NCBI GenBank assembly: GCA_958431225.1 | Contig: OY288107.1 | Span: 1,949,501-2,013,500, forward strand | DNA: 64,000 nt | Source of the DNA: an uncultured Alphaproteobacteria bacterium | Lineage (GTDB): Bacteria; Pseudomonadota; Alphaproteobacteria; Puniceispirillales; UBA1172 | Reading direction: 5' to 3' | Shown here: in pieces, positions 1 to 64,000 of the stretch | Layout of the letters: every line of letters begins with the position of its first letter | Numbering within the stretch: the first letter of the stretch is position 1 | Made by a program: the position numbers and the translations under genes | Notes under the pieces: generated by a model | The model's database searches: none | What the model saw: the letters and a program-made list of their open reading frames with translations, nothing else | What the model was told of the DNA's origin: nothing

Positions 1-478
1 ATAATTCTTGTTCGGTTTCTTCAATGAGGGTTTCTGCATCGGTATCTAGTTTGGCGGTTCGTGAGCGTGCAATGGTTTCATCAGCGATAATAATGAGTTG
101 TCGCCGTAAAAAACATTGATAGATATCTTTCGCATAATCAGGGGCTTCGGAAATGGAGCTAATGTTATCCATTAATTCCCTTAAATAATTTTCTACATCA
201 ACATCCTCGACACTTGGATCGCCAATAAAATAACTTTTTAAGGTGACAGGATTGGCAAGTTGCCCCTTAGTGCAGAGTGTGCGTGCAGCGGTAAAAATGC
301 GCCCATGCAGGGGATTAAAGAAATGCGCAGTATCTAGGTGGTCTGGAATTTTGTCAAAGATGTCGTTGCTGAGCAGAAGCGCACCGAGCAAATCCTGTTC
401 CGCCTCAAGATTTTGGGGCAGTCCGCTTTCCTCAATGCTTTTAGTGCTTTTGCTACTATGGATTAAATCATCGTTCAT
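1..478 (-). CDS. dnaB: Replicative DNA helicase DnaB, N-terminal part (runs off window)
   Basis: Translating the minus strand from the ATG at 478 gives about 159 residues and continues past base 1. The product begins MNDDLIHSS and contains LPQNLEAEQDLLGALL, the classic opening of the DnaB N-terminal helical domain, followed by HFFNPLHGRIF and YAKDIYQCFLRRQLI. DnaB is the hexameric ATP-driven helicase that unwinds DNA at the replication fork. The RecA-like ATPase domain lies outside the window. It sits downstream of rpsF-rpsR-rplI in the same direction, a standard alphaproteobacterial neighbourhood, but has its own promoter-like sequence immediately before the ATG and no Shine-Dalgarno. Identity is very secure; only the C-terminal part is unseen. 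Confidence 0.93.
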   Translation of the reverse strand, partial: MNDDLIHSSKSTKSIEESGLPQNLEAEQDLLGALLLSNDIFDKIPDHLDTAHFFNPLHGRIFTAARTLCTKGQLANPVTLKSYFIGDPSVEDVDVENYLRELMDNISSISEAPDYAKDIYQCFLRRQLIIIADETIARSRTAKLDTDAETLIEETEQEL

Positions 479-484
479 GGCGCA

Positions 485-511
485 ATCATAGCACTGCGCC
501 AGCATCGTCAA
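485..511 (-). promoter_or_regulatory. Candidate leaderless promoter of dnaB
   Basis: On the minus strand TTGACG (506-511) and TATGAT (485-490) are separated by 15 bp, a little shorter than ideal. Only six bases lie between the -10 element and the dnaB ATG at 478, so transcription would start at or next to the start codon. No Shine-Dalgarno is visible upstream of the ATG. Confidence 0.45.
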
Positions 512-572
512 AAAGCATTAACAAGCCATAAATTGCCTGTGAATATCGGTAATATCGGTGATAACGTTCTAC

Positions 573-1397
573 TTATTTCACAGGCTCGTCATCTTCAGCC
601 GCATCATCCGCCTTATCGTCGTTTTTGGCATCGCTTTCAGGCGCGCTTTCGGCTTTTGCCTTCGCTTTCGGCTTCGCTTTTGCTTTCGCTTTTGCTTTCG
701 GTTTAGCCTTTGCCTTCGCTTTTGGCTTTGCCTCAACCTCAACCTCCGCCTCAACCTCCGCCTCAACTTCCGCCGCAACCTCAACCTCCGCTTCATCTAA
801 CACCGGCACTTCCGGCGGCGCAACGCCTTCTTCAAGCATTTCTGCGGCACGTGCTTCGGCTGCTTGGGCGGCTTCGGCGGCTTCTAGGCGTTCGCGTTCG
901 GCGACATCGCTGACGATGGCGCGTCCTAATTTCAGCTGTTCTTTGGCTTCATCTTGGCTGCGGGCGATATTGACGGTGATTTCCACGGCGACTTCGGGAT
1001 GCAACACCACGCGCACTGGAAAAATGCCAAGGGTTTTGATGTTGGTATTGAGGTCAATCTGCCCACGCGCAAGGGTAAATCCCGCCTCGGTGCTTGCCGC
1101 GACAATATCCCGTGCCGATGCCGAACCATAAAGCTGCCCCATCTCGCTAGCCGCACGGATGAGCGTCACCGACAGATCTTCCATTGTCTTAGCCATTTTC
1201 TCGGCTTCGCCTTTGCGTTTGAGATTGTCGGCTTCAAGCTGTTTCTTTTGTGCCTCGTAATGTTCTTTATTGGCTTTGGTGGCGCGGAGTGCCTTGCCTT
1301 TGGGGAGCAGAAAATTGCGCGCATAGCCGGATTTGACAGTGACCAAATCGCCCATCTGCCCCAATTTTTCGACACGTTCAAGTAAAATGATTTCCAT
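573..1397 (-). CDS. rplI: 50S ribosomal protein bL9 with long charged tail
   Basis: Large-subunit ribosomal protein L9. The first ~150 residues match the family: MEIILLERVEKLGQMGD, then the VKSGYARNFLLPKGKA motif of the N-terminal RNA-binding domain, a long connecting helix and the C-terminal domain (GQIDLNTNIKTLGIFPVRV). The 274-residue length is far above the usual ~150 (about 190 in many alphaproteobacteria). After residue ~190 comes an acidic Glu/Val/Ala stretch, then an Ala-Lys-Pro repeat tract, then an Asp/Glu-rich end. The AAAGGGG Shine-Dalgarno fits the start at 1397. Transcribed with rpsF and rpsR. The reading frame is uninterrupted through the tail, so it is likely translated. Confidence 0.95.
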   Translation of the reverse strand: MEIILLERVEKLGQMGDLVTVKSGYARNFLLPKGKALRATKANKEHYEAQKKQLEADNLKRKGEAEKMAKTMEDLSVTLIRAASEMGQLYGSASARDIVAASTEAGFTLARGQIDLNTNIKTLGIFPVRVVLHPEVAVEITVNIARSQDEAKEQLKLGRAIVSDVAERERLEAAEAAQAAEARAAEMLEEGVAPPEVPVLDEAEVEVAAEVEAEVEAEVEVEAKPKAKAKAKPKAKAKAKAKPKAKAKAESAPESDAKNDDKADDAAEDDEPVK

Positions 1398-1413
1398 GAG
1401 TTAGTCCCCTTTA

Positions 1414-1668
1414 TTAAGACACAACAAACGGCATCAAGGCTAAATGCCTTGCGCGTTTAATGGCGGTCGCGAGTTCGCGTTGTTTTTTCGCCGATACCGC
1501 AGAAATACGCCTCGGCACAATTTTCCCACGCTCGGTGGTATAGCGTTGGAGCAATTTGACATCTTTATAGTCAACTTTCGGCGCGCTCGGGTGCGAAAGC
1601 GGGCAGGATTTATGGCGCTTATTAGACTGACGCCGTGCCGAAGGGCGGGTGATTTCAAGCTGGGTCAT
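1414..1668 (-). CDS. rpsR: 30S ribosomal protein bS18
   Basis: 84-residue small-subunit protein that binds next to S6 on the platform of the 30S subunit. The body, including [19 protein letters not shown] and [21 protein letters not shown], is diagnostic of S18. A longer open frame upstream is an out-of-frame read of the rpsF tail; the start at 1668 (MTQLEIT) gives the normal family length. It overlaps the end of rpsF by 14 bases, suggesting translational coupling of two proteins that dimerise in the ribosome. The 16-base gap to rplI keeps all three genes in one operon. Confidence 0.96.
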
Positions 1669-2179
1669 GATTATCCTCACTATCGGGGTTTTCTGTTGTT
1701 TCGGGGGTTTCGGGGGTTTCGCTAGCAACCTCAACCGCCTCAACCTCAACCTCATCATCAATATCATCAACAGGGGCATCAACCTCATCAACCTCATCAG
1801 TAGCGGGGGCAGGGGCATCATCATCAGGGGCGGGGGCATCATTACCCGCACGTTCGCGGGTGTTTTTCATCATGATGGAAGGTTCGGGGTCAATGGCATC
1901 AATGCTGGTGATGAGCGCGCGCAACACATCCTCATTCAGCCCAAGCCGGCGGTCTAGTTCCGCCACCGCAGCCCCATCGGCTTCAAAATTGAGCATGACA
2001 TAATGCCCTTTGCGATTTTTCTTAATTTTATAGGCCATGGTTTTCAGCCCCCAGTATTCCTGTTTCTTCACCGCGCCTTTGTGGTCGGTGATGATGGCGC
2101 AGAATTCTGCGGTGATGGAATCAACCTGAGCTGACGAAAGATCTTGGCGTATAATAAACACGCATTCATAAAGTCGCAT
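1655..2179 (-). CDS. rpsF: 30S ribosomal protein bS6 with acidic C-terminal tail
   Basis: Small-subunit protein S6, partner of S18. Residues 1-100 carry the family core: [15 protein letters not shown], the [28 protein letters not shown] block and a C-terminal helix ([10 protein letters not shown]). The 2179 start (174 residues) is preceded by a strong AAGGGGGATGAT Shine-Dalgarno; a longer upstream frame lacks S6 similarity. After residue ~115 there is a highly acidic, Pro/Thr-rich tail ([20 protein letters not shown]). S6 usually ends at 95-150 residues, and some bacteria add glutamates post-translationally at the S6 C terminus, so a genetically encoded acidic tail is notable. First gene of the operon rpsF-rpsR-rplI. 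Confidence 0.95.
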
Positions 2180-2287
2180 ATCATCCCCCTTCTGGATCAT
2201 GCTATGCCCTGTCGGACACAATGAGCCGATGGCAGAACCACCAGCAAGAGGCAAGAAAACCACCATTGGCTTTCCCTATTGTCGAGG

Positions 2288-2315
2288 GGTATAACATATT
2301 CTCAACAAATTGCAA
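2288..2315 (-). promoter_or_regulatory. Candidate promoter of the rpsF operon
   Basis: On the minus strand TTGCAA (2310-2315) and TATACC (2288-2293) are separated by 16 bp, about 108 bases upstream of the rpsF start. This is the best sigma-70-like pair in the divergent gap between rpsF and the aldolase gene. Ribosomal operons often have long leaders; no S6:S18-binding leader structure could be demonstrated by eye. Confidence 0.4.
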
Positions 2316-2381
2316 CCCCTATTGATTCCGCTTGCCAAAAACCGCGAAAAAGCGTAGCAATGCGCGAGAAAGGATAAATAA

Positions 2382-3290
2382 ATGCTAAAAGGTTTGATTA
2401 CACCGATTCTAACGCCGTTCAATGATGATCTGACGATTGCCGATGATTTGTTGTTGGCACACGCCGAATGGCTTTTGGGGGATGGCGGCTCGGCTGGCTT
2501 GGCGTTATTCGGCACTACAGGGGAGGCGCTTTCCGTGGGCATCAAGGAACGTATGGCGAGCCTTGATATGCTCATCGCCAAAGGCATTGACCCTAAACGC
2601 CTCATTGTCGGCACTGGGCTAAATAATATGCACGATACGGCGGAATTGACCCGCCATGCTTGCGCGCATGGCTGTTTGGGGGTGATGATGCTACCGCCAT
2701 TTTATTTCAAAAACGCTAGCGATGATGGACTTTACCGCTATTATGCTGAGGTGATTAAAAGGGTGGCGCATCCTGACCTCAAAATTTACCTCTACCACAT
2801 CCCGCAAGTGGCGGGTGTCGGGTTGAGCCTTGATTTAGTCGCGCGCCTAACCGCCGATTTTACCGAAGTGGTGGGGATTAAAGATTCCTCGGGCGATTGG
2901 CAAAATACCGAAAAATTATTGGCGATTGAGGGCTTAATCGTCTATCCCGGCGCAGAAACCCCGGTGATTGACGCCATCAAATTGGGCGCGCCGGGCTGTA
3001 TTTCCGCCACCGGCAACATCAATAGCCCCGGCATAGCCGAAGTCATCCGCCTCTGCCATGCGGGGGATTATGAGGGCGCGGAAAAAAACCACATCCGCAC
3101 CCGCGCCATCCGTGCTTTATTCCAAGACTACGCGCCGATTCCCGCACAAAAAGCCTTGCTCGCGCGTTGGCAGGATGCGCGCTATAATAATCTGCGCCCG
3201 CCTTTGCTGGCTTTGGATGCGGATAAGGCAACCGCACTAGAACGCGCGCTTATTGATGATTTTGGCTTAAACGCCAAAGGTTTTAGTTGA
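2382..3290 (+). CDS. DapA/NanA-family class I aldolase (pyruvate-dependent)
   Basis: 302-residue TIM-barrel lyase of the dihydrodipicolinate synthase / N-acetylneuraminate lyase family. Visible landmarks are the FGTTGE substrate-binding loop near residue 43, the YLYHIP motif with the catalytic Tyr near residue 137, and the Schiff-base Lys in VGIKDSSGD near residue 163. The motif after Tyr reads YHIPQVAG rather than the YNVPSRTG of true DapA, so the Arg that binds the substrate carboxylate is missing. A different 2-keto acid aldolase (for example hydroxy-oxoglutarate, KDG or sialic-acid type) is more likely than lysine biosynthesis. Shine-Dalgarno AGAAAGGA precedes the ATG. It lies divergently from rpsF and just upstream of nuoA, with no obvious link to either. 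Confidence 0.8.
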   Translation: MLKGLITPILTPFNDDLTIADDLLLAHAEWLLGDGGSAGLALFGTTGEALSVGIKERMASLDMLIAKGIDPKRLIVGTGLNNMHDTAELTRHACAHGCLGVMMLPPFYFKNASDDGLYRYYAEVIKRVAHPDLKIYLYHIPQVAGVGLSLDLVARLTADFTEVVGIKDSSGDWQNTEKLLAIEGLIVYPGAETPVIDAIKLGAPGCISATGNINSPGIAEVIRLCHAGDYEGAEKNHIRTRAIRALFQDYAPIPAQKALLARWQDARYNNLRPPLLALDADKATALERALIDDFGLNAKGFS

Positions 3291-3314
3291 AATAGATGGG
3301 CGTTATCTGCTACA

Positions 3315-3338
3315 ACCATAGGCGACACCATAGGCAAC
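3315..3338. repeat. 12-bp imperfect tandem repeat before nuoA
   Basis: Two adjacent copies, ACCATAGGCGAC and ACCATAGGCAAC, lie 11 bases before the nuoA ATG at 3349 and just before its AGGGAA ribosome-binding site. Function unknown. Confidence 0.5.
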
Positions 3339-3348
3339 AGGGAACAAA

Positions 3349-3711
3349 ATGCCATATCTTGCAGAATATCTACCCATCGCGCTATTCCTCGGCATTGCCA
3401 TCGGGCTTTCCGGGGCGTTTGTGATTGGCGCGTTATTGGTGGGGGCGCAGCGTCCTGATGCTGAAAAATTGAGCGCGTATGAATGTGGCTTTGAAGCCTT
3501 TGACTCATCGCGCCAACGTTTTGACATTCGCTTTTATCTGGTGGCGATTCTGTTCATTATTTTTGATTTAGAGATAGCGTTTTTATTCCCGTGGGCGGTG
3601 GCTTTAGGCGATATTGGTGCTTTTGGCTTTTGGTCCATGGTGGTGTTTTTATTGGTGCTGACCATCGGTTTTATCTATGAGTGGAAAAAAGGAGCCCTTG
3701 ATTGGGATTAG
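3349..3711 (+). CDS. nuoA: NADH-quinone oxidoreductase subunit A
   Basis: Small membrane subunit (120 residues) of proton-pumping complex I, placed at the junction of the membrane arm and the quinone site. Three hydrophobic segments are visible, and the loop [23 protein letters not shown] contains the conserved Cys of the quinone-site loop. The stretch [15 protein letters not shown] is diagnostic of NuoA. First gene of an uninterrupted 14-gene nuo operon; the next gene starts 5 bases after its stop. Confidence 0.97.
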
Positions 3712-3715
3712 CGGT

Positions 3716-4243
3716 ATGGGAAAAGTAATGCTACCCACGGAAAAAAGCCAAGATGCGCTATTGGGTGCGGTGGCGCATGAGTTCAACAATAATGGTTTCG
3801 TCGTAGCCCAAGCCGACAAGCTATTCAGCTGGGCGCGCAGTGGTTCGTTGTGGCCGATGACATTTGGGTTGGCATGTTGTGCGGTGGAAATGATGCACTC
3901 GGCGGCGTCGCGTTATGATATGGACCGCTATGGGATGTTGTTCCGCCCAAGCCCCCGCCAATCCGATGTCATGATTGTCGCTGGCACGCTCACCAATAAA
4001 ATGGCGCCCGCCTTACGCAAAGTCTATGACCAAATGGCAGAACCGCGTTGGGTGGTGTCTATGGGGTCGTGTGCGAATGGGGGGGGCTATTACCATTATT
4101 CGTATGCGGTGGTGCGGGGGTGCGACCGCATTGTGCCGGTGGATGTGTATGTTCCCGGCTGTCCGCCCACGGCTGAGGCGCTCATTTATGGGCTGTTGCA
4201 ATTACAGAAAAAAATCCGCCGCACCACCACCATCGCCCGCTAA
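3716..4243 (+). CDS. nuoB: NADH-quinone oxidoreductase subunit B (cluster N2)
   Basis: Peripheral subunit holding the terminal [4Fe-4S] cluster N2 that passes electrons to quinone. Cluster ligands are visible as the tandem Cys pair in [12 protein letters not shown], the Cys of [10 protein letters not shown] and the Cys of [12 protein letters not shown] use the ATG at 3716, just after the nuoA stop (175 residues, a normal length); an ATG at 3677 would add 13 residues and overlap nuoA by 35 bases. An eight-G run occurs inside the GGG codons of the GSCANGGG motif. Confidence 0.96.
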
Positions 4244-4262
4244 TACCTAATGAGAAACCCCA

Positions 4263-4934
4263 ATGCCCGCCGATAACCAAACCCCATCTGAAATCACGCG
4301 CTCTTATGATGAGCAAAAGCAACATTTCCAAGATATTCTGGCAACCCAAGCCGATGCCATCAGCATTTTTCGCGGCGAGATCACCATCCGCGTGCCGTTG
4401 GAACAATTACACCGCGCCTTAACCCGCCTCAAAGACGAGTCGGGGGGCGAATTCACGCAACTTTCGGACATCACAGCGGTGGATTTCCCCGAACGCAAAC
4501 AACGTTTTGAGCTCATCTATCAGCTCCTCAGCGTCAAATGGAATCAACGCGTGCGCTTGATTACAAGTTTGGGCGAGGGCGAAATCGCGCCTTCGGTGAC
4601 CGCACTTTTCACCTCAGCAAATTGGGCAGAGCGCGAGATTTGGGATATGTTTGGCATTTTCTTTGACGGGCATGGAGATTTAAGACGCTTGCTCACGGAT
4701 TATGGCTTTGAAGGGCATCCATTACGCAAAGATTTCCCGCTTACCGGACACGTAGAAGTACGCTATGACCCCGATGAGGGGCGCGTGGTCTATGAAGCCG
4801 TGGAACTCATGCAAGAATACCGCGATTTTGATTTCGAAAGTCCCTGGGAAGGCATAAAGATGGAAGGCGCACAAGATGCCCTAAAACAAAACGATGCCCC
4901 GCGCCAAGATGCGATTGAGAATACCGATGACTGA
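4263..4934 (+). CDS. nuoC: NADH-quinone oxidoreductase subunit C
   Basis: 223-residue hydrophilic subunit of the complex I quinone module, without redox centres. The signature near residue 120, [19 protein letters not shown] followed by [24 protein letters not shown], is the 30-kDa subunit motif. The C-terminal ~25 residues are a variable hydrophilic tail. nuoC and nuoD are separate genes here, as in other alphaproteobacteria, not the fused nuoCD of enterobacteria. Its stop overlaps the nuoD start by eight bases. Confidence 0.96.
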
Positions 4935-6105
4935 TCCAACCATAAAACCCCTAACCATGAATTTCGGCCCGCAACACCCGGCGGCGCATGGGGTATTGCG
5001 CCTAGTGCTGGAAATGGATGGTGAGGTGATTGAACGCGCCGACCCGCATATAGGCTTGCTACATCGTGGCACCGAAAAATTGATTGAGCATAAAACCTAT
5101 TTACAGGCTTTGCCGTATTTTGACCGCCTAGATTATATCGCCCCGATGAATCAGGAACACGCTTTCGCCCTCGCCATTGAAAAATTGCTCCAACTAGAAG
5201 TCCCTAGGCGGGGGCAGTTTATCCGTGTGCTTTATTGCGAAATCGGACGCATTTTGAATCACCTGTTGAATCTAACCACTTTCGCCATTGATGTCGGGGC
5301 GATGACGCCGTTATTGTGGGGTTTTGAAGAACGCGAGCATTTATTGGAATTTTATGAACGCGCATCAGGGGCAAGATTCCACGCCGCCTATTTCCGCCCC
5401 GGCGGGGTGCATCAAGACCTCCCCGATGGCTTACTAGAAGACATAGATAAATGGGCGGATCGTTTCGGCAGTTTCGTTGATGATATGGAAGGGTTATTAA
5501 CCGAAAACCGCATTTTCAAACAGCGCACCGTGGATATAGGCGTGGTCGGTTTAGACGAGGCACTGGATTTAGGCTTTTCGGGTCCGTGCCTGCGCGCATC
5601 GGGTTTGCCGTGGGATTTACGCAAAACCCAGCCCTATGATGTCTATGATGAATTAGACTTTGACATCCCCACGGGTAAGACCGGCGATTGCTATGCGCGT
5701 TATCTGGTGCGGGTGGAAGAAATGCGCCAATCCGTGCGCCTCATCAAACAATGCATTGAGAAAATGCCATCAGGTGCGGTGATGACAGAAGACCACAAAA
5801 TCACCCCCCCCCGCCGTGATGACATGAAAACATCCATGGAAGCCATGATAAGCCATTTCAAACTCTACACCGAGGGCTTTCACACCCCCGAGGGCGCAAC
5901 CTATACCGCCGTTGAAGCCCCCAAAGGCGAGTTCGGCGTCTATCTGGTATCGGATGGCAGTAATAAGCCTTACCGCTGCCGCATCCGCGCCCCGGGGTTT
6001 TATGCCATGGCGGCGATGGATCAATTATCGCGCGGGCATATGCTAGCCGATTCGGTGGCGATTCTAGGCTCGCTAGACGTGGTATTCGGGGAGATTGACC
6101 GATGA
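4927..6105 (+). CDS. nuoD: NADH-quinone oxidoreductase subunit D
   Basis: 49-kDa subunit (392 residues) that forms most of the quinone-binding cavity. It begins [25 protein letters not shown]; the GPQHPAAHG loop carries the conserved His near quinone. Other landmarks are [14 protein letters not shown] and [17 protein letters not shown]. The start at 4927 gives the usual N terminus; an in-frame ATG at 4894 inside nuoC would add 11 atypical residues. A run of nine C residues occurs at codons for ITPPRRDD (about 5804-5812), a possible slippage site in an otherwise intact frame. Confidence 0.97.
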
Positions 6106-6719
6106 GTATCGCCCGCCGTATCGCCGACGACCAACCCACGCATTTTGCCTTTTCTGCGGAAAATAAGCAGAAAATCAAAGTGATTCTAGCCAAATACCCC
6201 AAATCCCACAAAAGCAGTGCAGTATTGCCGTTGCTAGATTTAGCCCAACGCCAACACGATAATTGGCTCCCCACCAAGGCGATTGAGGAAGTCGCAAAAA
6301 TCTGCGAGATGCCCGAAATGCGCGTATTTGAGGTGGCAAGTTTTTATACTATGTTCAATCTGCGCCCGGTGGGTAAGTATTTCATCCAAGCCTGCGGCAC
6401 CACCCCGTGCTGGCTCCGTGGCAGTGATGCGGTCATGCAGTGCATCAAAGACAAACTCAACATCACATCGGGCGAGACGAGCGCATGCGGGAATTTCACG
6501 CTACTTGAAGTGGAATGTTTAGGCGCGTGTGTCAATGCGCCGATGGTGCAGATCAATGATGATTATTATGAAGATTTAGACTATAACAGCATGGCAAAAC
6601 TCATCAACCAACTGCAACAAGGCGAGACGCCCCAATCTGGCTCAATGGCAGGACGCCAAGGCTCAGAACCCGCATCAGGTGCAACGAGCCTGAAACAAGG
6701 AGATAGCGATGCTTCATGA
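6102..6719 (+). CDS. nuoE: NADH-quinone oxidoreductase subunit E
   Basis: 24-kDa thioredoxin-like subunit with a [2Fe-2S] cluster next to the flavin subunit. Ligands are visible as CGTTPC in the first pair and [10 protein letters not shown] in the second. 205 residues, of which the last ~35 form a Gln/Ser/Gly-rich hydrophilic tail not needed for the fold. It shares ATGA with the nuoD stop and overlaps nuoF by 11 bases, indicating tight translational coupling. Confidence 0.96.
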
Positions 6720-8004
6720 TTCCGACCGCATCTTCACCAACTTATACGGCTGGCACGGCACCGATTTAAAATCGGCACGGGCAAGGGGGGATTGGGATGG
6801 CATCGCTGGCTTGCTAGAACGAAGCCACGAGGATGTCATTGAAGCCATCAAAGCATCAGGCTTGCGCGGGCGGGGCGGGGCTGGATTCCCCACCGGACTC
6901 AAATGGTCGTTTATGCCGAAAGAGATCACAACCCGCCCGCATTATTTGATCGTCAATGCCGATGAATCCGAACCCGGCACCTGCAAAGACCGCGACATTT
7001 TACGCTATGAACCCCACAAATTGGTAGAGGGCAGTTTGCTGGCAGGCAAGGCGATGCGCGCGCATGTGGGCTATATCTATATCAGGGGCGAATTTGTCAA
7101 TGAAGCCAAAGCATTACAAACCGCTATTGATGAAGCATATCAAGCAAAATTACTCGGCAAAAACGCCGCGAATTCCGGCTGGGATTTTGATCTGTACCTG
7201 CATCGGGGGGCGGGGGCGTATATTTGCGGGGAGGAAACCGCCCTCATCGAATCGCTTGAGGGCAAAAAGGGACAACCCCGCCTCAAACCGCCTTTCCCGG
7301 CAGGGGTGGGGCTGTATGGATGCCCGAGTACCGTCAATAATGTGGAAACCATCGCTGTCGTGCCAACAATTTTGAGGCGGGGGGCAGAATGGTTCGCCGG
7401 GCTAGGGCGTGCGGGCAATACCGGCTCAAAACTCTTTTGCATTTCAGGACATGTCAATCAGCCGTGCAATGTTGAAGAAGAGATGGGGATTCCATTAAAA
7501 ACCCTAATTGAAAAACACGCCGGCGGGGTGCGTGGGGGGTGGAATAATTTACTGGCAGTGATTCCCGGCGGTTCATCCACGCCCCTAATCCCCAAAGATA
7601 TCTGTAATGATGTGCTGATGGATTTTGACAGCCTCCAAGAAGCACAAACCGGGCTAGGCACGGCAGGCGTCATCGTCATGGACAAAAGCACCGATATCGT
7701 CCAAGCCATTACGCGCATTGCGTATTTCTACAAACACGAATCGTGCGGGCAATGCACCCCGTGCCGTGAAGGCACCGGCTGGATGTATCGAATGCTGGAA
7801 CGCATGGTAAGGGGGGAGGCGACACTGGAAGAAATTGATATTCTCTACGATGTGACGAAACAGGTGGAAGGGCATACGATTTGTGCCTTGGGCGATGCGG
7901 CGGCGTGGCCTATCCAAGGACTCATTCGCCATTTCCGCCCGGCATTAGAGGCGCGCCTCAAATCCAAAACCCCGGCAAAAACCCCTATAGAATCGGTGGC
8001 ATAA
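6709..8004 (+). CDS. nuoF: NADH-quinone oxidoreductase subunit F (NADH and FMN site)
   Basis: 51-kDa subunit (431 residues) where NADH is oxidised. The glycine-rich FMN/NADH loop [16 protein letters not shown] is near residue 50, the NADH-site segment [21 protein letters not shown] is near 165, and the [4Fe-4S] N3 ligands lie in [15 protein letters not shown] near 345 plus a later Cys in [13 protein letters not shown]. All catalytic features are intact. One base separates its stop from nuoG. Confidence 0.97.
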
Positions 8005-8005
8005 C

Positions 8006-10111
8006 ATGATAAAACTCACCATTGACGATATTGAAGTAGAGGTTGAAGACGGCGCCACCATCTTGCAGGCTTGCGAGACGGCGGGTAAGGAAATCCCGCG
8101 TTTCTGCTATCACGAAAAATTATCCATCGCCGGCAATTGCCGTATGTGTTTGGTGGAAATGGAAAGGGCACCGAAACCGATAGCCTCGTGTGCGATGCCG
8201 GCGGGGGAGGGCATGGTCATCAAAACCGACAGCAACATGGTGCAAAAAGCCCGCGAGGGCGTGATGGAATTCATGCTCATCAACCACCCCCTAGACTGCC
8301 CGATTTGCGACCAAGGGGGCGAATGCGACCTACAAGACCAAGCGATGGGATACGGCACCGCCGAGAGCCGTTACCTAGAACCCAAACGCGCGGTGGAAAA
8401 TAAAGCCATGGGACCTTTAATTTCCACGATTATGACGCGGTGTATCCATTGCACCCGCTGTGTGCGCTTTGCCACCGAGGTCGCCGGTGTGCCAGAATTG
8501 GGCGCAATCGGGCGGGGCGAGGATATGGAAATCACCACCTATTTGGAACAGGCATTAGCGTCCGAATTATCGGGGAATGTTGTTGATTTATGTCCGGTGG
8601 GGGCTTTGACGAGCCGTCCTTATGCGTATCAGGCACGTTCGTGGGAGCTCACCCACACGCCGAGCATTGATGTCATGGACGGCTTGGGGTGCCATATCCG
8701 CGTGGATAGCCGTGGCAACCAAGTCATGCGCGTCCTCCCCCGCCACAATGATGATATCAATGAGGAATGGATTTCGGACAAAACCCGCCACGCCATTGAT
8801 GGTTTGTTGGCACAAAGGCTAGACCGCCCCTATCTGCGTGGGCGCGATGGACGGCTGGCGGCGGCAAGTTGGGATGAAGCCTTTACCGCCATCAAAAAAG
8901 CCATCAAAAAAGCCAAAGCCGATGAGATTGGCGCGCTAACCGGGGATTTAGCCGATGCCGAAGCGATTTTTGCCTTGGGGCAGTTGTTGGATAAGATCGG
9001 CACCCCCCACCGCGATTGCCGTCAAGATGGTGCGGTTATCGGCAGTGCCACCGGTACGGGGGGAAAAGGGGCGGGGGGTTATCTTTTCAATTCGGGGATA
9101 AACGGCGTGGATGTGGCGGATGCGATTCTGCTCATCGGCACCAATCCGCGCAGCGAAGCCCCGGTATTAAATGCGCGCATCAGGCAGAATTGGCTCAATA
9201 ACGGCGTGCGGGTGTTCCGTTTAGGCGGGGCGGGGGATTTGACCTATCCGCTAGTTGAATTAGGGGATGATGCGCGGGTGTTGGAACAATGGTGTGATGG
9301 GGGGCTCAATAAGGGCAGTGCGGTAGTCAATGCCCTCAAATCCGCCGCGCGTCCGATGGTGATTTTGGGGCAGGGCGCGCTCAATCGTCCCGATAGTATG
9401 GGGATTCTGCATGCGGTGGGGCGTTTAGCAGAGCAGGTGGATTTGGTGAAAGAGGACTGGAACGGCTTTAATGTCCTGCATAGCACGGCGGGGGTTGTTG
9501 GTGGGTTGATGCTGGGATTCCTGCCGCAAAAGGGCGGGTTTGCCACGCCCGACATGGTGCGGGCATTGGAACATGGCAGATTGAAAGTGCTTTACAATCT
9601 AGGCGCCGATGAAGTGGATTTATCGCGCCGTCATAGCGATAGTTTCATCATCTATCAGGGCAGTCATGGCGATAGGGGGGCGGGGTGTGCCGATGTCGTG
9701 CTTCCCGCCGCCGCATGGCCCGAAAAAGACGCCACCTATGTCAATACCGAAGGGCGGGTGCAGAGGGCAAATCGCGCGACTTTCCCGCCGGGTGAGGCGC
9801 GCGAGGATTGGGCAATTATCCGCGCACTTTCGGCGGTGCTAGGTAAAAAACTAGGCTTTGATGATCTCGGCGGTCTGCGCCAAGCCATGATTAGTGCCGT
9901 GCCAGAATTTGACGAAATGGATAAACCACGCAGCCTAAAACCGAAAAAACTAGGGCGCAAGCAAGCCATCAGCAACGCCCCATTGCAAACGCATATCAAA
10001 AATTTCTACATGACCTGCCCGATTAGCCGTGCTTCGGTAACTATGGCGGAATGTGTCAAAGCCTTTGTTTATGAGAATGCGGGGGAGGATGCGGGGGAGG
10101 ATGCGGGATGA
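8006..10111 (+). CDS. nuoG: NADH-quinone oxidoreductase subunit G
   Basis: 75-kDa iron-sulfur subunit (701 residues) that wires electrons through the peripheral arm. The N-terminal ferredoxin domain shows [20 protein letters not shown], then the His/Cys cluster motif in [20 protein letters not shown], then [13 protein letters not shown] and [10 protein letters not shown]. The remaining residues are the molybdopterin-oxidoreductase-like domain, degenerate in complex I. The extreme C terminus ends in a short Glu-Asp-Ala-Gly repeat coded by a 12-bp tandem repeat at 10081-10104. Four bases overlap with nuoH. Confidence 0.97.
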
Positions 10112-11115
10112 TTGAATTTTTTAACGCTTACATTTGGGATTTGATCTGGACGCTATTAAAAATTTTCGCGGTCATCGTGCCGTTACTGATTGCGGTGGCG
10201 TATCTGACTTTGGCAGAACGGCGCATCATCGGCTTCATGCAATTAAGGAAAGGCCCCAATGTCGTCGGCCCGTTCGGTCTATTGCAACCTTTCGCCGATG
10301 CGCTCAAATTATTATCCAAGGAAACCATATTACCATCGGGCGCATCCAAAACCGTGTTCGTCATAGCACCGATGCTAACCTTCGTGCTGTCGCTAGTGGC
10401 ATGGGCGGTGATTCCCTTCGGCGAGGGGTTAGTCATTGCCGATGTCAATATCGGCATTTTATATCTTTTCGCCATTTCATCGCTAGGGGTCTATGGCGTC
10501 ATCATGGCGGGGTGGGCGAGCAATTCCAAATATCCATTTTTGGGGGCAATGCGTTCGGCGGCACAGATGATTTCGTATGAAGTATCACTAGGTCTAGTCA
10601 TCATCACCGTCATCATGGCGGCAGGTTCATTGAATTTGAGCGATATCGTGCGCGCCCAACAAGGCTTATGGTTCTGCATCCCGCTATTCCCGATGTTTGT
10701 GATTTTCTTCATCTCCACCTTGGCAGAAACCAATCGCGCGCCGTTTGACCTGCCCGAGGGCGAATCTGAATTGGTGGCTGGCTATTTCGTTGAGTATTCG
10801 TCCATGTCCTTCGCGCTATTTTTCTTGGGCGAATATGCCAATATGATTCTGATGAGTGGCATGACGACAACGCTATTCCTAGGCGGTTGGTTGCCGCCGT
10901 TTGATGTGCCGATTCTCAATGCGATTCCTGGGGTGGTGTGGTTCGCTTTGAAAACGGCATTAGTATTATTCGTGTTCCTATGGGTGCGCGCCACCACGCC
11001 CCGTTATCGCTATGACCAATTAATGCGCCTAGGTTGGAAGATATTTTTGCCATTCACTTTATTTTTTGTCGTGCTAGTGGGCGGTGTGTTATTAGGGTTT
11101 GGGCTGTTGCCATAA
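10108..11115 (+). CDS. nuoH: NADH-quinone oxidoreductase subunit H
   Basis: 335-residue membrane subunit that connects the quinone cavity to the proton channels. Typical motifs are [32 protein letters not shown] in the first cytoplasmic loop and [21 protein letters not shown] in the acidic quinone-access loop. About eight hydrophobic segments are apparent. The start codon lies within the nuoG end (ATG at 10108, nuoG stop at 10109-10111). Confidence 0.97.
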
Positions 11116-11130
11116 AGGAAGGGTTTATAG

Positions 11131-11619
11131 ATGTCATCATTGATTACTGCATTGCGTTCGTTTCTCTTGCTTGAGATAGTGAGGGGGCTAGGTTTGACGT
11201 TGAAATATCTATTCAAGCCAAAAGTCACGCTCAATTACCCGTATGAAAAGGGCTATCTGTCCCCGCGTTTTCGTGGCGAGCATGCCCTCCGCCGTTATCT
11301 CAATGGCGAGGAACGTTGCATCGCCTGTAAATTATGCGAAGCCATCTGCCCCGCCCAAGCCATCACCATAGAATCCGAACCCCGGGCTGATGGCAGTCGC
11401 CGCACCACCCGCTATGATATTGATATGACGAAATGTATCTATTGCGGGTTTTGCCAAGAGGCGTGTCCGGTGGATGCCATTGTTGAGGGACCGAATTTTG
11501 AATTCGCCACCGAAACCCGTGCCGAACTTTACTATGACAAAGATAAATTACTAGCCAATGGCGACCGCTGGGAAGGCGAAATCGCCCGCAACCTAGCCCG
11601 CGATGCGCGCTATAGATAG
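11131..11619 (+). CDS. nuoI: NADH-quinone oxidoreductase subunit I
   Basis: 162-residue ferredoxin-like subunit carrying clusters N6a and N6b. Two CxxCxxCxxxCP motifs are visible, [12 protein letters not shown] near residue 60 and [12 protein letters not shown] near residue 100, each followed by the expected hydrophobic residues. The N terminus is an amphipathic segment that lies on the membrane. An AAGGAAGGG ribosome-binding site follows the nuoH stop. Confidence 0.97.
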
Positions 11620-11628
11620 GAACCGCCG

Positions 11629-12267
11629 ATGTTTATAGCTGCTATGTTCTTTTATCTTTTTGCCCTGATGGTGGTGCTGTCGGGGGCGATGGTGGTGTTG
11701 GCGCGCAATCCGGTGCATGCGGTGTTGTTTTTGATTCTGGCGTTTTTCAATTCGGCGGGGCTGTTCATTTTGCTAGGGGCGGAATTTTTGGCGATGCTGT
11801 TGGTGGTGGTCTATGTGGGTGCGGTGGCGGTGCTATTTTTATTCGTGGTCATGATGCTAGACATTGATGCCACCGCAATGCGCCAAGGGTTTCGCCAAAA
11901 TCTACCCATAGGCGCGGCGGTGGGATGCGTGTTGATGGCGGAATTATTGCTGGTATTTTTGGGCGGCGGACATAGCGGTAGTGTGCTAGCGATAGGACAT
12001 GGCGGGGCGAGCAATACAACCCTAATCGGCAGGCAACTTTACACCGAATACCTATTGCTGTTCCAGCTAGCCGGGTTGATTTTACTAGTAGCAATGATAG
12101 GGGCAATCACGCTAACCATGCGCCATAGGGAAGGCGTCAAACGCCAAAGCATCGCCAAACAAAACCGCCGCACACGCGGAGGCACTATCGCCATCGTATC
12201 GGTAGAATCGGGTGCTGTGCCTGACGCATTAGAAGACGCACCGGCGGCGCACAAGAAATTGCAATAA
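11629..12267 (+). CDS. nuoJ: NADH-quinone oxidoreductase subunit J
   Basis: Membrane subunit with about five hydrophobic segments. The third segment region ([28 protein letters not shown]) contains the pi-bulge helix involved in coupling in complex I. 212 residues; the last ~45 are a hydrophilic, positively then negatively charged tail ([15 protein letters not shown] and a Glu/Ala-rich end) longer than many homologues. Between nuoI and nuoK in the canonical order. Confidence 0.95.
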
Positions 12268-12283
12268 GGGGAGGAGAGGCACC

Positions 12284-12595
12284 ATGTTCACCATCGCATT
12301 AACGCATTATCTAATCGTCGCCGCCATCCTGTTCACCCTAGGGGCGGTGGGGATTTTCCTCAATCGCAAAAACGTCATCGTCATTTTGATGTGTATTGAA
12401 TTGATGCTGTTGGCGGTGAATATCAACTTGGCGGCGTTTTCGGCGTATCACGGGCATATAGTCGGGCAGATTTTTGCCATGTTCATTCTAACCGTGGCGG
12501 CGGCGGAGGCGGCGATTGGCTTGGCTATTTTGGTCGTCTATTTCCGCAATCGCGGCAGTATCGCCGTTGAAGACATCAACATGATGAAAGGCTAA
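12284..12595 (+). CDS. nuoK: NADH-quinone oxidoreductase subunit K
   Basis: 103-residue three-helix membrane subunit. The conserved membrane glutamates of the proton path are visible in [13 protein letters not shown] and [13 protein letters not shown]. The GGGGAGG ribosome-binding site precedes the ATG. It abuts nuoL with no intervening base. Confidence 0.96.
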
Positions 12596-14524
12596 ATGAT
12601 GATTAGCGCGATTGTATTCCTGCCATTATTGGGCGCCATCGGGGCGGGGATAGGTGCGTTTCTGCACCGCGACCGCTTGGCGTATGCGTTCAGCCTAAGC
12701 GGTGTGGTGCTGGCGATGGCTTTGGGGTGGTGGGCGTTTCTCACCATCGCTATCCCCGGGCAGAATATAACGATTCATTTGGCGCGCTGGTTTGATGTGG
12801 GTTTGTTCCAAGTGGATTGGGCGTTGCGCTATGATGCGCTCACCGCCGTGATGGTGATTGTGGTGACCTCGGTATCGGCGATGGTGCATATTTATGCCGT
12901 GGGTTATATGGCGCATGATGCGTCAAAACCGCGCTTTATGGCGTATCTGGGGCTTTTCACTTTTGCCATGTTGATGTTGGTGACGGCGGATAATTTGGTG
13001 CAGCTATTCTTTGGCTGGGAAGGCGTCGGCGTGGCATCGTATCTGCTGATTGGATTCTGGTATCATAAGGCATCGGCACACGAGGCGGCGATGAAGGCAT
13101 TTATTGTCAATCGTGTCGGCGATTTTGGGTTTGCGCTAGGGATTTTCGCATTATTTCATCTCACAGGTTCGGTGCAGTTGGATATCATTTTCGCCGCCAC
13201 CCCGACATTGCAAAATAGCCAATTCGTCATTTTGGGGTTAAGCCTCCCCGCCCTTGAGGTCGCTGGCATTCTGCTATTTATCGGTGCCATGGGGAAATCG
13301 GCACAGCTGGGTCTGCATACATGGCTCCCGGATGCCATGGAAGGCCCGACACCGGTTTCGGCATTGATTCACGCGGCGACTATGGTGACGGCAGGGGTGT
13401 TTATGGTGTGCCGTCTGTCGCCGATGCTGGAATACGCCCCGGTGACACTGGGGGTGATAACGATTATTGGCGCATTGACAGCGATTTTTGCCGCGACCAT
13501 CGCTATGACGCAATTTGATATTAAGCGCGTGATTGCCTATTCTACATGTTCGCAGCTGGGCTATATGTTTTTCGCGGCAGGGGTATCGGCGTATCCGGCG
13601 GCGATGTTCCACCTAACCACGCATGCTTTTTTCAAAGCCCTGTTATTTTTGGGGGCGGGGTCAGTCATTCATGCCATGTCCGATGAACAAGATATGCGGA
13701 AAATGGGCGGCACTTGGAAGAAAATTCCCTTCACTTATGCGATGATGTGGGTAGGGTCGCTGGCACTAGCGGGGGTGCCGTTTTTTGCCGGGTATTATTC
13801 CAAAGATATGGTGCTAGAAACCGCATGGGGCGCGCATTCTGCTTTGGGTAATCTGGCGTGGTATTTGGGTATTGGCGCGGCGTTTTTGACGGCGTTTTAT
13901 TCGTGGCGGTTGTTGATGCTGACCTTTCACGGCACCCCCCGTGCGCCAGCGAAAGTCATGGCAAAAATCCATGAAAGCCCGCCGGTGATGACACTGCCGC
14001 TTTTTGTGTTAGCGGTGGGGGCGGTGCTGTCGGGGTGGCTGTTTTATGATTTATTTGTCGGGCATCACTGGCATGATTTCTGGGGCGATGCGCTTTTCAT
14101 CCATCCGCTAAATTCGGTCATGGAGGACGCGCATCATGTGCCAAAATGGGGCAAGCTGATGCCATTATTCGTCAGCATCGGCGGCATTGGTTTGGCGATA
14201 ATTATCTACGGCAAATGCCCATGGATAGCGGATAAAATCGCCAATACATTCCCCGCCATCTATCAACTCTTTTACCATAAATGGTATTTTGATGAACTCT
14301 ATGACAAAGCCTTCGTGCGTCCGGCGGTGCGGTGCGGGCAGTTTTTTTGGTTGCGCGGGGATCGGGGAGTAATTGATGCCTATGGTCCTGATGGCATAAG
14401 CAACATAGTGGTGCGCTTTGCCGCATTTTGTAGCCGTCTGCAATCGGGTTATGTGTTTCATTATGCGTTCGCCATGTTGATTGGGGTGCTTGCCCTGATC
14501 GCCTGGTATCTGGTGCGGGGGTAG
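12596..14524 (+). CDS. nuoL: NADH-quinone oxidoreductase subunit L (distal proton pump)
   Basis: 642-residue antiporter-like subunit at the far end of the membrane arm. Landmarks are FFGWEGVGVASYLLIGFW with the key Glu, KAFIVNRVGDFGFALG, and QLGLHTWLPDAMEGPTPVSALIHAATMVTAG, including the proton-channel Lys/His. The C-terminal ~120 residues correspond to the lateral amphipathic helix and anchor helix. Size and motif order are normal for NuoL. Confidence 0.97.
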   Translation: MMISAIVFLPLLGAIGAGIGAFLHRDRLAYAFSLSGVVLAMALGWWAFLTIAIPGQNITIHLARWFDVGLFQVDWALRYDALTAVMVIVVTSVSAMVHIYAVGYMAHDASKPRFMAYLGLFTFAMLMLVTADNLVQLFFGWEGVGVASYLLIGFWYHKASAHEAAMKAFIVNRVGDFGFALGIFALFHLTGSVQLDIIFAATPTLQNSQFVILGLSLPALEVAGILLFIGAMGKSAQLGLHTWLPDAMEGPTPVSALIHAATMVTAGVFMVCRLSPMLEYAPVTLGVITIIGALTAIFAATIAMTQFDIKRVIAYSTCSQLGYMFFAAGVSAYPAAMFHLTTHAFFKALLFLGAGSVIHAMSDEQDMRKMGGTWKKIPFTYAMMWVGSLALAGVPFFAGYYSKDMVLETAWGAHSALGNLAWYLGIGAAFLTAFYSWRLLMLTFHGTPRAPAKVMAKIHESPPVMTLPLFVLAVGAVLSGWLFYDLFVGHHWHDFWGDALFIHPLNSVMEDAHHVPKWGKLMPLFVSIGGIGLAIIIYGKCPWIADKIANTFPAIYQLFYHKWYFDELYDKAFVRPAVRCGQFFWLRGDRGVIDAYGPDGISNIVVRFAAFCSRLQSGYVFHYAFAMLIGVLALIAWYLVRG

Positions 14525-14527
14525 GCG

Positions 14528-16009
14528 ATGCAAACCGAATGGCCTGTATTGACGGTTTTGACATTTCTGCCGCTGGCAGGGGTGCTGTTCCTGTTGCTGA
14601 TTAGGGGCAGTGAGGAGGTGGTTAGGCGCAATGCACGGCAGGTAGCATTATGGGTGTCGGGTTCTACCCTGATGCTGGCATTGGCGTTGTTGATGAATTT
14701 TGACCCTGATTATCTGGGCTATCAGTTCGTTGATAGGGGCGATTGGCTAGTGGGTGAGGGCATCGGTTATATGATGGGGGTGGATGGGATTTCCATGCCG
14801 TTCATCGTGCTTTCGGCATTTTTAACGCCTCTGGCGATTTTGGCGAGTTGGAATTCGGTGCAGAATCGCGTGCGCGAATATATGATTGCCTTTTTGGTAT
14901 TAGAAACGCTAATGATAGGCACCTTCGCCGCCCTTGATTTGGTGGTGTTTTATCTGTTTTTTGAAGCGGTATTGATTCCGATGTTCGTCATTATAGGCAT
15001 CTGGGGCGGGGCAAGGCGGGTCTATTCGGCATTCAAATTCTTTCTTTATACGCTAGCAGGTTCGGTGCTGATGCTGGTGGCGATTTTGGTCATGTATAAC
15101 ACGGCGGGGACGACCAATATCCCAACCCTAACCGCCTTCGGTTTTGACCCCAAAATGCAGATTTGGTTATTCCTGGCCTTTTTCGCATCCTTTGCCGTGA
15201 AAATGCCGATGTGGCCCGTGCATACATGGTTGCCCGATGCGCATGTTGAAGCCCCGACAGCGGGGTCAATGATTCTGGCAGGGGTGTTGTTGAAAATGGG
15301 GGGCTATGGGTTTTTGCGGTTTTCTCTGCCGATATTCCCTGATGCCTCCATGCAGTTCGCCCCGCTTATTTTTGTGCTGTCCATTGTGGCGATTATCTAC
15401 ACATCGCTAGTGGCATTGGCACAGCAAGATATGAAAAAACTAATCGCCTATTCATCGGTGGCACATATGGGTTTTGTCACCGTCGGCATTTTCACCTTTA
15501 ACGCCCAAGGCATTGCCGGGGCAATGTTTCAGATGATTAGCCACGGGTTGATTTCTGCCGCGTTGTTCTTTGCGGTAGGCGTGGTCTATGACCGCCTGCA
15601 TACGCGCGATATTGATGCGTATGGCGGGGTGGCGGATGCCATGCCACGTTATGCGGTGTTCTTTATGATTATGATGCTAGGTTCGGTGGGCTTGCCGGGG
15701 ACGACGGGGTTTGTCGGCGAGTTTTTGGTAATGGCGGCGGCGTGGCAAGCACATATCATTGTCGCTATTTTCACCACCACCGGCATGATTCTGGGGGCGA
15801 CTTATATGTTGTGGCTGTATAGGCGGGTGGTGTTTGGCGCAGCTGAACGCGATGAAATTGCTAGCCTGAAACCCCTAAGCCGCCGCGAGATTGCCATTTT
15901 CGTCCCCTTGACCATATTGGTGATTTGGTATGGCATTTTCCCCGGGGGCATTTTCACGCTGATGGAAGTATCCATTGACAGTATTTTGAACCAATTAGGA
16001 ACAAGATAA
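14528..16009 (+). CDS. nuoM: NADH-quinone oxidoreductase subunit M (proton pump)
   Basis: 493-residue antiporter-like subunit. Landmarks are FYLFFEAVLIPMFVIIGIWGG with the essential Glu, KMPMWPVHTWLPDAHVEAPTAGSM with the channel residues, and KLIAYSSVAHMGFV. It begins 3 bases after nuoL; its TAA shares one base with the nuoN ATG. Confidence 0.97.
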   Translation: MQTEWPVLTVLTFLPLAGVLFLLLIRGSEEVVRRNARQVALWVSGSTLMLALALLMNFDPDYLGYQFVDRGDWLVGEGIGYMMGVDGISMPFIVLSAFLTPLAILASWNSVQNRVREYMIAFLVLETLMIGTFAALDLVVFYLFFEAVLIPMFVIIGIWGGARRVYSAFKFFLYTLAGSVLMLVAILVMYNTAGTTNIPTLTAFGFDPKMQIWLFLAFFASFAVKMPMWPVHTWLPDAHVEAPTAGSMILAGVLLKMGGYGFLRFSLPIFPDASMQFAPLIFVLSIVAIIYTSLVALAQQDMKKLIAYSSVAHMGFVTVGIFTFNAQGIAGAMFQMISHGLISAALFFAVGVVYDRLHTRDIDAYGGVADAMPRYAVFFMIMMLGSVGLPGTTGFVGEFLVMAAAWQAHIIVAIFTTTGMILGATYMLWLYRRVVFGAAERDEIASLKPLSRREIAIFVPLTILVIWYGIFPGGIFTLMEVSIDSILNQLGTR

Positions 16010-17460
16010 TGGATTTATTCGCATTACAGCCGGCAATAGCTGAAATTTTCATGGCAGTCATGGCACTAATTCTGGTCATGGTAGCGGCGTTCATAGCCCC
16101 GCAAGCACGTGCTAGCAAATTCACCCGCCGTGCCACTATCGCCACTTTTATTTTGGCGGGATGGATGTGTTTGTATAATGGCTTCACGCCAATCTCGGCA
16201 TTTAACGGGATGTTTTTCACCGCGCCTTTTATGGTGATGATGAAATTGTTGATTCTGTTAGGGGCGATGGGGGTTTTATGCATGGCGGCAAGGGAAGTTG
16301 AAGAATCGCAAATTGATAAACCCGAATTGCCATTGCTGATGCTGTTATCAGTTCTAGGCATGATGCTGATGGTATCGGCAAATGATATCATGTTGCTTTA
16401 TATGGGTTTAGAATTGCAATCGCTACCCCTTTACGTCATAGCGGCGATGCGCCGCGAATCCACGCGCGCATCCGAGGCGGGGTTAAAATATTTCCTCTTA
16501 GGTGCTTTGTCATCGGGGTTGCTGTTGTATGGTGCGTCCATGCTTTACGGCTTCACGGGGCATACGAGTTATGCGGGCATCGCCGCATCGCTAAGTTATG
16601 AGGGGGTCAGTGCCGGGGCGGTTATTGGCATGGTGTTCCTCATTTCAGGTTTAGCGTTCAAAATTTCCGCCGCGCCTTTCCACATGTGGACGCCCGATGT
16701 CTATGAAGGCGCCCCCAGCATAGTGACGGCATTTTTCGCGGTGGTGCCGAAATTGGCGGTAATGGCACTATTCATGCGCTTCACGCATGGGGTCTTGGCG
16801 GAGGCGAGCGCCAGCTGGCAACAGATATTGATGATTCTAGCCGTGCTATCCATGTTCATAGGGGCGGGCGGGGCGATTATGCAGAGTGACCTCAAACGTT
16901 TTATGGCATATTCATCCATCGCGCATATGGGCTATGCGTTGGTGGGGTTGGCTTCGGCAACACCAGCGGGGGTAAGCGCTGTCATGCTCTATATGCTCAT
17001 CTACGTGCTATCATCATTGGGGGTATTCGCGCTGATTCTGGCGTTAAGGCGTGAGGGCAGGGCGGTCACCCGCATTGAAGATTTAGCCGGGTTTTCACGC
17101 ACGCATCCGCTTTATGCTTTGTGCATGATGATTTTGATGTTCTCGCTAGCCGGAATTCCGCCTTTGGGTGGGTTTTTTGGGAAATGGTATGTGTTCTCGG
17201 CGGCGGTGGCATCGGGGCAGGTGGTGTTGGCGGTGATAGCCGTGCTGGCATCGGTGATAGGGGCGTTTTACTATATTCGCATCGTCAAGATCATGTATAT
17301 TGACGAAAGCGAAACGGCACTAGACGCCGACATTGCCGCGAGCAATCGGTTTATTGCCATCGTAGCGGCGGCGGCGATGTTCGGGTTCATGCTCGCATTA
17401 GCAACTTTGCGCGGAGTCATTGATGCGAGCGTCATTTTTGCGCGCATTGTGGTAGGGTGA
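16009..17460 (+). CDS. nuoN: NADH-quinone oxidoreductase subunit N (proton pump)
   Basis: 483-residue antiporter-like subunit, closest of the three to the quinone module. Landmarks are LLYMGLELQSLPLYVIAAM, with the conserved Glu, AFKISAAPFHMWTPDVYEGAP and KRFMAYSSIAHMGYAL. Last gene of the nuo operon; only six bases separate it from birA, so the birA-coaX-rnj trio is probably co-transcribed. Confidence 0.97.
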   Translation: MDLFALQPAIAEIFMAVMALILVMVAAFIAPQARASKFTRRATIATFILAGWMCLYNGFTPISAFNGMFFTAPFMVMMKLLILLGAMGVLCMAAREVEESQIDKPELPLLMLLSVLGMMLMVSANDIMLLYMGLELQSLPLYVIAAMRRESTRASEAGLKYFLLGALSSGLLLYGASMLYGFTGHTSYAGIAASLSYEGVSAGAVIGMVFLISGLAFKISAAPFHMWTPDVYEGAPSIVTAFFAVVPKLAVMALFMRFTHGVLAEASASWQQILMILAVLSMFIGAGGAIMQSDLKRFMAYSSIAHMGYALVGLASATPAGVSAVMLYMLIYVLSSLGVFALILALRREGRAVTRIEDLAGFSRTHPLYALCMMILMFSLAGIPPLGGFFGKWYVFSAAVASGQVVLAVIAVLASVIGAFYYIRIVKIMYIDESETALDADIAASNRFIAIVAAAAMFGFMLALATLRGVIDASVIFARIVVG

Positions 17461-17466
17461 AAACAG

Positions 17467-18222
17467 GTGTTCCGCATAAAACTTTCGGTGGTTGATGAAG
17501 CGACTAGCACATCGGATTTGGTGCGCGAGGCGCGTGTATCAGGTGCAGTGTCAGGCACAGCATTCCAAGCCCGCCGCCAAACCCAAGGACGCGGGAGACA
17601 CGGACGCAACTGGCAATCGCCTCCGGGCAATCTCTATATGTCATTTTTACTAACACCAAAACGCGCTAAATCTGAATGGGCACCCCTATCACTAGTGCTG
17701 TCGCTGGCATTAGCAGAGGCATTGGAAACCCATATTGAATCGGGACGGGTGCAGCTCAAATGGCCGAATGATGTATTGGTGGATGATAAGAAAATCGCTG
17801 GCATATTGTTAGAGGTTGAGGGCGATGCGGTCATTATCGGCATGGGGGTGAATATCCTAGTCGCCCCTGATGTCGCCGATGGCTGGGCATCCACCCGCCT
17901 AGCCGATATGAGCCAAGTAGAAGCCGATGATTTCCGCGATGATTTGGTCGCTTGTTTGGAAAAAACCATCACCACATGGCAACAACAAGGTTTCGCGCCT
18001 TTCCATGCGCCATGGCAGAAACGCGCAGCATTTCTAAATCGCCCCATCCGATTTGAAGATGTCGGCGCGCAGAACCTAAGCGGCATTTTTCGCGGCATCA
18101 CCGAGGACGGCATGATGCGTTTAGAGGAATCTAACGGAAAAACCCGCACCCTAACCGCCGGCGAAGTCGTCGGTCTCAGAGGCGCGCACCCCGGAGGAGA
18201 CACCCATGCTCTTAGCGATTGA
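17467..18222 (+). CDS. birA: Biotin--[acetyl-CoA-carboxylase] ligase
   Basis: Monofunctional biotin protein ligase (251 residues, GTG start) that attaches biotin to carboxyl-carrier proteins through biotinyl-AMP. The nucleotide loop QGRGRHGRNWQSPPGNLY is near residue 40, with VQLKWPNDVLVDDKKIAGIL, containing the catalytic Lys, near 95 and IGMGVNI near 120. There is no N-terminal winged-helix domain, so it should not act as a repressor like E. coli BirA. Its 3' end overlaps coaX by 17 bases. The order nuoN-birA-coaX-rnj is conserved in alphaproteobacteria. Confidence 0.94.
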   Translation: MFRIKLSVVDEATSTSDLVREARVSGAVSGTAFQARRQTQGRGRHGRNWQSPPGNLYMSFLLTPKRAKSEWAPLSLVLSLALAEALETHIESGRVQLKWPNDVLVDDKKIAGILLEVEGDAVIIGMGVNILVAPDVADGWASTRLADMSQVEADDFRDDLVACLEKTITTWQQQGFAPFHAPWQKRAAFLNRPIRFEDVGAQNLSGIFRGITEDGMMRLEESNGKTRTLTAGEVVGLRGAHPGGDTHALSD

Positions 18223-18994
18223 CGGCGGAAATACCAATACGATTTTTGGCTTGCGCGTGGGTGCGGATGAATATCTAACATGGCGCATGGCGAGCGCGCC
18301 TGCGACCACGGCAGATGATTACGCGGTCTGGCTGGCGCATCATTTAGGCGGGCATGGCTATGATTTCACGGCGATTGATGCGGTGATAATCTCATCGGTG
18401 GTGCCGGATAGCCTCCCGGAATTGATTGCTTTTGCCGCACGTTATCTGCCGGTTTTCACCTATATCTTGCGCGCGGATGACCCAAGCCACGGGGTTAAAA
18501 TCGCCATCAACAAACCCGAACAAGCCGGCGCCGACCGCATCGCCAACACCGCCGCCGCCGCGCATGAATATCGCTGTCCGGTGATTGTCGTTGATTTTGG
18601 CACGGCGACCACTTTTGATTATGTTGCTGCCGATGGGGCGTATCATGGCGGGGTGATTGCGCCCGGGGTGAATCTATCCATTGACGCGCTCTATCAAGCG
18701 GCGGCACGACTCCCGCTCATAGACCCAAGCCACTGGAACAAAGACCTCCCCATCATCGGCAAAACCACCATTGAAGCCATGAATAGCGGGCTATTTTTCG
18801 GCTATGTTAGCCTCGTTGAGGGCATCATCACCCGCATGCAAACCACCATCCCTGAGAGCAAAATCACCACCATAGCCACCGGCGGGCTAGGGGCGGTATT
18901 CGCCGATGCCGTAGAAACTATCGACCATTATGACGCAGATTTAACTCTAAAAGGTCTAGCCATCATCGCCGCACACGCAAAGGAATCCGCATGA
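18206..18994 (+). CDS. coaX: Type III pantothenate kinase
   Basis: 262-residue CoaX-type enzyme for the first step of coenzyme A synthesis. It starts MLLAIDGGNTNTIFGL, the ASKHA-fold phosphate loop DGGNTN, and contains GADRIANTAAAAH and VIVDFGTATTFDYV, the second phosphate motif, followed by GGVIAPGVNLS. Type III kinases need a monovalent cation and are not feedback-inhibited by CoA. Overlaps both birA and rnj, so translation is probably coupled. Confidence 0.94.
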   Translation: MLLAIDGGNTNTIFGLRVGADEYLTWRMASAPATTADDYAVWLAHHLGGHGYDFTAIDAVIISSVVPDSLPELIAFAARYLPVFTYILRADDPSHGVKIAINKPEQAGADRIANTAAAAHEYRCPVIVVDFGTATTFDYVAADGAYHGGVIAPGVNLSIDALYQAAARLPLIDPSHWNKDLPIIGKTTIEAMNSGLFFGYVSLVEGIITRMQTTIPESKITTIATGGLGAVFADAVETIDHYDADLTLKGLAIIAAHAKESA

Positions 18995-20646
18995 ACTGGA
19001 AACCCAATGAACTATTATTCGTCCCCCTAGGCGGCGCCGGTGAAATTGGTATGAATGTCAATCTCTATCACTATCAAGGCAAATGGCTGATGGTGGATTT
19101 AGGCATCAATTTCCCCGATGAAAGCATGCCCGGGGTGGATGTAGTCCTCCCCGATTTGCGCTTTTTGGACGATAAAATTGATGACATAGCCGGGCTAGTA
19201 TTAACCCACGGGCATGAAGACCATTTGGGTGCGGTGCCGTATCTGTGGCGGAAATTGCGCTGTCCGGTTTATGGCACGCCTTTTACGCTGGCATTGTTGC
19301 GCGCAAAATTGAAAGAACACGGGCTGGCAAGTAAAGTCCCGCTAAACCCCATGCCCTATAACACCCCCACCGACATCGCGCCATTTAGCGTTGAGATGCT
19401 GGCACTAACACATTCCATCCCCGATGCGGCGGGGTTGATTATCTCGGTGGCGGGCAAACAGATTTTCCACACAGGCGATTGGAAATTTGACCCCTCCCCA
19501 CAACTAGGCGGCGTATCGGATATAGAACGGCTGAAAGCATTAGGCGATGCCGGGGTGCTGGCGATGGTGGGCGATTCCACCAATGCCATGGTGGAAGGCA
19601 CAACCCCTAGCGAAGAGACCGCCAAGGCAGGCTTGCTGGAAGCCATAAAAAAAGAAAAAGGGCGGGTCGCCATCACGTGCTTTGCCTCCAATGTCGCACG
19701 GCTCAATTCATTGATTGAGGTAGCGGGGCAGGTGGGGCGTGAGGTGATGTTGGTGGGGCGCGCGCTCAATCGGGCGGTGCTGGCGGCGGAGGAAAGCGGT
19801 TATCTCAAAGACTGGCCTAGATTGTTAGATGTTGAAGATTTTGAGAGCGTGCCACGCGAAAAATTACTGCTCATCGCCTCAGGCTCACAAGGCGAGGCGC
19901 GTTCCTCCATGACGCGTATAGGCATGGGAACGCATCACCTTGTCGGGCTGGAATCTGGGGATTGCGTGCTGTTTTCCTCGCGCGAAATTCCCGGCAACGA
20001 ATCGGCAATCGCCAAAGTCGCCGGGGCGTTAGTGGCACGTGGGATCAAGGTGATTGATGCCGATGACGCGCCGATTCATGTGTCGGGGCATCCGGCAAGG
20101 GGCGACCTCGTGGCAATGTATCAAATGATTCGCCCGCAAATAGCCATCCCGGTGCATGGCACCCCCCGCTATATCCAAGCCCATGTAGAACTCGCACAAA
20201 ATTGCCAAGTGCCGTATGTGGCAGAGATGCAAAACGGACAAGTGATCAGGCTCCACCCCGCCCCGCCAAAACGCATCGGTGAAGCCGAAATAGGTATGCA
20301 GACCCGCGAGGGCAAAGACATCGTCCCCCTTTATGGTAGCGGGCTAAAAGGCAGGCGCAAATTGATGGAACACGGCACGATAAGCGCCAGCCTAGTGCTT
20401 GATGGCAAAGGACGCCTAGTCGCCAGCCCGCTTATCCACCAAAGCGGTGTCATGGATGACGAAAAAGCCAGCGATTTCACAGCCGAAGCCATGTTAGCCC
20501 TAGAAGACGCGTGCGCCGAACTCAACAAAAATATCCGCGATAATGATGCACAGGTGGAAAGCATTGTCGCCAAAACCCTGCGTAGTCTCGCCAAAAAAAT
20601 GGCAGGGAGACGTCCGGTGGTGCATATCCATATTTTGCGGGTTTGA
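18991..20646 (+). CDS. rnj: Ribonuclease J
   Basis: 551-residue metallo-beta-lactamase/beta-CASP ribonuclease for rRNA maturation and mRNA decay. The zinc motif LTHGHEDHLGAVPYLW is near residue 72, HTGDWKFDPSP follows near 163, and the beta-CASP motifs include ITCFASNVARLNS and a later HVSGHPARGDLVAMYQMIRP with IPVHGTPRYI. The C-terminal ~100 residues match the RNase J dimerisation domain. Alphaproteobacteria carry RNase J together with RNase E. Overlaps the coaX stop by four bases. Confidence 0.95.
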   Translation: MNWKPNELLFVPLGGAGEIGMNVNLYHYQGKWLMVDLGINFPDESMPGVDVVLPDLRFLDDKIDDIAGLVLTHGHEDHLGAVPYLWRKLRCPVYGTPFTLALLRAKLKEHGLASKVPLNPMPYNTPTDIAPFSVEMLALTHSIPDAAGLIISVAGKQIFHTGDWKFDPSPQLGGVSDIERLKALGDAGVLAMVGDSTNAMVEGTTPSEETAKAGLLEAIKKEKGRVAITCFASNVARLNSLIEVAGQVGREVMLVGRALNRAVLAAEESGYLKDWPRLLDVEDFESVPREKLLLIASGSQGEARSSMTRIGMGTHHLVGLESGDCVLFSSREIPGNESAIAKVAGALVARGIKVIDADDAPIHVSGHPARGDLVAMYQMIRPQIAIPVHGTPRYIQAHVELAQNCQVPYVAEMQNGQVIRLHPAPPKRIGEAEIGMQTREGKDIVPLYGSGLKGRRKLMEHGTISASLVLDGKGRLVASPLIHQSGVMDDEKASDFTAEAMLALEDACAELNKNIRDNDAQVESIVAKTLRSLAKKMAGRRPVVHIHILRV

Positions 20647-20671
20647 CTTTACCCCTTTATGTGTATAAAGT
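20643..20671 (+). promoter_or_regulatory. Candidate leaderless promoter of the YHS gene
   Basis: TTGACT at 20643-20648 lies at the very end of rnj. A -10 could be TAAAGT (20666-20671, spacer 17) or TATAAA (20664-20669, spacer 15). Either would start transcription within a base or two of the ATG at 20679, which lacks a Shine-Dalgarno. The ATG is 36 bases after the start of the -35, as at ihfA, tpiA and ftsB. Confidence 0.4.
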
Positions 20672-20678
20672 TTGCCGC

Positions 20679-21131
20679 ATGATGAAATGGTTAAAAATAT
20701 GCGTGTTGTTGCTTTGCGCCGTCAGCCCGGTGCTAGCCGATGACTATCATTGGAATCTGGACGCCGATGGCATCACCATTTATGAACATGACGCGGTGGC
20801 ATATTTCACGCTCCCGGAGGGCAGTGATGCCGTCAAAGGCAAAAAGGAATTCTCATACCAATGGGAAGACGGCTTATGGTATTTTGCCAATGCCGAAAAT
20901 CTAGCAACCTTCAAAGCCGACCCAACCAAATACATTCCGCAATATGGCGGTTTCTGTGCCTATGCGGCGGCTAGGGGGTATTTCGCACCGATTGACCCTG
21001 ATGCGTGGTCTATTGAAAATGGTAAATTGTATCTCAACTATTCAAAACGCATCCGCAATAAGTGGCTGAAAAATGTTGATGCGGAAATTGCTAGTGGCGA
21101 TGCCAACTGGCCCGATTTGCAAAAACCTTAA
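20679..21131 (+). CDS. Exported YHS-domain protein
   Basis: About 150 residues. The N terminus MMKWLKICVLLLCAVSPVLA is a convincing Sec signal peptide with cleavage after ALA-like residues, so the mature protein is periplasmic. The mature part carries a YHS domain: HDAVAYFTLPEGSDAVKGKKEFSYQWEDGLWYFAN followed by YIPQYGGFCAYAAARGYF. YHS domains are often metal-associated, but the function of this exported subfamily is unknown. A TTG 36 bases upstream opens the same frame but would remove the signal-peptide logic, so the ATG is preferred. It ends at the first base of the epimerase gene. Confidence 0.75.
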   Translation: MMKWLKICVLLLCAVSPVLADDYHWNLDADGITIYEHDAVAYFTLPEGSDAVKGKKEFSYQWEDGLWYFANAENLATFKADPTKYIPQYGGFCAYAAARGYFAPIDPDAWSIENGKLYLNYSKRIRNKWLKNVDAEIASGDANWPDLQKP

Positions 21132-21535
21132 TGCTTGATAAAGTCAATCACATCGCCATAGCCGTGCCTGATTTAGCGGAGGCATCCGCCCAATGGCAAG
21201 CCCGACTAGGCGTCACACCATCCCCGCCCTTACCGCAACCTGAACACGGGGTAAGCGTGGTGTTTATTGACCTCGGCAATAGCAAAATTGAACTGCTAGA
21301 ACCTCTGGGCAATGATAGCCCGATAGCGCGATTCTTGGAACAAAACCCCCAAGGCGGGGTGCATCATATCTGCTTTGAAGTCGCCGATATCATGGCGGCA
21401 CGCGACCATCTCATCAAAAACGGCGCACGGGTTTTGGGGGGCGATGAGCCAAAAATCGGCGCGCACGGCAAACCGGTGCTGTTCATCCATCCCAAAGACA
21501 TGAACGGCACATTAATTGAATTGGAACAAAACTAA
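21131..21535 (+). CDS. mce: Methylmalonyl-CoA epimerase
   Basis: 134-residue vicinal-oxygen-chelate protein that interconverts (S)- and (R)-methylmalonyl-CoA in propionate metabolism. The family pattern is clear: LDKVNHIAIAVPDLAEA with the first metal His, VVFIDLGNSKIELLEPLG with the metal Glu, GGVHHICFEVADI with the second His, and LFIHPKDMNGTLIELEQ with the final Glu. The adjacency mce-DUF1467 is common in alphaproteobacteria. Its stop shares a base with the following gene. Confidence 0.93.
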   Translation: MLDKVNHIAIAVPDLAEASAQWQARLGVTPSPPLPQPEHGVSVVFIDLGNSKIELLEPLGNDSPIARFLEQNPQGGVHHICFEVADIMAARDHLIKNGARVLGGDEPKIGAHGKPVLFIHPKDMNGTLIELEQN

Positions 21536-21792
21536 TGGATGCGGTCTCAGGCGTGGTGCTGTATATTTTGCTGTGGTGGTGGGTGTTTTTCATGACGCTC
21601 CCCTTCGGCGCAAGAGGGTTAAAGAATCCCGAAAAAGGACAAGTAGCATCCGCCCCAGAAAAACCGCGCCTAGGGTTAAAGATGTTAATGACTTCGCTGA
21701 TAGCGATGCTATTATGGGTGGGCGCGTGGCTCATCATTGAAGCCGGGTGGTTTTCATTCAGGGATTGGGCGCGCATTGATGCACGAAACTAA
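21535..21792 (+). CDS. DUF1467 family small membrane protein
   Basis: 85-residue protein with two hydrophobic segments, VVLYILLWWWVFFMTLPFG at the N terminus and LMTSLIAMLLWVGAWLIIE near residue 55. The WWWVFFMTLPFG motif is characteristic of the alphaproteobacterial DUF1467 family, usually found directly after mce. Function unknown. Confidence 0.85.
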   Translation: MDAVSGVVLYILLWWWVFFMTLPFGARGLKNPEKGQVASAPEKPRLGLKMLMTSLIAMLLWVGAWLIIEAGWFSFRDWARIDARN

Positions 21793-21823
21793 TGGAAGCA
21801 GATGACATAGGGACCCGTTGGCG

Positions 21824-22711
21824 ATGTCTATAAGCAATGTTTTTAAGCGCGATGAGATTTTATTTTTGCTGGTATGGTCTTCGGGCTATATCGGGGCGAA
21901 AATTGGTGTGCCTTTGTCGGGGACATTTACCCTACTTTTTTATCGCTATATCATTGTTGTGCTGATTGCGGCGCTTGTGATTAGCTGGCGTTCAGAATGG
22001 CGAAAACCCGATGCGAATTCTTTTTTGTTAGGTTTTTTTGCACATTTTGTCTGGCTGGTTGTGATTCTTAAATCCTTTGAATATGGCATGAATGCTGGTG
22101 CGGTCGCGCTTATTGCCTCGGGGCAACCTATATTAACCGCCTTTATCGCACCTTTCTTTCTTGGCGAGAAAAATAACGCCCGCATCTGGCTAGGAATCCT
22201 TGCAGGATTCTTGGGCGTTATGGTCTTTGTTGGTGCTGATGCCTCCTTTACTGACACCGCGCTTTGGGTCTATCTGCTCCCCTTTACCGCCACCCTAAGC
22301 CTAACTTTTATCACCCTGTGGGGCAGAAAATATACCCAAAGCAAACACTCCCCCCCCATCATGACGTCGCTGTTCTGGCAAGGGCTTTTAACCCTAGCCC
22401 TCCTAACCCCCCTCGCGTTCTTTTTTGAAGGCTACCAAGCCCAATGGGGGGGCGCGTTTATCTTTTCTGTCGTCTGGCTGGGGATAGTCGTATCCGTCGT
22501 CGCCTACGCCATGATGTTTTACCTCATCAGAACCAGAGAAGCCGCGAGAGTCTCCGCCCTACAATATTTCGTGCCGCCGGTGACGATGCTAATCGCATGG
22601 ATTATTTTCCGCGAAGAATTGAGCCTCCTTGGGTTTGTGGGGCTGTTTATTACATTCGCCGGATTCTATCTCATGCATAAAGGACGAGGGCCTCAACCCC
22701 CGAACTCATGA
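21824..22711 (+). CDS. EamA/DMT-family transporter
   Basis: About 295 residues with ten hydrophobic segments, the two EamA repeats of the drug/metabolite transporter superfamily. The first repeat has the typical WSSGYIGAKIGVPLSG opening and the second ends with ALQYFVPPVTMLIAWIIFREELSLLGFVG. Inner-membrane exporter, substrate unknown. I use the ATG at 21824; a TTG six bases earlier is in frame. Base composition in its first part is slightly richer in AT than the neighbours. Same strand as mce-DUF1467 but separated by a short gap. Confidence 0.85.
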   Translation: MSISNVFKRDEILFLLVWSSGYIGAKIGVPLSGTFTLLFYRYIIVVLIAALVISWRSEWRKPDANSFLLGFFAHFVWLVVILKSFEYGMNAGAVALIASGQPILTAFIAPFFLGEKNNARIWLGILAGFLGVMVFVGADASFTDTALWVYLLPFTATLSLTFITLWGRKYTQSKHSPPIMTSLFWQGLLTLALLTPLAFFFEGYQAQWGGAFIFSVVWLGIVVSVVAYAMMFYLIRTREAARVSALQYFVPPVTMLIAWIIFREELSLLGFVGLFITFAGFYLMHKGRGPQPPNS

Positions 22712-22724
22712 TAAAGGAGTTACC

Positions 22725-23159
22725 ATGTTGGAAATTTATCTAGCCTCAGACCACGCCGGTGCGCAACTACGCCAAGCCATCGCCGCGCATCTAGCCGATA
22801 CAGCCATGCTCCACGATTTAGGGGCTGATGGCGCAGAAAAAGTGGATTACCCCGATTACGCGGCAAAATTGGCACGAAATATGCAACCCGTCCCGGCGAG
22901 TTTCGGTGTGTTGATTTGCGGTAGTGGCATCGGCATTTCCATCGCGGCGAATCGCTTCCCGTGGATTCGCGCCGCCCTCTGTCACGATGTCACAACTGCA
23001 ATGTTGGCACGTCAGCATAATGATGCTAATGTGCTTGTCTTGGGCGAAAGGCTGATTGGCGCGGCGACGGCTTTGGCTTGCGTGGATGCGTTTTTTAGTG
23101 CAGATTTTGAAGGTGGGCGTCATCAGGCGCGGGTTGATAAACTAACAAACTTACCATGA
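22725..23159 (+). CDS. rpiB: Ribose 5-phosphate isomerase B
   Basis: 144-residue RpiB/LacAB-family sugar-phosphate isomerase of the pentose phosphate pathway. Begins [17 protein letters not shown] with the substrate-binding Asp-His pair, then the VDYPDYA motif, the [17 protein letters not shown] anion-binding loop with the catalytic Cys, and [33 protein letters not shown] eight bases before the 22725 ATG fixes the start over an upstream in-frame ATG. Precedes glyA as in most alphaproteobacteria. Confidence 0.95.
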
Positions 23160-23173
23160 ATTTGGAGAACACG

Positions 23174-24457
23174 ATGAATCAAATGAATCAAATGCAGGGG
23201 TTTTTCAGCGCAACGCTGAGTGAGACAGATACCGAACTTTTCACGGCGATAGATAATGAACGCACCCGCCAACGCGAGGGCATTGAACTCATCGCCTCCG
23301 AAAACATTGTCAGCCAAGCGGTGCTTGATGCCCAAGGCTCAATCCTCACCAACAAATACGCCGAGGGCTATCCCGGACGCCGTTATTATGGTGGTTGTGA
23401 GCATGTGGATGTCGTGGAAAGCCTAGCCATTGCGCGCGCCAAAAAATTATTTGATTGCGCGTGGGTCAATGTGCAACCGCATTCAGGCGCGCAAGCGAAT
23501 CAGGGCGTGTTCCTCGCCATGTTAGAGCCGGGGGATACCATTTTAGGCATGGCGCTGTCGGCTGGCGGGCATTTGACGCATGGTTCTGCGCCGAATATAT
23601 CGGGGAAATGGTTCAATGCCGTGCAGTATGGGGTGCGCCGTGAAGATGGCTATATTGATTATGACGAAGTGCAAAACCTCGCAAGCGCACACAAACCGAA
23701 AATGATTATCGCTGGCGGTTCTGCCTACCCCCGCGCCATTGATTTTAAGCGATTCCGTGAAATTGCCGATAGCTGCGGGGCGTATCTCATGGTGGATATG
23801 GCGCATATAGCCGGGCTAGTGGCGGCGGGGGAACATGAAAGCCCGCTAAATCACGCGCATATCGTTACCTCAACCACCCACAAAACCCTGCGTTGTGCGC
23901 GGGGCGGATTGATTTTAAGCAATGATGAAGCCATCGGCAAAAAGATCAATTCCGCCATGTTCCCGGGATTACAGGGCGGGCCGTTAATGCACGCGATTGC
24001 TGGCAAAGCGGCAGGGTTAGGCGAGGCACTACGCCCAGAATTCAAAACCTACATCGCCCAAGTCGTGGAAAATGCCAAAACCCTAGCCGATACTTTATTA
24101 GAATGCGGTTTTGATATTGTTTCGGGCGGCACGGATAATCATATTGTGTTGGTGGATTTGCGCCCGAAAAAACTGACCGGCGATATTTCGGAACTAGCGT
24201 TGGAACGTGCGGATATTGCGTGTAATAAAAATGGTGTGCCGTTTGACCCGGAAAAGCCTATGGTGACATCGGGGATTCGTCTCGGCACCCCGGCGGCAAC
24301 CACGCGCGGATTTGGGGCGGATGAATTCCGTCAGGTCGGTTTATTCATCGGCGAAGTGCTAGACGGGCTGGCGCGCAACCCCGATGATAACAGCCAAATT
24401 GAAAGCACCGTCCGCCAAAAAGTGCATGCTTTATGTAGTGCCTTTCCAATTTACTAG
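23174..24457 (+). CDS. glyA: Serine hydroxymethyltransferase
   Basis: 427-residue PLP enzyme making glycine and methylene-tetrahydrofolate from serine. Key blocks are [53 protein letters not shown] and [15 protein letters not shown]. The PLP Lys is in [16 protein letters not shown]; most family members have GPRGG after THKTL, so the Cys-Ala pair is unusual. TGGAGAACACG before the ATG at 23174 favours that start; an ATG at 23156 overlapping the rpiB stop would add six residues. Confidence 0.95.
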
Positions 24458-24458
24458 A

Positions 24459-24482
24459 TTTGGGTTATATTTTGGGTTATAC
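24459..24482. repeat. 12-bp tandem repeat before nrdR
   Basis: TTTGGGTTATAT is followed directly by TTTGGGTTATAC, just after the glyA stop. The second copy contains TATACT (24478-24483), a good -10 candidate about 35 bases before nrdR, with only a weak -35. May be part of the nrdR-rib operon promoter. Confidence 0.5.
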
Positions 24483-24517
24483 TGGGTGCAGTCATCAATA
24501 ACTTGTAGGTCATTATT

Positions 24518-24967
24518 ATGGATTGTCCCTTTTGTCGTCATCAAGATACCCAAGTCAAAGATTCGCGCCCGTGTGAAGATGGGGCAGCGATCAGACGTCG
24601 CCGTCAATGCGCGTCATGCGCCGCACGTTTCACCACTTTTGAACGTGTGCAGCTGCGCGAATTGATTGTCATAAAACGCAACAATAAACGCTCGCGCTTT
24701 GACCGCGATAAGCTGGAACGTTCCATGAATATCGCGCTCCGCAAGCGCAATGTTGACCCGGACATGGTTCAGCAACGCATCAATCGCATCGTCCGCGGTT
24801 TAGAATCCCAAGGCGAGGGCGAAATCCAAAGCGAGCAAATCGGGCAACTCGTCATGGATGAGCTGGCGCAAATTGATCAAGTGGCGTATGTGCGCTATGC
24901 GTCGGTCTATCGCAATTTCCGCGAAGCCAAAGATTTCGGCAATTTCGTCAAAGATGAGATAGATTAA
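24518..24967 (+). CDS. nrdR: Transcriptional repressor NrdR
   Basis: 149-residue repressor of ribonucleotide reductase genes that senses (d)ATP. The N-terminal zinc ribbon is clear, with CPFC at the start and CASC near residue 31, followed by ARFTTFE. The central ATP-cone begins at [19 protein letters not shown] and ends near [13 protein letters not shown]. Full family length. The order glyA-nrdR-ribD is typical of alphaproteobacteria. No consensus NrdR box was recognised upstream. Confidence 0.96.
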
Positions 24968-24969
24968 CC

Positions 24970-26076
24970 ATGGCACATGATGCCGATGAGCATTGGATGC
25001 GGGGGGCATTGTTGCTGGCACGGCGGGGGGATGGTCTAACCGCCCCCAATCCCGCGGTCGGCTGTGTGCTGGTCAAAGACGGCAGATTAATCGGCAGAGG
25101 CACCACGGCACAAGGCGGACGCCCCCACGCCGAAACCCAAGCCATCGCTAGTGCGGCCATCGCTAGTGCCGGCAATGGGGCGAAAGGAAGCACCGCCTAT
25201 ATCACCTTAGAGCCATGCGCGCATCACGGCAAAACCCCCCCTTGCGCCGAAGCCCTAGTCAAAGCAGGCATAGCGCGGGCAGTCATCGGGCTAACCGACC
25301 CCGATGAGCGTGTGGCAGGGCAGGGCATCAAAATCCTAGAACGAGCAGGGATAGAAACAACCCAAGGCGTGTTAGCCGATGCCATCGCACGTCAATTAGC
25401 CGGGTATCTAATGACGCGGAGCGAATCGCGCCCCTATGTGAGCGCGAAAATCGCCACGTCGCTGGATGGACGCATCGCCTTAAATGATGGACACTCGCAA
25501 TGGATTACCGGCGCGATGGCAAGGTGCTACACGCATGATCTGCGTTCGCGCCATGATGCGATTCTAACAGGAATGGGAACGGTGCGCACGGACGACCCGC
25601 TTTTGACGTGCAGGCTGGCAGGGGTGGCGCATCAACCTTTGCGCGTCATTATGGCATCCGAACCCCGCCTTGATAGCAAAAGCAAAATCGCATCAAGCGC
25701 ACAACAACACCCGGTGTCGGTGTTTCACGGAAGCAAAAAAAGCACAAATTCCACCCCCACCGCCATCACGCATCGCCTCATAAAAACCGACAATACAGGT
25801 CGCCCATGCCCCCACGAAGCCTTGTCAATACTAGCAAAACAAGGTATCACTAACATACTCCTCGAAGCAGGAGGCACATTGCTAGCATCATTTTTGCAAG
25901 CAGAATTAATTGACCGCCTAATCTGGCTCCGCGCCGGGCTAATAATAGGCGGGGATGGGCGCGATGCCGTATCTACGCTCGGCTTGACGGATTTAGAGGC
26001 GGGGCGCGGGTGGCGGCTTTATGAGAGGCGCATGCTCGGGCAAGACACGCTAGAAATATGGGAACGCGAAATTTAA
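24970..26076 (+). CDS. ribD: Bifunctional riboflavin deaminase/reductase
   Basis: 368-residue RibD catalysing deamination then reduction of the pyrimidine intermediate in riboflavin synthesis. The N-terminal deaminase shows the zinc motif HAETQAI with LEPCAHHGKTPPCAEALVKAG near residues 60-95. The C-terminal reductase begins near residue 150 (SAKIATSLDGRIAL, then RHDAILTGMGTVRTDDPLL) and ends with a normal fold tail. Catalytic residues of both halves are intact. Two bases follow nrdR; it abuts ribE exactly. Confidence 0.95.
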   Translation: MAHDADEHWMRGALLLARRGDGLTAPNPAVGCVLVKDGRLIGRGTTAQGGRPHAETQAIASAAIASAGNGAKGSTAYITLEPCAHHGKTPPCAEALVKAGIARAVIGLTDPDERVAGQGIKILERAGIETTQGVLADAIARQLAGYLMTRSESRPYVSAKIATSLDGRIALNDGHSQWITGAMARCYTHDLRSRHDAILTGMGTVRTDDPLLTCRLAGVAHQPLRVIMASEPRLDSKSKIASSAQQHPVSVFHGSKKSTNSTPTAITHRLIKTDNTGRPCPHEALSILAKQGITNILLEAGGTLLASFLQAELIDRLIWLRAGLIIGGDGRDAVSTLGLTDLEAGRGWRLYERRMLGQDTLEIWEREI

Positions 26077-26685
26077 ATGTTCACAGGAATCATCACCGCA
26101 GAAGGCACAATAACCCGCATCGCACACAAGCCCGATGGGGGCGCGAAATTGCATATACGCACTTCTTGGGATTGTGCGCAAATTGCCATCGGTGCGTCCA
26201 TCGCCTGTAACGGCATCTGCCTGACTTTAATAGGGGCGGAAGGGAATCTATTTGCGGCGGACGCTTCAGCCGAAACCTTGCGCATCACCACCATGAAACA
26301 TTGGCAAACAGGACAAAACATCAACCTTGAACGCGCCCTAGCCGTAGGTGATGAATTGGGCGGGCATATCGTCTCCGGGCATATAGATGGCGTGGCGCAC
26401 ATCACCGCCATCACCAAAGCGGGCGATGGGGGGGGCGCAATGGAATTTGAACTGCCAAAAACCCTAGCCCCTTACATCGCCCCCAAAGGTTCCATCGCCC
26501 TAGACGGCGTATCGCTCACAATCAACGAAGTCAAAGGCAGGAAATTTTCGGTGATGGTCATCCCGCACACCGGGGCTACCACCAATCTAGGCAATCTTGC
26601 CGTGGGCGATGAAGTCAATGTTGAGGTGGATTTATTGGCGCGCTATGTGGCACGCATGCGCGCATTTGAAAGGGCAGAATCATGA
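26077..26685 (+). CDS. ribE: Riboflavin synthase alpha chain
   Basis: 202-residue protein with two tandem lumazine-binding repeats. The first starts MFTGIITAEGTI and contains SIACNGICLTL; the second starts GGHIVSGHIDGVAHI and contains SIALDGVSLTINEV. It dismutates two 6,7-dimethyl-8-ribityllumazine molecules to riboflavin. Both repeats look intact. The ATGA overlap with ribBA suggests coupled translation. The lumazine synthase that would supply its substrate is not encoded in this operon. Confidence 0.95.
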   Translation: MFTGIITAEGTITRIAHKPDGGAKLHIRTSWDCAQIAIGASIACNGICLTLIGAEGNLFAADASAETLRITTMKHWQTGQNINLERALAVGDELGGHIVSGHIDGVAHITAITKAGDGGGAMEFELPKTLAPYIAPKGSIALDGVSLTINEVKGRKFSVMVIPHTGATTNLGNLAVGDEVNVEVDLLARYVARMRAFERAES

Positions 26686-27785
26686 CAGCAATAGACCGCA
26701 TCCTGCGCGATGCCAAAGCCGGAAAAATGTTTATCTTAATGGATGACCGCGATGGTTCATCCACCGGCGACCTGTGCATCTTGGCGGAACATTGCGATGC
26801 CGAGGCGGTCAATGCCATGCTAAAACACGCGCGCGGGCAGATTGGACTCGCCATGGATAGAGACCGCGCCACCACATTAGGGCTCCATTTCCCCGCCAGC
26901 ATCTTTGAGCAGCCCCGCCATTCGGGGGTATCGGTATCCATTGAAGCGCGTCACGGCATCACCAGCGGTGTATCGGCAAAAGACCGCGCCCACAGCATCC
27001 AAATCGCCGCCAACCCCGATTACAGCGCGGCAGACATCACCGCCCCGGGGCATCTATTCCCCCTAGTCGCATCCATGGGCGGAACACTAGTCCGCGCCGG
27101 CCGCACCGAAGCCGTGGTAGATATAGCCCGTGCCGCAGATAGCTGGCCCGCCGGGGTATTATGCCAGATTATGAACGAAGATGGCGCGCTCGCCGACCGC
27201 AGCTTTTTGGAAAAATTTGCCAAAAAACACAAATTAGGCATCGGCACGATTGCTGATTTAATCGCGTGGCGGCGCAAACGCCAAACCATCATCAAACGCG
27301 GGGGGGAGATGAATTTCCGTTCCAGCATCGGCGGTGATTGGCGCCTCATCATCTATATCAACACCGCCAGCTATGCCGAACATATCGTCCTGAGCAAAGG
27401 CGATTTATCCGCCCCTGAACCCGTATTGGTGCGCATGCACGCCATCAATTTAATGACCGATGTGTTGGGCGAAGAACTTTCGGGACGCACGGGCAATGAG
27501 ATTCAAACCGCCATGCAGATGATTGCCGATGCGGGAAGGGGGCTGATTGTTATGTTGCGCGAGCCTAGCCCCACCACCATTTCCGACCTCATCCAACGCA
27601 AAGTTTCCGGCGACAGCACCTCCCGCACCGAAATCCGCAATTACGGCGTCGGCGCGCAGATTTTAAACGATTTAGGGGTTAGCGAGATGATTCTCCTATC
27701 CAACAGCAAACATAACATTGTCGGGCTAGATGGCTACGGACTAACCATCACCGATTATCGGCAATTTGATGATGGAGCTAAATAA
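26682..27785 (+). CDS. RibBA-like protein with degenerate active sites
   Basis: 367 residues in the ribBA position and fold: an N-terminal DHBP-synthase-like domain (~1-200) and a C-terminal GTP-cyclohydrolase-II-like domain. Overall similarity is clear (GVSAKDRAHSI, ITAPGHLFPLVA, PAGVLCQIMNEDGA, YGVGAQILNDLGV). Hallmarks are lost. The acidic loop, usually DDEDRENEGD, reads DDRDGSSTGD at 21-30. The metal-binding His of the RxGHTE motif is Arg141 (RAGRTEA). The cyclohydrolase half lacks the three zinc Cys and the LRQEGRGIG loop (it reads LREPSPTTISD). Loss of the cyclohydrolase site is known in alphaproteobacterial RibBA; loss of the DHBP site too is unexpected. It may be a regulatory or structural pseudoenzyme. 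Confidence 0.8.
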   Translation: MTAIDRILRDAKAGKMFILMDDRDGSSTGDLCILAEHCDAEAVNAMLKHARGQIGLAMDRDRATTLGLHFPASIFEQPRHSGVSVSIEARHGITSGVSAKDRAHSIQIAANPDYSAADITAPGHLFPLVASMGGTLVRAGRTEAVVDIARAADSWPAGVLCQIMNEDGALADRSFLEKFAKKHKLGIGTIADLIAWRRKRQTIIKRGGEMNFRSSIGGDWRLIIYINTASYAEHIVLSKGDLSAPEPVLVRMHAINLMTDVLGEELSGRTGNEIQTAMQMIADAGRGLIVMLREPSPTTISDLIQRKVSGDSTSRTEIRNYGVGAQILNDLGVSEMILLSNSKHNIVGLDGYGLTITDYRQFDDGAK

Positions 27786-27801
27786 TGGGGGGGGCGAAAA
27801 A

Positions 27802-28287
27802 ATGACCGATGAAAATGACGATAAAGACACGCGCCCTGCCTCCATCCGCCGCCGCACCGCCTCCCGCCAAGCTGCTGTGCAGACGCTCTATCAACAATGG
27901 GGAAGCGGGCAAGGCTTAGGCGATGTGCTGGAACAATTCCAACGCCATTACCTCCCCGATTTACTGGAAGCATTCGCGCTGACGCATCTCAATGAAGCCC
28001 ACTATATGAAATTAATTTACGGCGTAGAATCGGCGCGCGATGATATAGATGCGCGCATCACCGCCTATTTGGAAAAAGGCTGGGTGATGGAGCGAATCAA
28101 TCAAATAGATAAAGACATTTTACGCCTAGCCAGCGTGGAGTTAAAAGAAATGCCCGAAATCCCCGCGCGCACGATTATAGCCGAATATTCCGCCATCGCC
28201 GCGAGTTGGGAAAGCGATACTGGCTATATTACAGCGATTCTGGATCGCCTAGCGCATCATTTCCGTGCAAGTGAATTGGTGAAATGA
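27802..28287 (+). CDS. nusB: Transcription antitermination factor NusB
   Basis: 161 residues with an all-helical NusB fold that binds boxA RNA with S10 in rRNA antitermination. Typical features are the early RRTASRQAAVQTLYQQ, the loop with FALTHLNEAHYMKLIYG, and the C-terminal ILRLASVELKEMP with RTIIAEYSAIAASW. The ATG at 27802 removes an odd glycine-rich upstream reading; an eight-G run just precedes it. It follows the RibBA-like gene after 16 bases, where other alphaproteobacteria have ribH. Confidence 0.92.
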   Translation: MTDENDDKDTRPASIRRRTASRQAAVQTLYQQWGSGQGLGDVLEQFQRHYLPDLLEAFALTHLNEAHYMKLIYGVESARDDIDARITAYLEKGWVMERINQIDKDILRLASVELKEMPEIPARTIIAEYSAIAASWESDTGYITAILDRLAHHFRASELVK

Positions 28288-28420
28288 TGCTTTTTCATTG
28301 CACTAATGCGGGGCTTTGTTTATACAACAGCAAATTTGAACATATTTGGCTGGTTGGCGCATTGGGGGGTCAGCTAGTCGGCTTGGCGCAACCCCCCGTT
28401 AAAAATAGGACTAACCAACC

Positions 28421-30469
28421 ATGAGTGCTGAATCTTTCATCTTTCTTGCCATGATTAGCGGTATTTTAGGGCTAATTTATGGTTTCTGGGCATCGCAAAG
28501 CGTGCTTGCCGCCCCTGCTGGCAGTAAGCGCATGCAGAAAATCGCTGGCGCTATCCAAGAGGGCGCGCGCGCCTATCTCAATCGTCAATATTCCACCATC
28601 ACCCTAGTCGGCATCGTGGTTGCTATTATTCTATGGCAGACTCTGGGCGTTTATGTGGCGGTGGGCTTTATTATTGGTGCGGTGCTTTCAGGCGTGGCGG
28701 GGTATGTCGGCATGAATGTGTCCGTGCGCGCCAATGTCCGCACCACCAATGCCGCCAGACGTTCGCTCGCCGAAGCCCTATCCATTTCCTTCAAATCCGG
28801 GGCAATTACCGGCATGTTGGTGGTGAGTCTAGGTTTGCTAGGCGTTGCCGGATATTACCATTATCTCGTCAGCACCGGCATTGATATCCATAAAATGATG
28901 GAAGCCTTGGTCGCACTATCCTTTGGCGCATCGCTGATTTCTATTTTTGCACGGCTAGGGGGCGGTATTTTCACCAAAGGCGCCGATGTCGGTGCAGACC
29001 TAGTCGGCAAAGTTGAAGCCGGAATCCCCGAAGACGACCCAAGAAACCCGGCCGTCATAGCCGATAATGTCGGCGACAATGTAGGCGATTGTGCGGGCAT
29101 GGCAGCAGATTTATTTGAAACTTATGCCGTCACCATTGTCGCAACCATGCTATTGGCGACGATTCAATTAAGCGGTGATACGAACGCGCTATTATTGCCT
29201 CTGGGCATTGGGGCGGTGTGTATTGTCGCCTCTATTATAGGCACATTTTTCGTGCGTTTAGGGGCAAGCCAAAACATTATGGGCGCGCTTTACAAGGGCT
29301 TTATTGCCACCGCCGTGCTGTCGGCGCTCGCCATTTTCGTGCTGATAAGGCAGGTCTTTGGCATGGAAATAGGGATGCCGTATTTCATTTGCGCCCTTGT
29401 TGGTTTGGTGGTGACCGGTTTGATGGTGTGGATTACCGAATACTATACCTCAACGAGTTTTCGCCCGGTCAAAACCGTCGCCAAAGCCTCCGAAACCGGT
29501 CACGGCACCAATGTGATTTCAGGTCTAGCCATGTCCATGGAAGCTACCGCCATCCCGGCCATTATCATCTCGGCAGGGATTATCGTTTCGTTTTTGATGG
29601 CAGGAATCTACGGCATCGGCATCGCCGCCACGACTATGTTAGCACTAGCTGGAATGGTGGTTGCACTAGATGCGTATGGTCCGGTGACCGATAATGCTGG
29701 CGGCATTGCCGAGATGTCCGAACTTGACGACAAAGTGCGCCAAGTCACCGACGCACTAGACGCCGTGGGCAACACGACAAAAGCCGTCACCAAAGGCTAT
29801 GCCATCGGCTCTGCCGCATTAGCCGCATTAGTGCTGTTCGCCGCCTATATTGCCGATTTGGAACGTTATTTCCCCGATTTGGATGTGGAATTTAGCCTCA
29901 CTGACCCCTATGTGGTGGTAGGGCTATTGCTGGGCGGGATGTTGCCGTATTGGTTCGCCTCTATGGGTATGCAAGCGGTGGGACGTGCTGGCGGCCAAGT
30001 GGTAGAAGAAGTCCGCCGCCAATTCCGCGAAATCAAAGGCATCATGCAAGGCAAAGCCAAACCCGATTACAGCCGCGCAGTAGACCTACTAACCCGCGCC
30101 GCCATCCGCGAGATGATTCTACCATCATTATTGCCGGTGCTAGCCCCGATTGTCGTCTATTTCGTCATAGCCAACGCAGTAAGCCAAACAGCAGCCTTCA
30201 CCGCAGTAGGCGCCATGTTGCTAGGCACGATTGTGACCGGGCTTTACGTAGCCATCTCCATGACCGCCGGCGGCGGGGCATGGGATAACGCCAAAAAATA
30301 CATTGAAGACGGACACCACGGCGGCAAAGGCTCCGAAGCCCACAAAGCCGCAGTAACCGGCGACACCGTAGGCGACCCCTACAAAGACACCGCCGGCCCC
30401 GCCATCAATCCGATGATAAAAATCATCAACATCGTGGCATTGTTATTGTTGGCAGGATTGGCGGCGTAG
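28421..30469 (+). CDS. hppA: K+-independent proton-pumping pyrophosphatase
   Basis: 682-residue integral membrane H+-PPase that hydrolyses pyrophosphate and pumps protons. Many hydrophobic segments are present. Catalytic motifs include [48 protein letters not shown] near residue 190-235 (cited in parts: [12 protein letters not shown] and [12 protein letters not shown]), and the later [10 protein letters not shown] and [15 protein letters not shown]. Lys454 in GNTTKA replaces the Ala found in potassium-dependent enzymes, marking it as the K+-independent class. Stands alone between nusB and the small membrane protein gene. No clear Shine-Dalgarno lies close to the ATG. Confidence 0.95.
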
Positions 30470-30483
30470 GTTTGTGACGATTT

Positions 30484-30500
30484 CCCCCTATAAAAGGGGG
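30484..30500 (+). terminator. Possible hairpin after hppA
   Basis: CCCCCT and AGGGGG arms (6 bp) enclose a five-base AT loop 15 bases after the hppA stop. No uridine run follows, so it may be an mRNA-stabilising hairpin rather than an intrinsic terminator. Confidence 0.3.
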
Positions 30501-30526
30501 GAGTCTGGGCGTTCATTAAAAAACTG

Positions 30527-30555
30527 TTGACGCGATTCTAAGATTGTTGTACAAC
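30527..30555 (+). promoter_or_regulatory. Sigma-70-type promoter of the small membrane protein gene
   Basis: TTGACG (30527-30532) and TACAAC (30550-30555) have an ideal 17-bp spacer. Predicted transcription start is near 30562, giving a ~20-base leader that contains the AAGGAG ribosome-binding site of the following ORF. Confidence 0.6.
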
Positions 30556-30582
30556 ACACATAACTAACCAAGGAGACTAGTA

Positions 30583-30870
30583 ATGGCACATTTAGGCGAT
30601 GGCAATATGGCAGGTATCGCCAAGCCAAGCGATTTTAAGGGCAAGACAACAAGAGAGATTAGCGTGGATACCGCTATCACCTTATCGCACCTTGTTAAGA
30701 GCTTGGAGAAATGGCAAGCGCAAAACGAAAAAGACCACGAGACTTTGTTTAGCAATGTGCGGGATATATGGGTGTTCCTCCACCGTTGCGCTTGGGTGGC
30801 TGTGGGGCTGATGGTGACTGCCATAGGCGCGCTTATTGGCGCAGTTTTCGTTCTAATGCAGATGCTATAA
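30583..30870 (+). CDS. Unrecognised 95-residue tail-anchored-like membrane protein
   Basis: I do not recognise a family with confidence. Residues 1-25 are polar, 26-60 form a likely amphipathic or coiled-coil helix (SVDTAITLSHLVKSLEKWQ), and ~68-93 is one hydrophobic helix (VAVGLMVTAIGALIGAVFVL) at the extreme C terminus. This plan resembles small XhlA/holin-type and other helix-plus-anchor proteins, but there are no phage genes nearby. It is a self-contained unit with its own consensus-like promoter, an AAGGAG ribosome-binding site and a strong intrinsic terminator, which argues that it is real and expressed separately from hppA. Function unknown. Confidence 0.75.
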   Translation: MAHLGDGNMAGIAKPSDFKGKTTREISVDTAITLSHLVKSLEKWQAQNEKDHETLFSNVRDIWVFLHRCAWVAVGLMVTAIGALIGAVFVLMQML

Positions 30871-30901
30871 GGTATCTAGTTTGCGGCTTCAAATTGCCGT
30901 T

Positions 30902-30939
30902 ATAGGGGGGGCGATAGTGATTCGCGCCCCTATTTTTTT
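30902..30939 (+). terminator. Intrinsic terminator
   Basis: A stem of ATAGGGG...CG pairing with CGCGCCCCTAT, followed by a run of seven T residues (30933-30939). Ends the small membrane protein transcript and lies 24 bases before the convergent bamE stop. Confidence 0.8.
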
Positions 30940-30962
30940 GCCATGCCGTGGGGGGCTTTGCA

Positions 30963-31406
30963 TCAAGGCTGATTCGCGCTTGGGGCGGAGGTTAGGTTGT
31001 TGAAAATCTGGTCAAATAGCCCGTAAGTATCGCCGGGGGTTGGGGTGGCGCTATCGACATAGAACACCTCACGCCCGTCGCTTTCATCGGTGAATCGGAT
31101 TGATTCGAGACGCCCCGCATCATCAAAAGCAAAGGCAACAATCGTACGCGTTTGCATTTCAATTTTGCGTCCGGGTTTAGCAATCATGGATTGCGCGATA
31201 TAATAAATGCGCCCGGAATCAAACGCCCCACTTGCCGAAGGCTTGCCGAAAAGTGCCTCTACCTCAATACGGCGGGTGCTACCGATTTGCAGCTGGTCAA
31301 GCGCGCTGGCATCAAGGCTATTGCCGTGCAGGCGCGTCTCGCTACCGCAAGCCGCCACCGCCACCATCAGCCCCAAACCAAGAATTGAATGAAATAATCT
31401 TTTCAT
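30963..31406 (-). CDS. bamE: Outer-membrane assembly lipoprotein BamE (SmpA/OmlA)
   Basis: 147-residue lipoprotein. The signal peptide MKRLFHSILGLGLMVAVAAC ends in a lipobox with the lipidated Cys at position 20. The mature part shows the BamE fold signature: LDQLQIGSTRRIEVEALFGKPSASGAF and RTIVAFAFDDAGRLESI. BamE is part of the BAM complex that inserts outer-membrane proteins. Divergent from the bc1 chaperone gene, the usual alphaproteobacterial arrangement. Upstream lies a promoter-like pair whose start would fall next to the ATG; no Shine-Dalgarno is visible. Confidence 0.92.
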   Translation of the reverse strand: MKRLFHSILGLGLMVAVAACGSETRLHGNSLDASALDQLQIGSTRRIEVEALFGKPSASGAFDSGRIYYIAQSMIAKPGRKIEMQTRTIVAFAFDDAGRLESIRFTDESDGREVFYVDSATPTPGDTYGLFDQIFNNLTSAPSANQP

Positions 31407-31414
31407 GCTATATT

Positions 31415-31443
31415 TCCATAAGCCAATTTTCGCGCTATTGCAA
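31415..31443 (-). promoter_or_regulatory. Candidate promoter of bamE
   Basis: On the minus strand TTGCAA (31438-31443), 17 bp, then TATGGA (31415-31420), leaving eight bases to the bamE ATG at 31406. The -10 matches the consensus weakly. Consistent with a leaderless transcript. Confidence 0.35.
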
Positions 31444-31463
31444 GTCGCACAAAGGTGGGTCGC

Positions 31464-32027
31464 ATGCTACGCTGGTTACAGAAAAAAGTCATTGAATGGG
31501 CGCGCCCGTCAAGCATTGAGGCGGACGCACTCTATCGCCAACTAACCAAGATAGCCCGCCGCCCGAAATTATATCAACAATACGGCATAGCCGATAGTTT
31601 TGACGGACGTTTTGACTGCCTAAGCCTGTTGGTGGCACTAGTGGCATGGCGGTTAATGCGGGTAAATGACGGCAAAGGCACCCCCCGCGCGCAAGAGCTG
31701 ATAGACACCATGTTCGCCGACATGGATTTAAGCCTCCACGAAATCGGCGTCAGCGAAAATAAAGTCGGCAAAAAGGTAAAAATCATGGCAGCGGCATTCA
31801 TGGGACGCCTAAAAACATACAGCACCGCATTGGACGCAAACGACAAAACCCAACTAACCAAAGCCTTGCGCCGCAATCTCTATCGTGACGGCATGAGCGA
31901 TAAAGCGGCGGCACTAGCAAAACAGGTGCTTTCCCACGCCGCCGCTTGTGATAAAATGGACGATAAGGCGATTCTAGCAGGGGATTTGCCGCAGATATTG
32001 GCTAAATGGGGGGCGGGGGATGGATAA
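31464..32027 (+). CDS. Ubiquinol-cytochrome c chaperone family protein (CBP3-like)
   Basis: 187 residues matching the CBP3/UQCC1-like family that assists cytochrome b assembly into the bc1 complex. The characteristic stretch is LYRQLTKIARRPKLYQQYGIADSFDGRFDCLSLLVALV, then ELIDTMFADMDLSLHEIGVSENKVGKKVKIMAAAFMGRL (given in parts: FADMDLSLHEIGV, KVGKKVK). The ATG at 31464 follows an AAAGGTGG Shine-Dalgarno; a GTG nine bases upstream is also in frame. Overlaps the methyltransferase gene by eight bases. Confidence 0.88.
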   Translation: MLRWLQKKVIEWARPSSIEADALYRQLTKIARRPKLYQQYGIADSFDGRFDCLSLLVALVAWRLMRVNDGKGTPRAQELIDTMFADMDLSLHEIGVSENKVGKKVKIMAAAFMGRLKTYSTALDANDKTQLTKALRRNLYRDGMSDKAAALAKQVLSHAAACDKMDDKAILAGDLPQILAKWGAGDG

Positions 32028-32778
32028 GACAACGCATGATTACTGGCAAGCCAAGGATTACGCACGCCACGCCAACTACGTTTCTGCCCTAGCCGATGCG
32101 GTGATGCGCGACCTTGCACCGCAAGCAGGGGAACGCATCTTAGACCTCGGTTGCGGGGATGGTGCCTTGGGTGCTTTGATGTTGCAACAAGGTGCCAAGG
32201 TTTTAGGCATTGATAGCAGTGCCAATCTCGTTGAAGTGGCGCAAGCACGCGGTGTTGATGCGCGGGTTGGCGATGCGCAAAATATCCAATTCGTAGGCGA
32301 ATTTGATGCGGTGTTCTCAAACGCGGCACTCCATTGGATGCCCCGCCAACAAGACCTCATGGCACGGGTTTTTCGTGCGCTTAAATCAGGCGGTAGGTTT
32401 GTTGTGGAAATGGGCGGGGCGGGTAATATCGCGCTGATTCGGCGGGCGCTTACAGAAATTCTGGCGGAGCGTGGCATTGATTTCGCTAGGCGCGACCCGT
32501 GGATTTTCCCTACCCCCGATGAGCAACGCACCCGCCTAGAACAAGCGGGATTTAAGGTTATCAAATGCCATCTGCACCCGCGCCCCACGCCCTTGCCGAC
32601 GGATGTGCGGGGGTGGTTTGAGACCTATTGCAACGAGATTCTTTTTGATCTTTCAAATGCTGACCGCGCTGATGTCATAGATCATATGGTGGAACGTTTG
32701 CGCCCACAAATTTGCGATGCCAAAGGCATTTGGACGGTGGATTATGTGCGCCTCAATTTTGTGGCGGTGAAGCCATGA
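32020..32778 (+). CDS. Class I SAM-dependent methyltransferase
   Basis: 252 residues. SAM-binding motif I is ILDLGCGDGALG near residue 40, motif II is VLGIDSSANLVEVA, and FDAVFSNAALHWM plus RALKSGGRFVVEMGG complete the Rossmann core. The pattern is closest to the trans-aconitate methyltransferase-like group of small-molecule methyltransferases, but the substrate cannot be read from sequence. It is inserted between the bc1 chaperone and DUF177 genes, which are commonly adjacent. Overlaps both neighbours, so it is co-transcribed. Confidence 0.85.
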   Translation: MDKTTHDYWQAKDYARHANYVSALADAVMRDLAPQAGERILDLGCGDGALGALMLQQGAKVLGIDSSANLVEVAQARGVDARVGDAQNIQFVGEFDAVFSNAALHWMPRQQDLMARVFRALKSGGRFVVEMGGAGNIALIRRALTEILAERGIDFARRDPWIFPTPDEQRTRLEQAGFKVIKCHLHPRPTPLPTDVRGWFETYCNEILFDLSNADRADVIDHMVERLRPQICDAKGIWTVDYVRLNFVAVKP

Positions 32779-33302
32779 CGGAGGCAAAAATGCACCATGC
32801 TGAAATTAGTTTTGACCGCGTTGAATCACGGCGTCCTTTGCACTTAAACATTGCGCCTGATGCCGAAGATTTGCGCGGGTTGGCGGTGCGGTTTGGTTGG
32901 GTTCGGGTGGATGGTCTCAAAGGTGCGGTGGAGTTGACACGCATTTCGCCGAGTTCGTGTCAGATGCGTGGGGCGTTGGTTGCGGATATTGTTATGGTCT
33001 GTGGGGTGAGTGGTGATGATGTGCCTGAACACCTTGAAATTGATGTTGATGAGCGTTTTGCTGTTATGGATGATGGCGGGGCGGAGGTGGTGGTTGATGC
33101 TATGGGGGTTGAAGCTGAGCCTATAGTGAACGGCACGATTCCGCTGTGGGAGACCTTGGCGCAACTGGTCGCACTTGCCGCGCCGGCTTGGCCGCGTGGG
33201 GGTGGGCTCGCGCCCCTCAAAATGTCGGTGCAGGGGCAGGGCGACCATACGATGCAGGGGGGCATGCTTGAAAAACTTGCTGAATGGAAGAAAAAGCGAT
33301 AA
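32775..33302 (+). CDS. DUF177 / YceD-family protein
   Basis: 175 residues of the YceD (DUF177) family, implicated in 23S rRNA/L32 biology in other bacteria. The RPLHLNIAPDAEDLRGLAVRFGWV opening and the GAVELTRISPSSCQMRGALVADIVMVCGVSGDDVPE block (quoted in parts: VELTRISPSSCQMRG, DIVMVCGV) fit the alphaproteobacterial version. Only one Cys remains in the usual paired-Cys region. The 32775 start gives an ATGA overlap with the methyltransferase. rpmF, which follows yceD in many bacteria, is not here; plsX comes next. Confidence 0.82.
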   Translation: MTEAKMHHAEISFDRVESRRPLHLNIAPDAEDLRGLAVRFGWVRVDGLKGAVELTRISPSSCQMRGALVADIVMVCGVSGDDVPEHLEIDVDERFAVMDDGGAEVVVDAMGVEAEPIVNGTIPLWETLAQLVALAAPAWPRGGGLAPLKMSVQGQGDHTMQGGMLEKLAEWKKKR

Positions 33303-33335
33303 AAAAGAATTTCATTTTCAAAAAGGCGCGAAAAA

Positions 33336-34400
33336 TTGAATTCACAGGAAATTACATTAGCCATTGATGCTATGGGCGGGGACCACGCCCCGCAAGCCGT
33401 TGTTAAGGGCGCGGCGATAGCGCTCCGCCTTGATACGGATTTGCGCCTGATTCTGGTGGGGGATGCGGGGAAACTGCGCCCCCTATTGGCTAGCGAAGGC
33501 ATTGGCGACCGCACCCGAATCGTCCATACCGATGCGGTGGTGGCTTCCGAGGAAATCCCATCCCAAGCCTTGCGTTCGGGCAAAAATTCATCCATGCGTC
33601 TAGCGCTTGATTTGGTGAAGTCCGGGGAGGCAAGCGCCATTGTCTCGGCGGGGAATTCCGGCGCGCTCATGGTCAAAGCCCTGATGGTGCTACGCCAGAT
33701 TGAGGGCATTGAACGCCCCGCCCTTGCCGCATGGCTCCCCACCCGCCAAGAGCCGTGCTGTATGCTGGATCTAGGCGCGAATATAGATTGCGATGCCACC
33801 AATTTGGTGCAGTTCGCCGCCATGGGCGAGGCGTTTTATCGGGTGTTGCAAGGCGTGGCATCCCCGCGCATCGGGCTATTGAATGTCGGCATTGAAGCCC
33901 AAAAAGGCAGTGCCAGCATCCGCGAGGCGGCGGCGATCCTATCCGATGCACAGCTCAAAATGAATTATGTCGGCTTCATTGAGGGCGATGCCATCCCTGA
34001 AGGCGCGGTCAATGTCGTGGTCAGTGATGGGTTTAGCGGCAATGTCGCGCTCAAGACCGCCGAAGGCACATCGCGCTTTATTGGCAGTTTGATTCGTGAT
34101 GCGTTTGGCGCATCGCTATCCGCGCGCCTTGGGTATGTATTGGCGCGGCGGTCATTTAGAAAATTGCGCGATACCATGAATCCGCAACACTATAATGGCG
34201 CCGTGCTGTTGGGGTTGAATGGCATTGTCGTCAAATCGCATGGCAGTGCTAATCATGAAGGCTTTGCTAGTGCCATCAAAGTCGCCAGCGATTTACACCG
34301 CCGTGGCTTTATCAATGACCTCAAAGCGGGATTGAGCCGTTCTATGGCGGCGATTGAAGCGGCACAAGCCACCGCACAAAAGGGGCAGGAGAAGGAATAA
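33336..34400 (+). CDS. plsX: Phosphate acyltransferase PlsX
   Basis: 354-residue enzyme making acyl-phosphate from acyl-ACP for phospholipid synthesis. Begins (TTG start) MNSQEITLAIDAMGGDHAPQ, with the family motifs SAGNSGALM, LGANIDC and GFSGNVALKTAEGTSRF. No ATG is available before the conserved DAMGGDHAP motif, so the TTG at 33336, preceded by AAAAGG, is the start. Ends one base into fabH. A large antisense frame over this gene is a coding shadow. Confidence 0.95.
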   Translation: MNSQEITLAIDAMGGDHAPQAVVKGAAIALRLDTDLRLILVGDAGKLRPLLASEGIGDRTRIVHTDAVVASEEIPSQALRSGKNSSMRLALDLVKSGEASAIVSAGNSGALMVKALMVLRQIEGIERPALAAWLPTRQEPCCMLDLGANIDCDATNLVQFAAMGEAFYRVLQGVASPRIGLLNVGIEAQKGSASIREAAAILSDAQLKMNYVGFIEGDAIPEGAVNVVVSDGFSGNVALKTAEGTSRFIGSLIRDAFGASLSARLGYVLARRSFRKLRDTMNPQHYNGAVLLGLNGIVVKSHGSANHEGFASAIKVASDLHRRGFINDLKAGLSRSMAAIEAAQATAQKGQEKE

Positions 34401-35398
34401 TGACGCCATCAAACCCCACATTTCCTTCGGTATTACTGACCGCTAGCGGCTCATATTTGCCGCAAAAAATTGTCACCAATGATGATTTAACCAAAACCCT
34501 AGATACCAGCGATGAATGGATTCGCCAACGCACCGGCATCGCCCAAAGGCATATCGCCGCCGAGGATGAACTCACATCGGACATGGCAGTGGCGGCGGCA
34601 AAACAGGCACTCAATATGGCAGGATTGGGGGCGGATGCGCTTGACGGCATCATTGTCGCCACCACCACGCCCGATGATACGTTTCCATCCACGGCTTCGG
34701 TGGTGCAACGTAAATTGGCGGCGACGGGCTTTGCCTTTGATGTGCAGGCGGTTTGTGCGGGGTTTATCTATGGGCTTGATGTCGGCGATGCCATGATTAA
34801 AGCTGGCAAAGCCCGCAAAATCCTCGTCATCGGGGCGGAAACATTTAGCCGCATCCTTGATTGGCAAGACCGCAGCACGGCGGTGCTGTTCGGCGATGGG
34901 GCAGGGGCGGTGGTGCTTGAAGCCAGCGATGGGGGCGAAAATTCCGCAGAAAATTGGGGGATTCTATCATCAGTGATTTTCACCGATGGGCGATTCAGGG
35001 ATATTCTCTATGTAGATGGCGGGGTGGCACGGGGGCAGGTGGGCAAAGTCAAAATGGTCGGACCCGATGTATTCAAACACGCGGTTGAAAAATTAGCCAA
35101 TGGTTTAGACCAAGCCATGACGCAATCGGGATTAGGGGCTGAGGATATTGATTGGCTAGTACCGCATCAAGCAAATGACCGCATTATCAAAACCTTACAA
35201 AAAAAACTTAAACTACCAGATGAACGTGTGATTCGCACCATAGCCCGCCACGCCAACACCTCCGCCGCCTCCATCCCGCTCGCCTTTGACGAAGCCATGC
35301 GGGGCAAGCAAATCAAAGCCGGCGATGTCGTAGCCTTTGAAGCCATAGGCGGCGGCTTGGCATGGGGGGCGGCGATAGTGCGTGTCGGCAGACCTTAA
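34400..35398 (+). CDS. fabH: 3-oxoacyl-ACP synthase III
   Basis: 332-residue condensing enzyme initiating fatty-acid synthesis. The catalytic triad is visible: Cys in FDVQAVCAGFIYGL, His in WLVPHQANDRII and Asn in RHANTSAASIPLAF. The motif DTSDEWIRQRTGIAQRH is at the N terminus. plsX-fabH-ihfA-merR is a conserved block in alphaproteobacteria. Confidence 0.96.
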   Translation: MTPSNPTFPSVLLTASGSYLPQKIVTNDDLTKTLDTSDEWIRQRTGIAQRHIAAEDELTSDMAVAAAKQALNMAGLGADALDGIIVATTTPDDTFPSTASVVQRKLAATGFAFDVQAVCAGFIYGLDVGDAMIKAGKARKILVIGAETFSRILDWQDRSTAVLFGDGAGAVVLEASDGGENSAENWGILSSVIFTDGRFRDILYVDGGVARGQVGKVKMVGPDVFKHAVEKLANGLDQAMTQSGLGAEDIDWLVPHQANDRIIKTLQKKLKLPDERVIRTIARHANTSAASIPLAFDEAMRGKQIKAGDVVAFEAIGGGLAWGAAIVRVGRP

Positions 35399-35430
35399 AT
35401 CTCGCACCTTAAAAAAAATTATTTTTTGAT

Positions 35431-35459
35431 TTGACGCGCCCGAATTTTATGCGTATTTT
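35431..35459 (+). promoter_or_regulatory. Candidate leaderless promoter of ihfA
   Basis: TTGACG (35431-35436), 17 bp, TATTTT (35454-35459). Seven bases separate the -10 from the ATG at 35467, which has no Shine-Dalgarno. An AT-rich block with A and T tracts (35411-35429) lies immediately upstream and could act as an UP element. Confidence 0.55.
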
Positions 35460-35466
35460 CCGCTTT

Positions 35467-35754
35467 ATGAAACGTTCTTTAATCCGTGCTGATATTGCTG
35501 AAGCGATCTACCGTCAGGTGGGGCTATCGCGCAATGAATCGTCCGACATGGTCGGGACGATTATTGAGCAGATTAGCCAGACGCTTGACGCTGGCGAACA
35601 GGTAAAAATCACCTCTTTCGGCAGTTTCCTCGTGCGTAACAAAAAAGAACGCGTCGGGCGCAACCCGAAAACCGGACAAGAAGTCCCCATCACCCCAAGA
35701 CGCGTGTTATCCTTCCGCCCCTCGCATATCCTGCGCAAAAAGGTGAACTCATAG
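35467..35754 (+). CDS. ihfA: Integration host factor subunit alpha
   Basis: 95-residue HU/IHF-family DNA-bending protein. Recognised by LIRADIAEAIYRQVGLSRNES, ITSFGSFLVRNKKERVGRNPKTG, with the intercalating Pro, and ITPRRVLSFRPSHILRKKV. The start at 35467 gives the standard alpha-subunit N terminus; upstream in-frame codons overlap the promoter. IHF architecture affects replication, recombination and transcription. Nine bases separate it from the merR gene. Confidence 0.93.
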   Translation: MKRSLIRADIAEAIYRQVGLSRNESSDMVGTIIEQISQTLDAGEQVKITSFGSFLVRNKKERVGRNPKTGQEVPITPRRVLSFRPSHILRKKVNS

Positions 35755-35763
35755 GGGGGCTTG

Positions 35764-36168
35764 ATGGTGGAAAAGAAAACCGAAGCCTTTCGCAACATTA
35801 CCGAAGTATCCGAAATGCTGGGGATTCCTACGCATGTTTTGCGTTTTTGGGAGACGCGGTTTAGTCAGTTGAAGCCCCGCAAAGGCAATGGCGGGCGGCG
35901 CTATTATCGCCCGGAGGACATTGTGTTGCTCAAAAAAATCCAAGCGCTTCTTTACAGCGAGAATTACACCATCAAAGGCGCGCAACAAGTGCTTAAAAGC
36001 TTCAACAAACCCAAAGAAGATGAAGCGGTGGAAAGCCTATCGGCAGAACAATCTGGCGGTCAGGATGGCGGGCAAGATGGTGGGAATTCTGGCGCGGTGG
36101 CGGCGGCTTCGGCATTGCTCATTGAGGCGCGCAATAGACTCGCCCGCATCAGCCAACAAATTGCTTAA
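35764..36168 (+). CDS. MerR-family transcriptional regulator
   Basis: 134 residues. The N-terminal MerR winged helix is clear: [25 protein letters not shown] and [22 protein letters not shown]. The effector region is short with a Gly/Gln-rich linker and ends in a helix ([16 protein letters not shown]), with no metal-binding Cys, as in the small MerR proteins that follow ihfA in most alphaproteobacteria. Targets unknown. CATAGGGGGG supplies the ribosome-binding site. Confidence 0.9.
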
Positions 36169-36176
36169 AGTTAAGG

Positions 36177-36205
36177 TTTTCTTTTGCCTCGCCTTGCGCT
36201 ATAAA
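36177..36205 (+). promoter_or_regulatory. Candidate promoter of tRNA-Pro
   Basis: TATAAA at 36200-36205 ends ten bases before the mature tRNA. A weak -35, TTTTCT (36177-36182), has a 17-bp spacer. Confidence 0.35.
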
Positions 36206-36215
36206 GGGGGCAAGT

Positions 36216-36292
36216 CGGAGTGTAGCGCAGCCTGGTAGCGCACCACACTGGGGGTGTGGGGGTCGTGGGTTCAAATCCCGCCACTCCGACCA
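36216..36292 (+). tRNA. tRNA-Pro (anticodon GGG)
   Basis: 77-nt cloverleaf with CCA encoded. Acceptor arms CGGAGTG and CACTCCG pair fully. The anticodon stem CCACA/TGTGG encloses loop CTGGGGG with anticodon GGG at 36250-36252. The T-loop GTTCAAAT and D-arm GCGCAGCCTGGTAGCGC are standard. Isolated tRNA gene between merR and a transporter gene; no integrase or duplicated 3' end was seen nearby. Confidence 0.97.
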
Positions 36293-36326
36293 TTTCTTCC
36301 CCCCCCATTTATTCTTTAGGATTCTA

Positions 36327-37202
36327 ATGAAAATCTTTGATTATTTTCTGTACGCCTTGACGATATTCGCGTGGTCAACGAGTTGGTTGCCCTTGCGCTG
36401 GCAGTTGGGGGTGGTGGCGCCTGAAGTGTCGCTATTTTGGCGGTTTCTGTTCGCCGGGGCGGTGATGATGCTGGTGACGCGGGCGTTGGGGCATTCGTTG
36501 CGCTTGCCGTTGGCGATCCACGCGCGCGTGGCGGTTTTGAGCCTCTTTTTGTTCAGTTTCAATTTCGTCTGTTTTTATTATGGGGGCATGGGGTTGGCTT
36601 CGGGTTTGTTGGCGGTGGTGTTTTCTACGGCTTCGCTAGTGGTTCTGTTGCAGAAAGCCTTGATTGAATGGCGGTTGCCCCAATGGCGGTTGGTGTTCGC
36701 CGCGAGTCTTGGCATCTCAGGGGTTGCGCTCATTTTCCTGCCCGAATTGCGCCATGGGCAAGCCCCGCTTATCAGTCTGGGGTTCTGTTTGCTGGGGGTG
36801 ATGATTTTCAGTTTCGGCAACATTCTTTCGGGGCGGTTGCAGAGTAAAAGCGTGTCGGTGTTTAGCAGTAGTAGCTGGGGGATGTGCTATGGGGCGGTGT
36901 ATCTGGGCATCATTGCGCTGGTCAAAGGCGATGCGTTTATTATGGAACAAAGCTGGACCTATTTGGGCGGCTTGGCGTGGCTGGTGTTGGTGGCAACGAT
37001 ATTGGCGTTTAGTTGCTATCTGACGCTGTTGGGGCGGATAGGGGCGGAACGTGCGAGTTATATCACCGTGCTTTTCCCGATTTTCGCGCTGTTGATTTCG
37101 CAACAAGCCGAGGCGTTTGCATGGACGTATTTTTCGCTGATAGGGCTGGCTTGCGTGGTGGCGGGTAATACGATTATGGCGCGTAAAACTACGCGCGCTT
37201 AA
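36327..37202 (+). CDS. EamA/DMT-family transporter
   Basis: 291 residues with ten hydrophobic segments. The opening LTIFAWSTSWLPLRWQLG and the end of the first repeat (YYGGMGLASGLLAVVFSTASL) are typical EamA features. Inner-membrane exporter of unknown metabolite. TTTAGGATTCTA precedes the ATG. Its 3' end overlaps the convergent dehydrogenase gene by 14 bases. Confidence 0.86.
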   Translation: MKIFDYFLYALTIFAWSTSWLPLRWQLGVVAPEVSLFWRFLFAGAVMMLVTRALGHSLRLPLAIHARVAVLSLFLFSFNFVCFYYGGMGLASGLLAVVFSTASLVVLLQKALIEWRLPQWRLVFAASLGISGVALIFLPELRHGQAPLISLGFCLLGVMIFSFGNILSGRLQSKSVSVFSSSSWGMCYGAVYLGIIALVKGDAFIMEQSWTYLGGLAWLVLVATILAFSCYLTLLGRIGAERASYITVLFPIFALLISQQAEAFAWTYFSLIGLACVVAGNTIMARKTTRA

Positions 37203-38046
37203 TCCACGGCAGAATCGCCGAAAAATCCTTGCCCTGACCGCCATTTTCAACGAATTCCGCATAAATTTCTTGGGCGCGTTGTGCCATAGCGGGGGTGATG
37301 CCGCAATCCGCCGCCGCTTCCATAGCGAGGCGCAAATCTTTCAACATCAATTCGGCGGCGAATCCCGGTTTATAGTCGTGGTCGGCGGGGCTGTCCGGGC
37401 CTATGCCGGTGGCAGGGCAGTAGGCATTCATTGACCAGCTATATCCTGAAGACGTGCTAACCACATCAAATAATTTCTGGCGGTCTAGCCCTAAGCGGTC
37501 GGCGAGGTCAAAACTCTCACAAGTCGCAATCATGGTCGCCCCGAGAATCAGATTGTTGCAAATTTTCGCGCTCTGCCCGGCACCAATCCCCCCGCAATGC
37601 ACCGCTTTCTGCCCCATAGCATCAAAATAAGGTCTAGCACGGGCAAAATCCGCCGCCGCCCCGCCAACCATGAAGGTAAGGCTGGCATTTGCCGCCCCGC
37701 TGATGCCCCCGGATACCGGCGCATCCACATAACCGCATCCGTTTGCTAGCAGGCTCTCGCCGATTTTGCGCGTGGTCGCAACGTCAATGGTGGAACAATC
37801 AATCCATAGCGCATCTGCCGTCAGTGCCGATAAAATGCCATCGGCAACTTGCGCTAGTGCCTTGCCGTCGGGGAGCATGGTGATGATGGTTTCTTGGTCT
37901 GCTAGTTCCATCAGCGAATCAGCTGGCGCCACGCCATCGGGGATTGGGGCGGTGAGGTCAAAGCCTGTCACGGCAAATCCCGCCTTAACCAAATTGCGCG
38001 CCATGGGCGTACCCATCGCCCCTAAGCCAATAAATCCGATTGTCAT
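37189..38046 (-). CDS. NAD(P)-dependent beta-hydroxyacid dehydrogenase (3-hydroxyisobutyrate type)
   Basis: 285-residue member of the 3-hydroxyisobutyrate dehydrogenase family. The Rossmann motif GFIGLGAMGTPMARNLVKAGF is split at the N terminus, DAPVSGGISGA binds the substrate near residue 120, and the catalytic Lys lies in GAGQSAKICNNL near residue 170. The GYSWSMNAYCPATG stretch is typical of HIBADH. Valine degradation is the best guess, but tartronate-semialdehyde reductase is a close relative. AAAGGATGG precedes the chosen start at 38046. Confidence 0.82.
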   Translation of the reverse strand: MTIGFIGLGAMGTPMARNLVKAGFAVTGFDLTAPIPDGVAPADSLMELADQETIITMLPDGKALAQVADGILSALTADALWIDCSTIDVATTRKIGESLLANGCGYVDAPVSGGISGAANASLTFMVGGAAADFARARPYFDAMGQKAVHCGGIGAGQSAKICNNLILGATMIATCESFDLADRLGLDRQKLFDVVSTSSGYSWSMNAYCPATGIGPDSPADHDYKPGFAAELMLKDLRLAMEAAADCGITPAMAQRAQEIYAEFVENGGQGKDFSAILPWIKRA

Positions 38047-38107
38047 AACCGCCATCCTTTCGGATGTAGATTGACATTTCACCGCATTGGGGTCAAGTAA
38101 GGCATCT

Positions 38108-38476
38108 ATGGACGCAATCATCTATAAAATCTGCGGGGCAGGGGCGTGGCGTGATGCTGTGGCGTCTGGCGTTTATGCGGGGTCTGAGGTGGATCGCCGC
38201 GATGGCTTTATCCATTTTTCCACCGCATCACAACTGGGCGAAACCGCACGGCTTCATTTTGCCCATCAAGCCGATTTGGTGTTGGTAGCGGTGGCATGGG
38301 CGGGGCTGGATGTGCGTTTTGAAGAATCAAAAAGCGGGGGGCGAGGCGGGGCATTATTCCCGCATCTTTTCGGCACGCTCCCCATAGAACACGTGCTTTG
38401 GGTGGCGGAATTGCCCCTAGATAAAAATGGCATCCCCCGAGTTGAAGCAGTGCTAGCCAGCCACGATAAAACGTGA
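38108..38476 (+). CDS. DUF952 family protein
   Basis: 122 residues beginning MDAIIYKICGAGAWRDAV. The block DGFIHFSTASQLGETARLHF and the late LFPHLFGTLPIEHVLWV are typical of DUF952, a small alpha/beta fold with an ADP-ribosyltransferase-like shape and unknown function. TAAGG lies five bases before the ATG. A perfect TTGACA at 38071 is 37 bases upstream but no good -10 accompanies it. Divergent from the dehydrogenase gene. Confidence 0.85.
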   Translation: MDAIIYKICGAGAWRDAVASGVYAGSEVDRRDGFIHFSTASQLGETARLHFAHQADLVLVAVAWAGLDVRFEESKSGGRGGALFPHLFGTLPIEHVLWVAELPLDKNGIPRVEAVLASHDKT

Positions 38477-38492
38477 TATACAAAACACAAAT

Positions 38493-38577
<85 letters not shown>

Positions 38578-38639
38578 ATTTGAGGTAAGTGAATCGGCGA
38601 ATTTTATACCGCCTTAACCATCAAACATTGGAGAAAACA

Positions 38640-39299
38640 ATGTCCTTACGTATTAACGACACCGCACCTGACTTTACTGCTGAAACCACGCAAGGCACGG
38701 TGCATTTTCACGATTGGCTGGGCGATAGTTGGGGGGTGCTGTTCTCGCATCCCAAAGATTTCACCCCCGTCTGCACGACCGAATTAGGCGCGCTAGCTAA
38801 ACTGGAACCCGAATTCGCTAAACGCAATGTCAAAGTCATCGGGCTTTCGGTTGACCCTGTGGATGACCATACGAAATGGCTTGACGATATCAAAGACGTG
38901 TCAGGGATGCGCCCAGAATATCCGATTATTGCCGATACCGAATTGGCGGTCGCCAAGGCGTATAGTATGCTCCCGGCTAGCGACGGCGATAGTTTTAGCG
39001 GCCGCACAGCGGTGGATAATCAAACCGTGCGTTCGGTTTTCATTATCGGGCCTGATAAGAAAATTAAACTGTCGCTGACCTATCCCATGGCGACCGGGCG
39101 CAATTTTGCCGAATTATTGCGGGTGATTGATTCGATGCAAATGACGGCAAAACATAAGGTCGCAACCCCGGCGGATTGGAATCAGGGCGAGGATGTCATT
39201 ATCGTCCCGGCGGTTTCCAATGATGAGGCGGAAAAGATGTTCCCTGATGGTTGGGAGACGCTGAAACCTTATCTGCGTAAAGTCAAAGACCCATCGTAA
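38640..39299 (+). CDS. 1-Cys peroxiredoxin (Prx6 family)
   Basis: 219-residue thiol peroxidase reducing H2O2 and alkyl peroxides. The peroxidatic Cys lies in HPKDFTPVCTTELG near residue 45, and the Prx6-type C-terminal domain (TPADWNQGEDVIIVPAVSNDEA) is present. No second resolving Cys is apparent, consistent with the 1-Cys class. TTGGAGAAAACA before the ATG at 38640 fixes the start. Confidence 0.93.
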   Translation: MSLRINDTAPDFTAETTQGTVHFHDWLGDSWGVLFSHPKDFTPVCTTELGALAKLEPEFAKRNVKVIGLSVDPVDDHTKWLDDIKDVSGMRPEYPIIADTELAVAKAYSMLPASDGDSFSGRTAVDNQTVRSVFIIGPDKKIKLSLTYPMATGRNFAELLRVIDSMQMTAKHKVATPADWNQGEDVIIVPAVSNDEAEKMFPDGWETLKPYLRKVKDPS

Positions 39300-39330
39300 A
39301 ACACCATTGATGCGCCGTAATTTTTTCATC

Positions 39331-40893
39331 ATGAATCGTTCGGGGGGTCGTTCAGATGTTATGGCGCATCAAGCGATGGTAGCAACCTCGCACCCGCTTG
39401 CCACTAGCACTGGGTTGAAATGCCTTTATGATGGCGGTAATGCGGTGGATGCGGCGATTGCGGCGGCGGCGGTGCTGACGCTGGCAGAACCGCAGATGAC
39501 ATCGCTAGGCGGCGATGCCTTTGCGTTAGTTGCCCCCAAGGGCGATGCGCGGATTCATGCGGTGAATGGGTCGGGCTGTGCGCCGGCGGCTTTTGATGTG
39601 GCGGATTTAGGCGGGGCGGACGAAATCCCGCGTGATTCGCCGCATGCGGTGACGATTCCCGGGGCGGTGGATGCTTGGGCTTTGTTGCATGAGAAATGGG
39701 GGCGGGCGGATTGGCAGGGGTTATTTGCCCCGGCGATTGATTATGCCAAAGCGGGCATTCCGGTGCATGAACGTGTGGCGTGGGATTGGGGCGAGGAATG
39801 CGGGAATTTAGGCGATGCGGATGCTAAACGCCATTACCTCAACAATGGCAAAGCCTATGCGGCGGGGCAGAATTTCACTTGTGCGCCGATGGCAGAAGCC
39901 TTTGCGCGCATCGCCAAGGAAGGACGCGATGGATTCTATAAAGGCGCGGTGGCAGAAGATATTGTCGGCAAGTTGAACGCCCTTGGGGGGCGGCACAGCA
40001 TGGCGGATTTTGCGCGCCCCCATGCCGAAGAAGTCGCGCCCATCAACGCACCATATCGCGGGAAGGTAATCTGGCAATGTCCGCCTAACGGGCAGGGGCT
40101 GACCGCTTTAATTATGGCGCGGATTTTTGCGCGTTTCAACCCGGCAAGCCTCAACGAAGCCGACCGCATGCATCTTTTGGCGGAGATTAGCAAACAGGCT
40201 TACGGCTTGCGCGATCTGTTCCTCGCCGACCCGGCACATCATGCGGTGGCGGTGGATTGGCTGTTATCGGATGCGGTGATTGATGCGGCGGCGGGGCGTA
40301 TTGATATGGCGCGGGCAGGGGTTTTTGCGCCAACTGATTTCCCCCACCACCCCGACACCATCTATCTAGCCGTGGTGGATGCGGATGGTATGGCGGTGTC
40401 GTTTATTCAATCCATTTTTGATACGTTCGGTGCCGGCATCGCTAGCCCCCAATTCGGCATCCTCCTGCAATCAAGGGGGCGTGCCTTTCGCCTAGACCCG
40501 AAACACCCCAACACCATCGCCCCCAATAAACGTCCCCTGCATACCATTATTCCGGCGATGCTGACGCAAGATGAAAAATTGCTAGGGGTTTATGGTGTCA
40601 TGGGCGGGCAGTATCAGGCGGTGGGGCAGATGGCGTTCCTCATCAATCATTTTGATTTGGGGCTGTCGCCACAAGCTGCACTAGACGCCCCCCGCAGTTT
40701 TGCCATTGATGGCGCGCTCCAATTAGAACGCACCATTCCCCCGGAAATTGCCAATAATCTACGCGCAAGAGGGCATAAAATTATCTGGAATCCCGCGCCC
40801 ATCGGGGGCGGACAAGCGATTCTGCGTGGCTGCACCGGCGCGCTCATAGGCGCATCGGATGCGCGTAAAGATGGCTTTGCCGCAGGCTATTGA
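39331..40893 (+). CDS. Gamma-glutamyltransferase family protein
   Basis: About 520 residues of the Ntn-hydrolase gamma-glutamyltranspeptidase family. Early motifs are VATSHPLATSTGLKCLYDGGNAVDAA and EPQMTSLGGDAFAL. The autoprocessing nucleophile appears to be the Thr in HHPDTIYLAVVDADG, in place of the usual TTHFSVVD. Late glycine motifs (GVMGGQYQAVGQ) fit the family. No signal peptide is evident, so it may be the cytoplasmic GGT-like type rather than periplasmic GGT. Start codons at 39310 and 39331 are both possible. It lies directly upstream of an amino-acid ABC transporter. Confidence 0.85.
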   Translation: MNRSGGRSDVMAHQAMVATSHPLATSTGLKCLYDGGNAVDAAIAAAAVLTLAEPQMTSLGGDAFALVAPKGDARIHAVNGSGCAPAAFDVADLGGADEIPRDSPHAVTIPGAVDAWALLHEKWGRADWQGLFAPAIDYAKAGIPVHERVAWDWGEECGNLGDADAKRHYLNNGKAYAAGQNFTCAPMAEAFARIAKEGRDGFYKGAVAEDIVGKLNALGGRHSMADFARPHAEEVAPINAPYRGKVIWQCPPNGQGLTALIMARIFARFNPASLNEADRMHLLAEISKQAYGLRDLFLADPAHHAVAVDWLLSDAVIDAAAGRIDMARAGVFAPTDFPHHPDTIYLAVVDADGMAVSFIQSIFDTFGAGIASPQFGILLQSRGRAFRLDPKHPNTIAPNKRPLHTIIPAMLTQDEKLLGVYGVMGGQYQAVGQMAFLINHFDLGLSPQAALDAPRSFAIDGALQLERTIPPEIANNLRARGHKIIWNPAPIGGGQAILRGCTGALIGASDARKDGFAAGY

Positions 40894-40906
40894 CGCGGGG
40901 GGCGGC

Positions 40907-40936
40907 TTGACGCATACTGCACGCCAACAACATATT
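40907..40936 (+). promoter_or_regulatory. Candidate promoter of the Liv-type ABC operon
   Basis: TTGACG (40907-40912), 18 bp, CATATT (40931-40936). The transcript would include the TTTGGAGGA ribosome-binding site before the ATG at 40954. Confidence 0.45.
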
Positions 40937-40953
40937 TTTCTTTGGAGGATTCT

Positions 40954-42186
40954 ATGAAGTCTTTTTCATTCAAAACCATTTCCGCAATCGCTACGCTGTC
41001 GGCAAGCCTCGCGCTTTCCGCCCCGGCATTGGCGAAAGTGGAGGGCGACACGATTATACTCGGGGCGGCGATTTCGCTCACGGGTAAATATTCCACCAAC
41101 GGCTTGCATACCCAAAGGGGTTATGATTTCGCGGTGGATCGCATCAACGATCTCGGCGGGGTTAAAGTCGGCGGTAAATCATATAAACTGTCGGTGAAAT
41201 ACTATGATGACGAATCAACCCCGGCACGGGCGGCACAACTGGCAGAACGGCTGATTCAACAGGATGGCGTGGAATATATGCTCGGCCCGTATGGCTCGGG
41301 TTTAACCAAAGCCATGGCGCCGGTTTCCGAAAAATTTGGCGTGCCGATGATTGAAGCCGAGGGCGCGTCACGCTCGCTTTTCACGCAAGGCTATAAATAT
41401 CTTTTCGCCGTGCTTTCCACGTCGGAACAATATCTCGCCCCGGTGGTGGAATTAGCGGCGGCGAAAGCCAAAGCGGCAGGCAAAGAGCCATCAAGCGTCA
41501 CTATCGCCATGGCGTTTGAAAATGATCCGTTTTCGCTAGATGTGCGTGAGGGCATTGTGGATACCGCCAAAAAATACAATATGCGGATTGTCATTGACGA
41601 TAAATTGCCGGCGGATTTGTCGGATATGTCGGCGACTTTGACCAAGGTGAAAGCGATTAAACCCGATGTGTTGATTGTCTCAGGGCATTCCAAAGGGGCA
41701 GCAACGGCGGCACGGCAGATTGATGAAATGACATTGCAAGTGCCGATTGTCGGCATGACCCACTGCGAAGCGGCGAAGGTGCAAGAAAAATTCCCTGCCG
41801 CCGCCAATGGTTTTCTTTGTGCAACGCAATGGGTGGAAAGCTCGCCGAAAAAGGACAAGTATTTCGGCAATGCGTCCGACTGGAATGCTGGATTCAAAAA
41901 AGCTTATCCAGAATATACCTCGGTGCCGTATCAATCCGCACAAGCCTCTGCCGCCGTATTGGTGTGGAAAGAAGCCTTTGAAGCGGCGAATAGTTTTGAC
42001 AAAAAACAACTGCGCGATGCTATCGCCGCCACCGATATGGAAACATTTTACGGGCATATCCGCTTTTCGGAATTCGGCAACAATATCGCCAAGCCGATGT
42101 TTATGCGGCAAATTGATGGCGACGGCAATTACAACGCCATCATTACCCCCGATGATATGGTCTGGCCGCGTAAGGCACAATACTAG
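40954..42186 (+). CDS. Amino-acid ABC transporter substrate-binding protein (Liv/HAAT type)
   Basis: 410-residue periplasmic-binding protein. A Sec signal peptide is clear (MKSFSFKTISAIATLSASLA, cleavage near SAPALA). The mature protein begins KVEGDTIILGAAISLTGKYS and has the Leu/Ile/Val-family motifs DDESTPARAAQLAERLIQQD and MLGPYGSGLTKA. Likely ligand is a branched-chain or other amino acid, amide or urea-type compound; sequence alone does not decide. First gene of a five-gene transporter operon; a terminator-like hairpin separates it from the permease genes. Confidence 0.92.
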   Translation: MKSFSFKTISAIATLSASLALSAPALAKVEGDTIILGAAISLTGKYSTNGLHTQRGYDFAVDRINDLGGVKVGGKSYKLSVKYYDDESTPARAAQLAERLIQQDGVEYMLGPYGSGLTKAMAPVSEKFGVPMIEAEGASRSLFTQGYKYLFAVLSTSEQYLAPVVELAAAKAKAAGKEPSSVTIAMAFENDPFSLDVREGIVDTAKKYNMRIVIDDKLPADLSDMSATLTKVKAIKPDVLIVSGHSKGAATAARQIDEMTLQVPIVGMTHCEAAKVQEKFPAAANGFLCATQWVESSPKKDKYFGNASDWNAGFKKAYPEYTSVPYQSAQASAAVLVWKEAFEAANSFDKKQLRDAIAATDMETFYGHIRFSEFGNNIAKPMFMRQIDGDGNYNAIITPDDMVWPRKAQY

Positions 42187-42197
42187 GCGCAATAGGA

Positions 42198-42231
42198 TGA
42201 GGGACGGCGGGGCGTGTCGTCCCTCATTTTT
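42198..42231 (+). terminator. Intrinsic terminator/attenuator between binding protein and permease genes
   Basis: TGAGGGACG (42198-42206) pairs perfectly with CGTCCCTCA (42218-42226), followed by five T residues. Since livH starts only 15 bases later with no separate promoter visible, partial read-through is likely, giving more binding protein than permease. Confidence 0.75.
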
Positions 42232-42245
42232 AGGCTCACAATCCC

Positions 42246-43151
42246 ATGCTGTTCAATCTGCAAATTCTGTTTGATATTGCACCGATTACCAATATCCAAC
42301 TCATCCTAGATGGGATTTTTATTGGTGCGGTGCTTGCGCTCGGTGCTTATGGGTTGGCACTGGTTTGGGGGGTGATGAATGTGAAAAACCTCGCCCAAGG
42401 GGATTTTATCATTTTGGGCGGGTATATAGCATTCGCGCTGGCTAGGGAAGGCGTGCATCCGGTGATGGCGTTGCCGATTGTTATGGTGTTGATGGCGATG
42501 CTGGGCTGGATGGTCTATGTGTTTATGATCCGGCGGGTGATTGAACAGGATATGTTCACGTCTCTCTTGGCAACATTTGGGCTGTCACTGTTGTTGCAAC
42601 AGGTGATGAATTTAATTTTCGGACCCGAAGTGCAGGTGATTGATAGCCACTTGCCGAATTATCAATTATTCAATGATTCTGTGACGCTACCGGTGGTGAA
42701 ATTGCTATCGCTCGGCATGGTGGCGGTGTTGGCGGTGCTGATTGTGCTATTTATGCGGAAATCGCGCATGGGACAAGCCATCCGTGCCACCGCCCAAGAT
42801 GAACGTGCGGCACGGGTTTTGGGAATCAACACCGACCGCATTTATGCTTTTACTTTCGCGTTGAATGCGGCGATTTGCGGGGCGGCGGGGGTGATGGTTT
42901 CTATGATTTGGGTGTTGCAACCTTTTTACGGCATTAGCTATTCGTTGCGCTCATTCGCTATTGTTACGGCGGCGGGGTTGGGGAATCTGCCCGGGGTGAT
43001 TAGCACCGGATTCGGGCTAGGTCTCATTGAACAATATACCGGCTTTATTTTGGGTGCGGAATATCAGGTCGCCTCGGCGGTGGTCATGCTGTTGCTAGTG
43101 CTAGTCTATCGCCAAAGGCGCGCCAAGCGCAAACGTCAGGTGGTGCGGTGA
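42246..43151 (+). CDS. livH: Branched-chain amino-acid ABC transporter permease LivH-like
   Basis: 301-residue inner-membrane permease. LivH features are GAVLALGAYGLALVWGVMNVKNLAQGDFIILGGY near residue 35 (key part GVMNVKNLAQGDF), the transport-coupling helix MGQAIRATAQDERAARVLGI near 175, and AGVMVSMIWVLQP. About eight hydrophobic segments. Its TGA shares a base with the ATG of the next permease gene. Confidence 0.92.
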   Translation: MLFNLQILFDIAPITNIQLILDGIFIGAVLALGAYGLALVWGVMNVKNLAQGDFIILGGYIAFALAREGVHPVMALPIVMVLMAMLGWMVYVFMIRRVIEQDMFTSLLATFGLSLLLQQVMNLIFGPEVQVIDSHLPNYQLFNDSVTLPVVKLLSLGMVAVLAVLIVLFMRKSRMGQAIRATAQDERAARVLGINTDRIYAFTFALNAAICGAAGVMVSMIWVLQPFYGISYSLRSFAIVTAAGLGNLPGVISTGFGLGLIEQYTGFILGAEYQVASAVVMLLLVLVYRQRRAKRKRQVVR

Positions 43152-44194
43152 TGTTGGGGCGGCGGTTTTTATTATATTTACTGATTTTGGGCGCGGGGCT
43201 AGCAGCCCCGTGGTTCTATCCCCAATATATTCAACAGATGGCGTTGTTGTGGATTATGGTGCTGATGGCGTCTACGTGGGATCTATTAGGGGGGCAGATG
43301 GGGTATAATTCGCTCGGCAATATCACGTTTTTTGGCTGTGGGATGTATATCTCGGCGGTGGTGCAGATTGCCATGTTTTACGATGTCGCCGCATATACGT
43401 CGGCTTTCGGGGCGATAAAACCCGAATTCACCGATGAGCAATATTTCATGGGTCTATTTTTGGGCATCTTAGCGGCAGGATTCGGGGCGATGTTGCTGTC
43501 ATATTTGCTGGGCTTCATTATGTTCGGCTTGCGCGGGCCGTATTTTGCTATCGGCACTTTGGGTATAGCCACGGCGGCGGGACAGCTGATGGGGACGATT
43601 GATTATGTCGGCGGCGGTAGCGGTATTTCTATGCCATTTTTCCCGTGGGCTGTGGAAATTCGCGCATTGTTTTTCTATGGGCTTTGTTTTTTCTTGGCAG
43701 CTGTCGCGCATTTATTATTACGCTGGATTTATTCCACGCAATTCGGGCTAGCCATCAACGCCATCCGCGACGATGAGGACAAAGCCGAAGCCATGGGCAT
43801 CCCTACCTTAAAATACAAACAAATCGGCTGGGCGATTACGGCATTTTTCATGGGCTGTATCGGCGCGGTTTTTGGCAATATGGTGGGCTTTATTGAACCC
43901 GTTGAGGTGGCGTTCCCGGTGGCGACTTTTGGCATTTTCATGGTAGCGATGGCACTGCTAGGGGGCAAGGGGACGCTCTGGGGGCCGGTGATTGGGGCGG
44001 TGCTGTTCCATGTGATTAAGGAGACGACTTGGACGTATTTATTGGGCTGGCAGTGGGTGGCTCTGGGGCTGATTTTGATTATCAATATCGTCTATTTCCA
44101 AGAGGGCATCATGGGCTGGCTCCAACGCAAATTCCCCGAATTTTTCGGCATCACCATAGACCATGCCCCTCCTGATAAGGATGCGGAACAATGA
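43151..44194 (+). CDS. livM: Branched-chain amino-acid ABC transporter permease LivM-like
   Basis: 347-residue second permease. Typical segments are MASTWDLLGGQMGYNSLGNITFFGCG near the N terminus (motif GQMGYNSLGN), FGLRGPYFAIGTLGIA, and the coupling loop FGLAINAIRDDEDKAEAMGIP. The MALLGGKGTLWGPVIGA block is also family-typical. ATGA overlap with the ATPase gene. Confidence 0.92.
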   Translation: MLGRRFLLYLLILGAGLAAPWFYPQYIQQMALLWIMVLMASTWDLLGGQMGYNSLGNITFFGCGMYISAVVQIAMFYDVAAYTSAFGAIKPEFTDEQYFMGLFLGILAAGFGAMLLSYLLGFIMFGLRGPYFAIGTLGIATAAGQLMGTIDYVGGGSGISMPFFPWAVEIRALFFYGLCFFLAAVAHLLLRWIYSTQFGLAINAIRDDEDKAEAMGIPTLKYKQIGWAITAFFMGCIGAVFGNMVGFIEPVEVAFPVATFGIFMVAMALLGGKGTLWGPVIGAVLFHVIKETTWTYLLGWQWVALGLILIINIVYFQEGIMGWLQRKFPEFFGITIDHAPPDKDAEQ

Positions 44195-44952
44195 AATCAC
44201 TACTGCACAGCAATATCATTGAGGTCCATAATGTGTTCAAATCCTTTGGCGGTGTGCATGCGAATATTGATATTTCCATGCACGTCAAAAAGGGCGGGAT
44301 TACCGGCATTATCGGCCCGAACGGCTGCGGCAAATCAACGCTATTCAATTCCATTGTCGGCGCGCATCCGATTGATAGCGGTTCCATCATTTTTGAAGAG
44401 CGCGAGATTTCTAAATTGCTAGTGGGGCAGATTGCACGGCTAGGGCTGTTGCGGACGTTTCAACAAACGCGCATCTACTCCAAAATGAATTGCGTGGATA
44501 ATATGCTGATTTCGGTGTCGCATAGGAAAGATGCGCGCGATGGTCTTTTTGCCCCCCGCAAAGGCGAGACGTTGGAACGCGCTTTGTCGCTGTTGGAATT
44601 TGTCGGGCTTTATTCTAAGCGCAATTTGATTTCCGGGGATTTATCCTTCGGTCAGCAGAAATTGTTGGAATTCGCTATGGCATTGATGAATGAGCCGAAA
44701 GTTTTATTGCTGGATGAGCCAACCGCCGGCATAAACCCGACGCTGATTAACGGCTTGATTGACCGCCTGCACCGTGCCAATGAAGAATTGGGCATCACGC
44801 TCTGTGTCATTGAACATAATATGCGGGTGGTTATGAATTTGGCAGAACATATCTATTGTCTGGCAAATGGGCGGTTGCTGGCGGATGGCAAACCCACGGA
44901 GTTACAAGCCGACCAACGTGTCATTGACGCCTATTTAGGTGGAGGGCATTGA
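44191..44952 (+). CDS. livG: ABC transporter ATP-binding protein LivG-like
   Basis: 253-residue ATPase. Walker A is GPNGCGKST near residue 42, the signature is LSFGQQKLLE, and Walker B is VLLLDEPTAGINP. The LRTFQQTRIYSKM Q-loop and the C-terminal ICVIEHNMRVVMNLAEHIYCLANGRLLADG-like stretch (motif EHNMRVVM) identify LivG. Overlaps the LivF gene start. Confidence 0.93.
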   Translation: MKSLLHSNIIEVHNVFKSFGGVHANIDISMHVKKGGITGIIGPNGCGKSTLFNSIVGAHPIDSGSIIFEEREISKLLVGQIARLGLLRTFQQTRIYSKMNCVDNMLISVSHRKDARDGLFAPRKGETLERALSLLEFVGLYSKRNLISGDLSFGQQKLLEFAMALMNEPKVLLLDEPTAGINPTLINGLIDRLHRANEELGITLCVIEHNMRVVMNLAEHIYCLANGRLLADGKPTELQADQRVIDAYLGGGH

Positions 44953-45818
44953 TGGTTAATAAACCTACCGCAAAATCAATTCAAGGTTATGGGGCAGGGG
45001 GCGTTGATGTCGTCATGTCCGTGGATGAGGTCGCGCACGCAGCCGCGCATATCTCCGCCAAAGCCCCGCCGATAAAAAAGCTCGAAACCCTAGCCAAAAA
45101 TGATGATTTTTTGCAGATTGATGATTTATGTGCGGGCTATGGCAAGATGGAAATTCTGCACCATTTTTCCCTGCGTGTCGGGCGGGGGCAGTCGCTCTGT
45201 TTAATCGGTCCGAACGGGGCGGGGAAATCCACGGTGCTACATTCCATTTTCGGCTTTACCAATATATTTAGCGGCAAAATCAGTATTGATGGGCGTGATG
45301 TGACGAAACTGAAGCCGTCCGAAAAACTGCTCCATGCGGGGATTGCTTATATTCTGCAAGATAAATCGGTATTCCCGCAGATGAGTGTTGAAGAAAACCT
45401 ACTCATGGGCGGGTTTTTGAAACAACGCCCCAAGGAAGCCAAACGCGCCGCCGAACGCATTTTTGACCGCTATACCCGTCTAGCCGACCGCCGCCATCAA
45501 CCGGCAGGGGTGCTGTCCGGGGGCGAAAGGCGGTTATTGGAAATCTCCCGCGCATTGGTGATGAGTCCCAAAGTGCTGTTGGTTGATGAGCCATCCATCG
45601 GGCTTGAACCGCGCTTTATTGATATGGTGTTCGGCATTTTGGAAGACCTACAAAAAAACGAAGGCAAGACCATCATCATGGTGGAACAGAACGCCAAAAA
45701 GGGGCTGGATTTTGCGGATATTGGCTATGTGTTGGTGTCCGGGGCGACATCGCTGGCGGATAAGGGCAATAGGTTGCTTAAAAACCCTGATGTGGGGCGA
45801 TTATTTTTGGGTGGTTAA
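44952..45818 (+). CDS. livF: ABC transporter ATP-binding protein LivF-like with N-terminal extension
   Basis: 288-residue ATPase. Walker A is GPNGAGKST, signature LSGGERRLLE and Walker B VLLVDEPSIGLEP, with the LivF-type YILQDKSVFPQMSVEENLLMGG Q-loop region. About 53 residues precede the usual LivF N terminus (normally ~235 residues in all); the extra part is Ala-rich and hydrophilic, with no recognised domain. A GGAGG site precedes the ATG at 44952, so the extension is probably translated. Last gene of the operon. Confidence 0.92.
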   Translation: MVNKPTAKSIQGYGAGGVDVVMSVDEVAHAAAHISAKAPPIKKLETLAKNDDFLQIDDLCAGYGKMEILHHFSLRVGRGQSLCLIGPNGAGKSTVLHSIFGFTNIFSGKISIDGRDVTKLKPSEKLLHAGIAYILQDKSVFPQMSVEENLLMGGFLKQRPKEAKRAAERIFDRYTRLADRRHQPAGVLSGGERRLLEISRALVMSPKVLLVDEPSIGLEPRFIDMVFGILEDLQKNEGKTIIMVEQNAKKGLDFADIGYVLVSGATSLADKGNRLLKNPDVGRLFLGG

Positions 45819-45829
45819 GGAGGGGGTGG

Positions 45830-46759
45830 CTAACTCCCCAACAGCACCATGATGATAGAAATCGTCAGCATAATGATGGCAAAAACCTCTAACCGATTGC
45901 TCTGTTCTTTGAACCAAAATATAGAAATGGCTAGCGTGATCAGCAATTCAATCTGTCCCACCGCCCGCACTGCCGCCACGCTTTGCAACACGAAAGCCGT
46001 GAACCAACCCACCGTGGAAAGCGCGCCAAAAAACCCCGCCCAAATTGACCCCCGCCAATGCACAAAACTAGCGATAAATTGCTGGCGCGTGAACAACGCC
46101 ATCCACACCCCCATCACCGCCACCTGAATCAGCGTCGCCACCCCGCCTGTGTAAAGCACACGCATGAATAAATCGCCCCCCGTTAATGACACCGCCGCCA
46201 CCTTATACGACACCGTGCAAAGCCCCAAAAACGTGCCACTCCCTAAGCCGATGAGCGAGCTGCGCGAGACGAGTGACGCCATAATCGCTTGCGGGGTTTT
46301 GGCGGATTTCGCAAAGGACAGCAGAATCACCGCAACCACCCCCAAGACGATAGCAAAGCCGGTGAGGAGCGACACCATCACCCCCAAAATGATGATTTCT
46401 AAAATCGCCGCTTGCAGAACTTCGGTTTTGGAAAAGGCGGTGCCGGCGGCGAAACTGCGCCGAGAAAACATGCGAATCAATAACACCGTGAATAGAATCT
46501 GCGTCAGTGCGGCGATATTGACCCACAACCAAAACTGCCAATTCGTGTCGGGCAACCCAACCCCCGCCCAAATCCCATAGCCATAAAGCATCAGTAACGC
46601 AAAAGGCAGGGCGTAAAGGAAGCGGATATAACTCGCGCCATCATCGCCTAGAATGGGTTGCATTTGGCGTTGGATGGCACTGCGGATAGTCTGGGTGATG
46701 GCGGCAAAGATGGTGGCAATTATCCACAAATCCCCCCCCAGAAAATCAAAGAAAAACAT
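45830..46759 (-). CDS. EamA/DMT-family transporter
   Basis: 309-residue membrane protein with ten hydrophobic segments and DMT features (ATIFAAITQTIRSAIQRQM and, at the end, AIFWFKEQSNRLEVF-like segment FWFKEQSNRLEVF). It starts 5 bases after trpE with GAGGCG as ribosome-binding site, so it belongs to the ppiD-trpE transcription unit. Substrate unknown; an aromatic-metabolite exporter is a speculation from position only. Converges on livF with 11 bases between stops. Eight consecutive C residues lie near its start on the plus strand. Confidence 0.82.
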   Translation of the reverse strand: MFFFDFLGGDLWIIATIFAAITQTIRSAIQRQMQPILGDDGASYIRFLYALPFALLMLYGYGIWAGVGLPDTNWQFWLWVNIAALTQILFTVLLIRMFSRRSFAAGTAFSKTEVLQAAILEIIILGVMVSLLTGFAIVLGVVAVILLSFAKSAKTPQAIMASLVSRSSLIGLGSGTFLGLCTVSYKVAAVSLTGGDLFMRVLYTGGVATLIQVAVMGVWMALFTRQQFIASFVHWRGSIWAGFFGALSTVGWFTAFVLQSVAAVRAVGQIELLITLAISIFWFKEQSNRLEVFAIIMLTISIIMVLLGS

Positions 46760-46764
46760 GATTT

Positions 46765-48264
46765 TTACGCCTCATTTGCGGCGGCGGCTTTGGCGGCACT
46801 GATGATTGCCATGGCTTTATTGACGCATTCTTGGAATTCATTTTCTGGGACGCTATCATAGACAATTCCCGCCCCGGCTTGGATATGCAGCACCCCATCT
46901 TTGATGAGGGCGGTGCGCAGGACGATACAGCTATCCATATCGCCATTGCTAGAAATATACCCCGCCGCCCCGCCATACGAGCCACGTCTTGCCGGCTCTA
47001 ATTCGTGGATGATTTCCATGGCACGAATTTTCGGCGCGCCGGTAAGCGTCCCCGCCGGAAACCCGCTTTTGAGGGCGTCAATGACATCACATTCCGCCCG
47101 CACCGCCCCTTGCACTTCCGAGGCGATATGCATGACATGGCTATAACGTTCAATGTGGAATTGATCGACCACGGCGACACTGCCGGGCTTGGCGACGCGC
47201 CCGACATCGTTGCGTCCTAAATCCAACAGCATTAAATGTTCGGCACGTTCTTTGGCGTCGTTTAGCAATTCATCGGCGAGGGCTTGGTCTTCATCGGGGG
47301 TTTTGCCGCGCGGGCGGGTGCCGGCAATCGGGCGCAAGGTTATCACGCCATCACGCAAGCGCACCAAAATTTCGGGACTAGATCCGACTAGCGCAAAGCC
47401 ATCCATATGAAAATAAATCAAAAAAGGCGAAGGGTTGAGCCGCCGCAATGACCGATACAATCTAAAAGGATGTTTTGAGAATGGCACCGAAAAACGTTGC
47501 GACAACACCACTTGGAAAATATCCCCCGCCTTGATGTAATCAATGGCTTTTTTGACCATGTTGAGGAATTGCGCTTTCGGCATATTGGCGGTGACCGGGG
47601 GCAGGGGCGATTCGCGCGCCGGTTTTTCGGTGATGGGCAAAGCAGTCTTCAATTTATCAGTGATGGCTTTAAGGCGCGCCTCCGCCGCCGCAATCACCGC
47701 TTCAACATCGCCATCACCCGGACGCACCAAATCAGGACGTAAGGGGGTAGCGATGCGGATATTATCTTTGAGGCGGTCAAAAATCACCACCACCTGCGGA
47801 CGCATAAAACACGCATCAGGAATCCCTAGCTCATCAGGGTTATCTGTCGGCACATTTTCCATAAAGCGAATCATCTCATAGCCAAAATAACCAAAAAGCC
47901 CCGCCGACATCGGCGGCAGACCATCGGGAATATCCACTTGCGATTCTTTAAGGGTTCGGCGCAAATGCGCGAGCGCATCGCCTTTTTGTTGGGACAACAG
48001 CGCACCATCGCCATCATGCGTGGTGGTCGCATCCCCCCGCACCCGCCAAATCAAATCGGGGTTGAGGGCGATTACCGAAAACCGCCCGCGCACATTGCCG
48101 CCTTCCACCGATTCGAGCAAGCAATGATAGGGGCTATCAATCCCCAATTTTAACATGATAGAAACAGGGGTTTCCAAATCCGCGACCAATTCGGTGTGGA
48201 GCAGGGTCGCGCGCCCCGCACCCAAAGCCGTGCGCGCGCGCGCTAACTCAGACGGCGCGAGCAT
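46765..48264 (-). CDS. trpE: Anthranilate synthase component I
   Basis: 499-residue chorismate-using enzyme of tryptophan synthesis. The feedback motif LLES is near residue 50 (YHCLLESVEGGNVRGRFS). The catalytic core shows PITEKPARES..., KAIDYIKAGDIFQVVLSQRF, SPEILVRLRDGVITLRPIAGTRPRGKTPDED, HLMLLDLGRNDVGRVAKPGSV and FPAGTLTGAPKIRAMEII in order (quoted as landmarks). The ATG at 48264 overlaps the ppiD stop by a base. trpG, trpD and trpC, which often follow in alphaproteobacteria, are absent; a DMT transporter gene takes that place. Confidence 0.95.
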   Translation of the reverse strand: MLAPSELARARTALGAGRATLLHTELVADLETPVSIMLKLGIDSPYHCLLESVEGGNVRGRFSVIALNPDLIWRVRGDATTTHDGDGALLSQQKGDALAHLRRTLKESQVDIPDGLPPMSAGLFGYFGYEMIRFMENVPTDNPDELGIPDACFMRPQVVVIFDRLKDNIRIATPLRPDLVRPGDGDVEAVIAAAEARLKAITDKLKTALPITEKPARESPLPPVTANMPKAQFLNMVKKAIDYIKAGDIFQVVLSQRFSVPFSKHPFRLYRSLRRLNPSPFLIYFHMDGFALVGSSPEILVRLRDGVITLRPIAGTRPRGKTPDEDQALADELLNDAKERAEHLMLLDLGRNDVGRVAKPGSVAVVDQFHIERYSHVMHIASEVQGAVRAECDVIDALKSGFPAGTLTGAPKIRAMEIIHELEPARRGSYGGAAGYISSNGDMDSCIVLRTALIKDGVLHIQAGAGIVYDSVPENEFQECVNKAMAIISAAKAAAANEA

Positions 48265-50141
48265 CACTGCACATTCCCAATCAACAAACGCAACGCCGCA
48301 TTGGGATTGGCATCAATGCTATGGATGGTCGCAAGCCCGCGCGTGATGGCTTCTTCGGTATCGGCGGCGAGGTGGCTGGCAAAATCGCCGAGCAACTGCG
48401 CTTGGCGGAGCGCTAATGCCTCGGCATCGCCTTCAGTGATTTCTTCAAGTTTCAGCACAATCATGGCCGCCCCGCCACTTTCCACAATAGTGCGGTCGCC
48501 TTTACCTATGGCGAAACTAGCGGCGGCGATGAGGCTAGATTCCTCATGGTCAAAACCGCTACCCGATTGCAAGAATGGCGGCGATGCAATGAGCGTTGCC
48601 CCGGCAGATTGGACGGCATCAGCGAAATCATCGGCGGCGATGATGCTTTCGGCTTGCTCGTGCGTTCGGCTGATGGCGGTTTCCATTTTCCACGCGGCGA
48701 TGGCTTGGCTCCGCACCTCATCTAGCCCCCGCGTCCGTTGGGGCGTTTCGCTATCCACGCGCAAGGCGAAATAGGTGTTGTTCTCATCGGCGATTAACCC
48801 GCTATCCACGCCGATAGGCTGTTGCCAAACCGCACCACGAAACGCTGTGCTGGTAGCGATATCATCCGCATCTTGCCCATCAGTGTCGGGGGGCGCATTT
48901 CTGCCGATATTGGGGAGCGTCACCACCCGCGCTTTGGCAATTTCCGCCGCTTCTTCAAGGGTCGCCCCGCCGGCTTGCGCGTCTTCAAATATGGTGATGC
49001 TGTCATAGACCATATTGATGGCGTTTTCGTTTTGCATCTCAGCCGCCAAGCCCGCCCGTGCTTCTTCAAAACTAGTGGTTTCGGCAGGATGCACGGCGAT
49101 GAGTTCCACCACATACACCCCAAAAGGCGTTTCAATCGCATCAGCAATCACCCCCACAGAACCCGTGAAAATCGCATCGCCCAAATTATCCAATAACGCC
49201 CCACGTTCCACTTGGGTGAAGCGGATATCGTCAATGCTATCCCCGCCAATTTCACGGGCAATTTCGGCAAAATCCTCCCCGCCTTTGAGGCGCGTCAGCA
49301 CGGCTTCGGCGGCGGCTAGGTCCGGCAATACCATCTGCAGAAAATCACGGCGTTCGGGCAGGACATAATCATCAATGCGCGCCTCATAGCCGGCGCGCAA
49401 ATCGCTCTCACTAACGCTAACCGCCCCTAAATAATGCTCAGGCGTTAAAACCACCGCCGTCACTTCACGTTGTATAGGCACGGCAAAAATATCTTGGTTT
49501 TCATCATACCAAACACCGAGGGAAGTGTTATCGGGGTCCGGCACATTTTCCGGCACAATGGCGAGTTCCGCATAGCGCACTTGACGGCGTTGCGCGAGCC
49601 ATGCCGCCATAGATTCGGCAAGGGGCGGGGCATAACGCACCCCCGATGCAATACTAGCCACAAGCTGATTACGCCGTTCGGCATAGCCTATTTCGGCAAG
49701 CAGCTGCGCCTCCCCAATCCCCCGCCGAGCCAAAATATCGCGCAACAGCAAGGCGTTGAAATTGCCGGCGTCATCTTGGAAAAGCGGGTTGCGGCGGATG
49801 GCGTTTTTTGCCATTTCATCGGTCACCACCAACCCAAGCCGTGCGGCTTCGGCTTCAAACAGGCTACGGCTCACCAATTCGCCCATGACTTGATTCATCA
49901 ATCCTTGGGCGATGGCTTCGTTGTTGTTGAGGTCAGGGTAATAAAGCCGCCGTGCTTGGTCAAATATGGTCGCGGCTTCAATGGCACTGACATTGATATC
50001 GCCGACACGGATAGCGTCTTGGTCGCTAGGGCTGGCACGAAAAATATCGCCGATTCCCCACATACCAAAACCCACCACCAAAATGAGCAAAAATGCCCGC
50101 ATCAAATTAGATTTAGTCGCATCACGTAAGGCTTGAAGCAT
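48264..50141 (-). CDS. ppiD: Peptidyl-prolyl isomerase PpiD-like (SurA_N/rotamase)
   Basis: 625-residue membrane-anchored periplasmic foldase. The N terminus MLQALRDATKSNLMRAFLLI contains one membrane segment, followed by the GDIFRASPSDQDAIRVGD stretch typical of PpiD and a SurA-like N-terminal chaperone domain. A parvulin rotamase region lies at ~240-360. The open frame extends much further upstream, but that part is antisense to tpiA; the start at 50141 matches the family. A weak AGGA ribosome-binding site precedes it. ppiD-trpE opposite tpiA-secG is conserved in the class. Confidence 0.92.
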   Translation of the reverse strand: MLQALRDATKSNLMRAFLLILVVGFGMWGIGDIFRASPSDQDAIRVGDINVSAIEAATIFDQARRLYYPDLNNNEAIAQGLMNQVMGELVSRSLFEAEAARLGLVVTDEMAKNAIRRNPLFQDDAGNFNALLLRDILARRGIGEAQLLAEIGYAERRNQLVASIASGVRYAPPLAESMAAWLAQRRQVRYAELAIVPENVPDPDNTSLGVWYDENQDIFAVPIQREVTAVVLTPEHYLGAVSVSESDLRAGYEARIDDYVLPERRDFLQMVLPDLAAAEAVLTRLKGGEDFAEIAREIGGDSIDDIRFTQVERGALLDNLGDAIFTGSVGVIADAIETPFGVYVVELIAVHPAETTSFEEARAGLAAEMQNENAINMVYDSITIFEDAQAGGATLEEAAEIAKARVVTLPNIGRNAPPDTDGQDADDIATSTAFRGAVWQQPIGVDSGLIADENNTYFALRVDSETPQRTRGLDEVRSQAIAAWKMETAISRTHEQAESIIAADDFADAVQSAGATLIASPPFLQSGSGFDHEESSLIAAASFAIGKGDRTIVESGGAAMIVLKLEEITEGDAEALALRQAQLLGDFASHLAADTEEAITRGLATIHSIDANPNAALRLLIGNVQ

Positions 50142-50169
50142 GGTTTTCGTCCTATCCGTTATCAAAACA

Positions 50170-50198
50170 TTGCCATTGAGAGTAAAACATAGCATAAT
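50170..50198 (+). promoter_or_regulatory. Candidate leaderless promoter of tpiA
   Basis: TTGCCA (50170-50175), 17 bp, CATAAT (50193-50198). Seven bases then lead to the ATG at 50206, which has no Shine-Dalgarno. The layout matches that of ihfA and ftsB exactly (ATG 36 bases after the first base of the -35). Confidence 0.55.
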
Positions 50199-50205
50199 CA
50201 AATGT

Positions 50206-50913
50206 ATGATTATAGCAAGTAATTGGAAAATGAATTTAAACCGCCAATCGGCATCGGCTTTGTTGAAAGCCATGGCGGGGGAGGCGGTCGATTCTGCAGT
50301 AAAACGCCTAGTGTTCCCAAGTTTCACGCTATTAGAATCCGCCCGCCAAGTAATAGGGCAGTCGGGCATAGAACTAGGCGGACAAGATTGCCACCACGAG
50401 GGCAAAGGCGCACACACAGGCGACATCTCGGCAGAAATGCTAGTAGAGGCAGGGTGCAGTTGGGTATTGCTAGGACATTCCGAACGCCGCCAAAACCACA
50501 ATGAAAGCGGGGAGATAATCGCCAAAAAATTCGCGGCGGCGGAAGCGGCAGGGCTATCCGTAATGCTATGCGTAGGCGAAAACCGAACCGAACGCGAAAA
50601 CGGCAAAGCGGTAGAATCGGTATTAAAAATGCTAAAAACCTCCATGCCATCAAAAACAGACGCAAATTTCGCCATAGCCTACGAACCCGTCTGGGCAATA
50701 GGCAGCGGAAAAACCCCAACCCCCAAAGACATAACCACCATGCACCAAGCCCTCCACAACGCATTAGGGGCAGGGGTGGCAGTGCTATATGGCGGGTCAG
50801 CAAATGCCGAAAACGCCGCCGAGTTGATGGCACTAGACGGCGTAGATGGGCTACTAATAGGCGGAGCAAGCCTAGACGCCGATGCTATCAATGCCATTAG
50901 TAAATTGCGGTAA
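50206..50913 (+). CDS. tpiA: Triosephosphate isomerase
   Basis: 235-residue TIM-barrel enzyme interconverting glyceraldehyde-3-phosphate and dihydroxyacetone phosphate. Catalytic residues are visible: Lys in ASNWKMN, His in VLLGHSERR and Glu in FAIAYEPVWAIGSGKT, with the phosphate loop YGGSANAENAAEL and GLLIGGASL. The 50206 ATG gives the standard N terminus (MIIASNWKMN); the frame remains open 66 bases upstream. Shorter than many TIMs (~250) but complete. Confidence 0.96.
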   Translation: MIIASNWKMNLNRQSASALLKAMAGEAVDSAVKRLVFPSFTLLESARQVIGQSGIELGGQDCHHEGKGAHTGDISAEMLVEAGCSWVLLGHSERRQNHNESGEIIAKKFAAAEAAGLSVMLCVGENRTERENGKAVESVLKMLKTSMPSKTDANFAIAYEPVWAIGSGKTPTPKDITTMHQALHNALGAGVAVLYGGSANAENAAELMALDGVDGLLIGGASLDADAINAISKLR

Positions 50914-50923
50914 GATGATACGG

Positions 50924-50947
50924 AATTTACCTAGCGTAAATTTTTTT
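50924..50947 (+). terminator. Likely tpiA terminator
   Basis: AATTTAC and GTAAATT arms (7 bp) enclose CTAGC and are followed by a T tract (50941-50947). The stem is AT-rich, hence only moderate confidence. Confidence 0.45.
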
Positions 50948-50992
50948 CATTTTTTGCTTGCCACCTATAACAAACCTCTATATCCCCGAATG

Positions 50993-51097
50993 TGCGACAA
51001 AATTTTATAAGGAACCCCTTTCGTCGGGTTGCCTACCCAATAGAACACCTTCGGGAAATAAGTAGGATTTGTAAAATTCCTTATAAATTTTGTCGCA
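50993..51097. repeat. 105-bp inverted-repeat element upstream of the lipoprotein gene
   Basis: The left arm TGCGACAAAATTTTATAAGGAA (50993-51014, first 20 shown by position) and right arm at 51077-51097 are reverse complements with a single one-base length difference in the T tract. The 62-base interior contains GGGT/ACCC and CCTAC/GTAGG complementary pairs, so the whole unit could fold as a long stem-loop. A third, direct, imperfect copy of the arm lies at 51130-51150, ending in the ribosome-binding site of the next gene. No target-site duplication is visible. Could be a MITE-like remnant, a recombination site or a structured leader RNA. Confidence 0.7.
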
Positions 51098-51159
51098 AAA
51101 CAGCCCGGCCCTCTGGTCGTGGCTACACTTTGACAAAATTTGCTTAAGGAGTAAGTCCG

Positions 51160-52296
51160 ATGAAGAATAGAACCGAAGAAAATCGCAGAAATTTAGAAAT
51201 GATTGCGCCAACATGGACAATGTTGGGGCTGGCTTTAGCTGCTTGTGGCGGTGGGGGTGGAGGAGGTGGTGGAATTTCGGTTACCATACCACCGCCCATC
51301 AATTCTGGTCCGCCAGTTCCTAATGCTAGGATACCAAATATTCAGGAGGCTCCTCGGGGGAGTCCGCCGATTATTTTGACCGAAGGGCAGAATATGATTC
51401 CTGATGTGTATTATCGGTATGAATCTGCTAATCTTGGTGGCGGGACGGTTATTCATCATCCTCATCCTAGCACTGCGGTGGCTACTATTCCTGATATTAC
51501 TGTTGATGCTAGTGGCGCTGGTAATGTAGGTCAGGTAGCGGTTGAAGTTAATGGGTTAGTTTTGACAGATAGTGAACGATTTGACGGTATTAGTTTGAAT
51601 ATTCGGGTGGAGATAGATGATTATATTACTCATTATGATGGGCTAACTGTGGATGAAATAGTGGATGATATAGTAGATGATTCGGCTTCTTCGATTCGTG
51701 GTGATGCGGTTTCTTTGTCGTCTGCATGGACAATGAGATATTCAAATGGAAATGTTAGGGGGAGTGCTGAGATTAATGTCGCTGGTGCGCCTCAAAATGA
51801 TGGGTCTATTGATGTTATCGTGTCAATTTATGAGGATGTAAATGGAGATCTTTATTTTTCGTCTGGTAGTGGTCGGACACTTCTTGGTGATTTGGGGTAT
51901 TCTTTTAATTTACCAGAGCTAACGCCCGGTGCTACCGAGTTGGCTGTAAATATCTTGGGAATACCCGAGGGCAACGGGTACGATGTCCCGGTAATCTTTA
52001 CCAATGTTGCCAGAGATGGTTTCGGCAATGTTAAGATTGTCGCAGATGATGGTGCAATTGATTCGGCACCCGAATTATTACGCATTGATGCTGACGGCAT
52101 TACTGGCAACGCTTATAGCACAGGGCATGTTTGGTATAGGGACGATGTTGCAATTGCAGGTACGGGACATACCTATATGGCGACTGAAGCTGGGCGTTAT
52201 CATGCTGAGGTGGCTATTGATTTAGATGCTGACGGGAATCCTGATATTTTGGTTGAAACGCTCGCGGTTGTAGTGTCGGCGGCGGATATTGTGTAG
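51160..52296 (+). CDS. Poly-glycine lipoprotein of unknown function
   Basis: 378 residues with a membrane-targeting segment near 18-28 (TMLGLALAAC) that ends in a lipobox with a candidate lipidated Cys at 29, directly followed by nine Gly residues. The segment sits unusually far from the N terminus behind a charged stretch. A proline-rich spacer follows, then beta-rich repeats with Asp/Gly turns, ending with an Ig/PKD-like module (RIDADGITGNAYSTGHVWYR, then GTGHTYMATEAGRYHAEV and DLDADGNPD). It has an AAGGAG site. Codon use is visibly more AT-rich (GAT, GTT, ATT, GGT favoured) than both neighbours, suggesting horizontal origin or a distinct expression class. It interrupts the usual tpiA-secG adjacency. 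Probably a surface or periplasmic protein. Confidence 0.7.
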   Translation: MKNRTEENRRNLEMIAPTWTMLGLALAACGGGGGGGGGISVTIPPPINSGPPVPNARIPNIQEAPRGSPPIILTEGQNMIPDVYYRYESANLGGGTVIHHPHPSTAVATIPDITVDASGAGNVGQVAVEVNGLVLTDSERFDGISLNIRVEIDDYITHYDGLTVDEIVDDIVDDSASSIRGDAVSLSSAWTMRYSNGNVRGSAEINVAGAPQNDGSIDVIVSIYEDVNGDLYFSSGSGRTLLGDLGYSFNLPELTPGATELAVNILGIPEGNGYDVPVIFTNVARDGFGNVKIVADDGAIDSAPELLRIDADGITGNAYSTGHVWYRDDVAIAGTGHTYMATEAGRYHAEVAIDLDADGNPDILVETLAVVVSAADIV

Positions 52297-52346
52297 TTTG
52301 GTAATGTGCTTTGTTGGCATTTACCCCCCCACACCAAAAAATCGCC

Positions 52347-52370
52347 CCGCCGCGTTCGGCGGTAATTTTT
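52347..52370 (+). terminator. Intrinsic terminator after the lipoprotein gene
   Basis: CCGCCG (52347-52352) and CGGCGG (52357-52362) form a GC-rich stem with a CGTT loop, followed by TAATTTTT. Confidence 0.65.
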
Positions 52371-52396
52371 ATCTAGCATTTCCCGCAACAATCCAT

Positions 52397-52402
52397 TATA
52401 GA
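52397..52402 (+). promoter_or_regulatory. Candidate -10 element of secG (leaderless)
   Basis: TATAGA eight bases before the secG ATG; the -35 region is weak. No Shine-Dalgarno precedes the ATG. Confidence 0.3.
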
Positions 52403-52410
52403 CTCATCCC

Positions 52411-54391
<1,981 letters not shown>

Positions 54392-54402
54392 GGAGGCGCA
54401 TT

Positions 54403-55245
54403 ATGAATCATCCCCTAAAACTCAACAACATCACCATCAGCAATGATGCGCCTATGGTTTTAATCGCCGGGCCTTGCGCCATTGAAGGCCGCGACCATGC
54501 CCTAGATATGGCAAGCGCGCTCGCGGAAATGGCGGCGCATCTAAATCTGGGCTTCATCTATAAATCGTCTTTTGATAAAGCGAATCGCACCGCGCTAAAA
54601 TCCGCGCGTGGGGCAGGGTTGGAAAAAGGTTTGGAAATTTTAACAGAGGTCAAAAAGCAGGTGGGATGCCCGGTATTGACCGACGTGCATCTCCCCGACC
54701 ATTGCGCTGAGGTGGCGGAGGTGGTGGATGTTTTACAGATTCCCGCCTTCCTATGCCGTCAGACCGATTTGCTAGTCGCGGCGGCACAAAGCGGACGTGC
54801 GGTAAATGTCAAAAAAGGGCAGTTCCTCGCCCCGTGGGATATGGTGCATGTGGCAGAAAAATTGGCGGAAGTCGGCGATGGACGCATCATGCTAACCGAA
54901 CGCGGCACCAGTTTTGGCTATAATACCCTCATCAACGACATGCGCGCTTTACCGCAACTTGCCGCCACAGGCTATCCGGTAATTTTTGACGCCACGCATT
55001 CGGTGCAACAACCCGGCGGGTTAGGCGGGGCTTCAGGCGGACAAAGGCAATTCGTGCCAACACTAGCCCGGGCAGCGGTAGCGATTGGCGTCGCCGGCGT
55101 CTTCATAGAAACCCACCAAACCCCCGATAACGCACCGTCTGATGGGGCGAACATGGTGCCATTAAATGAAATGCCAAATCTGTTGCATCAACTAACGGCA
55201 CTAGATAAATTGACGAAAGCAACCTTAAAAGATGAAGCACCATGA
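54403..55245 (+). CDS. kdsA: 2-dehydro-3-deoxyphosphooctonate aldolase (KDO-8-phosphate synthase)
   Basis: 280-residue enzyme condensing PEP and arabinose-5-phosphate for LPS inner-core synthesis, implying a Gram-negative outer membrane. Motifs are [62 protein letters not shown] and, later, [12 protein letters not shown] (landmarks). A strong AAGGAGG ribosome-binding site precedes it; ATGA overlap with eno. Confidence 0.96.
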
Positions 55246-56558
55246 GCGCGATTCTAAACATTCACGCACGGCAAATTTTGGACAGCCGCGGCAACCCCAC
55301 CGTGGAGGTTGATGTCGCACTAGAAGACGGCGTCATGGGGCGGGCGAGTGTGCCTTCGGGGGCTTCCACTGGGGCTTTTGAAGCCGTTGAACGCCGCGAT
55401 GGTGATATGAAAAAATTTCACGGAAAGGGCGTTGAAGGCGCGGTGGCAAGCATCAATGATGAAATCGCCAAAACCTTACTAGAATGGGATGCTTTTGACC
55501 AACACGGCATCGACCAAGCCATGATTGAACTTGACGGCACGGAAAATAAATCACGCCTCGGGGCGAATGCGATTCTGGGGGTGAGCCTTGCCGTATGCCG
55601 TGCCGCCGCTATGTCCTCGGGGCAACCCCTTTGGCGTTATATTAGCAGGACACTCGTGCCGGACATGCACGCCCCAAAAACACCCACACACATAATGCCG
55701 ACACCGATGATGAATATCATCAATGGCGGTGCGCATGCCGATAACGCCCTAGATGTGCAGGAATTTATGATTATGCCGGTGGCGGCGGAAAATTTTGCCG
55801 ATGCCGTGCGCGTAGGGGCAGAGATTTTTCATGCCTTGCGCGCATTATTGAAAGAAAAAGGATTATCGGTTGCAGTAGGCGATGAAGGCGGTTTCGCCCC
55901 CGCCATTAACGATACCGCCCAAGCCATAGATTACATTCTGGCGGCGACAGAATCGGCTGGCTATAAACCCGCCGAGGACATCATGCTGGCACTAGACGCC
56001 GCCGCTAGCGAGTATTTTCGCGGCGGTAAATACCACCTTGAAGGCGAGGGCAAGTCCCTGACTAGTGGCGAGATGCTGGCATATTGGCAAAAATTGGTGG
56101 ATGCTTACCCGATTTGTTCCATTGAAGACCCGCTTGCCGAAGATGATTGGGATGGCTATGTTGCGCTGACCGCAGAATTGGGGGGCAGGGTGCAGCTCGT
56201 GGGGGATGATTTATTCGTCACCAATCTTGACCGCCTCAATAAAGGCATCGCGCGCAAAGCCGCCAATGCGATTTTGATTAAGGTCAATCAAATCGGCACA
56301 TTGACCGAAACCATGAACGCCATCATGCGGGCGCAAAGTGCGGATATGGGGGTGGTCATCTCGCATCGTTCTGGCGAAACCGAGGATGATTTTATCGCCG
56401 ATTTGGCGGTCGCTACCAATGCCGGACAGATAAAAACCGGCTCATTATCGCGCTCTGACCGCACGGCAAAATACAACCAACTCATCCGCATTGAAGAAAT
56501 GTTGGGGCATAATGCTAGCTATGCGGGCAAGCGGTTCTTGCCGGCAAAAGCGAAATAA
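55242..56558 (+). CDS. eno: Enolase
   Basis: 438-residue glycolytic enzyme converting 2-phosphoglycerate to PEP. Motifs are [46 protein letters not shown] with substrate His/Glu, [13 protein letters not shown] with Mg2+ ligands and [16 protein letters not shown] with the catalytic Lys; [20 protein letters not shown] follows. Full length and intact. Confidence 0.97.
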
Positions 56559-56561
56559 CGC

Positions 56562-56590
56562 TTGACGCGGGGCGACGGATTTGATTCAAT
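56562..56590 (+). promoter_or_regulatory. Candidate leaderless promoter of ftsB-like gene
   Basis: TTGACG (56562-56567), 17 bp, TTCAAT (56585-56590), seven bases, then the ATG at 56598. An alternative ATG at 56589 lies inside the -10, so if the promoter is real the start must be 56598. Confidence 0.5.
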
Positions 56591-56597
56591 GTGCGCT

Positions 56598-56888
56598 ATG
56601 TTGGCTATACGGAAAAAATTATTGCTGGTTTTTAACCTGCTTTTGCTAGTGATTATGGGCAATTTTCTCATGAGCGCGCTGACGGATTGGCAAGCTATGC
56701 GGGTGCAGACAGGCGAAATTATCGCCCTTGAAGCCGAACAAAATAATCTCAAAACCATTGAAGCGCATTTGCAAAATAAAGTCAGCCTATTATCGCAACA
56801 AGAAATTGATGCCGATATTCTGGGCGAATTGGCGCGGCGCAAAAACGCGCTCTATGGTGCGGATGAGACGGTGATTTTTACGGATTAG
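56598..56888 (+). CDS. ftsB: Septum formation initiator (FtsB/DivIC) family protein
   Basis: 96-residue bitopic protein with a short cytoplasmic N terminus, one membrane segment (LLLVFNLLLLVIMGNFL) and a coiled-coil periplasmic region rich in Glu/Leu (EIIALEAEQNNLKTIEAHL). FtsB/DivIC links FtsL and FtsQ in the divisome. Position between eno and pdhA is standard in alphaproteobacteria. The start at 56598 fits the leaderless promoter; 56589 would add three residues. Confidence 0.85.
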   Translation: MLAIRKKLLLVFNLLLLVIMGNFLMSALTDWQAMRVQTGEIIALEAEQNNLKTIEAHLQNKVSLLSQQEIDADILGELARRKNALYGADETVIFTD

Positions 56889-57009
56889 CCATTAACCGAA
56901 TCTAGTTAAAATTGAAAATTGTCAATGAAAACAACGATAAAAAATCTGTTGTAATTTATTCATTTTCTGCAAAAATAGGCGACACATTTCCTTATATGGA
57001 GCCAATTTC

Positions 57010-58098
57010 ATGGCAAAGCCCCCCAAAAAATCCCCCAAAAAACCGGCCGCGAAATCAGCGACTAAAAAAGCCAAAAAGAGCATCAAGCGGGTGCCGGGTC
57101 GTCCGCCCAAAAACGCCGCTATCGCTCGCCCTGATACTGATGCCATGCTCGGGCTTTATGAGGAGATGCTGCTCATCCGCCGTTTTGAAGAAAAGGCGGG
57201 GCAGCTTTACGGCATGGGGATGATTGGCGGATTCTGCCACCTTTACATCGGACAAGAAGCCATCGTCGTCGGCATGCAATCCATAGCCAAAGAAGGTGAC
57301 AGCGTCATAACCTCATACCGCGACCACGGGCATATGTTGGCTTGCGGCATGTCAGCGGATGGGGTGATGGCGGAACTGACCGGACGCCGCGACGGCTATT
57401 CCAAAGGCAAGGGCGGGTCCATGCACATGTTCAGCCGCGACAAAAATTTCTACGGCGGGCATGGCATTGTCGCCGCGCAAGTGCCTATCGGTTTAGGCTT
57501 GGCGTTCGCGCATCAATATAAAGAAGATGGCGGGGTGGCGCTGACCTATTTTGGCGATGGGGCGATCAATCAGGGGCAGGTTTATGAAAGTTTCAACATG
57601 GCGGCGCTATGGAATCTGCCGTTGGTGTTTATCATTGAAAATAATCAATACGGCATGGGAACATCGGTGAGTCGGGCGGCGGCGGGGCGGGCATTAGCCG
57701 ACCGCGGCAAAGCCTATGGCATTCCGGGGATGCAGGTGGATGGCATGAATGTGCTCACCGTGCGTGAGGCCGGGGCGGAGGCGATGGCATATTGCCGTGC
57801 CGGCAAAGGGCCGTATATTTTGGAAATGCAAACCTATCGCTATCGCGGGCATTCCATGTCCGACCCAGCAAAATACCGCACCCGCGAAGAAGTAGATGCC
57901 ATGCGCAAACAGCGCGACCCCATTGATACTTTGCGCGAATTGCTAGCCAGCGAGGGCGTGGAAAACGACAAAATAAAAACCATTGATGCCGAGGTCAAAG
58001 CCGTGGTCAGCAAAGCCGCCGATTTCGCCCAAGCAAGCCCCGAGCCTGACCCTGCGGAATTATGGACGGATATTTTAATAGAAGGGCGCGCATCATGA
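57010..58098 (+). CDS. pdhA: Pyruvate dehydrogenase E1 component alpha
   Basis: 362-residue thiamine-diphosphate E1 alpha subunit. The TPP motif is [18 protein letters not shown]...ENN near residues 180-210, and the phosphorylation-loop region [15 protein letters not shown] is near 280. The first ~45 residues form an unusually Lys/Pro/Ala-rich basic extension ([15 protein letters not shown]) before the conserved [25 protein letters not shown] block. A TATGGAG site precedes the ATG; the 121-base upstream gap is AT-rich and likely holds the operon promoter. Four-base ATGA overlap with pdhB. Confidence 0.96.
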
Positions 58099-59450
58099 GC
58101 ATCACCATCACCATGCCAGCCCTGTCGCCGACCATGACCGAGGGCAAATTGGCAAAATGGTTCGTCAAAATCGGCGATGCGGTCAGCCCCGGCGATGTCA
58201 TAGCCGAAATTGAAACCGACAAAGCCACCATGGAAGTAGAAGCCCTAGATGACGGCATCATCACCGCGTTGAATGTTGCCGAGGGCGCGGAGGGGATTGC
58301 GGTAGGCACGGTCATCGCCGCCCTTGATGGTGAGGATGATGATGCACCTGAATCCCCCCCTGAAGCCAAAGCACCGCCACCACCTGCCACGAAAGAAGCC
58401 CCGCCACAACCTGCACCACAACCCACTCCTAGCGTTGCGGTAGAATACGACGGCGAGGTCGCCCCCCTAACCATCCGTGAAGCCTTGCGCGATGCCATGG
58501 CGGAGGAAATGCGCCGCGATGACCGCGTGTTTTTAATGGGCGAAGAAGTCGCCGAATATCAAGGCGCGTATAAAGTCTCGCAAGGGCTATTGGATGAATT
58601 CGGCGCAAAACGCGTCATTGACACGCCCATCACCGAAATGGGTTTCACCGGGCTAGGCGTCGGGGCAGCATTCGCTGAATTGCGCCCGATTATTGAGTTT
58701 ATGACCTTCAATTTCGCCATGCAAGCGATTGACCAAATCATCAATTCCGCCGCGAAAACGCTGTATATGTCCGGGGGGCAGATGGGGTGTCCTATAGTGT
58801 TTCGCGGACCCAACGGCGCGGCGGCACGGGTCGGGGCGCAACATTCGCAATGCTATGCCAGCTGGTATGCCCACTGCCCGGGGTTAAAGGTGGTCGCGCC
58901 TTGGTCGGCGGCGGATGCCAAGGGGTTGTTGAAATCAGCGATTCGTGATCCGAATCCGGTGATTTTCCTAGAAAACGAAGTGCTTTACGGACAAAGTTTT
59001 GATGTGCCAACCGACCCTGATTGGCTGGTGCCGATTGGCAAGGCGAATATCTTGCGCACGGGGAGTGATGTTACCATCACCGCTTTTTCCATCATGGTCG
59101 GCAAAGCCATGCAAGCCGCCGAACAACTAGCCGAACAAGGCATCAGTGCCGAGGTGATAGATTTGCGTTCCCTGCGTCCGTTGGATATGGAAACGATTAT
59201 CGCGTCAGTGCAGAAAACCAATCGTTTTGTCAGTTGTGAAGAAGGCTTTCCCTTTGCCGGAATCGGTGCGGAATTATCGGCACAAGTGCTGGAAGCGGCG
59301 TTTGATTGGCTAGACGCCCCGCCCGTGCGTGTCGCCGGTGCCGATGTGCCGATGCCGTATGCGGCGAACCTTGAAGCCCTAGCCCTGCCACAAGTGGAAA
59401 CTATCATCACCGCCGTCCATGAAGTCACTTACCAAAAGGGGGGGGAATAG
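58095..59450 (+). CDS. pdhB: Pyruvate dehydrogenase E1 component beta with lipoyl domain
   Basis: 451 residues. Residues 1-80 are a lipoyl domain with the lipoylated Lys in [17 protein letters not shown], followed by an Ala/Pro linker (~85-120) and the E1-beta transketolase domain ([35 protein letters not shown], landmark part [13 protein letters not shown]). A lipoyl domain on E1-beta is characteristic of alphaproteobacteria. 62 bases of this domain (58191-58252) are identical to pdhC. The start at 58095 overlaps the pdhA stop. Confidence 0.96.
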
Positions 59451-59452
59451 CC

Positions 59453-60682
59453 ATGCCGATTGTAATGATGCCCGCCCTATCCCCCACCATGACCGAGGGC
59501 AAATTAGCAAAATGGCTCGTCAAGGAAGGCGACAGCGTGGCATCAGGCGATGTCATAGCCGAAATTGAAACCGACAAAGCCACCATGGAAGTAGAAGCCC
59601 TAGATGAGGGCAAAGTCGCAAGCATTTTGGTGCGCGCGGGTAGTGAGGGCATCGCCGTCGGCACGGCGATTGCGGAAATTTTAGGTGAGGGTGAGGAAAG
59701 CGAAGTGGGTAAGGAAACTACACCGGCACCGAAACCTGCGCCCCAAGAATCCGCCCCTAAAGAAGTTGCGAAACCTGCACCCGCACCTACACCGAAACCC
59801 GCCCCCGCACCCGAAACATCCACCCGCATTTTTGCCAGCCCTTTGGCACGGCGTATTGCCGCCGATAAGGGGCTAGATTTGCGCCAAATTCAGGGAAGCG
59901 GACCCCACGGACGCATCATCAAAGCCGATGTGGAAGGCGGACACACCGCACCCGTTACCGCCCCCACTACTACCTCAACTGATGGCGATTCTACGCTGAT
60001 TCCCATCACTGCAACGCGCAAGGTTATCGCTTCGCGCTTGCAAGAATCCATGCAAACCGCCCCGCATTTTTATATCAATATGGATATCGCCTTGGATGCG
60101 TTGCTTGATGCGCGTAAAGCCGTCAATCAGGGGCAGGATGATGGCGCGAAAATTACCGTCAATGATATGCTAATAAAATGCGCGGCGGCGGCTTTGATGC
60201 GAATTCCCGAGGTCAATACTTCATGGGAAGTCACGGGGGAGGGCGAGGCGATTAGACAATGGCATCACGCCGATATTGCCGTAGCGGTGGCGGCGGAAAG
60301 CGGTTTGGTGACGCCGATAGTCTGGCAAGCCGACCAAAAATCCCTCACCAAAATATCGGCGGAAATGCGGGAACTCATCGCCAAAGCCCAAGACGGCAAA
60401 CTAAAACTAAACGAATTCAGCGGCGGCAGTTTCACCATCTCCAACCTAGGCATGTTCGGGGTGAGTTCATTCACCGCCGTCATCAACCCGCCCCACGGCG
60501 CGATTTTGGCAATCGGGGCAGGGCGCGAAATGGCTGTGGCGAAAAATGGCGCGCTTGAGATCGCTACCATGATGACCGCCACGCTATCCTGCGACCATCG
60601 GGTGATAGATGGTGCGGTGGGGGCGAAATGGATGGCAGCGTTTAAGGAAATCGTTGAAACGCCGATGTTGGCGTTTATTTGA
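59453..60682 (+). CDS. pdhC: Dihydrolipoamide acetyltransferase (PDH E2)
   Basis: 409-residue core of the PDH complex. One lipoyl domain at ~1-78 ([15 protein letters not shown]), an Ala/Pro/Lys-rich linker, the E1/E3-binding domain near 128-162 ([31 protein letters not shown]) and the catalytic domain from ~185, ending with the active-site motif [15 protein letters not shown]. It transfers acetyl groups to CoA. Two bases follow pdhB. Confidence 0.96.
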
Positions 60683-60691
60683 GGGGCGACA

Positions 60692-62107
60692 ATGACAGAA
60701 AAAACACATTATGATTTGGTGGTCATCGGCGGCGGACCCGGGGGCTATGTCGCGGCGATTCGCGCGAGCCAATTAGGGTTGAAAACCGCCGTGGTGGAAC
60801 GCGAAAATCTGGGCGGAATCTGCTTAAATTGGGGGTGCATCCCCACCAAAGCCCTATTGCGCGCGGCAGAAATTTACCACCTCGCCGCCAATGCCGACCA
60901 ATTCGGCATCAGCATCGGCAAGCTTGATTTTGATTTAGAAAAACTGATAAAACGTTCGCGCGAAGTCGCGGCGACGCTCTCGGCGGGGATTAGCCATTTG
61001 ATGAAGAAAAACAAAATCGCCGTCTTTATGGCAAGCGGAAAATTGGCGGGGAAATCTGGGGAAAATTGGCGGGTGGAATTGGATAAAGGCGATGCGCTGA
61101 CGGCAAGGGCGGTGATTCTTGCCACCGGTGCAAGAGCAAAACACCTCCCCAACATAACCCCTGATGGCAAACAGATCGTCACCTACCGCGATGCGATGAC
61201 ACCGAAAACCCTGCCGAAATCGCTGTTGATTATTGGTTCCGGGGCGATTGGTATGGAATTCGCCTCATTCTATCACGATATTGGCGTTGAAGTCAGTGTC
61301 GTGGAAGCGGCGCCGCGCATTCTGCCGGTGGAGGATGCGGATATATCCACCATGGCGGCGGAAGCCTTTAGCGCGCGGGGAATCAATCTGCACACCGATG
61401 CAAAATTGGAAAAACTGACCGCAGAAAAGGGCAAGGTAGAGGCGCAAATCACTGAAAAGGGCAAATCGCAAAACCTCACCGCCGAACGCGCCATTTTAGC
61501 GGTGGGTATTGAAGCCAATGTTGAAGGATTAGGGCTTGAAGAATCAGGCATCAAATTAGAACGCGGTCATGTCATCACCGACGCAAACGCACAGACCAAC
61601 ATCAAAGGCATCTATGCGATAGGCGACATGGCAGGCGCGCCATGGCTCGCGCATAAAGCCTCGCATGAGGGCATCATCGCCGCCGAACATATCGCCGGAA
61701 ACCATCCTGATGGCGGGGGCGCACACGGCATGAAACCCCAAGACGTGCCATCCTGCACCTATTGCCGTCCGCAGATTGCTAGTGTCGGACTCACCGAAGA
61801 GTCGGCACGTGCGGGCGGGCGCAAAATTCGTGTGGGCAAATTCCCCTTCCTCGCCAACGGCAAAGCCCTCGCCCAAGGCGAATCGAGCGGCATGATCAAA
61901 ACCATTTTTGACGCCAAGACGGGCGAATTATTGGGCGCGCACATGATTGGTGCCGAAGTCACCGAATTGATTCACGGCTATGTCATCGCCCGCCAATGCG
62001 AAGCCACCGAAGCCGAATTGATGGCAAGCATCTTCCCGCATCCAACGCTGTCCGAGGCCATGCACGAATCGGTGTTGGATGCTTTTGATAGAGGGATTCA
62101 TTTCTAA
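60692..62107 (+). CDS. lpdA: Dihydrolipoamide dehydrogenase (PDH E3)
   Basis: 471-residue flavoprotein re-oxidising lipoamide with NAD+. FAD motif [20 protein letters not shown], redox disulfide [19 protein letters not shown] motif [19 protein letters not shown]-binding [24 protein letters not shown] and the catalytic His-Glu pair near [13 protein letters not shown] are all present. Encoded with E1 and E2, so this copy serves PDH; other complexes may share it. Confidence 0.97.
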
Positions 62108-62108
62108 A

Positions 62109-63077
62109 ATGGCAGAAGCACAACAACATAGGGGCGTAAAATTACGCGGGGAGGCACGCCACCCTGAAAAGGCGAAAAACCCGCCACGCCCGCAACCGAA
62201 ACGCCCGCATTGGCTCAGGGTAAAAGCCCCACAATCCGAGGGCTATACGCAAACCCGCGACATTATCCGCGAACATAATTTAGTCACCGTCTGCGAGGAA
62301 GCTGCTTGCCCCAATATCGGCGAATGTTGGCAGAAAAAACACGCGACCATGATGATTCTCGGCTCCGTCTGCACGCGGGCTTGTGCGTTTTGTAATGTCG
62401 CCACCGGACGCCCGGACCAACTCGACCCCCACGAGCCAAGCCGTGTTGCCGATGCGGTGGCGAAATTGCAGCTCAATCACGTGGTCATCACTTCGGTGGA
62501 CCGCGATGATTTGGACGATGGCGGGGCAGGGCATTTTGCGCAAGTCATCACCGAAATCCGCACCCGCACCCCCGCCACAACGATTGAGGTTTTAACCCCA
62601 GATTTTCGGCGCAAAACCGGCGCGCTTGAACAAGTGGTGGCGGCGCGCCCTGATGTTTTCAACCACAATTTAGAAACCATCCCGCGCCTTTATCCAAGTG
62701 TCCGCCCGGGAAGCCGTTATTTCCATTCCTTGCGCTTATTGCAACAGGTTAAAGAACTAGACCCAACCATTTTCACCAAATCGGGCGTGATGGTGGGGCT
62801 AGGCGAAACCATGGAAGAAATTTGTCAGGTCATGGATGATTTACGCAGTGCCGATGTTGATTTCATGACCATCGGGCAGTATCTCCAACCAACGCCCAAA
62901 CACCACCCCCTTGACCGCTTTTGGGCTTTGGATGAATTCGCGGAATTGCGCGCGCACGGCGAAGCCAAAGGATTTTTGTTAATTTCCGCCACGCCCCTGA
63001 CACGCTCATCATATCATGCCGATGCCGATTTCGCGGCACTCCGCCAAGCCCGCCAAGCCCACAATGACCGCATATAG
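62109..63077 (+). CDS. lipA: Lipoyl synthase
   Basis: 322-residue radical-SAM enzyme that inserts sulfur into protein-bound octanoyl groups, directly serving the upstream lipoyl proteins. The auxiliary cluster motif is [12 protein letters not shown] near residue 61; the radical-SAM CxxxCxxC is [11 protein letters not shown] near 87. [17 protein letters not shown] and the C-terminal SSYHAD are family-typical. Start at 62109 chosen; the upstream part of the frame lies in lpdA. Overlaps ratA by 14 bases. Confidence 0.96.
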
Positions 63078-63507
63078 CGAACAACGGCTCGTCCCGCACC
63101 TGCCCGAAAACCTCTATCATTTGGTAGGGGATGTGCATGCTTACCCGGAATTTCTGCCGTGGTGTTTAGCGGCGCGGGTGCGCGAGCAAGATGAGCGCAA
63201 AATGGTCGCGGATTTGATGATTGGCTTTCGGCTGTATCGGGAACGTTTTACCTCGTATGTGGATTTTTATCCTGAGACATTGAAACTGCATGTGCGCTAT
63301 GCCGAAGGTCCGTTTAAGCATTTAGAAAATTCGTGGCATTTTCAACCGCATCCAAGCGGATGTTTAATTGATTTCTCAGTTGATTTTGAATTCCGTTCGC
63401 GCCTGTTTCAATCGGTGATGGAATCGCTTTTCTCGGAGGCGGTGATGCGGATGGTCAAGGCTTTTGAGAGCCGTGCCGACACGCTCTATCCGCGTGTTGC
63501 CGAATAG
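63064..63507 (+). CDS. RatA/COQ10-family START-domain protein
   Basis: 147-residue polyketide-cyclase/START-like protein. The stretch [23 protein letters not shown] and [29 protein letters not shown] (in parts: [10 protein letters not shown]) match the COQ10/RatA group, linked to ubiquinone binding in mitochondria and alphaproteobacteria. Follows lipA as is usual in the class. Its 3' end overlaps the convergent amidase gene by 22 bases. Confidence 0.9.
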
Positions 63508-64000
63508 TCGCGTAATGCTTCCGCCATTTTAGCCAGCGCCATCTGCGTGGTTTTTGCGCGCACATTTTCCCGCCCGCCGTCAAATACTTCCCGCCAGCTA
63601 GACACCGCCCCGCCCCGCATAGCCAGCCCGAACCACACCAAGCCAACAGGCTTATCCGCCGACCCGCCATCAGGCCCAGCAATGCCAGTGACAGCAACCG
63701 CAAGACACGGATGCGCGCCCGATTCCCCGCCCAATGCGCCTAATGCGCCGCCCCCCGATGCCCGCAACGCCTCCAAAGCCCCCACTGCCATCAATTCCGC
63801 AACCTGCTGACTAACCGCGCCATATTCTTCAATCACCGCCATAGGCACCCCCAGCATTTCGTGTTTTGCCTCGTTGGAATAGGTGATAAATCCGCGATCC
63901 ACCACCGCCGACGCCCCGGCAATGTCCGTCAGTGCGCCAATAATCATGCCGCCGGTGCAGCTTTCTGCCGTTACCAGCATCACCCCCGCTTGCCGTGCCA
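63486..64000 (-). CDS. CinA C-terminal-type nicotinamide-nucleotide amidase (runs off window)
   Basis: At least 171 residues on the minus strand; the frame is still open at base 64000, reading ARQAGVMLVTAESCTGGMIIG, the usual start region of CinA_C (cited in part: TAESCTGG). Other hallmarks are VVDRGFITYSNEAKHEMLGV and AVTGIAGPDGGSADKPVGLVWFG (landmark GIAGPDGG). The enzyme deamidates nicotinamide mononucleotide (PncC activity). Whether it is a stand-alone domain or the end of a full CinA cannot be seen. The lipA-ratA-cinA order is typical of alphaproteobacteria. Confidence 0.92.
   Translation of the reverse strand, partial: ARQAGVMLVTAESCTGGMIIGALTDIAGASAVVDRGFITYSNEAKHEMLGVPMAVIEEYGAVSQQVAELMAVGALEALRASGGGALGALGGESGAHPCLAVAVTGIAGPDGGSADKPVGLVWFGLAMRGGAVSSWREVFDGGRENVRAKTTQMALAKMAEALRDYSATRG

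Follow-up and report, generated by a model that had tools for sequence, protein, structure and literature searches.

Leaderless-like promoter layouts and apparent leader loss at core genes of a marine bacterium, probably of the SAR116 order

In a 64,000-nt stretch of a marine alphaproteobacterial genome (order Puniceispirillales, probably the SAR116 order; source genome G000), hereafter the window, seven genes carry a −10-like box 6–8 bases before the ATG, raising the question of whether such genes are read from mRNAs without a leader and how this layout arose. Leaderless mRNAs are known to initiate at a 5′-terminal AUG without a Shine-Dalgarno (SD) sequence. In the mechanism that we propose, the −10 box of a sigma-70-type promoter ends 6–8 bases before the ATG, RNA polymerase would begin on the A of the ATG, give or take one or two bases, and yield an mRNA without a leader, and ribosomes would start at the 5′-terminal AUG without an SD; transcription start on the ATG and initiation at the terminal AUG are the parts that we infer. 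In evolution, the layout would arise when promoter and start codon are both conserved but the DNA that separates them is lost. The account as a whole, namely that these genes have a leaderless layout, which arose by leader loss at several of them and is old at dnaB, is in our judgement quite likely to be right, on the strength of sequence comparison.

Promoters and start codons in the window

All seven motif strings, spacings and ATGs of the preliminary description match the DNA letter for letter, and the start codon is ATG at every site. On the minus strand, the dnaB promoter (485–511, TGCTATGAT) has its −10 box TATGAT at 485–490, 6 bases from the ATG at 478, and TTGACG at 506–511 across a 15-base spacer; the N-terminal part of dnaB (2–478, minus strand; Pfam PF00772, 85.7 bits; NCBIfam replicative DNA helicase) runs off the window. 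The bamE promoter (31415–31443, minus strand, TTGCAA-17-TATGGA) ends 8 bases from the ATG at 31406 of bamE (30963–31406, minus strand), which matches Pfam BamE at 42.3 bits and has no NCBIfam match at 1e-8. The other five sites lie on the plus strand. Specifically, the ihfA promoter (35431–35459, TTGACG-17-TATTTT) ends 7 bases from the ATG at 35467 of ihfA (35467–35754; NCBIfam integration host factor alpha, 130.5 bits); the tpiA promoter (50170–50198, TTGCCA-17-CATAAT) ends 7 bases from the ATG at 50206 of tpiA (50206–50913; Pfam TIM, 259 bits); and the ftsB promoter (56562–56590, TTGACG-17-TTCAAT) ends 7 bases from the ATG at 56598 of a septum formation gene of ftsB/divIC type (56598–56888; Pfam DivIC, 27.3 bits, just under the cut-off of 28.9). 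At ftsB, the sequence GATTC (GANTC) extends into the −10 box. The secG −10 box TATAGA (52397–52402) lies 8 bases from the ATG at 52411 of secG (52411–52731; Pfam SecG, 71.8 bits). The promoter of a YHS domain-containing protein gene (20643–20671, TTGACT-17-TAAAGT), the −10 box of which the preliminary description had not given, ends 7 bases from the ATG at 20679 (gene 20679–21131; NCBIfam NF041384, 139 bits); its −35 box overlaps the stop codon of the ORF before it, and an ortholog of the gene was found in one of 19 other genomes searched. The distance from the start of the −35 box to the ATG is indeed 36 bases at ihfA, tpiA, ftsB and the YHS gene. The −10 box is a strict TAnnnT at three of the seven sites (dnaB, YHS, ihfA) and departs from this pattern by one base at the other four (bamE, tpiA, ftsB, secG).

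The gene context agrees less well with the preliminary description. It had the sites begin transcription units, and the YHS gene and ftsB, with a co-directional gene 32 and 39 bases ahead, respectively, are not clear starts. It had nearby genes within operons carry SD sequences, which holds for 15 of the 37 in-operon genes of the window but not for the remainder, on starts from a coding-only gene caller that are in part misplaced; on such starts, with bamE, ihfA and ftsB among the misplaced, 5 of 25 first genes of the window carry an SD. It had the sites themselves lack an SD, which stands for the ihfA and dnaB loci, most of them SD-free; at bamE, a GGAA was scored as an SD by a mixture model (posterior 0.95). 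One further leaderless-like candidate, a DUF952 gene (38108–38476, plus strand), received a posterior of 0.91 from a mixture model that is uncalibrated; its ortholog in G007 has TAGGTT 6 bases before the ATG, and its ortholog in the congener G006 is without the layout.

For bamE, ihfA and ftsB the coding-only caller chose other start codons, and it lost tpiA in the first pass; with three of seven starts misplaced, start prediction that is blind to the layout can thus err. The same disagreement could be turned against the ATGs used here, with the start codons being wrong and the promoters driving ordinary leadered mRNAs. However, the ATGs align with ortholog N termini at ihfA, at secG and in most tpiA rows, and at bamE and ftsB they do so in congeners, making misplaced starts very improbable.

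Genome-wide excess and its relation to Shine-Dalgarno sequences

We scanned 1.2445 Mb of the source genome (53%). In front of in-frame ATGs of 490 first genes, promoter-like sites at offset 6–8 gave 33 hits (31 genes) versus 11.2 ± 3.5 in dinucleotide shuffles, none of 200 shuffles reaching 33. The hits also exceed those at offsets 2–5 and 9–11; an earlier version of the count gave 33 versus 7.6 in shuffled sequence and versus 16 scaled from out-of-frame ATGs. A mixture model applied to 497 first genes, and run on 15 shuffles for comparison, called 48 genes at a posterior of 0.5 versus 32.3 (25–43) in shuffles, and 34 at 0.7 versus 16.4 (10–27). An estimate of 48 leaderless genes (10% of first genes) was discarded because shuffles gave 32.3, and, with about two thirds of the calls expected from shuffled sequence, single names on the list are unreliable. 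The true excess of about 16–22 genes, 3–4% of first genes in half of the genome, is genuine and a small minority. The proposal that the organism uses the layout widely for core genes is thus borne out in that core genes are among the candidates and the excess is real, but not in extent. The candidates appear, on inspection, skewed toward DNA replication and repair. All 42 model-called genes start with ATG, compared with 385 of 421 others (p = 0.06).

Another reading would be that the boxes are chance AT-rich matches, with the real promoters upstream and translation proceeding from SD-less, unstructured leaders of S1 type. Leadered initiation without an SD has been discussed in several phyla (PMC5397173), the matches at individual sites are weak, and chance is expected to account for most of the model calls. 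Raw TAnnnT histograms on coding-only starts have no obvious peak. The offset profile of the model is low at 2–5 and steps up at 6 (24.8), but it reaches 25.7 at 16 and, in a shuffled run, 31.1 at 8, such that the profile alone, with spikes as high elsewhere and in shuffled sequence, is weak evidence. Against chance matches stands the excess at offset 6–8 over both shuffles and neighbouring offsets, and we regard that reading as improbable.

Boxes and SD sequences avoid each other in first genes: an SD is present in 1 of 37 with TAnnnT at 5–8 bases before the start and in 153 of 460 without (p = 2e-5). A −10 box next to the ATG leaves, in part, no space for an SD. Among in-operon genes, an SD accompanies 4 of 13 with the box versus 156 of 359 without (p = 0.4), and this small difference suggests that crowding-out by the box is not the whole explanation. 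Orthologs of model-called genes in G006, compared over pairs with method-independent starts and posteriors outside 0.2–0.5, less often have an SD (2/18 versus 43/90, p = 0.004) and have a higher −10 score at offset 5–8 (p = 0.009; control offsets, p = 0.2); a strict TAnnnT occurs in 5 of 18 versus 9 of 90 (p = 0.056). In G006 itself, the only congener sampled at length, no significant peak was detected (14 versus 10.4; 40 of 200 shuffles reach it), and a de novo model yielded no clear promoter. Counts for G007 (2 versus 1.8 shuffled) and G016 (4 versus 2.1) come from samples too small to judge.

Conserved layouts and lost leaders

The preliminary description suggested looking for the promoter hexamers in orthologs. 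At ihfA they are kept: among the best 30 of 61 genomes searched, all from f1 and f3 among families f1 to f4 of the order (row L059 dropped), 27 of 29 usable loci have the leaderless layout. TTGAC occupies −38 to −34 relative to the ATG in 27 of 29, which also speaks against chance boxes, and none of 29 has an SD. Elsewhere in the class, among the 29 best new matches from 101 genomes, a non-random draw (rows L271 and L285 dropped), the layout occurs in 0 of 27 usable loci; there, TTGAC is found at a greater distance ahead of the ATG, and an SD is present in 18 of 27. The ihfA leader seems to have been lost while promoter and start codon were both conserved, a loss common to two families of the order and, with loci fetched from f1 and f3 only, not datable to the base of the order.

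At dnaB, TAnnnT at offset 5–8 occurs in 9 of 18 order loci (1.8 in shuffled sequence) and in 13 of 29 loci of a class draw (2.8 shuffled), likewise the best new matches, from 100 genomes, and non-random, or 12 of 28 minus L288, which belongs to the order of the source genome; an SD occurs in 1 of 18 and 2 of 29. The layout is thus probably old in the class. The proposed TTGACG-15-TATGAT is present in its letters, but a −35 box with a 15-base spacer was not seen in the relatives inspected, and the promoter reads as an extended −10. By eye, and uncounted, TGCTA is seen again before dnaB in relatives, in keeping with an extended −10. The mixture model gave dnaB an SD posterior of 0.78; we considered TAGG-like boxes as SD sequences and hold this unlikely, as by eye the middle of the box varies whereas its T, A and final T are repeated. 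For ihfA and dnaB, where the layouts are conserved, leaderless initiation is the reading that fits best, as it is for the small excess of genes at offset 6–8.

The tpiA promoter, by contrast with the expected hexamer conservation, has no recognisable counterpart in orthologs of relatives; a related-locus search with tpiA returned 11 loci, mostly from other phyla, and was set aside.

At three sites the promoter is shared with congeners and the distance is not. The −10 box lies 8 bases from the ATG at secG versus 24–26 in six congeners with the same −10 box, 8 at bamE versus 27–28 (aligned ATG) in six congeners with a common promoter, and 7 at ftsB versus 30–33 in five congeners with the same promoter (the G003 ftsB sequence ends before it, giving no comparison). 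The shuffle p for the promoter match is at most 0.003 at all three, and congener leaders are 16–26 bases longer. In four congeners, bamE has a second ATG in frame, 12 bases further upstream; a start there would make the leader of these congeners shorter. With the promoter kept and the congener leaders longer, the leaders of secG, bamE and ftsB were apparently lost in the lineage of the source genome.

Leader length might instead drift both ways, the three cases being picks for tight spacing with no directional trend; we give this about an even chance of being right. The sites were found by seeking the layout, first genes carry an SD equally often in G000 (61/163) and G006 (59/163), and a genome-wide leader-shift alignment of the two, with 163 first-gene ortholog pairs of which 84 were at or above the shuffle threshold, was discarded: shifts of at least 8 bases with the longer leader in G006 numbered 31 versus 8 opposite, but the stretches compared differed in length (70 and 110 bases) and many of the scores only just reached the level set by chance. 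Pointing away from drift are the shared direction at three of seven sites and the larger number of genes with hits in G000 (31/490 versus 13/401 in G006, p = 0.04, on raw counts that include background). The macro-trend proposed for bacteria is loss of leaderless genes. That the lineage loses leaders at many genes, gene by gene, leaving this species enriched over its congeners and running counter to that trend, is a tentative idea that we think rather unlikely.

Relation to known leaderless genes

In Caulobacter crescentus, 375 leaderless mRNAs (9.6% of CDSs) are reported (PMC4117421). The Caulobacter comparison made in the preliminary description fits in kind, with an alphaproteobacterium, a minority of genes and a start at the initiating ATG (here predicted), though not demonstrably in extent. 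The Caulobacter starts were mapped by global 5′ RACE, RNA-seq and ribosome profiling, whereas ours are predicted from the DNA of a different order, where the detectable excess is smaller and single genes suggest an evolutionary polarity. Sinorhizobium meliloti, with 171 leaderless transcripts, all with AUG starts (PMC3616915), and Zymomonas mobilis, with 119 of 2,675 TSS-gene pairs leaderless (PMC7566282), likewise represent a minority class in Alphaproteobacteria; their maps are experimental, and the likeness is one of classes, not gene by gene. For the SAR116 order, a literature search of openly accessible texts found no transcription-start map; a transcriptome of Ca. Puniceispirillum marinum IMCC1322, a cultured SAR116 strain, is cited in PMC11813361 (Lee and Oh 2024).

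Zheng et al. 2011 similarly computed their TA-led genes, from a −10-like signal some 10 bases ahead of the start codon that was tested with dinucleotide shuffles, and list leaderless genes for 2 of 117 alphaproteobacterial genomes (PMC3160421). By their own account the SD/TA exchange distance gives no direction, whereas single loci here suggest a change from leadered to leaderless. In Deinococcus-Thermus, TAnnnT a few bases before an ORF is a promoter of leaderless mRNAs with a spacing need, as predicted here; that work is experimental and concerns another phylum, and in D. radiodurans roughly one gene in three is of this type (PMC12340547).

The putative leaderless genes are already known in kind and the lineage is new, with a readable leadered-to-leaderless direction. 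Start prediction that ignores a promoter next to the ATG can misplace starts. A marine order, probably SAR116, joins those lineages in which core genes are probably leaderless, and at ihfA, secG and ftsB the direction from leadered to leaderless may be read from the sequence.

Promoter sites in the window

The source genome of the window (G000; Puniceispirillales, UBA1172) is a single contig of 2,325,691 bases with 99% completeness, and the window corresponds to G000:C1:1949501-2013500. All seven sites of the preliminary description, at which a -10 element lies close to the ATG of dnaB, the YHS gene, bamE, ihfA, tpiA, ftsB and secG, were found in the sequence by direct check. The -10 element is a strict TAnnnT at dnaB, the YHS gene and ihfA, and is one base off at the remaining four. 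Pfam or NCBIfam matches confirm the names DnaB, BamE, IHF alpha, triosephosphate isomerase and SecG, and NCBIfam confirms that of the YHS gene, while the ftsB gene has a DivIC match slightly below the Pfam cut-off. The sites had also been described as beginning transcription units; the YHS gene and ftsB need not do so, because a co-directional gene precedes them at 32 and 39 bases, respectively. A -10 element ending 6-8 bases before the ATG would place the usual transcription start on or beside the A of the ATG, and, by established knowledge of leaderless mRNAs, the mRNA would then begin with AUG and be read from there.

The gene divergent from tpiA has candidate starts at 50195, 50273 or further out; the start at 50273 would imply an overlap with the coding region of tpiA (window 50193-50273). 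Upstream of the H+-pyrophosphatase gene (window ~28399-28420), a block (TTAAAAATAGG.CTAA) near the ATG is common to G000 and its congener G006.

Excess of leaderless-like layouts over chance

The data set comprised 1.2445 Mb of G000 with 969 called genes. With coding-only starts, no TAnnnT peak was visible before G000 starts. For 490 first genes of operons, we scanned every plausible in-frame ATG and counted, at each offset (the number of bases between the -10 end and the ATG), the promoter matches that scored 7 or more. Each of the offsets 2-5 and 9-11 had 3 matches, and offsets 6, 7 and 8 had 10, 15 and 8. Their total of 33 (31 genes) compares with a shuffled mean of 11.2 (sd 3.5; 0 of 200 shuffles as high), and with 16, after scaling, for out-of-frame ATGs of the same regions. 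Two further rises follow, one at offsets 12-13 (10 and 8) and a broad one at 19-30 that leadered genes would be expected to give.

A motif-learning mixture model recovered the Shine-Dalgarno (SD) sequence (AGGAGA), the -10 (TATAAT) and -35 (TTGCCA) elements and a 17-base spacer. Its offset profile, with less than one gene at each of offsets 2-5 and a step to 24.8 at 6, is given little weight, since spikes of the same height occur elsewhere (25.7 at offset 16) and the same model run on shuffled sequence yields one of 31.1 at offset 8. Of 497 first genes, the model classed 48 as leaderless-like, against a mean of 32.3 (25-43) for shuffled upstream sequence (15 sets, parameters fixed); at a posterior of 0.7, the calls were 34 against 16.4 (10-27). 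After subtraction of the shuffled backgrounds, the model leaves a true excess of about 16-18 genes and the simple scan one of about 20, which amounts to 3-4% of the first genes in the half of the genome analysed; weak promoters would escape this estimate. The proposal of wide leaderless use for core genes was right in kind, but "widely" is too broad.

The model-called list lacks gene-by-gene calibration and its individual names are unreliable; its NCBIfam matches include yggS, acetoacetate-CoA ligase, sdhC, ispDF, recG, thyA, uvrC, mutY, mnmG, recQ, ispH and uvrB (mutY and ispDF below the cut-off for full proteins), in addition to the window genes. DNA replication and repair genes on it include dnaB, ihfA, recG, recQ, uvrB, uvrC, mutY and thyA. 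Before the gene at G000:C1:1071470(-) (locus L227), TTTTTTGTGCTATA is duplicated in tandem, and 6 bases separate the ATG from a -10-like box at the end of the second copy. The whole G000 genome gave no match to 16S rRNA; 7,500 bases of the 1.2445 Mb data set read N and are perhaps masked rRNA.

Shine-Dalgarno depletion and conservation in a congener

By the model, 15 of 42 genes with posterior >0.6 are without SD, versus 49 of 421 others (p = 1.4e-4). Where TAnnnT lies at offset 5-8, SD is present in 1/37 first genes, versus 153/460 where it does not. A -10 box at this offset occupies SD space, and crowding was hence tested on in-operon genes, where SD is present in 4/13 with the box versus 156/359 without. 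Because in-operon genes with the box still have SD in 4/13, crowding-out alone seems too weak to explain the depletion, in a small in-operon sample (n=13). ATG is the start in 42/42 genes with posterior >0.6 versus 385/421 others (p = 0.06).

Common starts were assigned to 362 G000-G006 ortholog pairs blind to signals. Among the G006 orthologs, those of model-called genes show SD in 2/18 cases versus 43/90 for the others (p = 0.004); their -10 scores are higher at offset 5-8 (p = 0.009; control offsets, p = 0.2), and strict TAnnnT occurs in 5/18 versus 9/90 (p = 0.056). SD use is equal among 163 first genes (61 in G000, 59 in G006). G006 scanned alone gave no significant peak at offset 6-8 (14 versus 10.4; 40/200 shuffles reach 14), and the samples from G007 and G016 (same order, other family) were too small for the offset scan.

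Histories of individual promoters

At dnaB, TAnnnT lies 5-8 bases before the start in 9/18 loci of the order (shuffled, 1.8), with SD in 1. Among the best 29 new matches of 100 genomes of the class, it does so in 13/29 (shuffled, 2.8; 12/28 minus one same-order row), with SD in 2. The -35 element is not common to the relatives compared; by eye, TGCTA, as in an extended -10, occurs in many rows. Judged from these alignments, the dnaB layout is probably old in Alphaproteobacteria.

At ihfA, 29 usable loci of families f1 and f3, among the best 30 of 61 genomes of the order, have TAnnnT at offset 5-8 in 27 (22 counts exactly at 6), TTGAC at -38 to -34 in 27 and SD in none. Usable loci of other families, among the best 29 new matches of 101 genomes of the class, have the layout in 0/27, TTGAC at -70 to -47 in 20/27 and SD in 18/27. 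Loss of a ~17-28-base leader in an ancestor of f1 and f3 is the simplest explanation.

For the other sites, promoter templates of 29-31 bases from G000 were searched in six congeners, and matches were found for secG in 6/6, bamE in 6/6 and ftsB in 5/6 (shuffle p at most 0.003). The -10 element lies 24-26, 27-28 and 30-33 bases from the ATG in the congeners, and 8, 8 and 7 bases in G000, respectively. The protein starts align between G000 and congeners, and the leader itself is therefore shorter in G000. The congener leaders hold, by eye, at most weak SD-like stretches, so that the predicted change is from leadered, not always SD-led, to leaderless. The secG state in G000 is likely derived, since in the four other same-family rows the ATG is preceded, at 24-39 bases, by a TATAAA or TATAAC box (by eye); the bamE and ftsB matches are weak beyond the genus. 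The tpiA promoter was not found in orthologs (11 rows inspected, G000 included; orthologs in 20/20 genomes), and an ortholog of the YHS gene occurs in 1/19 other genomes.

In three congeners (L159, L161, L163), an in-frame secG ATG stands right behind the -10 element and a second 24 bases further; the first would hardly be transcribed. The ftsB promoter (window 56562-56590) has two GATTC (GANTC) sites in four congeners (L104, L106, L107, L109), one behind the -35 element and one reaching into the -10 element; G000 keeps the second. Since L221:5992-7071 codes for a CcrM-like methyltransferase with a RAMA domain (530 bits, short of the NCBIfam cut-off, 830), control of this promoter by methylation is possible.

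Leaderless mRNAs number 375 in Caulobacter (9.6% of CDSs; PMC4117421), 171 in S. meliloti, all with AUG (PMC3616915), and 119 of 2,675 TSS-gene pairs in Zymomonas (PMC7566282); Zheng et al. 2011 report such genes for 2/117 alphaproteobacterial genomes and state that no direction follows from their distance measure (PMC3160421). Judged from listings in one open library, nothing relevant was found on leaderless genes or transcription starts in SAR116; apart from Zheng et al., no paper listed there on leaderless dnaB in Caulobacter or on gain among orthologs dealt with these genes. The phenomenon is of a known kind, and what is added is the host order and a readable direction of change.

Follow-up and report, generated by a model that had tools for sequence, protein, structure and literature searches.

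The antisense RNA systems described so far that most closely resemble the locus analyzed here come from phages. The C4 RNA of phages P1 and P7 is an antisense RNA which blocks the ribosome-binding site (RBS) of an antirepressor mRNA (PMC12197685). In phage P4, the CI RNA is cut from a leader and pairs with the sequence seqA upstream and with seqC downstream, thereby leading to termination (PMC4825925). A further RNA to be considered is sRNA-Xcc1 (Rfam family RF02221), which was mapped experimentally as an 88-nt RNA in Xanthomonas (PMC2996969) and occurs in integron cassettes together with symE (PMC12444791); the passages of these two papers that deal with this RNA give no mechanism for it.

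The present work describes the leader of a lipoprotein gene within a 64,000-nucleotide stretch of alphaproteobacterial DNA (the window). On the basis of comparative analysis, the leader, positions 50993-51151, probably encodes a self-repressing antisense RNA of the C4/P4-CI kind. Its parts are collected in Table 1.

Table 1. Predicted features of the lipoprotein leader (positions of the window)
Feature	Position	Strand	Basis
Possible -10 element, TATATC	50979-50984	+	Sequence only
Arm 1, TGCGACAAAATTTTATAAGGAA; candidate upstream target, resembling P4 seqA / C4 a1b1	50993-51014	+	Complement of arm 2; swap test
P1 5' strand, GTCGGGTTG; the processed RNA is proposed to start here	51023-51031	+	P1/P2 covariation
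P2 hairpin, 51032-51036 paired with 51062-51066	51032-51066	+	Covariation; aligns with the sRNA-Xcc1 core
P2 internal loop core, AATAnAACACC..GGnAATA, conserved	51039-51060	+	Comparison of copies
P3 hairpin, TTTGTAA[AATTCC]TTATAAA; loop is anti-Shine-Dalgarno	51068-51087	+	Minimum free energy (MFE) fold of 51023-51113
Arm 2, TTCCTTATAAATTTTGTCGCA; candidate antisense segment, resembling P4 seqB	51077-51097	+	Matches arms 1 and 3
P1 3' strand, CAGCCCGGC, followed by CCTC in the window copy	51101-51109	+	Covariation
Alternative hairpin, predicted to capture the P1 3' strand upon arm 1:arm 2 pairing	51102-51124	+	Fold
Arm 3, GACAAAATTTGCTTAAGGAG; candidate second target with Shine-Dalgarno AAGGAG, resembling P4 seqC / C4 a2b2	51132-51151	+	Arm 2:RBS swap test
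Gene for 378-aa lipoprotein, presumed to be controlled	51160-52296	+	Open reading frame; lipobox ...LAACGGGGGGGGG

Inverted repeat, third copy and folding of the leader

The initial annotation of the locus described two arms that are near-perfect reverse complements around 62 bases, and a repeat search bears this out: the mutually complementary arms comprise 13 nt at 100% and an overlapping 15 nt at 93%, with an inter-arm spacing of 62 nt. An ungapped inverted repeat of this quality appeared in 16 of 500 dinucleotide shuffles and is, taken alone, moderately unlikely. The further complementary pieces that had been noticed within the 62 bases correspond to P2 and to one half of P1, whose partner strand lies outside the repeat as it was first delimited. 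The third, direct copy running into the RBS is likewise present, albeit imperfect and two bases from the place initially given for it (51130-51150); its 3' end is the Shine-Dalgarno sequence, located 8 nt ahead of the ATG of the lipoprotein gene. When 51110-51160 was shuffled 2000 times, the direct likeness of arm 3 to arm 1 was equalled 5 times. Since shuffled sequences can attain both the repeat and the third copy, the evidence of the window alone is suggestive rather than proof, and the inverted repeat becomes certain only through comparison with further copies of the sequence, described below.

Folding of the RNA, which had been proposed as a check, revealed the arm region to be far more stable than shuffled sequences (z = -4.89; none of 200 shuffles was equally stable). 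When the RNA 51023-51113 is folded alone, P1 and P3 form in the MFE structure, and arm 2 spans the P3 loop, the 3' side of P3 and the linker. For the full leader, there are two alternative folds of almost the same energy, one with arm 1 paired to arm 2 (-50.9 kcal/mol) and the other with arm 2 paired to arm 3 (-49.5 kcal/mol), and P1 and the arm 1:arm 2 helix are mutually exclusive in a nested fold. Both of these properties, together with the high conservation of the P2 internal loop, would also suit a purely cis-acting bistable leader, akin to an attenuator or riboswitch, whereby arm 2 would pair either with arm 1, leaving the RBS open, or with arm 3, closing it, while the P1/P2 core would sense a ligand or protein and no free RNA would be formed. 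This appears unlikely, however, in view of the core's being common to sRNA-Xcc1, a free 88-nt RNA according to the relevant passage of PMC2996969, and of the RCCA end and G+1 of these elements (see below), which are consistent with processing. Moreover, the downstream genes (lipoproteins, SNase, proteases and methylase) have no common pathway, unlike those expected behind a metabolite riboswitch.

Copies of the element and their conserved scaffold

The initial annotation suggested a search of the genome and its relatives for further copies. Two were found in the same genome, making three in total, and no additional ones at E <= 10. All three copies lie in the same sense, each upstream of a gene. 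The second exhibits 79% identity across the whole 181-base query and precedes the gene of a paralogous lipoprotein (G000:C1:1740276), and the third precedes a gene for a secreted SNase-like nuclease. Outside the arms, the copies share the core GTCGGGTTGCC...AATAnAACACC...GGnAATA..GG.GGA...CAGCCCGGC, which folds into P1 and P2. A model (R1), built from six copies, was used to search the genomes of the order and class and gave matches in 13 of 136 and 33 of 385 genomes, respectively, with at most 7 matches per genome. In all, 74 arm-type elements were gathered from Alphaproteobacteria; this set omits the weak model matches L021 and L158, keeps the weak match L020, and does not count as arm type the loci L181, L183-L185, L230, L232-L234, L236 and L169, which are of the Xcc1 type. 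In a search of the phylum, the matches checked outside Alphaproteobacteria were only of the Xcc1 type, without arm 1.

The covariation of P1 and P2 (0.474, compared to 0.199 in shuffles) demonstrates a conserved RNA architecture at the level of the alignment: both-sided changes occur at 13 of the 17 pairs, 98.3% of the cells are paired, and the signal vanishes upon a one-base slide. Compensatory base changes are present in the stems, and double changes are found in the arms as well. In one genome (G010; L006 1497-1811, minus strand), two arm-type elements occur in tandem, 225 bp apart, with a single SNase gene downstream, and the two differ in arm code.

Inverted arms in an element that recurs in the genome might also recall a MITE-like element or an invertible phase-variation switch, both of which were entertained initially. 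A MITE would be expected to occur in many copies, with terminal inverted repeats that are conserved, and an invertible site to have conserved arms for recombination and an interior found in either orientation. Here, only three same-sense copies exist, it is the internal core that recurs while the terminal arms vary, none of the 74 elements has an inverted interior, and the sense relative to the gene is constant, such that either explanation is hardly credible. The remaining suggestion of the initial annotation, namely that the leader RNA is structured and that the third copy competes for an arm, fared better, as across 58 loci the arm 2 of each element matches its arm 1 as well as its RBS copy; the conserved core, P1 and the kinship to sRNA-Xcc1 and C4 did not figure in it.

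The arms as an element-specific code

The arm sequences vary between copies, while the scaffold stays conserved. Arm 1 typically ends about 8-9 nt before P1, and the end of arm 2 usually lies 0-4 nt ahead of the P1 3' strand. The specificity of the arms was examined by a swap test with an ungapped score and 20,000 permutations, on the 58 elements whose start codon could be used, the RBS region being defined as the 32 nt ahead of the element's own start codon. The ungapped score was preferred to duplex energies over a loose window, which were blurred by GC-rich cross pairs. The arm 1:arm 2 pairs of the same element scored 31.9, compared to 17.2 ± 0.5 upon permutation (permuted maximum, 19.6), and own arm 2:RBS pairs scored 20.0, compared to 16.0 ± 0.42, a value reached by none of the 20,000 permutations. 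These scores demonstrate that arm 2 is matched specifically to the arm 1 and RBS of its own element; the RBS match is the weaker of the two and is not evident at each locus. Beyond the window, clear third copies are found at L009, L159, L163, L213 and L231 and on the viral contig L357.

In genomes with multiple copies, the self pairs gave -29.9 kcal/mol and the within-genome cross pairs -16.0 kcal/mol, and no more than 2 of the 166 cross pairs attain the self median; by this measure, the arm codes are mostly insulated among the copies of one genome. Within the order, one genus keeps the element between the gene for a B12-type ribonucleotide reductase and a RidA-like gene, where both arms change jointly across orthologues. 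Between the orthologous loci L012 and L024, the helix is kept via double changes (GCACAGGCGA/TCGCCTGTGC versus GCGAAAGCGA/TCGCTTTCGC).

Kinship with sRNA-Xcc1

Comparison of the window with 4227 Rfam families at curated scores yielded two tRNAs and nothing else; no known Rfam riboswitch or leader is matched at these scores. At a relaxed cut-off, sRNA-Xcc1 aligns at full length with the window element at 22.7 bits, and other arm-type copies tested score 25-46.3 bits, all below the gathering score of 53 bits, by which the window element is not a member of this family. Model positions 1-87, including P1, the P2 core and the P1 3' strand, are matched in the copies aligned. Among the 136 genomes of the order, sRNA-Xcc1 is not found above its cut-off; at the relaxed cut-off, its model recovers a subset of the arm-type loci in the order and matches 0 of 14 control genomes. 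A pattern derived from the shared core matched over 116 stretches among GTDB species and over 120 in IMG/VR, and 8 of 10 GTDB pattern loci tested hold at least one sRNA-Xcc1 match above cut-off.

In 185 loci of the sRNA-Xcc1 type, the P3 loop matches the RBS of the gene that follows (19.6, compared to 14.7 ± 0.19 permuted), and the upstream arm 1 is essentially absent (15.5, compared to 15.05 permuted). Six proteins sampled after such loci comprise BRO-N, ORF6N, AntA, SymE and two Rha proteins, one of which scores below the cut-off of Pfam. Apart from SymE, these are of the antirepressor type, the well-known kind of C4 target (PMC12197685). As its P3 loop complements the RBS of the next gene (L039-L154, L237-L356), Xcc1 seems to be a C4-like antisense leader and not an orphan sRNA, and a testable function can be offered for it, namely that it silences the gene immediately after it, which encodes an antirepressor or SymE.

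sRNA-Xcc1 and the window copy thus share the P1-P2-P3 layout, the P2 core (AAUAnAAnACC..GGGnAAU), the 3' end of P1 and a P3 loop that is antisense to the RBS of the following gene. The window copy differs in its 20-nt arm 2 and long upstream arm 1, and also in its gene context, since it precedes a lipoprotein gene whereas sRNA-Xcc1 precedes phage antirepressors. Rfam has no entry for the arm-type variant with its long 5' target, and this variant is nearly absent from viral contigs. Its exact pattern, which is a narrow one, occurs in a single IMG/VR contig, and the variant therefore seems chiefly chromosomal.

Downstream genes and genomic context

The lipoprotein of the window has no Pfam family above cut-off. 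Its paralogue has the same leader and the same N-terminus (MKNRTEENRRNLEMIAPTW). The two proteins (window 51160-51260; L004 3277-3380) share the leader and signal peptide and diverge after a poly-Gly stretch, the paralogue carrying cadherin domains, as though an expression cassette had moved onto different passengers. The paralogue locus (L004, G000:C1:1737000-1745000) adjoins ParA-like, replication-protein-like and PIN-like ORFs, as judged from the ORF sequences, and this copy may therefore belong to a plasmid-like island that has become integrated. In the same genome, sequences weakly matching the N-terminus of the lipoprotein occur at G000:C1:1692147, 99070, 56602, 22242 and 63213, and these fall in very large open frames of up to 8146 codons. 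At 52346-52370, between the lipoprotein gene and secG, lies a GC-rich hairpin that resembles a terminator, with a T-rich stretch behind it.

In all 19 genomes of the family or order in which both genes were found, tpiA is closely followed by secG. Compared to these relatives, the leader and lipoprotein gene form an insertion between tpiA and secG in the source genome only. Such an insertion, combined with a variable segment of about 20 nt which lies in a conserved scaffold and matches adjoining DNA, would be in line with a mobile-element guide RNA, similar to bridge RNA or omega RNA, in which arm 2 would guide to the adjoining DNA site, arm 1. However, no gene for a recombinase, transposase or guided nuclease adjoins the window copy, the second target lies over the RBS and not at the far end of the insert, and one genus keeps the element at one orthologous locus while its arms co-change, all of which renders a guide RNA highly improbable.

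The genes behind arm-type elements include those for Gly-rich lipoproteins, SNase, a serralysin-like protease, an outer-membrane beta-barrel, a Sel1 lipoprotein and a methylase. Their products appear to be mostly exported, as a hydrophobic N-terminal segment is predicted in 32 of 50, compared to 5 of 151 for Xcc1-type genes. This profile bears on the idea of a type I toxin-antitoxin-like module, in which the RNA would silence a harmful protein, as sRNA-Xcc1 might do beside SymE. The feature of being antisense to the RBS is common to both, and a copy of the Xcc1 type does precede SymE among the loci collected here, in agreement with the symE cassettes covered in PMC12444791. Nevertheless, the arm-type genes mostly encode exported proteins of many families, and a toxin signature is absent in the arm-type proteins scanned, so that such a module is very unlikely.

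Proposed mechanism and its implications

For the antisense leader favored here, we infer the following course of events from the arrangement of its parts. Transcription would begin near arm 1: given the possible -10 element, the start would fall at the 5' end of this arm, and -10-like hexamers are weakly enriched upstream of arm 1 in the 74 elements (16%, compared to 8.5% in shuffles). The acceptor-like stem P1, the core hairpin P2 and P3 would then be excised from the transcript, the cut being made probably by RNase P just 5' of G51023, with a 3' end near 51110. The substrate rules of RNase P are known and serve here to read the ends of the elements: P1 starts with G (G+1) in 72 of 74 elements, U-1 is found in 47 of 74, and a tRNA-like RCCA lies immediately 3' of P1 in 33 of 74, against a background of 1%, although the window copy lacks it. 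In light of these rules, the features suggest RNase P processing of the arm-type RNAs.

The excised RNA would measure about 88-90 nt, with the P3 loop and linker (arm 2) as its antisense part. Acting in trans, the free RNA would pair with arm 1 of nascent transcripts and with arm 3 across the Shine-Dalgarno sequence. The latter pairing would stop ribosome loading, perhaps with early termination, as in P4, whereby the lipoprotein gene would repress itself. In an uncut transcript, arms 1 and 3 would compete in cis for arm 2. As each locus has its own arm code, each copy would mainly control its own gene. Among the considerations that count against this scheme is the stability of the arm 1:arm 2 helix, which is so high that the RNA may rest mainly in that fold, with the RBS open.

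On balance, we lean toward the broader view that Alphaproteobacteria harbor an undescribed chromosomal branch of the phage-immunity RNAs, with private codes of about 20 nt, two cognate targets and insulation between copies. The genes that they would silence are those whose products are secreted or located at the surface, and sRNA-Xcc1 would be the phage and integron branch. If so, the C4/P4-CI antisense principle, described for phages, would extend to ordinary bacterial genes. The elements would also represent a natural set of antisense-target pairs that are orthogonal to one another and share a scaffold (at most 7 matches per genome). If variable lipoproteins are silenced by private RNAs, this would be relevant to variation of the cell surface and to the exclusion of phages.

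Comparison with C4 and P4 CI

In phage P4, which served as a control, the models of the c4-a1b1 target (RF03163) and of C4 match in that order along the transcript, the latter at 74.9 bits. By contrast, the C4 covariance model (RF01695) matches none of the elements tested, with E limits of 10 for L001-L003 and L006-L008 and of 1 for eight further loci, and Rfam C4 membership is therefore not claimed. In functional terms, the antisense segment is complementary to an upstream leader target, a match that none of the 20,000 permutations came near, and the same segment is complementary to the RBS of the downstream gene (0 of 20,000). The window copy is located between tpiA and secG, and not among phage, antirepressor or replication genes.

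IsrK/STnc1160 of the Gifsy-1 prophage is likewise a leader, one that yields two RNAs with antirepressor control (PMC4825925), yet it has no sequence match to the window. P4 CI acts by premature termination of a phage replication operon, from which the effect and the class of controlled gene may differ here, and arm 1 of the window element directly adjoins the RNA, unlike the P4 layout. Compared to C4, the window element lacks a model match and has a different P2, a longer antisense segment and chromosomal genes. Like C4, it exhibits a P1-P2-P3 fold, an antisense loop and linker, and targets upstream and at the RBS, and both sit in the leader of the controlled gene, which for the window element is a presumed role. 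The order seqA, seqB (within the processed RNA) and seqC of P4 CI corresponds to that of arm 1, arm 2 and arm 3.
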